Positions 1 to 29,358 of a stretch of 29,358 bases of DNA are shown here, in pieces. Position 1 is the stretch's first letter. Each line of letters begins with the position of its first letter. Position numbers and translations under genes: made by a program. The stretch comes from a virus, in the IMG/VR virus record IMGVR_UViG_3300042876_000012, positions 1 to 29,358 of that record. The stretch is one strand, 5' to 3'. A model generated the notes under the pieces. That model searched no databases, was not told the origin of the DNA, and saw nothing but the letters and a program-made list of their open reading frames with translations.

Positions 1-771
1 AATGCTAATGTATTTGGTACTGGTACTGATTTTGCAAATACATTGTCTGCTGGTTCAGCAATTCAAGTTGCAGTTGCTAACGTCAACGGGTCAACAGACT
101 TCGTTAACTTAGGTTTTGTTTCTGGATCAGTTGCTGGTTATGCAAATATCGAGTTGTCAAATGCTACAGCAACTGGTAATTTCTTAACTTCTGTTGGTAA
201 CGCACAAACATTGTTTGCAAGTCAGCCAGTCGTATTGTCTGCTAATATTGGTGGTTTGACTGCCGGTACAACATACTTTGTTAAGACTATCGCAAACGCA
301 GCAGCATTCAGTGTTTCTTTGACTGCCGGTGGCGCAAACGTTGCTCTTGTTGATGAAGATGCTACTTCTTATGCAGTCCAAGATAGAGTTGTATTGACAG
401 CTAACGCAGCAGTTAACGCTTCCGCAGCAAGTTTCGTATATGCAAATGATGAAGCTGGTTATATTGTACGTCAAAAAGGTAAGCAAAAATATTTGGTTAC
501 TGGTTTGACATCAGGTTTGACAGCACAGTGCTACACAGCAAACGTTGCAAACGCAGCATTGACACCTAACACAATGTCAATCTTGTCAACTGATGCAGCT
601 TCTGGTACGGCTTATGTTCAGTCACTAAGCGACTACAACACATTGTTGTTCAACAACAGCGAAGCAAACATTCAGAATGCTACTCCTGTAACAGCAACAT
701 TTGGTACAGCTTATGCGGCTAATACATATGGTGGTCAACCTCTACCAATCGTAACTATTAACAACGCTTAA
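1..771 (+). CDS. Virion structural protein, C-terminal part (5' end outside window)
   Basis: The frame is open from base 1, so the gene begins upstream and only the last 256 residues are seen. A TTG at 43 lies in mid-sentence of the frame and is not the start. The protein is rich in Ala, Asn, Thr, Val and Gly with almost no charge clusters, typical of beta-rich phage tail or fibre proteins. Around bases 217-350 is a module with the core GTTYFVKTIANAAAFSVS. It resembles the TTYYVKSIESSTTFSIS module in the Ig-like tail protein at 24280-26781, which suggests both belong to the virion exterior. No catalytic motif is visible. Function unknown; 'virion structural protein' is inference from composition, the shared module and the late-gene neighbourhood. 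Confidence 0.6.
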   Translation, partial: NANVFGTGTDFANTLSAGSAIQVAVANVNGSTDFVNLGFVSGSVAGYANIELSNATATGNFLTSVGNAQTLFASQPVVLSANIGGLTAGTTYFVKTIANAAAFSVSLTAGGANVALVDEDATSYAVQDRVVLTANAAVNASAASFVYANDEAGYIVRQKGKQKYLVTGLTSGLTAQCYTANVANAALTPNTMSILSTDAASGTAYVQSLSDYNTLLFNNSEANIQNATPVTATFGTAYAANTYGGQPLPIVTINNA

Positions 772-786
772 TAGTAATTGAAGATT

Positions 787-1098
787 ATGCCAGCCGCAAG
801 AGCACTTAAATCTACTCAGACAGCAACTGATGTTGCTGTTCTCCAAGTCCAAGTCCAAAATATTGAAGACAAGGTCGGGGAGATTAAAGACGATGTAAGA
901 GACCTTCGTAAGACTATCGAGAATCACGCTGAAGAAAATCAGAAGATGCTCAAAGAAATGAAGGAATCTAGCTCTACTGCTCACAAAGGCATGAACGACA
1001 AAATCAATTCACTTGAAAAATGGCGTTGGATGATGATGGGGGCAGGTATAGCACTCGGTGCCCTAGGACACAATGTTCTAGGCTCACTGCTAAAATAA
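787..1098 (+). CDS. Small coiled-coil protein with C-terminal membrane helix (XhlA/holin-like architecture)
   Basis: About 103 residues from the ATG at 787; an in-frame TTG at 778 is possible, and neither has a good Shine-Dalgarno. Residues about 15-75 form an amphipathic heptad region (VQNIEDKVGEIKDDVRDL and onward). A Trp-rich junction (LEKWRWMMM) then leads into a single hydrophobic helix (GAGIALGALGHNVLGSLL) at the very C-terminus. This is the layout of XhlA-type phage haemolysin/holin accessory proteins. It sits 15 bp after a structural gene and just before a bidirectional terminator. The endolysin of this phage is far away, at 23649. A holin or lysis-accessory role is therefore possible, but a membrane-anchored virion or chaperone role is not excluded. 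Confidence 0.6.
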   Translation: MPAARALKSTQTATDVAVLQVQVQNIEDKVGEIKDDVRDLRKTIENHAEENQKMLKEMKESSSTAHKGMNDKINSLEKWRWMMMGAGIALGALGHNVLGSLLK

Positions 1099-1123
1099 AA
1101 AAGGGGACTTAGGTCCCCTTTTT
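1098..1123. terminator. Bidirectional rho-independent terminator between convergent genes
   Basis: An inverted repeat GGGGAC (1103-1108) / GTCCCC (1113-1118) with loop TTAG is extended by A:T pairs on both sides, giving an A tract upstream and a T tract downstream. It can therefore end transcription from either strand. The stop codon of the minus-strand Nudix gene (1109-1111) lies in the loop, and the plus-strand gene stops at 1098. Confidence 0.85.
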
Positions 1124-1525
1124 CGTTAGTGCTTTCAATTTCTCTTGAACTACATCAAAGTTCACTGTACTAAATAATCCCGGGTGTAATGGTTTAGGAT
1201 ATTGTCCTTCACCAACCCATGCATATCCACAATGCTCATCGTTCAATGTAGGTGCAAACTCTGAATCGACTGCACAAAAGAACGTATGGTATGTGAATGT
1301 GTGATTGACAAATTTCTGAATCGGAACTAGTTTTGCTTCTTCGGGAAACATTCCCATTTCTTCTTCACACTCTCTTGCAATCCCCTCAAGTAGAGTTTCA
1401 TTTTCTTCTACTTTGCCACCAGGAATACCCCAGTTGCTCGGATTCTTAGGATCCGTGCGTAGTAGATATAGATATCGTTTGGTGTGTTTGCAGTAGAAGA
1501 ATACGCCTGCACTTGTGTTGTTCAT
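1109..1525 (-). CDS. Nudix hydrolase
   Basis: A 138-residue protein with a complete Nudix box (G-x5-E-x7-RE-U-x-EE-x-G-U) at about residues 37-59: GGKVEENE, then the helix with IARECEEEMG. The enzyme should be a metal-dependent hydrolase of a nucleoside diphosphate linked to another moiety; the substrate cannot be told. I take the ATG at 1525. The longer frame to a TTG at 1579 would overlap the end of gp15 and adds residues that do not belong to the fold. With this start it lies 17 bp behind gp15 and is the last gene of the minus-strand gp14-gp15 transcript. Nudix enzymes occur in T4 (NudE.1) and many relatives. Here the gene is placed with late virion genes, not with the MazG-like gene and dNMP kinase. 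Confidence 0.9.
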   Translation of the reverse strand: MNNTSAGVFFYCKHTKRYLYLLRTDPKNPSNWGIPGGKVEENETLLEGIARECEEEMGMFPEEAKLVPIQKFVNHTFTYHTFFCAVDSEFAPTLNDEHCGYAWVGEGQYPKPLHPGLFSTVNFDVVQEKLKALTKKGT

Positions 1526-1542
1526 ACTATGATTTATCTTAA

Positions 1543-2919
1543 TTAAATCACAATAGAATAATCTCCCTGATCGTACCAACCCTCATACGACTTCATCCAT
1601 GTGCCTTGAGTATATCGATATTGAATCTGAGTAGTCAAATTAGTAACATATTCAACTGTCGTCGGTGGCACAATAGAGCTATTGAAAGATACGAACCAAG
1701 AATTGTCGGCTGAACTATATTCAATAATGTCATTAGCGTTAGCTACTAAGTTTCCCCATGCTTCTGTTGGGCTGCCTGCTGAGCCTACGTTCTCTACAAT
1801 TAAATATCTTCGACCGTTAACAGGTCCAGGTAGTCCTGCATTTGGACTCGAAGTCAATGGATTGATTACGCTATCAACTGGATCGAGTGTGTTCTGCGGC
1901 AGTGTATCAGGGTCGATGTTGAATATTAATAATCTGTCATCAGTTGGATTAGGAACTATAGTACCTACGATTTCAGTATCCATGAACGGGTTCTGTAGCC
2001 AGATTTGACTGATACCCGGTCTAACTGTGCCGTATACGTTTAGTAAACTAGACCAATACAAGTCAGTATTAGGAGCTGGGGGTGCAGAGAGGTCCTCGTT
2101 AGGTGGATAGAATGCTTCATTAGCTGGTAACAATTGTAGACTGTTTCCAATCAATAACAACTTGTAACCATAGGGTGTAATCTTTTGTCTAGTACCTAAC
2201 AATAGATCATCATTCTGAATGTCTTGTAGTGCAGTACCTTTGTAGATACTTGCAATAACTTTCTCGATAACACCTAGCTTCTTCAACTTACTTGATGTAC
2301 TCAACCAGATTGGGATATAGAATTTCCAAGTCATCACATCGATTGGGTTAGCAGTGCCCTGAGGGATAGTTCTACTACTGAAGGTTAGTCCGTCTTGGTA
2401 GACGACCGATAGTGATGTCCAGTCAATGAAGTTGTCAGTTGATTGAATTTCTAATGATGGGTTGAACAATGTTCCTAACTGTTCTATGATCTCTAGTTTC
2501 TGATTATAGTTAGTTGTCCAAAAGTCAACACTCAATCTCAGTGTGTATGGAACTGGCATCAAACGTTCAATAGTAAATGCTTGACCTTGGGTCTGTTCAT
2601 ATTGTTGAGTGTCAGGATTGTATGTTCTTTGTCTAACATTCACTTTATCAATGAATGTAGGATCTTGTGTTCTACGCTGATCGTATTCTAGACCAGTGAT
2701 ATAATATGTAATCAAAGGTGCTGAAGGTAAATTACTAGCACTGTTGTTAGCAATGATAGTTGCTGCTTGACGACTTGAATCACCGTACATGATTGGTACA
2801 CGAACTAAGATATCATTGCCTGCAGGATCTTTGCCTTTAGTAACTTGCCAGTTACTAAAGATTTTTGCAAATTGAATTAAGAATCTGCGTACTTGATTGT
2901 CGTAGAAAAATTGTGCCAT
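1543..2919 (-). CDS. gp15: Tail sheath stabiliser and completion protein, T4 gp15-like
   Basis: The N-terminus FFYDNQVRRFLIQFAKIFSN followed by ILVRVPIMYGD parallels the opening of T4 gp15 (FYNSSFRRY...FIRVPITYAS). Residues about 122-160 (YTLRLSVDFWTTNYNQKLEI) match the gp15 segment that precedes its IVEQILPYFQP motif. In T4 this protein forms a hexameric ring that caps the tail and joins it to the neck. At 458 residues it is much longer than T4 gp15 (272). The extra length is a C-terminal region (about 290-458) with Trp/Tyr-rich strands (VEYVTNLTTQIQYRY, TWMKSYEGWYDQGDY), perhaps a surface domain. It follows gp14 by 3 bp, the order found in T4. Confidence 0.85.
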   Translation of the reverse strand: MAQFFYDNQVRRFLIQFAKIFSNWQVTKGKDPAGNDILVRVPIMYGDSSRQAATIIANNSASNLPSAPLITYYITGLEYDQRRTQDPTFIDKVNVRQRTYNPDTQQYEQTQGQAFTIERLMPVPYTLRLSVDFWTTNYNQKLEIIEQLGTLFNPSLEIQSTDNFIDWTSLSVVYQDGLTFSSRTIPQGTANPIDVMTWKFYIPIWLSTSSKLKKLGVIEKVIASIYKGTALQDIQNDDLLLGTRQKITPYGYKLLLIGNSLQLLPANEAFYPPNEDLSAPPAPNTDLYWSSLLNVYGTVRPGISQIWLQNPFMDTEIVGTIVPNPTDDRLLIFNIDPDTLPQNTLDPVDSVINPLTSSPNAGLPGPVNGRRYLIVENVGSAGSPTEAWGNLVANANDIIEYSSADNSWFVSFNSSIVPPTTVEYVTNLTTQIQYRYTQGTWMKSYEGWYDQGDYSIVI

Positions 2920-2922
2920 GTG

Positions 2923-4626
2923 TTAAGTTACCGGTGGTAGTGGATCGGGTGCAAGCTGTAAGATACCTGATAGAGGTTGTGCTTGTGGTACAAATGTACC
3001 GTCAGTTAGTTGAGTTTCGTTAGTGTTATTTATGAAGCTAGTTGTTTGTGTAGCTTCTGTCGTAGCAAAGCCAGTCTCTGTTCTAACGTTAGCAGAGATA
3101 CGAACCCAAAGTTGACCATCCCAGCGATATAACAATTGTGGGAAGTAATCGATGCGTAAGAAGTAATCTCCAACTTGTGGATTCTGCGGGAATGCAATAC
3201 CAGCACCTGTAGGGTATCCGTTTGGTGCTTCGCCTGTGCCATCTAGATATCCAGTAGTATAGCCAAATGTGCGTGGACTTGAGCGTACAATAAATTGATA
3301 TGCGGGATCGCAGTCTGCACGATAGTCCATTTCTTGTGTAATGTCACCGGTGAACCCAGTTGCCTCAGGATCTTGGTCGGCAGTAGCGTATGTATTGTCA
3401 GCAGTACCATAAGGGCCAGTGATTTGTCCCATAGAAAATACACTTAGTACAGGAGTCCCTTCGAGAGCACCGCTTCCGTTTCCGATCATCGTAGGAGCGA
3501 TCATCGCTGACTCAATGTTGACTGTACTGAAGGCAGTGATTTGATTGATATCAGCGTCAGCAGTCATATCCCAAATGCTCATTGCCACTTCTCTCGGTAT
3601 TCTAATTGCAGGACTAGCATTTACAAAGTTATTGTTTTGAACCATTACTACTTGTCCAGCAGCAATTGGTCCGCCACCTACACTCGTATTGACATTTACA
3701 GGTGGTGCAGGCTGATTGTACTTTCCTGACAACGTGTTGTTCGTTGAGAACTCACCGTATGTAGGGACAATGTACAACTTGCTTCTATCGTAGCCAGATT
3801 TAGGCAATTGACGTTGTGCTTCTTGTAATGCAGCATCGTTAATTTTAATATTCTTATTGTATGTAGCCAAGATATCACTCAAACTTCCATCGGTTACTAA
3901 TTCAAAATATGCAGGATCAGGTGGAGTAATACCTACAGGTACATCCTGAGTAGTCTTGTAAATCTTGTCACCGTATGTGATTGTGTAACCTGCAGGATAT
4001 GTCTTTGTCGCATCCCATAAACCAAGATAGTTGTCTTGTTGTACAGGTTCAGAAAGAATCTGACTGAATTCTTGACTATCTACTAACGGCTCACATTTGA
4101 TTCGCCACAAGTGAGGATACCAAGTTTGTGTAAAGCCTTCACTCGCATAATTACTATCAGTGATTTGGTAGAAACGTTTCAATGCGGTTGGAATCTTTTC
4201 GTCTAGTGGATTATAATCAAGTAAATGGGGTAGTTCTAATACATCACCAACCATTAACTTACGACCAACTAAGTCAATCATATCATTATAATGGATAGTA
4301 ATAAAGATAATGTCGTTGTTTAAGAAAAGTCCAAACTGACTCAAATCAAAGTCTAAGTTCTGTACATTATAATGTCCACGTAAACGATAGATATTAGTAT
4401 CATACTTTCTATCACGGTTTTCTAAGAATAACAAATCTTGAATATTTGTTGGGCTTTCATTAGCGTATTCTGGTTGAGTATAATCAATTGAAGGACCAGT
4501 ATTAGGACCTAGATATTTGTGAATGTACAAGTCTGTCCCACCCACAGTGAATTGTTCGGATATGGTTCTATCCAAAAAACGGTAATCGTTTTGCTTATTT
4601 GGGCGGTAAAGGGATAATCTTGGCAT
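2923..4626 (-). CDS. gp14: Neck protein, T4 gp14-like, with inserted surface modules
   Basis: Residues 1-190 carry the gp14 pattern: LYRPNKQNDYRFLDRTI at the start, then SQFGLFLNNDIIFIT (97-111) and MVGDVLELPHLLDYNPLD (125-142). This parallels the T4 gp14 stretch NFGMQVQDEVTL...EGDLIYFP...YDPF. gp14 joins the head to the tail. The protein has 567 residues against 256 in T4. Residues about 203-247 (LWDATKTYPAGYTITYGDKI and on) look like a CBM5/12 chitin-binding-type module, and about 486-515 is another Trp/Tyr-rich strand set. It is the first gene of the minus-strand operon. The only in-frame start is the ATG at 4626, five bases after a late promoter octamer, so no Shine-Dalgarno is available. 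Confidence 0.8.
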   Translation of the reverse strand: MPRLSLYRPNKQNDYRFLDRTISEQFTVGGTDLYIHKYLGPNTGPSIDYTQPEYANESPTNIQDLLFLENRDRKYDTNIYRLRGHYNVQNLDFDLSQFGLFLNNDIIFITIHYNDMIDLVGRKLMVGDVLELPHLLDYNPLDEKIPTALKRFYQITDSNYASEGFTQTWYPHLWRIKCEPLVDSQEFSQILSEPVQQDNYLGLWDATKTYPAGYTITYGDKIYKTTQDVPVGITPPDPAYFELVTDGSLSDILATYNKNIKINDAALQEAQRQLPKSGYDRSKLYIVPTYGEFSTNNTLSGKYNQPAPPVNVNTSVGGGPIAAGQVVMVQNNNFVNASPAIRIPREVAMSIWDMTADADINQITAFSTVNIESAMIAPTMIGNGSGALEGTPVLSVFSMGQITGPYGTADNTYATADQDPEATGFTGDITQEMDYRADCDPAYQFIVRSSPRTFGYTTGYLDGTGEAPNGYPTGAGIAFPQNPQVGDYFLRIDYFPQLLYRWDGQLWVRISANVRTETGFATTEATQTTSFINNTNETQLTDGTFVPQAQPLSGILQLAPDPLPPVT

Positions 4627-4631
4627 ATACT

Positions 4632-4639
4632 TATTTATC
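4632..4639 (-). promoter_or_regulatory. Late promoter octamer for gp14-gp15-Nudix
   Basis: On the minus strand the sequence reads GATAAATA, then AGTAT, then ATG. The octamer matches the T4 late promoter (TATAAATA, about -13 to -6), which would put the transcription start on the A of the gp14 start codon. Confidence 0.7.
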
Positions 4640-4656
4640 GCTCAACACCCAAGAAC

Positions 4657-4685
4657 TTGACAATAAATCGAGCATGTGTTATACT
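4657..4685 (+). promoter_or_regulatory. Strong sigma70-type promoter of the small-gene operon
   Basis: TTGACA at 4657-4662, a spacer of exactly 17 bp, and TATACT at 4680-4685. TG at 4677-4678 supplies an extended -10 element. Initiation near 4692 leaves a short leader with the Shine-Dalgarno AAAGGAG before the ATG at 4713. This is host-polymerase early or middle promoter style and lies back to back with the divergent gp14 late promoter. Confidence 0.85.
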
Positions 4686-4712
4686 TGATAAATCAATGTA
4701 AAGGAGCACCTC

Positions 4713-5900
4713 ATGGCTACACGCAAACGCAATTCAGAAGACCATTCTCAGGTCAAAGCACTGAACCCAAAAAACCCAGACACTAAGTACATGGGTGAGG
4801 AACCTCTGTACGTTATTCAGCCTGAAAGTGATAGTCGTATCTCTTCCCTTTCTGCTGGTTTCTCTTGGTACAACTGGTTTTATGGTAAGAAAGATGCAAA
4901 AGAACTGATGTGTCAGTTCCTAGACTTCACTGGTCGTGTCCAAGAAGCTAAAACAATGCGAAAAGTTGCAGACGGTGAGTTTGTCAACACTTACTGCTGG
5001 CTCGCACGAATGAAATTGCGTGGTCTTGAGACTACCGTAGATGAAGAAACCAAACTTGAGGAAGAAATTACTCGGTTGTTGAAGACCCACACTGCACCTG
5101 AATTCAAAGAAGCCAGTGCCACTGGTGGTGCAAAGAAAGAAGTTGTAGTAGTTGAGGCTGCTCGTCCAAACATTCAAGAAATATTGCGAGACAAAGCAAA
5201 AGATGCCGCAGGTGAGCTTGAAGGGGTGTTCGATGAATTCATCACTGAGGGCAAGACAAAGACAAAGACAATGGATCTTGTTGCACGATGCAACGTGATG
5301 CCACAACACATTGGATTGATTTCTGATGTTTGGAAGAAAAAACAAGCTGAATTTACAGAATTGCAAGAAGGCAAAGACAAGCAATTGGTCGAGGGTTATA
5401 GTCACCTCACTAAAATTCAAGTACGAAACACTCTCAAATTTATTGACCAAGTTCTCACTGACTTGAACGCATACATTTCAGTCAAGAAAGCAAGCAAGGC
5501 TCCTCGTCAACGTAAGGCTGTGCCCGTTGAAAAGATCGTGGCCAAGTTGAAGTACTTGAAGACATTCAAAGATACTGCCGCAAAACTTGACTTGGTGTCT
5601 ATCAGTCCTGTAAAACTGCATGGTGCAAGCGAAGCATGGGTCTATGACACTGCAAAGCGCAAACTGCATCACTACCTTGCTGATGAATACTCTAAGAGTT
5701 TCACTGTTAAGGGCAATACTTTGCTCGGCTTTGATACTGCAAAGAGTGAGGTTAAGACACTGCGTAAGCCCGGTGAGCAAATCAAAGAAATTATGGGTAG
5801 TAAGCCCGCGGCTCGTAAGTACTTTACTGATATCAAAGCAGTTGCGACTACCCCTAACGGTCGTTTCAACGAAGCTATGATTCTACTGAAAGCATTCTAA
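4713..5900 (+). CDS. Conserved-looking phage protein of unknown function
   Basis: A 395-residue protein with a strong Shine-Dalgarno (AAAGGAG) and a consensus sigma70 promoter, first gene of the early-type operon. The N-terminus is polar (MATRKRNSEDHSQ). Residues about 48-105 hold an aromatic, helical segment (FSWYNWFYGKKDAKELMCQF, WLARMKLRGLE). The middle is helical and charged (about 110-240). A Lys/Arg-rich stretch (KKASKAPRQRKAVP, about 257-270) separates it from a C-terminal half that reads like a small globular domain (KLHGASEAWVYDTAKRKLHH). The basic linker makes nucleic-acid binding plausible, but I recognise no family. Its stop overlaps the next start by one base (TAATG), indicating translational coupling. 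Confidence 0.8.
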   Translation: MATRKRNSEDHSQVKALNPKNPDTKYMGEEPLYVIQPESDSRISSLSAGFSWYNWFYGKKDAKELMCQFLDFTGRVQEAKTMRKVADGEFVNTYCWLARMKLRGLETTVDEETKLEEEITRLLKTHTAPEFKEASATGGAKKEVVVVEAARPNIQEILRDKAKDAAGELEGVFDEFITEGKTKTKTMDLVARCNVMPQHIGLISDVWKKKQAEFTELQEGKDKQLVEGYSHLTKIQVRNTLKFIDQVLTDLNAYISVKKASKAPRQRKAVPVEKIVAKLKYLKTFKDTAAKLDLVSISPVKLHGASEAWVYDTAKRKLHHYLADEYSKSFTVKGNTLLGFDTAKSEVKTLRKPGEQIKEIMGSKPAARKYFTDIKAVATTPNGRFNEAMILLKAF

Positions 5901-6256
5901 TGAACAAACGAATACTAGAACTTTTGAATGAAGCATGTCGCTATGCGTATGAACAAAATCCAGGAGAAAATTCATATGGTCGCCCAGTAAATGAGAACAA
6001 GTATAATCAAGACCGTGATACCAAGTTCGCCGAGTTGATTGTTCGAGAATGTATGAATATTGCAGATGGGCAGAAAAAGTATGTTGAGGATATGGTAGTG
6101 TTCAATGAACATGATGCCAATTGGAATAGAGCAAGAATACAGCAAAGCCAACAAATTGTAGATAAGATTAAACAACATTTCGGAGTTGAAGAACCTCCAG
6201 TGGATAATGTAGATAGAATTTTGCGAACAGTAAGAACTAGAGGAACTAAAGAATGA
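5900..6256 (+). CDS. Small phage protein of the 'KFAELIVREC / IKQHFGVE' type, function unknown
   Basis: 118 residues, overlapping the preceding stop by one base and the following start by four. It contains KFAELIVRECMNIADGQ and ends its helical body with KIKQHFGVE. These two phrases recur in small uncharacterised proteins of many tailed phages, usually in early accessory regions. It is strongly charged and helical, with no signal or membrane segment. The position in the sigma70-driven operon points to an early function such as host takeover or metabolism, but nothing in the sequence names one. Confidence 0.75.
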   Translation: MNKRILELLNEACRYAYEQNPGENSYGRPVNENKYNQDRDTKFAELIVRECMNIADGQKKYVEDMVVFNEHDANWNRARIQQSQQIVDKIKQHFGVEEPPVDNVDRILRTVRTRGTKE

Positions 6257-6561
6257 AGATGTATATTTGCATTAAAGACGATATCCCAGTGGGTATCGCA
6301 ATGAACTCTGCGGCACATGCAGGATTGATGTGTCATTTGCAATATGAATGTAAGGAGCACTATGAAACTTGGCTCAAAAAGAGTTTCAAGAAAGTTACTT
6401 GCGCTGTTACGCCCGCAGAGTTTGCAATGCTGAAGGAAGTAAGCGATAATATCATTGTGACTGAAAGCCGACTGGACGGCAAAGAGGTAGCAATCGTGCT
6501 ATCACCCAGACCCGAAACAGACTATCCTGAGTTTGTTTCATTACTTAAACTATGGAAATAA
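6253..6561 (+). CDS. Pth2 / DUF2000-like small protein
   Basis: 102 residues. The opening MKMYICIKDDIPVGIAMNSAAHAG has the form of the peptidyl-tRNA hydrolase 2 / DUF2000 fold: a first strand, then a glycine turn and a helix with conserved Ala-Ala-His-Ala. Later parts also fit the fold: a strand KKVTCAVTPAEF, then IIVTESRLDGKEVAIVLSPR. If it is a true Pth2 it would release peptides from stalled peptidyl-tRNA. The lysine after the first glycine turn that Pth2 enzymes use is not clearly present, so activity is uncertain. It overlaps its upstream neighbour (ATGA) and abuts the MazG-like gene, which indicates one transcript. Confidence 0.6.
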   Translation: MKMYICIKDDIPVGIAMNSAAHAGLMCHLQYECKEHYETWLKKSFKKVTCAVTPAEFAMLKEVSDNIIVTESRLDGKEVAIVLSPRPETDYPEFVSLLKLWK

Positions 6562-6999
6562 ATGAGCAATATCGATCTAAACAAATACAAACAATTCGTA
6601 GAGGCTGTAACCAGCAAAGCAAGCAATGACTTGGCTACTCTACATGATCGCCTTGATGAATTGAATCACAACTTTGATCCAGCAACTGATACACAAGGTC
6701 CCAAAGTCAACATTGCATTGTTGATGACCGCATGTTTCGGCTTGGCAGCAGAGTCCGGTGAATTCATTGAAGTGCCCAAGAAGATCATCTTTCAAGGCAA
6801 GCCATTGACTGATGCCGAAGTCTTTCACTTGAAGCGTGAACTTGGTGACGTTATGTGGTACTGGATTAATGCATGTCGTGCATTGAACATTGACCCTAAC
6901 GAAGTCATTGACGAAAACGTGCGTAAATTAGAATCACGTTATCCCGGTGGCACATTCAATCCCCACTATTCAGAGAATCGCAAAGAAGGCGATATCTAA
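6562..6999 (+). CDS. MazG-like nucleotide pyrophosphohydrolase
   Basis: 145 residues with the all-alpha NTP-PPase signature. A helix GLAAESGEFIEVPKKIIFQG supplies the first ExxxE-type acidic pair, and LKRELGDVMWYWINACRALN supplies the ExxD pair. The C-terminal NVRKLESRYPGGTF is the usual end of phage MazG-like proteins. The enzyme should hydrolyse an NTP or dNTP to the monophosphate and pyrophosphate. Known or proposed roles are clearing non-canonical nucleotides or altering ppGpp and nucleotide pools during infection. It begins immediately after the previous stop. Together with the dNMP kinase and Nudix genes it forms the nucleotide-metabolism content of this window. Confidence 0.85.
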   Translation: MSNIDLNKYKQFVEAVTSKASNDLATLHDRLDELNHNFDPATDTQGPKVNIALLMTACFGLAAESGEFIEVPKKIIFQGKPLTDAEVFHLKRELGDVMWYWINACRALNIDPNEVIDENVRKLESRYPGGTFNPHYSENRKEGDI

Positions 7000-7000
7000 A

Positions 7001-7225
7001 ATGCAACTCTGGAGTAAAGAAACTAATCTGTATTTGTTTACTCCAGAGGAGTATGAACAACTACCCTACGGATTTGAACTTACTTGCATCGACGGAACTA
7101 CATCTAAAAAAGACATAGATAAAGTTGACGGTGATACAAGATTTGGTCACCTGGCATTCGGTGTCACTGATCCGTGGAATCATCCACTCAAAGACTTGTT
7201 CTTGGTTTTCAAGATCAAAGAATGA
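7001..7225 (+). CDS. Small unknown protein
   Basis: 74 residues from the ATG at 7001, which has GAAGG about 12 bases upstream and follows the MazG-like stop by one base. The same frame runs upstream to 6947, but that part lies inside the MazG-like gene. The sequence (LWSKETNLYLFTPEEYEQLP, then GHLAFGVTDPWNHPLKDLFL) is globular and aromatic without cysteines or membrane segments. No family is recognised. It belongs to the early-type operon by spacing. Confidence 0.65.
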   Translation: MQLWSKETNLYLFTPEEYEQLPYGFELTCIDGTTSKKDIDKVDGDTRFGHLAFGVTDPWNHPLKDLFLVFKIKE

Positions 7226-7226
7226 T

Positions 7227-7451
7227 ATGGTAATGAATTTTCATCCTGCCCCACCTCCCCCGAGTTATGGATTTGTTCCTAGAAAACATACCATCGGACC
7301 TTGGAAAAAGTGGTTTGCGTGGTATCCAGTCAAAGTACACAGCAAAAGAGTTTGGCTCACTACTGTGTACCGACGCAATATCAACACATATGTTGACATG
7401 GATAACTGGAATAGATACGAGTACGGCACAATCTTTGATGTGCTGACATAA
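7227..7451 (+). CDS. Small basic phage protein, function unknown
   Basis: 74 residues from the ATG at 7227 (an alternative ATG lies at 7233), one base after the previous stop. After a proline run (HPAPPPPSYGFVPRK) comes a Trp/Arg-rich domain: GPWKKWFAWYPVKVHSKRVW, then TTVYRRNINTYVDMDNW. This WKKWFAWxPV...W...VYRR pattern recurs in small uncharacterised proteins of tailed phages. It is the last gene of the operon, directly before the gene-free stretch 7452-7857. No obvious terminator separates it from that stretch, so the two may be cotranscribed. Confidence 0.65.
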   Translation: MVMNFHPAPPPPSYGFVPRKHTIGPWKKWFAWYPVKVHSKRVWLTTVYRRNINTYVDMDNWNRYEYGTIFDVLT

Positions 7452-7857
7452 TTATTGGTCAATAGGTAACCCACGACCTCGAACTGTGGCAATAATCCGT
7501 CCTCAACGTGCAGTGACGGTAGATGATGACGACCAACATCACATTTATGGGACTACCCTTTGATGCTTAAACGTCTACCCCCTGCGTAGAAACGTTTCCC
7601 ATATCTTAATAGTTGATAGTATGCCAGGTCAAAGTAATTGCGATAGAGGGCCTGGGCTGTGTGTAGAATCCTGATGAATATACCTACACTTTAACAGCGA
7701 ATACGGAAAAGTCCCTTCACGGGGTCGGTGAGACATAGACAATCCTCCACTGTAATCTTTTAATTCATCATCGCCTGAACGCCTCAAGAATGTTCCTTTG
7801 GTTTGAGTAGATCATATCTACTCGCCATTGCCTAAGAATATCAATTCACATAGACCA
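7452..7857 (+). ncRNA. Gene-free, hairpin-rich region: candidate structured RNA (strand assumed)
   Basis: About 400 bases without a plausible coding frame. Local inverted repeats follow one another: CCAC/GTGG (7471/7486), CCGTC/GACGG (7497/7515), TGATG/CATCA (7524/7537), AAACGTCTAC with GTAG and ACGTTT (7569-7597, two-base bulge), CCAGGTC/GGCCTGG (7624/7649), GTGTAG/CTACAC (7661/7684), CGGTGAG/CTCCACTG (7726/7745, one-base bulge), GAGTAGAT/ATCTACTC with a three-base loop (7805-7823). It is not a tRNA, tmRNA or RNase P RNA that I can recognise. It lies between the early operon and the gp13 late promoter, on the strand both are read from. Short stems arise by chance, so only the longer ones (7569-7597, 7805-7823) are individually convincing. 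Confidence 0.4.
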
Positions 7858-7865
7858 GATAAATA
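7858..7865 (+). promoter_or_regulatory. Late promoter octamer for gp13
   Basis: GATAAATA, 17 bases before the gp13 ATG at 7883, with AGGA at 7872-7875 as a modest ribosome binding site. It matches the T4-type late octamer found before most virion genes here. Confidence 0.75.
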
Positions 7866-7882
7866 TACACATAGGAACACAT

Positions 7883-8668
7883 ATGGCAGCAAATATATTA
7901 TCTACCCCGAATGGAATGACCCTCGATGAATTGAAACAGGAATTATACAAGAACATTCGATACCGCTTAGGAGATGGTATTGTTGATCTTGAGATTGACC
8001 CTGAACATTTCGAAGCGGCATATAACTACACAATCAAGTTATATAGACAAAGGGCTCAAAATGCCACAGCGGAATCATACACATTATTCACCGTGGAAAA
8101 GAACGTAGATGTTTATACACTACCTCAAGAGTTTATCAACGTCCGTTGTTTATATAGACGCACAATTGGATTAGAGACTGGTCCAGGATCCAGTGCATTT
8201 GATCCGTTCAGTTCCGCGATTTTAAATACATACCTATTGAACTATAACTTTGCTGGTGGTATGGCAACATACGACTTCTATGCAGGTTATGTTGAATTAG
8301 CAGCACGTATGTTTGGTGGCTATGTAGTCTATACATTTGATCCTGTCACTAAGGTATTACGTATTGTTCGTGATCCTAAAGCAACAGGTGAGCAGGTACT
8401 TATTTGGGCTGACGTCCAGCGTACCGAAGAAGTACTATTACAAGACCCGGGTGCAGGTGTTTGGATTGGTGACTATATTTTGGCTACCCTTAAAGGCATC
8501 ATCGGTGAAGCACGTGAAAAGTTTGGTACTATCGCAGGGCCAGGTGGTGGAACTACATTGAACGGTACTGCTATGAAAGCAGAAGCTAAACAATTACAAG
8601 AACAATTATTATTGGACTTGAAGAACTATGTAGATTACAGCCAACCACTAACATGGATTCAAGGGTAA
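7883..8668 (+). CDS. gp13: Neck protein, T4 gp13-like
   Basis: 261 residues. The start LDELKQELYKNIRYRLGDGIVDLEI parallels T4 gp13 ([20 protein letters not shown]). The next helix AAYNYTIKLYRQRAQNATAE is the conserved second helix. The C-terminal PGGGTTLNGTAMKAEAKQLQ parallels T4 gp13 [20 protein letters not shown]. gp13 binds the portal side of the neck and works with gp14 in joining head to tail. Length is close to cyanophage-type gp13 and shorter than T4 (309). Its partners gp14 and gp15 are on the opposite strand 3 kb away, so the usual 13-14-15 cluster is split. Driven by its own late promoter. Confidence 0.85.
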   Translation: MAANILSTPNGMTLDELKQELYKNIRYRLGDGIVDLEIDPEHFEAAYNYTIKLYRQRAQNATAESYTLFTVEKNVDVYTLPQEFINVRCLYRRTIGLETGPGSSAFDPFSSAILNTYLLNYNFAGGMATYDFYAGYVELAARMFGGYVVYTFDPVTKVLRIVRDPKATGEQVLIWADVQRTEEVLLQDPGAGVWIGDYILATLKGIIGEAREKFGTIAGPGGGTTLNGTAMKAEAKQLQEQLLLDLKNYVDYSQPLTWIQG

Positions 8669-8677
8669 CCTAAACAC

Positions 8678-8706
8678 TTTCTTTTGTCACACTCCTGTCT
8701 TATACT
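8678..8706 (+). promoter_or_regulatory. Probable sigma70-type promoter for the dNMP kinase
   Basis: TATACT at 8701-8706 is identical to the -10 box of the early operon. A weak -35 (TTTCTT, 8678-8683) lies at 17 bp. Transcription from about 8713 would leave the Shine-Dalgarno TAGGAG (8716-8721) in a short leader before the ATG at 8730. No late octamer is present. Confidence 0.5.
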
Positions 8707-8729
8707 AAGTATCTGATAGGAGTTTCCAC

Positions 8730-9362
8730 ATGATTATAGGCGTAACAGGCTTTATTGGATCTGGTAAAGATACAGTTGCTGATTACTTGACAACCTTTCA
8801 CGGGTTCAAACGTGTGAGTTTTGCATCTTCACTCAAAGATGCAGTTTCAGCCGTGTTTGGTTGGGACAGAGAATTGCTAGAGGGCTCAACAAAGACTAGC
8901 AGAGAATGGCGTGAACAGAAGGATGTATGGTGGAGTGAACGATTGGGGATGGAAGTAACACCTCGATGGGTTTTACAATACTGGGGCACTGACGTACTCA
9001 GAAATCATTTTCATACAGATATCTGGGTTGCTAGTGTAGAGAACAAACTACGACAAACCAAAGACAACATCGTTATTACTGACTGTAGATTTGAGAACGA
9101 AGTTAATGCAATCAAGAACGTAGGTGGTGTCACGATGAGAGTCAACCGAGGTCAACCTCCTGAGTGGTACGATGCTGCGGTGTCCTACAACAAAGGAGAA
9201 GTAGGGAACATGAATTGGTCTATCAGTAAAATGAAACTAGATCGTCATCGTGTTCATGCAAGCGAATATAGCTCAGTAGGTATAAACTACGACTTTTATA
9301 TTGACAACAACGGAACGATTGATGATCTACACAAGCAGATTCAATCAGTAATCAACAGTTAA
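8730..9362 (+). CDS. Deoxynucleoside monophosphate kinase (T4 gp1 type)
   Basis: 210 residues. The N-terminal P-loop GFIGSGKDT (residues 7-15) and the following FHGFKRVSFASSLKDAVSAV are the signature of phage dNMP kinases, which phosphorylate dNMPs to dNDPs for phage DNA synthesis. Also typical are the conserved middle TPRWVLQYWGTDVLRNHF and the strand NIVITDCRFENEVNAIK with an acidic DCRFENE. It has a good Shine-Dalgarno (TAGGAG) and a sigma70-type -10 box rather than a late octamer, as expected for a metabolic gene. Its 3' end overlaps by 18 bases the end of the minus-strand HNH-like gene. Transcription probably ends at the hairpin 9504-9533 inside that gene. Confidence 0.9.
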   Translation: MIIGVTGFIGSGKDTVADYLTTFHGFKRVSFASSLKDAVSAVFGWDRELLEGSTKTSREWREQKDVWWSERLGMEVTPRWVLQYWGTDVLRNHFHTDIWVASVENKLRQTKDNIVITDCRFENEVNAIKNVGGVTMRVNRGQPPEWYDAAVSYNKGEVGNMNWSISKMKLDRHRVHASEYSSVGINYDFYIDNNGTIDDLHKQIQSVINS

Positions 9363-9698
9363 GTCACCTCTTCGCCAAGTTACTTCCTTCTTCTTGACGA
9401 CTTCTACACAGTTTAAACAAATACTACGTAGATTAGTTAGTTGAGTATTTTCTAGATCACCGTCAATATGAAAGACTGTGATCTGGGAAGTAAACAAACT
9501 TTTAAAGCCACATAAGTCACATGTGGCTTTTTTCTTATATCCACTCTTTGACCAGTTGGCCTTTCTGGGCTTCAATTTGTTTTTCTTTCTACCACACTCG
9601 TCACATGATGAGCGATAGTGAGTAATTCCTGCACGGATGTAATTGACTGCACAGTAGTTCTTATTGCAGTTCTGACAGATAGGGCGTTGAATGCTCAT
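9345..9698 (-). CDS. HNH-endonuclease-like zinc protein
   Basis: 117 residues with four CxxC knuckles: C8/C11, C32/C35, C60/C63 and C94/C97. Between the last two lies VFHIDGDLENTQLTNLRSIC. This resembles the HNH core (H..D.D..N....NL...C..C), with His77, Asn84/Asn89 and Cys94/Cys97. The final histidine of a canonical HNH motif is not evident, so nuclease activity is uncertain. The same shape could be a zinc-binding regulator. It is a free-standing gene convergent with the dNMP kinase. The ATG at 9698 is the only start in frame (a TAG closes the frame upstream with no ATG, GTG or TTG between). It lies four bases after a late octamer, so the message should have practically no leader. Confidence 0.7.
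   Translation of the reverse strand: MSIQRPICQNCNKNYCAVNYIRAGITHYRSSCDECGRKKNKLKPRKANWSKSGYKKKATCDLCGFKSLFTSQITVFHIDGDLENTQLTNLRSICLNCVEVVKKKEVTWRRGDLTVDY
9504..9533 (+). terminator. Terminator of the dNMP kinase transcript, inside the HNH-like gene
   Basis: AAAGCCACAT (9504-9513) pairs perfectly with ATGTGGCTTT (9521-9530) across the loop AAGTCAC and runs into a T tract (9528-9533). Polarity fits the plus strand, about 140 bases after the dNMP kinase stop. The same bases encode the KKATCDLCGFK zinc-knuckle region on the minus strand. Confidence 0.65.
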
Positions 9699-9702
9699 TC
9701 TA

Positions 9703-9710
9703 TATTTAGC
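9703..9710 (-). promoter_or_regulatory. Late promoter octamer for the HNH-like gene
   Basis: On the minus strand GCTAAATA is followed by TAGA and then the ATG at 9698. Same family as the other late octamers, one base closer to the start codon than in gp14, gp16 and the 27559 gene. Confidence 0.6.
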
Positions 9711-9756
9711 TAGAAACCTTCGAAGGCACGGCTATACCGCATTTTTTGAATTTTCT

Positions 9757-9764
9757 ACTAAATA
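9757..9764 (+). promoter_or_regulatory. Late promoter octamer for the tail sheath gene
   Basis: ACTAAATA, 55 bases before the sheath ATG, the longest leader apart from that of the octamer at 28891. The leader holds a small hairpin AGGGT-CGTA-GCCCT (9779-9792) and a Shine-Dalgarno AAAGGAA just before the start. The hairpin may stabilise the mRNA of this abundantly needed protein. Confidence 0.65.
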
Positions 9765-9819
9765 ATAGTATGCATTTTAGGGTCGTAGCCCTCATAATTT
9801 TACATAAAGGAAAAACAAA

Positions 9820-12800
9820 ATGGCATTAACATCTCCAGGCGTAGAAGTAACGATCATTGACCAGAGTCAATACTTACCTGCACCAACAAACTCAGTCCCA
9901 CTAATCGTAGTTGCGACAGCACAAAACAAAGCAGATGCGTCTGGTACGGGTGTAGCACAGGCTACTACCGCAGCAAATGCTGGTAAGTTGTATCAAGTTA
10001 CAAGTCAGCGTGACTTGGTTAACTTGTATGGTTCACCGTTCTTCTATACTACTTCTAACGGTACACCAATTCAAGGTTATGAATTGAACGAATACGGTCT
10101 ATTGGCTGCTTATTCTACATTAGGCGTAACAAATCGTGCGTATATCTTACGTGCTGATATCGACTTAGCTAGCTTGGTAGGTCAGACAGGTCGTCCGGTA
10201 GGTACTCCTGATAACGGTACATACTGGTTAGATACCACTACTAGTACATGGGGTATCTATGAATTCAATCAAACTACTGGTAAATTTACACTACAATCAC
10301 CAATCGTGATTTCAGATGCTGCTAACCTAGACGGTAGTGGTGTTCCTTTAGCATCAATCGGCGCTATTGGTGGATATGCAGTTAATGCAATCGATGCAAC
10401 TAGCTTACCAAGCGGTCCTGGCGCAACTTATTTTTATAAGACAACAAATAACGTATGGGTCCCAGTTGGAGAGCGTGAATGGGCAGTAGATTGGCCAACA
10501 ATTCAAGCAACTAGCTCACCATCTACGTTGACTCAGGGTGACTCGTTCAGTATCACCCTAAACGGTAACGTTACTGCAACTATTACTGTGCCTTCTACTA
10601 ATACTCCTGCAGGTGTTGCATCAGCAATTAACGCCTTAGGATGGTCATACATCTCGGCAGCTATTAGAAATAATAGACTTTGTATTTTTGCTAATCAACC
10701 AACTAGTCAGTTTGCTAGTACGGTCACTATTGCAGAAGGTACTGGTACAGTTCTTGATGATTTGGGCATTAATCCTGCTGTGTATAACCAACCAGGTCTA
10801 GTATACGGTACTTCTTCACAGATGCCATTATGGTCAAGCTCTCAAGCATCACCTCACCCAACCGGATCTGTTTGGATTAAGATAGGTTCTGCGGGCAATG
10901 GATTTTCTCCAGTAGTCTCACAATTCAATTCTACTACTAATTCTTGGATTAATAAGAATGTCACTCTTGCAGATTCTGCATGGTCAGCAAACTCATCATT
11001 GGATTCAGCAGGAGGTAAAAACATTCCAGCAGGTTCTATCTATGCTCAGTATGCTTTCGATCAAGATACTGTAACTGGCCCAGGCGATAACCCAGTTTAT
11101 TTCTGGGAAAGAATTGCAACAGGCCCAACAGTAATTTCTGGTAGCGTTATCGATCCAGAATTTACAAATGGTCCTTATACTGGTAATAATGGTCTACGTG
11201 TTCAAGTTAGCTTGCCTGGTTCTGGTACATTAAGCTCAACATATACAGTATTACTAGCCGACAATACTAATGCACTAGATTTTGTTACTGCATGGTCTGC
11301 TGCTGCAATTCCTTACACAACTTGTGTTATTGATTCTACTGGCGCACTACAACTAACTCACACCTTAGGTGGTGAAATTGTATTGGTCGATACTAATCTT
11401 ATCACTGGAGTGTCTACAGGATTGATCGAAGATGCAGGCTTCATTATTGGAACTACACCAGGAGCTTCATACGGACCATCTCTAAACTATTTGTTTAATA
11501 ACGTTGCAACCACTGCAGTAAGCCCATCAACTGGATCGGGTGCAATTATAAGCGGAATTAACACTCGTTACGGTGAGTATATTCTTTTCTCTCCTTCAAC
11601 ATTAGTTTCAGGTGGTTCTGGATATGCAGTTGGTGATTCGATTAAAATCTTAGGTAGTGCTTTAGGTGGTACTAGCCCAGCAAATGATCTATATGTTGTT
11701 GTTGCGTCAGTTTCTGGTGATGCAGTTACATCTGTTGCATATGTTTCTGGAAAACCAGCTCAAGCATATAAAACTCAATTGAGTAATTGGAGAAATTTCG
11801 ACTATATCGCTAACGAAGGTGCTCCAGCAGCAACACCAGCTAACAATACCAATTGGTTCTATAGTGTTATCGATCAAGTTGATATTATGGTTAATGCTGA
11901 TGGTCAGTGGAACGGATACAAGAACGTCAATTATGACTCTTCTGGTTTCCCAACACCATCTGGTTCTAATGCAACTGACCCTAACGGTCCTATCGTATCA
12001 GCAACAGCTCCTACATTACAATCTGATGGAACTGCTCTAGTATACGGTGACTTGTGGATTGATACTAGCGACCTAGAAAACTATCCAGTAATTTCTAGAT
12101 GGCAAGCAGTAGGTGAGCCTGGCAGTCAAGAAGATCAGTGGGTTCTAATTGATAATACTGACCAAACAAGTTCATCTGGCATCACGTTCTTGGATGCACG
12201 TTGGGCTCAAAATGGTACTGTTAGTCCAGTTGATGATCCTATCCCAACGATCAAAACATTATTGACAAGTGATTATCTAGATTTAGATGCACCTAGTCCA
12301 TCTGCATATCCTACAGGTATGTTGTTGTTTAACACACGCCGTTCAGGATACAACGTCAAGCAGTTTAAGACCAACTACTTCAATAATACATCTTTCCCTG
12401 GCGCAAGTTTACCTGCTCAGAGAGATGCATGGGTAACAGTAAGCGGCAATCAGTCAAATGGTTCTCCTTACATGGGTCGTAAGGCACAACGTGCTATGGT
12501 TGTTCAGGCTCTACGTTCAGTAGTTGACACTAACCTAGCAATTCGTGATGAAGACAACTTCTTCAACTTGATGGCTACACCTAACTATCCAGAACTACAA
12601 CCTAACATGGTTGTCTTGAACGCTGATCGCGGTGAGACTGGTTATATTATTGGTGATACACCATTACGTTTAGCGGATGATGCTACTCAAATTCAAGCAT
12701 GGGCTACTAACGCAGCAGGTGCAACAAGCACAGGTGAAGACGGTCTAGTAACTCGCAACACATACATGGGTCTATTCTACCCAAGTGGTATTGCTCCAGA

Positions 12801-13422
12801 CTTGAATGGTAACTTAGTTGCTGTCCCTGCATCACACATGATGTTGCGTACATTCTTGACTAGCGATACTAAGTCTTATCCTTGGTTAGCTGCTGCTGGT
12901 ACTCGTCGCGGTAACATTGACAATGCTACAAACATTGGTTATGTTGATGCACAGACTGGTGAATTCCAAGTCATCAAGACACGTATTGGTATTCGTGATG
13001 TATTGTACACTAACTTCATCAACCCACTAGTGTTCTTCACTGGTATCGGTTTGTTGAACTACGGTAACAAGACAAGCTACAATAGCTCAAGCGCATTGGA
13101 TCGTACTAACGTTGCACGTTTGATCGCTTATATCCGTCGTCAATTGACATTGGCAGCACGTCCTTTCGTATTCGAACCTAACGATTCGTTAACACGCAAG
13201 CAGATTCAAGGTGTTGTTCAATCATTGATGGTTGATCTAGTTGCAAAGCGCGGTCTATACGACTATCTAGTTGTATGTGATGAGAGCAACAACACTCCTG
13301 CTCGTATCGATAGAAACGAACTATGGATTGACGTTGCAGTTGAACCTGTTAAGGCAGCTGAATTCATCTACATCCCAGTTCGTGTATTGAACACAGGTGG
13401 AATCGCTAGCTTAGGTGCTTAA
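9820..13422 (+). CDS. gp18: Tail sheath protein, T4 gp18-like, greatly enlarged
   Basis: Contractile sheath subunit. The N-terminus MALTSPGVEVTIIDQSQYLP is the conserved sheath start. The region from about residue 883 on (YMGRKAQRAMVVQALRSVVD, TFLTSDTKSYPWLAAAGTRRG, FINPLVFFTGIGLLNYGNKT, AYIRRQLTLAARPFVFEPND) is the conserved sheath core that interlocks subunits and holds the tube. At 1200 residues it is nearly twice T4 gp18 (659). The excess lies in residues about 120-860 and contains repeated Trp-rich phrases: GTYWLDTTTSTWGIYEFN near 133, YFYKTTNNVWVPVGEREW near 205, VWIKIGSAGNGF near 350, LWIDTSDLENYP near 743. These read as several beta-rich modules on the outer surface of the sheath. Own late promoter and a good Shine-Dalgarno. 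Confidence 0.93.
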   Translation: MALTSPGVEVTIIDQSQYLPAPTNSVPLIVVATAQNKADASGTGVAQATTAANAGKLYQVTSQRDLVNLYGSPFFYTTSNGTPIQGYELNEYGLLAAYSTLGVTNRAYILRADIDLASLVGQTGRPVGTPDNGTYWLDTTTSTWGIYEFNQTTGKFTLQSPIVISDAANLDGSGVPLASIGAIGGYAVNAIDATSLPSGPGATYFYKTTNNVWVPVGEREWAVDWPTIQATSSPSTLTQGDSFSITLNGNVTATITVPSTNTPAGVASAINALGWSYISAAIRNNRLCIFANQPTSQFASTVTIAEGTGTVLDDLGINPAVYNQPGLVYGTSSQMPLWSSSQASPHPTGSVWIKIGSAGNGFSPVVSQFNSTTNSWINKNVTLADSAWSANSSLDSAGGKNIPAGSIYAQYAFDQDTVTGPGDNPVYFWERIATGPTVISGSVIDPEFTNGPYTGNNGLRVQVSLPGSGTLSSTYTVLLADNTNALDFVTAWSAAAIPYTTCVIDSTGALQLTHTLGGEIVLVDTNLITGVSTGLIEDAGFIIGTTPGASYGPSLNYLFNNVATTAVSPSTGSGAIISGINTRYGEYILFSPSTLVSGGSGYAVGDSIKILGSALGGTSPANDLYVVVASVSGDAVTSVAYVSGKPAQAYKTQLSNWRNFDYIANEGAPAATPANNTNWFYSVIDQVDIMVNADGQWNGYKNVNYDSSGFPTPSGSNATDPNGPIVSATAPTLQSDGTALVYGDLWIDTSDLENYPVISRWQAVGEPGSQEDQWVLIDNTDQTSSSGITFLDARWAQNGTVSPVDDPIPTIKTLLTSDYLDLDAPSPSAYPTGMLLFNTRRSGYNVKQFKTNYFNNTSFPGASLPAQRDAWVTVSGNQSNGSPYMGRKAQRAMVVQALRSVVDTNLAIRDEDNFFNLMATPNYPELQPNMVVLNADRGETGYIIGDTPLRLADDATQIQAWATNAAGATSTGEDGLVTRNTYMGLFYPSGIAPDLNGNLVAVPASHMMLRTFLTSDTKSYPWLAAAGTRRGNIDNATNIGYVDAQTGEFQVIKTRIGIRDVLYTNFINPLVFFTGIGLLNYGNKTSYNSSSALDRTNVARLIAYIRRQLTLAARPFVFEPNDSLTRKQIQGVVQSLMVDLVAKRGLYDYLVVCDESNNTPARIDRNELWIDVAVEPVKAAEFIYIPVRVLNTGGIASLGA

Positions 13423-13460
13423 TTAACTATGAGTACCCCGTAACTGGGGTACTCAGTTAA
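13423..13460 (+). promoter_or_regulatory. Long stable hairpin between sheath and tube genes
   Basis: TTAACT (13423-13428) and GAGTACCCC (13431-13439) pair with GGGGTACTC (13446-13454) and AGTTAA (13455-13460), with a two-base AT bulge and loop GTAACT. There is no T tract after it, so it is an imperfect terminator. It may be a processing site, a 3' stabiliser of the sheath mRNA or a partial attenuator. The tube late promoter starts four bases further on. Confidence 0.6.
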
Positions 13461-13463
13461 AAA

Positions 13464-13471
13464 GATAAATA
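13464..13471 (+). promoter_or_regulatory. Late promoter octamer for the tail tube gene
   Basis: GATAAATA, 21 bases before the tube ATG at 13493, with an excellent Shine-Dalgarno CAGGAGA between. Confidence 0.8.
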
Positions 13472-13492
13472 TTAATAACAGGAGAAACAAAA

Positions 13493-14128
13493 ATGGCAAC
13501 AGCCTCACAATCATTGTTTAACATGACCGTAGCATCTGATAATGCTGGCGGCAATCAGGGCTTGCTAATGCCCAAGCTACAGTATCGCTTCAGAGTCAAC
13601 TTTTTGAACATTGGTGCAACTGCTAGTAGCGTAGAATTAACAAAACAAGTCATCGACTGCTCACGTCCTAACGTACAGTTCCAAGAAATTACATTGCCAG
13701 TTTATAACTCAACAATGTACTTGGCTGGTAAGCATCAATGGCAACCATTCACTTGCAACATTCGTGATGATGCAAATGGATCAGTTTCTAAGATCATTGG
13801 TCAGCAACTACAGAAACAAATGGACTTCGTTGAACAAGCATCTGCTGCAACAGGTCAAGACTATAAGTTCCAAACTAACATCGAAATTCTTGATGGTGGT
13901 AACGGTGCTAATGCTCCTGCAGTATTAGAAACATGGGAATTGTATGGTTGCTTCTTACAGACAGCTAACTACAACACATTGAACTATGGTACAAACGAAG
14001 TTGCAACTATTGCGTTGACTATTCGTTTTGATAACGCAGTTCAGTCTCCATTGACTGCTGGTGTTGGTACAAGCGTAGGTCGTGCTTTTGGTGGTGCATC
14101 TACTACTGGTATCGGTTCTGGTCAATAA
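13493..14128 (+). CDS. gp19: Tail tube protein, T4 gp19-like
   Basis: 211 residues, following the sheath gene as gp19 follows gp18 in T4. Typical tube features are the early strand MPKLQYRFRVNFLNIG, then CSRPNVQFQEITLPVYNSTM, a strand pair with KHQWQPFTCNIRDDANGS, a helix QQLQKQMDFVEQ, and the closing strand ETWELYGCFLQTANYNTLNY followed by EVATIALTIRFDNA. Subunits stack as hexamers to form the inner tube through which DNA passes. It is somewhat longer than T4 gp19 (163). The excess includes a Gly/Ser/Thr-rich tail (last 20-25 residues). A separate late promoter and a strong ribosome binding site suggest high output. Confidence 0.9.
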   Translation: MATASQSLFNMTVASDNAGGNQGLLMPKLQYRFRVNFLNIGATASSVELTKQVIDCSRPNVQFQEITLPVYNSTMYLAGKHQWQPFTCNIRDDANGSVSKIIGQQLQKQMDFVEQASAATGQDYKFQTNIEILDGGNGANAPAVLETWELYGCFLQTANYNTLNYGTNEVATIALTIRFDNAVQSPLTAGVGTSVGRAFGGASTTGIGSGQ

Positions 14129-14147
14129 TAAATTAGAATAATCTAGC

Positions 14148-22900: not shown

Positions 22901-23636
22901 TGCTAACATTACTGGTACACATTATGGTGCAGCAACAGGCTTAACAAGTATCCCGGGTGCAAACGTAACAGGTACTGTTGCTAACGCAACATTTGCAACA
23001 AGTGCTGGATCTGCAACTACTGCCGGTACAGTAACGACCGCTGCTCAATCTAACATTACTTCAGTTGGAACATTAACATCGTTAGGTGTCAATGGAACAG
23101 TAACAGCAACAGCATTTACAGCTAACACTGGGGTGTTTACTGGTAATGGTAGTGGATTGAGTGCTATTGCAGGTGCAAACGTAACTGGTACTGTATCTAG
23201 TGCTACTACTGCAGGTACAGTAACAACGAATGCTCAGCCTAACATTACAAGTACAGGTACTTTAACAAGTGTGTCATCTAGTGGTAACATCACTGGTGCT
23301 AACGTTATTGCAACTGCATATCATATTCGTTCAGTTGGAACTGCAATAAGTGCTGCAGGTACAACACAAGGTACTGCTACTGCAATCACTAAAGAAATCA
23401 ATGTAGTGTCAACTGTAGCATCAGGCGCAGGTGTTGTGTTGCCCACAGCAGTTGCTGGTATGGTATTAACTATCACTAACACTAGTGCTAATGCATTGTT
23501 AGTATATCCAGCAGCCGGCGGAACGATTAACTCACTATCTGCAAACGTTGGATTCTCTCAAGCTCCTGGTGGCACTTTACAATTTATTGCACCAACAACT
23601 ACACAATGGTATACAGTAGGCGCAACATTCGCATAA
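19926..23636 (+). CDS. Repeat-rich tail fibre protein
   Basis: 1236 residues, very rich in Gly, Asn, Thr, Ala and Val and poor in charge. N-terminal residues about 8-36 (FGTFPDDPDADAIRTAFDKV and a following QQNF) form a helical attachment-type segment, related in style to the start of the 26803 gene. Then come long beta-repeat arrays: ATGNxTGGN units, the 21-residue GVTGVFATTLSATGNANVGN units (see repeat), two NTQVxFND modules (about residues 630 and 780), and five copies of AQPNITSVGTLTS. The C-terminus ends with a beta domain (VVLPTAVAGMVLTITNTSAN, PGGTLQFIAPTTTQWYTVGA) seen at the tips of other phage fibres. The protein most likely forms trimeric fibres for host contact. Confidence 0.85.
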   Translation: MAQQNINFGTFPDDPDADAIRTAFDKVQQNFTEVYNAGAGASVTSINRNPGAGITVNSPTGNVIVTANIACVQVSTSTLSIGVGSNGGTTAALVSSSQTLVLDLPANIANIANINLSGYLSATGNVTGGNITTGGLITATGNIQGANLVTAGRVSATGNVSGGNLTTTGAISSTGNLTSGNIITGGVITATGNITGGNLIGIFANGNSSISIPAANGNINISAAGATNELVITSTGVNVAGTLNATGNANVANLGVTGVFATTLSSTGNSNVANLGVTGVFATTLSSTGNSNVGNLGTTGVFATTLSSTGNSNVGNLGTTGVFATTLSATGNANVANLGVIGVFATTLSATGNANVGNIGAVLHVGNLSGTGNSNVGNLGVTGVFATTLSATGNANVGNIGAVLHVGNLSGTGNSNVGNLGVTGVFATTLSATGNANVGNLGTALITATGTITGGNLATAGTLSAGGNTTLGNLTVSGLLQAGDIGVSSIGNGTSNVDIVGVSGNVTISVAAVSNVLTVTSTGANIAGTFSVSGNANVGNLGATTFVGNHTGNVTGGNISGNITTAAQANITSLGTLTGLTVSGVTSLGPVGNVKVTGAAGNGYYLMSTDNLGNMTWTTTTVSPAQGANTQVIFNDGGSAYAGNANLTFNKTTGALTVGGNAIAGNLSATGTVTSANVSATYIAGTLTTGAQPNITSVGTITSAMVVQANISAANINVPAGNITGNVLSGNILTVTGNANIGNIGTGVLTATGNITAPYFIGNVQGNISGNLTVNGSNTQVLFNDAGLANATSGFTFNKTTNALFVGNTLSVVGNANVGNLGTAGQLISSVATGTAPLVVTSTTVVANLNAATANNASFLGGTAAASYLLATGTGSSLTAITGANVTGTVANATNAVSATNAAALLTNLASTGTVYIPFISATANGNYAHISNALFSANLANGYITATGFVGALSGAATSATTAGTVTTNAQPNITSVGTLTSLSSSGNITGANITGTHYGAATGLTSIPGANVTGTVANATFATSAGSATTAGTVTTAAQSNITSVGTLTSLGVNGTVTATAFTANTGVFTGNGSGLSAIAGANVTGTVSSATTAGTVTTNAQPNITSTGTLTSVSSSGNITGANVIATAYHIRSVGTAISAAGTTQGTATAITKEINVVSTVASGAGVVLPTAVAGMVLTITNTSANALLVYPAAGGTINSLSANVGFSQAPGGTLQFIAPTTTQWYTVGATFA
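20688..21248 (+). repeat. Tandem 63-bp / 60-bp repeat array within the fibre gene
   Basis: Five 63-bp units (GVTGVFATTLSSTGNSNVAN plus L, and variants) run from 20688 to 21002. Then a 60-bp unit (GAVLHVGNLSGTGNSNVGNL) and a 63-bp unit alternate twice, ending at 21248. The array therefore holds seven long and two short units. The 123-bp compound unit is itself duplicated. Neighbouring copies are nearly identical in DNA (for example 20751 onward and 20814 onward), so unit number is likely to vary by recombination or slippage without breaking the frame. Confidence 0.95.
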
Positions 23637-23648
23637 TAAGGAAAGAAA

Positions 23649-24278
23649 ATGAAAGTAACATTAGAACTATTGCGCACTATGTGCCCGCACACAAAAACTT
23701 CTATATTAGAAGGGTATGTCGAGCCATTGAATGCTGTAGCTGAATACTATGAAATGACTGCTAATCCTGCAAGATTGGCAGGATTTTTAGCACAGATTGC
23801 ACACGAATCAGGTGGCTTTACCGCAGTTAAAGAAAATTTAAACTATTCTGCAAAGGGTTTGATGAACACATTTAAGAAATATTTCCCCACAGAAGACTTA
23901 GCAAAGCAATATGAACGCAAGCCAGAGAAGATTGCTAATCGTGTTTATGCTAATCGTATGAGTAACGGTGACGAAGCAAGTGGTGATGGATATCGTTTCT
24001 GCGGTCGTGGACTGATTCAATTGACCGGTCGAGCAAACTATACTAAGTTTGCGGAAGACTTGGGTATCAGTATCGAAGAAACAATTAAATATTTAGAGAC
24101 ACCCAATGGTGCCGTATCAAGTGCTGGTTGGTTCTGGGACAATAATAACTTGAACAAGTATTGTGATTCTGGTGATTTTGTGACTCTTACAAAACGTATC
24201 AACGGTGGCACTATCGGCCTAGCAGATAGACAACACCATTTTGACGAAGCAATGCACTTCTTAACAAGTCAAGGTTAA
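23649..24278 (+). CDS. Endolysin, glycoside hydrolase family 19 (chitinase/lysozyme-like)
   Basis: 209 residues with the GH19 pattern. LAGFLAQIAHESGGFTAVKE carries catalytic Glu53 in 'AHESGGF'. The second acidic residue is Glu62 in 'KENLNYSA'. GYRFCGRGLIQLTGRANY (114-131) is the substrate-cleft signature, and KRINGG (182-187) follows. There is no signal peptide, so it would need a holin. It should cut peptidoglycan glycan strands and release virions, or act at entry if virion-bound. A Shine-Dalgarno AAGGAAAG precedes the ATG. It lies between two tail-fibre-type genes and shares their late transcript, with no membrane protein next to it. Confidence 0.9.
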   Translation: MKVTLELLRTMCPHTKTSILEGYVEPLNAVAEYYEMTANPARLAGFLAQIAHESGGFTAVKENLNYSAKGLMNTFKKYFPTEDLAKQYERKPEKIANRVYANRMSNGDEASGDGYRFCGRGLIQLTGRANYTKFAEDLGISIEETIKYLETPNGAVSSAGWFWDNNNLNKYCDSGDFVTLTKRINGGTIGLADRQHHFDEAMHFLTSQG

Positions 24279-24279
24279 T

Positions 24280-26781
24280 ATGGCACAACCAATTTGGAAC
24301 ACCGCAGCTGGGTCAATAGGGGCATTCCCATCTACTATTCCTATGACATTTCAACTGTCAGCATCAGCAGTATTACCTGCTTCTAGTATTAGGTATACAC
24401 TATTGAGTGGTTCTTTGCCACCCGGAGTATCATTCACATCTGATGGATTGATCTATGGTATTCCTGATCTAGTAACAGTTGACACTAAGAGTACATTTAC
24501 TATTAGAGCAACAGACAACTTAAACAGTATTAAAGACAGAACGTTTTCTATAAATGTCTCAGGTAGTGCTATACCTAGTTTTACTACTGCCTCAGGTAGT
24601 TTATTGAATACACAAGATAGTGTTTGGGTTGATATAGATGTTGAATATTCTAATCCTGACCCAACCAATATTGTAGTAATTAAATTACTAGAGGGTACGC
24701 TTCCACCTGGGTTGGAAATAAATGATGCTGGTAATATTAGGGGCTATCCTAATCCACCAACAGTTAGCGTAACATTGCCAGCAGTAATTACTACTGCAAC
24801 AGAAACATCTTCAAGCACTAATTTAATAACATGTGTCAGTACTACTGGATTCACACCGGGTCGTCCAATAATATTTTATGGAGCAGTCTTTGGCAGTGTA
24901 GAACCTAATACTACATATTATGTTAAAAGCATTGAATCTAGTACAACATTCAGTATTTCTGCCACACAGTTTGGACCCGCATTGGCATTGACATATGCTG
25001 TTGGTGTAATGGGTGTTAACTTAATTAGCATATCTGATGGTCAACCTACTATTAGAACTTATCCATTTACATTGAAGCTATCAAGTCTATTAGGTTCTTC
25101 TACTGCATCCTACTCTATTACCGTTATTAATCAAAATACACCAGTAACTCAAGGAGGTCCTGGAAAACAACCTAACACTCGAATTCCTAGTATTCTGAAT
25201 ACTAGACCGTTAAACTTCAATATCACAACTGACCCATACTATGGATACTACATATTGCCACCGGTGTCTCCTTCGACGCCAGCAAATATAGGTACAATCA
25301 AGAGTGGTGATTTCTTTGCTTTCAAAATTATTGGTTATGACTTCGATGGAAGTGATATAACTTATTCTTTCTCGGATTTACCTACAGAACTAACAGGCAA
25401 TACTACTACAGGATGGATAACTGGTACCCCTACGTTGGGATCAGTTGGTATCAGTAATTATAACTTCAGCGTTGCTGTATGGAAGAAAACTAAGCCTTCA
25501 ATCACTACTCAGTATTTCAACTTTCAATATACTGTAAGCAATGAAGTGAACGGTACTATTACTTGGATTACCCCAAGTAGTTTGGGAACCATTCTGAATG
25601 GTACAGTTAGTACGTTAAATGTTCTCGCAGAATCTGATGTTACGTTGCAGTATAAGTTTGTGTCAGGTACACTGCCGCCAAATTTAAGCATAGGTAGTAA
25701 CGGTGAACTAACTGGAATAGTTGCAAATCAACCTACTACTGCATTTTTAAATCAAGGTCAAAGTACAGATTTTACGTTCACAGTTCAGGCATATTCACCT
25801 GAATTTCCGTCAGTTCAATCTACTAAAACTTTCAATGTAACAGTATATCAAGAATTCAGTCAACCAACTGATATACTGTATATTAAGGCGTCTCCTAGTG
25901 TAGAAGATAGAATGATTCTTGACAGCTTATTGTCAGATGAAAATATCATACCTGAAGCTGACTTGTATAGACCATCTGACGTATATTTTGGTAAAGCAAG
26001 TAGCGTAATATACGAACATGCTTATGGCATTTATGCTAGTGGCATCGATCAATACATTGCGTCTGTTACTACTAACCATTATTGGCGCAACATCACTCTA
26101 GGTCAACTAAAGACTGCTGTAGCAAAGAACGATGCTGGTGAAATTATTTATGAAGTAGTTTACAGTGAAATAATTGATAACTTGGTTAATCCTAAGGGAG
26201 TAAGTATCAATAGTCAAATTTATTGGCCTAGACCTATTGATTTGGGACTGGGTCCCTGGTATACTAGTGTCACCGACACATATACTAGCTACGAAGATAT
26301 CCTTGGTCAAGAATATTATACAAGTCTAACCCCCGGTTATGCACGTATCCTTTATCCTAACAGTCTATTCAATATGCGCAATAAAGTTGCGTCTGTGTTG
26401 GGACAAGAATACAATAGTAAATTATTGCCACAGTGGATGACAAGCCAACAGGCAGATGGTAACACTCTGGGTTATACTCAAGCATGGGTTATTGCTTATA
26501 CTAAGCCCGGTAAAGCAGAAACTATCAAGCGCAATATTGAACAAAAATGGGGCTACTTGTTGAATAACCAGTTCGTACCATACACACTAAATCGTATCAA
26601 TTTCCAAATCGATAGATTCACTGTCAATAAGAGTATAACTTACAACTACGATACAAATCTATCACCTCCATCTTGGACAGGATTGCCTAGTGCAACTCCC
26701 TCACCCGATCCACTTGATAGTAAGGACTTTTACGTATTGTTCCCTAGACAAACAATTTTACCAGACAAGACACAATACTAA
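24280..26781 (+). CDS. Tail protein with Ig-like (LPPG) modules
   Basis: 833 residues, starting one base after the endolysin stop. Putative-Ig (He_PIG-type) modules are marked by 'LLSGSLPPGVSFTSDGLIYG' (41-60), 'LLEGTLPPGLEINDAGNIRG' (136-155) and 'VSGTLPPNLSIGSNGELTG' (near 460-480). Between them is the TTYYVKSIESSTTFSIS module (211-227), also present in the structural protein at 1-771. The C-terminal third (about 545-833) is a different, globular domain (DRMILDSLLSDENIIPEADL; later GYTQAWVIAYTKPGKAETIK). Such proteins are usually tail or baseplate appendages that bind carbohydrate or other virion parts. No enzyme motif is seen. Confidence 0.75.
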   Translation: MAQPIWNTAAGSIGAFPSTIPMTFQLSASAVLPASSIRYTLLSGSLPPGVSFTSDGLIYGIPDLVTVDTKSTFTIRATDNLNSIKDRTFSINVSGSAIPSFTTASGSLLNTQDSVWVDIDVEYSNPDPTNIVVIKLLEGTLPPGLEINDAGNIRGYPNPPTVSVTLPAVITTATETSSSTNLITCVSTTGFTPGRPIIFYGAVFGSVEPNTTYYVKSIESSTTFSISATQFGPALALTYAVGVMGVNLISISDGQPTIRTYPFTLKLSSLLGSSTASYSITVINQNTPVTQGGPGKQPNTRIPSILNTRPLNFNITTDPYYGYYILPPVSPSTPANIGTIKSGDFFAFKIIGYDFDGSDITYSFSDLPTELTGNTTTGWITGTPTLGSVGISNYNFSVAVWKKTKPSITTQYFNFQYTVSNEVNGTITWITPSSLGTILNGTVSTLNVLAESDVTLQYKFVSGTLPPNLSIGSNGELTGIVANQPTTAFLNQGQSTDFTFTVQAYSPEFPSVQSTKTFNVTVYQEFSQPTDILYIKASPSVEDRMILDSLLSDENIIPEADLYRPSDVYFGKASSVIYEHAYGIYASGIDQYIASVTTNHYWRNITLGQLKTAVAKNDAGEIIYEVVYSEIIDNLVNPKGVSINSQIYWPRPIDLGLGPWYTSVTDTYTSYEDILGQEYYTSLTPGYARILYPNSLFNMRNKVASVLGQEYNSKLLPQWMTSQQADGNTLGYTQAWVIAYTKPGKAETIKRNIEQKWGYLLNNQFVPYTLNRINFQIDRFTVNKSITYNYDTNLSPPSWTGLPSATPSPDPLDSKDFYVLFPRQTILPDKTQY

Positions 26782-26784
26782 ATA
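26777..26784 (+). promoter_or_regulatory. Late promoter octamer for the 26803 gene
   Basis: ACTAAATA, overlapping the stop codon of the Ig-like tail gene, 18 bases before the ATG; a weak CGGA (26790-26793) is the only ribosome binding site. Confidence 0.65.
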
Positions 26785-26802
26785 TATAACGGAATACAAA
26801 GC

Positions 26803-27546
26803 ATGAGTACAATCAACACAAACGGAATCAACGTAAATTATCCAGTACCTGGAGTTAACAATAACAGCCAAGGCTTTAGAGATAATTTTGCGTCAATCAA
26901 AACTAACTTAGATCAAGCAGCAACTGAATTAACAGACCTGCAAAATAAAGTAGTTGTAAAACAAGCATTGACTGGAACTACGATTAATAATGACATGGCT
27001 AATACACTTATTAGCAACGCATTGACACGCAGCTTCAGAGCAAGTACGAACAATCTAGGTAACGCACTATCTGGTACGGTACTAGTTGATGTGTCTTTAG
27101 GAGACGTTCATTATGGTACAGTTGCAGCCAATAGTAATATAACATTACAGTTTGGTTCATGGGCACCTTCAGGAACTCAGAGCAACGTGCAATTGATTTT
27201 GAACGTCAATGATAGCAACTCTTACATTAATTTTACAGGTACAAACGTTGACTCGACCAAGACTGAGTTAGAGAATTATAGTTCTAATACAGTGTTTGCT
27301 CCTTCAGGTGTAACTCAGTTAGATTATTGCTTTAGTACCATTGATTGTGGTAACACAATCACAGTTGCTCCTACAAATAGACCGCAGAAAGCAACACAAA
27401 TCCCTACTAGAACTCCTGCGAACGTAGGTGTTCGAGGTGATGTAGCAGGTACTATGTGTTCCGATTCAAGCTATCTGTATGTTTGTACCGGTACTTATAA
27501 CGGTTCGACTGCTATTTGGAAAAGAATATCATTAAGTGCATTCTAA
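26803..27546 (+). CDS. Small fibre-like virion protein
   Basis: 247 residues. The start INTNGINVNYPVPGVNNNSQ followed by GFRDNFASIKTNLDQAATEL is a loop plus helix. It resembles in layout the N-terminus of the large fibre (PDADAIRTAFDKVQQNFTEV), perhaps a common docking segment. The body is beta-rich (VLVDVSLGDVHYGTVAANSN, SNVQLILNVNDSNSYINFTG). The C-terminus RGDVAGTMCSDSSYLYVCTG ending in AIWKRISLSAF is the short 'D..y.Y.CtG......W.ri.l' domain found at the ends of many phage fibre and structural proteins. A tail fibre tip, adaptor or head fibre are all possible. Confidence 0.7.
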   Translation: MSTINTNGINVNYPVPGVNNNSQGFRDNFASIKTNLDQAATELTDLQNKVVVKQALTGTTINNDMANTLISNALTRSFRASTNNLGNALSGTVLVDVSLGDVHYGTVAANSNITLQFGSWAPSGTQSNVQLILNVNDSNSYINFTGTNVDSTKTELENYSSNTVFAPSGVTQLDYCFSTIDCGNTITVAPTNRPQKATQIPTRTPANVGVRGDVAGTMCSDSSYLYVCTGTYNGSTAIWKRISLSAF

Positions 27547-27553
27547 CTAAATA
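27546..27553 (+). promoter_or_regulatory. Late promoter octamer for the 27559 gene
   Basis: ACTAAATA, then TTTGA, then the ATG at 27559. A TGA stop in frame immediately before the ATG rules out an earlier start. Same five-base spacing as for gp14 and gp16. Confidence 0.65.
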
Positions 27554-27558
27554 TTTGA

Positions 27559-27792
27559 ATGGAACATCCATTTATTAACGACTTATCTGACAAAACTCTG
27601 GATGAACTCCAGAGTTCGATCTCTGATCTCAATCGTAAGCTCACATATGCTTACCGCACTCGTAATCAGCCCTTGATTAACCAACTTCATATGGCTCTAG
27701 AAAGCTATAGAAAAGAACACACACGGCAAATGGATGATGTAATGAAACAACAGAACATCGACACCCAAGTCAACATTGAAAAGGATAACTGA
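27559..27792 (+). CDS. Small helical protein, function unknown
   Basis: 77 residues, charged and helical (LSDKTLDELQSSISDLNRKL, then YAYRTRNQPLINQLHMALES). It is probably an all-alpha coiled-coil-type protein. Its start lies five bases after a late octamer with no Shine-Dalgarno, whereas the next gene overlaps its stop by one base (TGATG) and has AAAGGA upstream, so the two are translationally coupled. No family identified; late expression is the only functional hint. Confidence 0.7.
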   Translation: MEHPFINDLSDKTLDELQSSISDLNRKLTYAYRTRNQPLINQLHMALESYRKEHTRQMDDVMKQQNIDTQVNIEKDN

Positions 27793-28385
27793 TGTCTACT
27801 CAAATTGAACGTGAATTTGTATTTCAAGCAGGAGCTTACTTTGAGGGTAAGTTCATGATGAACGTATACGACATTTCATTGTCTATGTTAGTCGAAACTG
27901 ATTCTATCAGAGAACAAAATATTGCGATGGATCGCATTAAGTACTTTTTATCTGAATGTTTAGAGAGTAGTGTGTTTGTAGAAGAATCAGAAAAGAAAGC
28001 TATTGAGAAGTTTCAAGCTGCTGGAATCAAAGTATGTGCTTTGCCTGAGGAGCCATACGACCAAATCGTTACATTAATTCTATTGATGAAACTGAATGCC
28101 ATCACTGAAGGTCGATTACTAGTAACTGACATTGTATTAGTGAGTGAACTAAGCGACGGAGTCAAGTTTATCTACGACATTGAATCTGTCACAGAGGGCA
28201 ATCCATTCAAAAAAGGATGGTGGCTTGAGGCTAATACTAACATCACAAATGTTGAAAAAGTTGCCAAACGAGAGAAAGTCGTCAAGTTGGTTAAAACGAT
28301 CAACGAATGGACAGCACTTGATTTGGATTGGAAAGAGAAGAACTCATCTCCTACCGAAATCATCTTTAGCACTGACGACAAGTGA
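27792..28385 (+). CDS. Phage protein of unknown function
   Basis: 197 residues, globular alpha/beta. REFVFQAGAYFEGKFMMNVY opens as a beta strand pair. The middle is helical (NIAMDRIKYFLSECLESSVF, then EEPYDQIVTLILLMKLNAIT). FIYDIESVTEGNPFKKGWWL and an acidic C-terminus (ALDLDWKEKNSS) follow. No catalytic motif, cysteine cluster or membrane helix is seen. It is cotranscribed with the 77-residue protein before it. After its stop comes a 44-base gap with a separate promoter for the DnaE-like gene. Confidence 0.7.
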   Translation: MSTQIEREFVFQAGAYFEGKFMMNVYDISLSMLVETDSIREQNIAMDRIKYFLSECLESSVFVEESEKKAIEKFQAAGIKVCALPEEPYDQIVTLILLMKLNAITEGRLLVTDIVLVSELSDGVKFIYDIESVTEGNPFKKGWWLEANTNITNVEKVAKREKVVKLVKTINEWTALDLDWKEKNSSPTEIIFSTDDK

Positions 28386-28394
28386 CCAATGTTG

Positions 28395-28423
28395 TTGCTT
28401 TCATAGAGCAACTATGTTATCAT
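28395..28423 (+). promoter_or_regulatory. Sigma70-type promoter with dyad, for the DnaE-like gene
   Basis: TTGCTT (28395-28400), a 17-bp spacer, TATCAT (28418-28423), with TG at 28415-28416 as extended -10. The predicted start is at about 28430, the A of the ATG. A dyad GTTGCT (28394-28399) / AGCAAC (28407-28412) overlaps the -35 box and could be an operator. Confidence 0.55.
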
Positions 28424-28429
28424 CGTTAA

Positions 28430-28939
28430 ATGCGAACAGATATTTACGGTCAACAAATTCTAAACGAATCAGACTTGTGTGATTTATTCATGCAAGATCC
28501 TACCCGTATCATCAATGGTGCATTCGTTGATCGGAACATAAACTTCGATGACACTATCATCACAGAAGAAAACATCCCCAGACTAGTAGAATACATTGAA
28601 TCCGATCTTTCGGTTGCTAAGTTCGATGAATTGAGACAGTCAACTTGGTACATGCCCGAAGAATACAGAAACTTTGATATTGCTAAGTTTGTTTTGGATA
28701 AGTGCAAGACAGAAGAAGAACTACAACGAGCAGGACAAGAACTTCTCATGTTCCAAGAACGTGAAATGTTCCCTTTGCTCTGTTACTTGAAGTATCTTGT
28801 TGATACAATGCGTGAAAAGAACGTACTCTGGGGAGTAGGTCGCGGTAGTAGTGTGGCCAGCTATGTATTGTTTTTGATAGGAATACATAGGATAAATAGT
28901 CTGTACTATGGATTATCCATAGATGAGTTTTTAAAATAA
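28430..28939 (+). CDS. DnaE palm-like fragment (bacterial DNA polymerase III alpha relative), catalytically incomplete
   Basis: 169 residues. The C-terminal 36 residues include WGVGRGSSVASYVLFLIGIH (134-153) and YYGLSIDEFLK. They match the bacterial family C polymerase palm segment 'GPGRGSAAGSLVAYxLGI...YGLLFERFLNP'. The preceding helices (QELLMFQEREMFPLLCYLKY) fit the DnaE region that precedes it. In DnaE the next residues hold the catalytic aspartates (PDxDxD). Here the protein stops before them, and no PHP or finger domains exist, so it cannot be a polymerase. It may bind DNA, a primer or the host replisome. A TAA immediately precedes the ATG and there is no Shine-Dalgarno. Confidence 0.65.
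   Translation: MRTDIYGQQILNESDLCDLFMQDPTRIINGAFVDRNINFDDTIITEENIPRLVEYIESDLSVAKFDELRQSTWYMPEEYRNFDIAKFVLDKCKTEEELQRAGQELLMFQEREMFPLLCYLKYLVDTMREKNVLWGVGRGSSVASYVLFLIGIHRINSLYYGLSIDEFLK
28891..28898 (+). promoter_or_regulatory. Possible late promoter octamer inside the DnaE-like gene
   Basis: GATAAATA within the 3' end of the DnaE-like coding sequence, 50 bases before the ATG at 28949. It could drive the 28949 and 29302 genes late, independently of the upstream sigma70-type promoter. The octamer is coding here, so chance is a real alternative. Confidence 0.45.
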
Positions 28940-28948
28940 GGAAAACGT

Positions 28949-29305
28949 ATGTCAAATTATCGTACAGCAATGGGTAAGTCCGTTGATATGGCAGCATTAG
29001 CTGCAAGAAATGAAAAAACAAGAGCCGTTGGCAACATGGGTGTCAATGCCCGCGGAGATTCGATTGACTCTCAAGGTCGAATCATCAAACCAGCTACAGC
29101 TAAAGTAAACGAGCAATACGCTAAGACTGTTCAACATCAACAAAGAACTGCAAACAAGGTACAACAACCTGTCGCTACAAAAACAATTCCTAAAGAAGAA
29201 TTGTCTAAACATGAAATTGATTTAGATCGAGAACTTGATGATGATGAAGTAGTAGAACAGATCAAGGCAATGGAAATGGAACAGTTGAAAAAAGGTAAAA
29301 AATGA
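28949..29305 (+). CDS. Small charged phage protein, function unknown
   Basis: 118 residues, with a Shine-Dalgarno AAGGAAA nine bases after the DnaE-like stop. The start MSNYRTAMGKSVDMAALAAR leads into NMGVNARGDSIDSQGRI, a recurring phrase in small virion-region proteins of T4-like phages. The remainder is a basic-then-acidic disordered helix (VVEQIKAMEMEQLKKGKK). No cysteines or membrane segments. It overlaps the next start (ATGA), so the two are coupled. Perhaps an assembly or scaffold-type factor, but that is inference. Confidence 0.7.
   Translation: MSNYRTAMGKSVDMAALAARNEKTRAVGNMGVNARGDSIDSQGRIIKPATAKVNEQYAKTVQHQQRTANKVQQPVATKTIPKEELSKHEIDLDRELDDDEVVEQIKAMEMEQLKKGKK

Positions 29306-29358: not shown

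Follow-up and report, generated by a model that had tools for sequence, protein, structure and literature searches.

Leaderless genes have usually been treated either as isolated cases in temperate phages or as a characteristic of particular bacteria. The cI mRNA of phage lambda, which resembles the messages proposed here in being translated from a 5'-terminal start codon, comes from one temperate-phage gene and not from a class of late genes. Bacterial TA-led leaderless genes lack a Shine-Dalgarno (SD) sequence and have, some 10-12 bp upstream of the start codon, a -10-like element (Zheng et al., 2011; PMC3160421), an arrangement similar to that described below; however, these elements are sigma-70-type boxes in cellular genomes, whereas here a phage late-sigma promoter appears to serve both modes of initiation. 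The late promoters of phage T4 (gp55/gp33/gp45) share with the present ones an NTAAATA motif before late genes, an AT-rich initial segment, and a gp55 homolog in relatives, but in T4 the octamer, located at -13 to -6 (PMC1524935), mostly serves SD leaders. PMC5312081 gives leaders of 26-491 nt for AR9 and, with reference to a ribosome study in E. coli, describes leaderless transcripts as frequent in phages (further literature: PMC9004378, PMC2988020, PMC3037559, PMC9693318, PMC2704228, PMC9031893, PMC9723584). Among the matches listed, no title or abstract opening reported that late genes of T4-like phages are leaderless (the search did not extend to preprints or subscription papers). Here, a 29,358-nt stretch of viral DNA (IMG/VR record IMGVR_UViG_3300042876_000012; hereafter the window) is compared with these systems and with related phages.

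Late octamers in the window

The end of TAAATA lies 5 nt before the ATG of the genes starting at 4626 (minus strand), 16140 (plus), and 27559 (plus), where 16140 has two overlapping hexamers ending 9 and 5 nt upstream, and 4 nt before the ATG at 9698 (minus) (Table 1). These recounted gaps equal those given in an earlier, sequence-only reading of the window, which had also held that the four starts are immovable and free of SD sequences. Both points stand: the nearest upstream in-frame stops are at -18 (4626), -36 (9698), -15 (16140), and -3 (27559), the stretch from stop to ATG holds no ATG, GTG, or TTG in any of the four genes (an ATA codon lies inside it at 4626 and 16140), and the interval from -20 to -4 is free of the tetramers AGGA, GGAG, GAGG, and AAGG in all four.

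Table 1. Late octamers, the genes they precede, and an associated palindrome in the window; gap is the number of nucleotides between octamer and ATG.
Feature	Position	Strand	Remarks
Virion structural protein gene (phrog_11591; putative 'gp14')	2923..4626	-	predicted leaderless
Late octamer GATAAATA	4632..4639	-	ends 5 nt before ATG 4626
Late octamer GATAAATA	7858..7865	+	gap 17 to ATG 7883 (head-tail adaptor, phrog_211), SD-led
HNH-like gene (phrog_10822, E 0.0003)	9345..9698	-	predicted leaderless
Late octamer GCTAAATA	9703..9710	-	ends 4 nt before ATG 9698
Conserved palindrome CCTTCGAAGG	9717..9726	no strand	between divergent HNH and sheath late promoters
Late octamer	9757..9764	+	gap 55, SD-led tail sheath gene 9820-13422
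Late octamer GATAAATA	13464..13471	+	gap 21, SD-led tail tube gene 13493-14128 (control)
Late octamer AATAAATA	16127..16134	+	ends 5 nt before ATG 16140
160-aa gene (phrog_16202, function unassigned; putative 'gp16')	16140..16622	+	predicted leaderless
Late octamer GATAAATA	16621..16628	+	gap 19 to ATG 16648
Late octamer CATAAATA	17263..17270	+	gap 19 to ATG 17290, SD AAGG
Late octamer GATAAATA	19898..19905	+	gap 20 to ATG 19926, SD AAGG
Late octamer ACTAAATA	27546..27553	+	ends 5 nt before ATG 27559
77-aa gene	27559..27792	+	predicted leaderless; spacing weakly conserved

Other genes in the window are served by octamers at gaps of 17-21 nt (7883, 13493, 16648, 17290, 19926, and 26803), 50 nt (28949), or 55 nt (sheath, 9820). 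Gene 16648 is SD-led in 7/7 family members and the sheath leader contains a conserved hairpin; gene 26803 is also free of the four SD tetramers.

The putative gp14 and gp16 give BLASTP E values of 0.96 and 0.55 against the T4 proteins and match no PDB sequence up to E 1, so that both names stay putative. The model of the 16140 protein consists mainly of two long helices (mean pLDDT 66.5) with a single Foldseek match (E 6.6), and the model of the 4626 protein has a mean pLDDT of 32.5. No match to the 77-aa product was found in PHROG or Pfam.

Spacing across jumbo phages and a cultured pelagiphage

In six related jumbo-phage records, the distance from octamer to ATG is bimodal: gaps of 4-6 nt account for 162 cases, each position from 7 to 15 nt for about 6, and a second hump, in which most starts have an SD, spans 16-24 nt. 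The genome-wide peak is at a gap of 4-5 with low counts on either side, and an SD accompanies only 5 of the 162 starts at gap 4-6. Large records each hold some 20-36 genes of the leaderless class. Calls of initiation mode relied on an exact TAAATA and the four SD tetramers and therefore overlook weak SDs and octamer variants. Of the 12 jumbo records, five (G002 and G009-G012) had raw pattern counts that barely exceeded control; since intragenic matches swamp AT-rich records, ORF-anchored counts were added for six of these 12 records and for T4 and the Pelagibacter phage HTVC008M. The analysis left out the last 116 bases of G007, upstreams identical to one already counted, and ORFs shorter than 50 or 60 aa.

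Predicted 5' ends in the leaderless class are less structured (mean -1.99 kcal/mol) than those with octamer and SD (-3.05) or with SD (-3.66). GA is the commonest dinucleotide before TAAATA in both classes (36/96 SD-led, 25/107 leaderless).

The cultured HTVC008M resembles these records in having 11 genes at exactly gap 5, including those for a DNA end protector, head closure, and baseplate tail tube cap, and 8/8 leaderless calls in its 5.5-35.5 kb stretch match annotated starts; it differs in being a 147-kb phage filed in Kyanoviridae. No description of it as leaderless appeared among the matches listed. T4 and 11 other isolates showed no clear enrichment of short-gap octamers, and ORF calls across the T4 genome gave one start at gap 4-6, a 62-aa ORF within the annotated nrdG stretch.

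Phage-encoded bS21 (PF01165, 9/25 records) was considered as a cause of the leaderless class and rejected as a correlate, because among class-bearing records it is present in G001, G003, G005, G009, and HTVC008M and absent in G002, G004, G006, and G007, and because it also occurs in four isolates without the class. Phage-encoded IF3 was likewise rejected, as it was found in 3 of 25 records (Atu_ph07, Phosso, GAP32), in no jumbo record, and not in HTVC008M. A pattern search of genome contigs for hosts returned 78 pattern stretches and no relative.

Conservation of the short spacing

The short spacing is kept in relatives while flanking sequences diverge. It occurs in 30 of 33 distinct ATG upstreams of the 4626-type gene (4 further loci have an ATT start), in 35 of 45 distinct upstreams of the 16140-type gene, and in 56 of 57 of the HNH gene, and SDs are lacking from 30/30, 35/35, and 53/56 of these leaderless-class upstreams, respectively. 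For the 27559 gene, the arrangement is present in only 2 of the 24 nearest loci, although its ortholog family has it in 4 of 6 members. The conservation that the sequence-only reading had named as support held at its gp14 and gp16 and was weak for the 27559 gene. None of 80 tube gene loci has an octamer at gap 4-6. Among 2325 ortholog pairs, which are not independent of one another, 129 are leaderless in both members, compared to about 21 expected under independence.

At the 4626 homolog of the distant isolates Atu_ph07, Phosso, GAP32, and PA5oct, inspection by eye revealed an SD leader with the octamer retained. Normal leaders with no conserved octamer had been named as evidence that would count against leaderless messages; SD leaders do occur in these isolates, but the octamer is kept, and the pattern reads as a leader probably gained or lost behind one promoter.

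Start codon and predicted transcription start

The short-gap class requires ATG. Octamers at gap 4-6 precede 107 of 2478 ATG codons as opposed to 2 of 2084 GTG and TTG codons pooled (1/842 and 1/1242); the counts for CTG and ATT are 1/615 and 2/1874. As a counterpoint, ATA codons in the vicinity of starts show octamers at this gap too (10/1222). SD-led tube promoters (n = 59) have T at offset 5 in 75% and A at offset 6 in 86%, and because they place an A at the same offset, transcription in the short-gap class most likely starts on the A of the ATG. A pyrimidine precedes the ATG in 87% of the 87 gap-5 genes. Counting against this placement, the -1 base of the 4-nt class has no clear pyrimidine preference, and the A peak in pooled SD-led promoters (n = 164) is modest, at 48-51% over offsets 5-7, with that of G004 at offset 8. 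A TATAAATA-like octamer, its first base seldom T, ends about 5 nt before the predicted +1; given the T4 location of -13 to -6, the 4-nt class would need +1 one base earlier. In each of five divergent gene pairs, whose start codons are 26-49 bp apart, two octamers stand back to back, which also supports +1 at the ATG and, with it, the two modes of translation. Additionally, a gp55-class late sigma factor (phrog_234) is encoded in 7/7 jumbo relatives searched and in HTVC008M (8/8 records).

A proposed mechanism and the possible meaning of two initiation classes

It is very probable, judging from sequence comparisons, that T4-type late promoters with transcription starting on the A of the ATG yield leaderless late mRNAs and that late genes fall into two initiation classes. 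A gp55-class sigma factor would recognize the NTAAATA octamer, whose placement would set the transcription start on the A of the gene's ATG and leave a 5' leader of 0-1 nt, such that ribosomes would begin at the 5'-terminal AUG rather than via SD pairing. In other late genes, a promoter of this type lying some 11-20 nt farther upstream would produce a short leader, usually with an SD. One promoter type, near or further upstream, would thus create two translation-initiation classes inside one late regulon. The earlier proposal of leaderless messages and two translation modes in this respect receives good support from conservation, bimodal spacing, the ATG requirement, and the initiator offset, with the 27559 gene as its weak member.

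Initiation mode may set protein amounts, with SD leaders for mass products and leaderless mRNAs for low-copy ones, a possibility that we hold tentatively. Major capsid, sheath, and tube genes have an SD in 6/6 jumbo genomes, the large terminase gene (phrog_36964 for the G002 member) is leaderless in 4/6, and two HNH families are leaderless in 5/6 (window included) and 5/5 members. Genes of the leaderless class also score lower for codon adaptation (mean z -0.11, n = 149, vs 0.39, n = 189), as a lower output of that class would predict, but codon bias is an indirect measure, the genomes are related, and the difference (p 1e-6 pooled) has p < 0.05 in only 2 of 6 genomes alone. Moreover, the portal, also a low-copy product, has an octamer and a leader without recognizable SD in 5/6 jumbo genomes and is leaderless in one (major capsid was rejected as the identity of the family at T4 101207, which is the portal), and in the window the head-tail adaptor gene has an SD leader. 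The stoichiometry suggested from the window alone fits sheath, tube, capsid, and most terminase and HNH genes, together with a modest codon bias, and sits less well with portal and adaptor.

A slightly more doubtful reading is neutral genome compaction, in which leaders are lost or gained without regulatory meaning where the host tolerates leaderless mRNA. Mode differs between orthologs in 182 of the 2325 pairs and changes 3 times on the 16140-type tree and 5 times on the 4626-type tree including ATT forms, and the SD leaders behind retained octamers in distant isolates point the same way. The conservation of mode per gene, seen in the jointly leaderless pairs and in the tube loci, and the codon adaptation difference between classes argue against it.

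It is unlikely, though worth stating, that the leaderless late class forms a regulated translational regulon whose output tracks ribosome state (free IF3, 70S, S1), which would separate IF3-sensitive late genes from an SD class at the post-transcriptional level. IF3 opposes AUU starts. It also opposes leaderless starts, according to a reference title. An apparent rare AUU start behind an SD was found in the 4626-type gene of 4 of 80 relatives, and in three of these loci (L104, identified by script, and L151 and L155, read by eye) the octamer is still found 4-5 nt ahead of the ATG that opens a small ORF upstream, a hint that bears on such IF3 control.

Alternatives to leaderless initiation

The short-gap octamers could instead be secondary promoters, with most mRNA coming from promoters further upstream and translation relying on coupling or on AU-rich, S1-mediated, SD-free initiation. 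A same-strand neighbor lies within 40 nt upstream of 74 of 170 leaderless-class genes, for which read-through mRNA could provide an additional translation route, and the first base of the AATAAATA octamer before 16140 is the final base of the upstream stop codon. However, the upstream neighbor is on the opposite strand in 60 of the 170, as it is at 4626 and 9698 in the window, the divergent pairs leave scant room for further promoters, and the signal is the late hexamer itself rather than AT-richness, all of which renders this alternative quite improbable.

That AT-rich upstream regions brought TAAATA near these ATG codons by chance has practically no probability: although octamers are not over-represented per se in the window (23 TAAATA copies on both strands), so that the signal is one of position and not number, 0.033 cases at gap 4-6 are expected at 28 starts as opposed to 4 observed (Poisson P(≥4) ~5e-8), none of 14 other hexamer permutations exceeded 2 when counted at 25 of the 28 starts, and the positional peak in the jumbo records already speaks against chance, as does spacing kept despite sequence divergence.

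Implications

If leaderless initiation from these promoters is true, a T4-like lineage would carry about 20-36 leaderless genes per large record under a phage-specific late promoter. Because leaderless and SD-led genes would share a promoter type, transcription would be separated from translation mode, and a clean in vivo test of leaderless initiation would be possible, including in a phage already cultured. For annotation of this lineage, the position of the octamer would define where transcription and translation each begin.

Late octamers at the window genes and their homologs

In the window, an IMG/VR virus record of 29,358 bases, T4-type late octamers end 4 or 5 nt before the ATG of four genes, as the sequence-only reading had placed them, and none of these starts can be moved upstream, since no ATG, GTG or TTG lies between the start and the preceding in-frame stop. 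No Shine-Dalgarno (SD) tetramer (AGGA, GGAG, GAGG or AAGG) is present at -20 to -4 of these genes. Given the octamer density of the window, 0.033 such placements would be expected by chance at 28 starts, versus the four observed. At the remaining octamer-served window genes the gap between octamer and ATG is 17-21 nt, except at gene 28949 and the sheath gene (50-55 nt). The window sheath is <60% identical to those of T4-like jumbo phages, the best among the matches listed being Phosso, the PA5oct group and Atu_ph07.

Coordinates of window features (stops relative to the ATG)
Feature	Position	Strand	Gap (nt)	In-frame stop
4626 gene	ATG 4626	-	5	-18
HNH-like gene	ATG 9698	-	4	-36
16140 gene	ATG 16140	+	5	-15
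27559 gene	ATG 27559	+	5	-3
Host-type promoter TTGACA-17-TATACT, directed at gene 4713(+)	4657-4685			
Palindrome CCTTCGAAGG	9717-9726			
Sheath leader hairpin	9779-9792			

The short spacing is conserved in relatives at the 4626-type genes (30 of 33 distinct ATG upstreams from 80 loci at gap 4-6, three with longer leaders) and the 16140-type genes (35 of 45 distinct upstreams from the 80 nearest loci, eight at 14-30 nt, two without an octamer), while support is weaker at the 27559-type, where the arrangement occurs in 2/24 nearest loci and in 4/6 members of the ortholog family across larger records, window included. The HNH gene has it in 56 of 57 distinct upstreams (80 loci; one without an octamer). 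Among 80 control loci of the tube gene, 72 have gaps of 16-23 nt, five of 26-35 nt, three lack an octamer and none falls at 4-6. Every tblastn match listed for the 16140-type (80/80) and 4626-type (80/80) genes starts from the first query residue, in support of the ATG being the true start. The 4626 homologs of Atu_ph07, Phosso, GAP32 and PA5oct, read by eye, have octamer, leader and SD.

Four further 4626-type loci of the 80 (L104, L151, L155, L157) lack an ATG at the start and show an apparent ATT start after a strong SD (AAGGAG or GGGAG); ATG, GTG and TTG are absent from the in-frame stop to the ATT, and the next in-frame ATG lies 24 codons inside. In L104, a 36-codon upstream ORF with its ATG 4-5 nt past the octamer overlaps the gene start, and L151 and L155, by eye, have a small upstream ORF likewise placed; frameshifting from such an ORF into the 4626-type gene is a possible alternative to ATT initiation.

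The host-type promoter at 4657-4685, read from the sequence, stands back to back with the late promoter of the 4626 gene. The late promoters of the HNH and sheath genes point away from each other, with the palindrome between them; CCTTNNAAGG is found in 59/59 distinct HNH upstreams, 8-11 nt ahead of the HNH octamer in 42/58. The hairpin, of the form AGGN...N'CCT in 35/36 distinct sheath leaders of relatives, has closing pairs that are complementary in every case (T-A 23, G-C 10, C-G 2) and appears to be a conserved RNA element within the sheath transcript.

Genome-wide spacing and the position of +1

Across 3340 candidate ATG starts in six related jumbo-phage records, TAAATA occurs 70 times at gap 4, 81 at gap 5 and 11 at gap 6, with 4-9 octamers per position at gaps 7-15 and a second hump of 14-28 per position at gaps 16-24, where 121/184 have an SD. 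Permuted hexamers average 1.4-2.9 per record at gap 4-6; their maxima of up to 23 are probably the same motif read one base shifted. The cultured pelagiphage HTVC008M has 12 octamers at gap 4-6, 11 of them exactly at 5, and T4 has one. Raw pattern counts over reversed-pattern controls, both strands, are clearly enriched in jumbo records G001 (39/15), G003 (59/30), G004 (45/12), G005 (48/33), G006 (49/17), G007 (36/5) and G008 (15/7) and in HTVC008M (21/10), and slightly in G002 (32/27), G009 (31/27), G010 (28/23), G011 (27/23) and G012 (16/14). No enrichment was found in T4 (12/15), Syn9 (7/10), Atu_ph07 (25/47) or PA5oct (33/47), and no clear enrichment in S-PM2 (9/6), P-SSM2 (13/11), KVP40 (3/7), Aeh1 (1/5), Phosso (6/5), Cr30 (2/7), SCTP-2 (50/53) or GAP32 (13/30). 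At N8-15 spacing there is no comparable enrichment (largest excess 60/39, in G004), several records falling below control.

The T4 late octamer is given as -13 to -6 (PMC1524935), which would put +1 six bases past its end. Of 59 distinct SD-led tube promoters, 86% have A there and 75% have T just before it. Pooling 164 SD-led promoters leaves a modest A peak of 48-51% at offsets 5-7; the peak in G004, taken alone, is at offset 8. At gap 5, in the predicted leaderless class, the offset-6 A belongs to the ATG itself, and 87% of 87 have a pyrimidine before it. A clean initiator is not seen in the gap-4 class, which comprises 71 genes and predominates in G007 and among HNH genes; +1 would have to lie one base earlier there, the weakest point of the leaderless reading. 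GA is the commonest dinucleotide before TAAATA in SD-led and leaderless classes alike, which points to one promoter type; a gp55-family protein is encoded in 8/8 records searched. Back-to-back octamer pairs with leaderless spacing lie between divergent genes whose start codons are 26 bp (HTVC008M), 31 and 49 bp (G007), 40 bp (G006) and 41 bp (G001) apart.

Leaderless spacing is almost limited to ATG (107/2478), with GTG at 1/842, TTG at 1/1242 and the non-start codon ATA at 10/1222. Folding of the first 40 nt is weaker in the leaderless class than in octamer-plus-SD genes (-1.99 vs -3.05 kcal/mol), and the G content of the first codons is lower (0.132 vs 0.175).

Membership, inheritance and possible roles

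Initiation mode tracks orthology: of 2325 reciprocal-best pairs, both members are predicted leaderless in 129 and one member in 182. Switches occur as well. The 16140-type tree has three mode changes, the longer-leader forms grouping in a single clade (support 92) and two loci lacking an octamer; the 4626-type tree, ATT forms included, has five.

The proposal that the two modes set low against high stoichiometry finds indirect support. The large terminase (4/6 jumbo records), two HNH families (5/6 and 5/5), a 765-aa structural protein (6/6) and the 4626- and 16140-type genes (6/7 each, window included) are predicted to be leaderless; tube (7/7), sheath and major capsid are SD-led. Measured against sheath, tube and capsid, genes of the leaderless class are less codon-adapted (pooled mean z -0.11 vs 0.39, p 1e-6); the genomes are not independent, and p is <0.05 in 2/6 taken alone. 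This would fit a smaller output. The portal genes speak against any simple rule; a dosage role and neutral loss of leaders are about equally likely. In G001, G002 (-60561), G003, G004 and G006 the portal gene has a late octamer and a short leader with no recognised SD tetramer, possibly a third type of initiation. On a bolder reading, the leaderless class would be regulated and would sense ribosome state. Phage-encoded bS21, present in 9/25 records (G001, G003, G005, G009, HTVC008M, PA5oct, Atu_ph07, Phosso, SCTP-2), was ruled out as a correlate, its distribution not following the class.

Leaderless mRNAs and T4 late promoters are already known, as is a TA-box criterion for leaderless genes, described in PMC3160421. 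The literature search found no T4-like lineage whose late regulon is divided into leaderless and SD-led halves.
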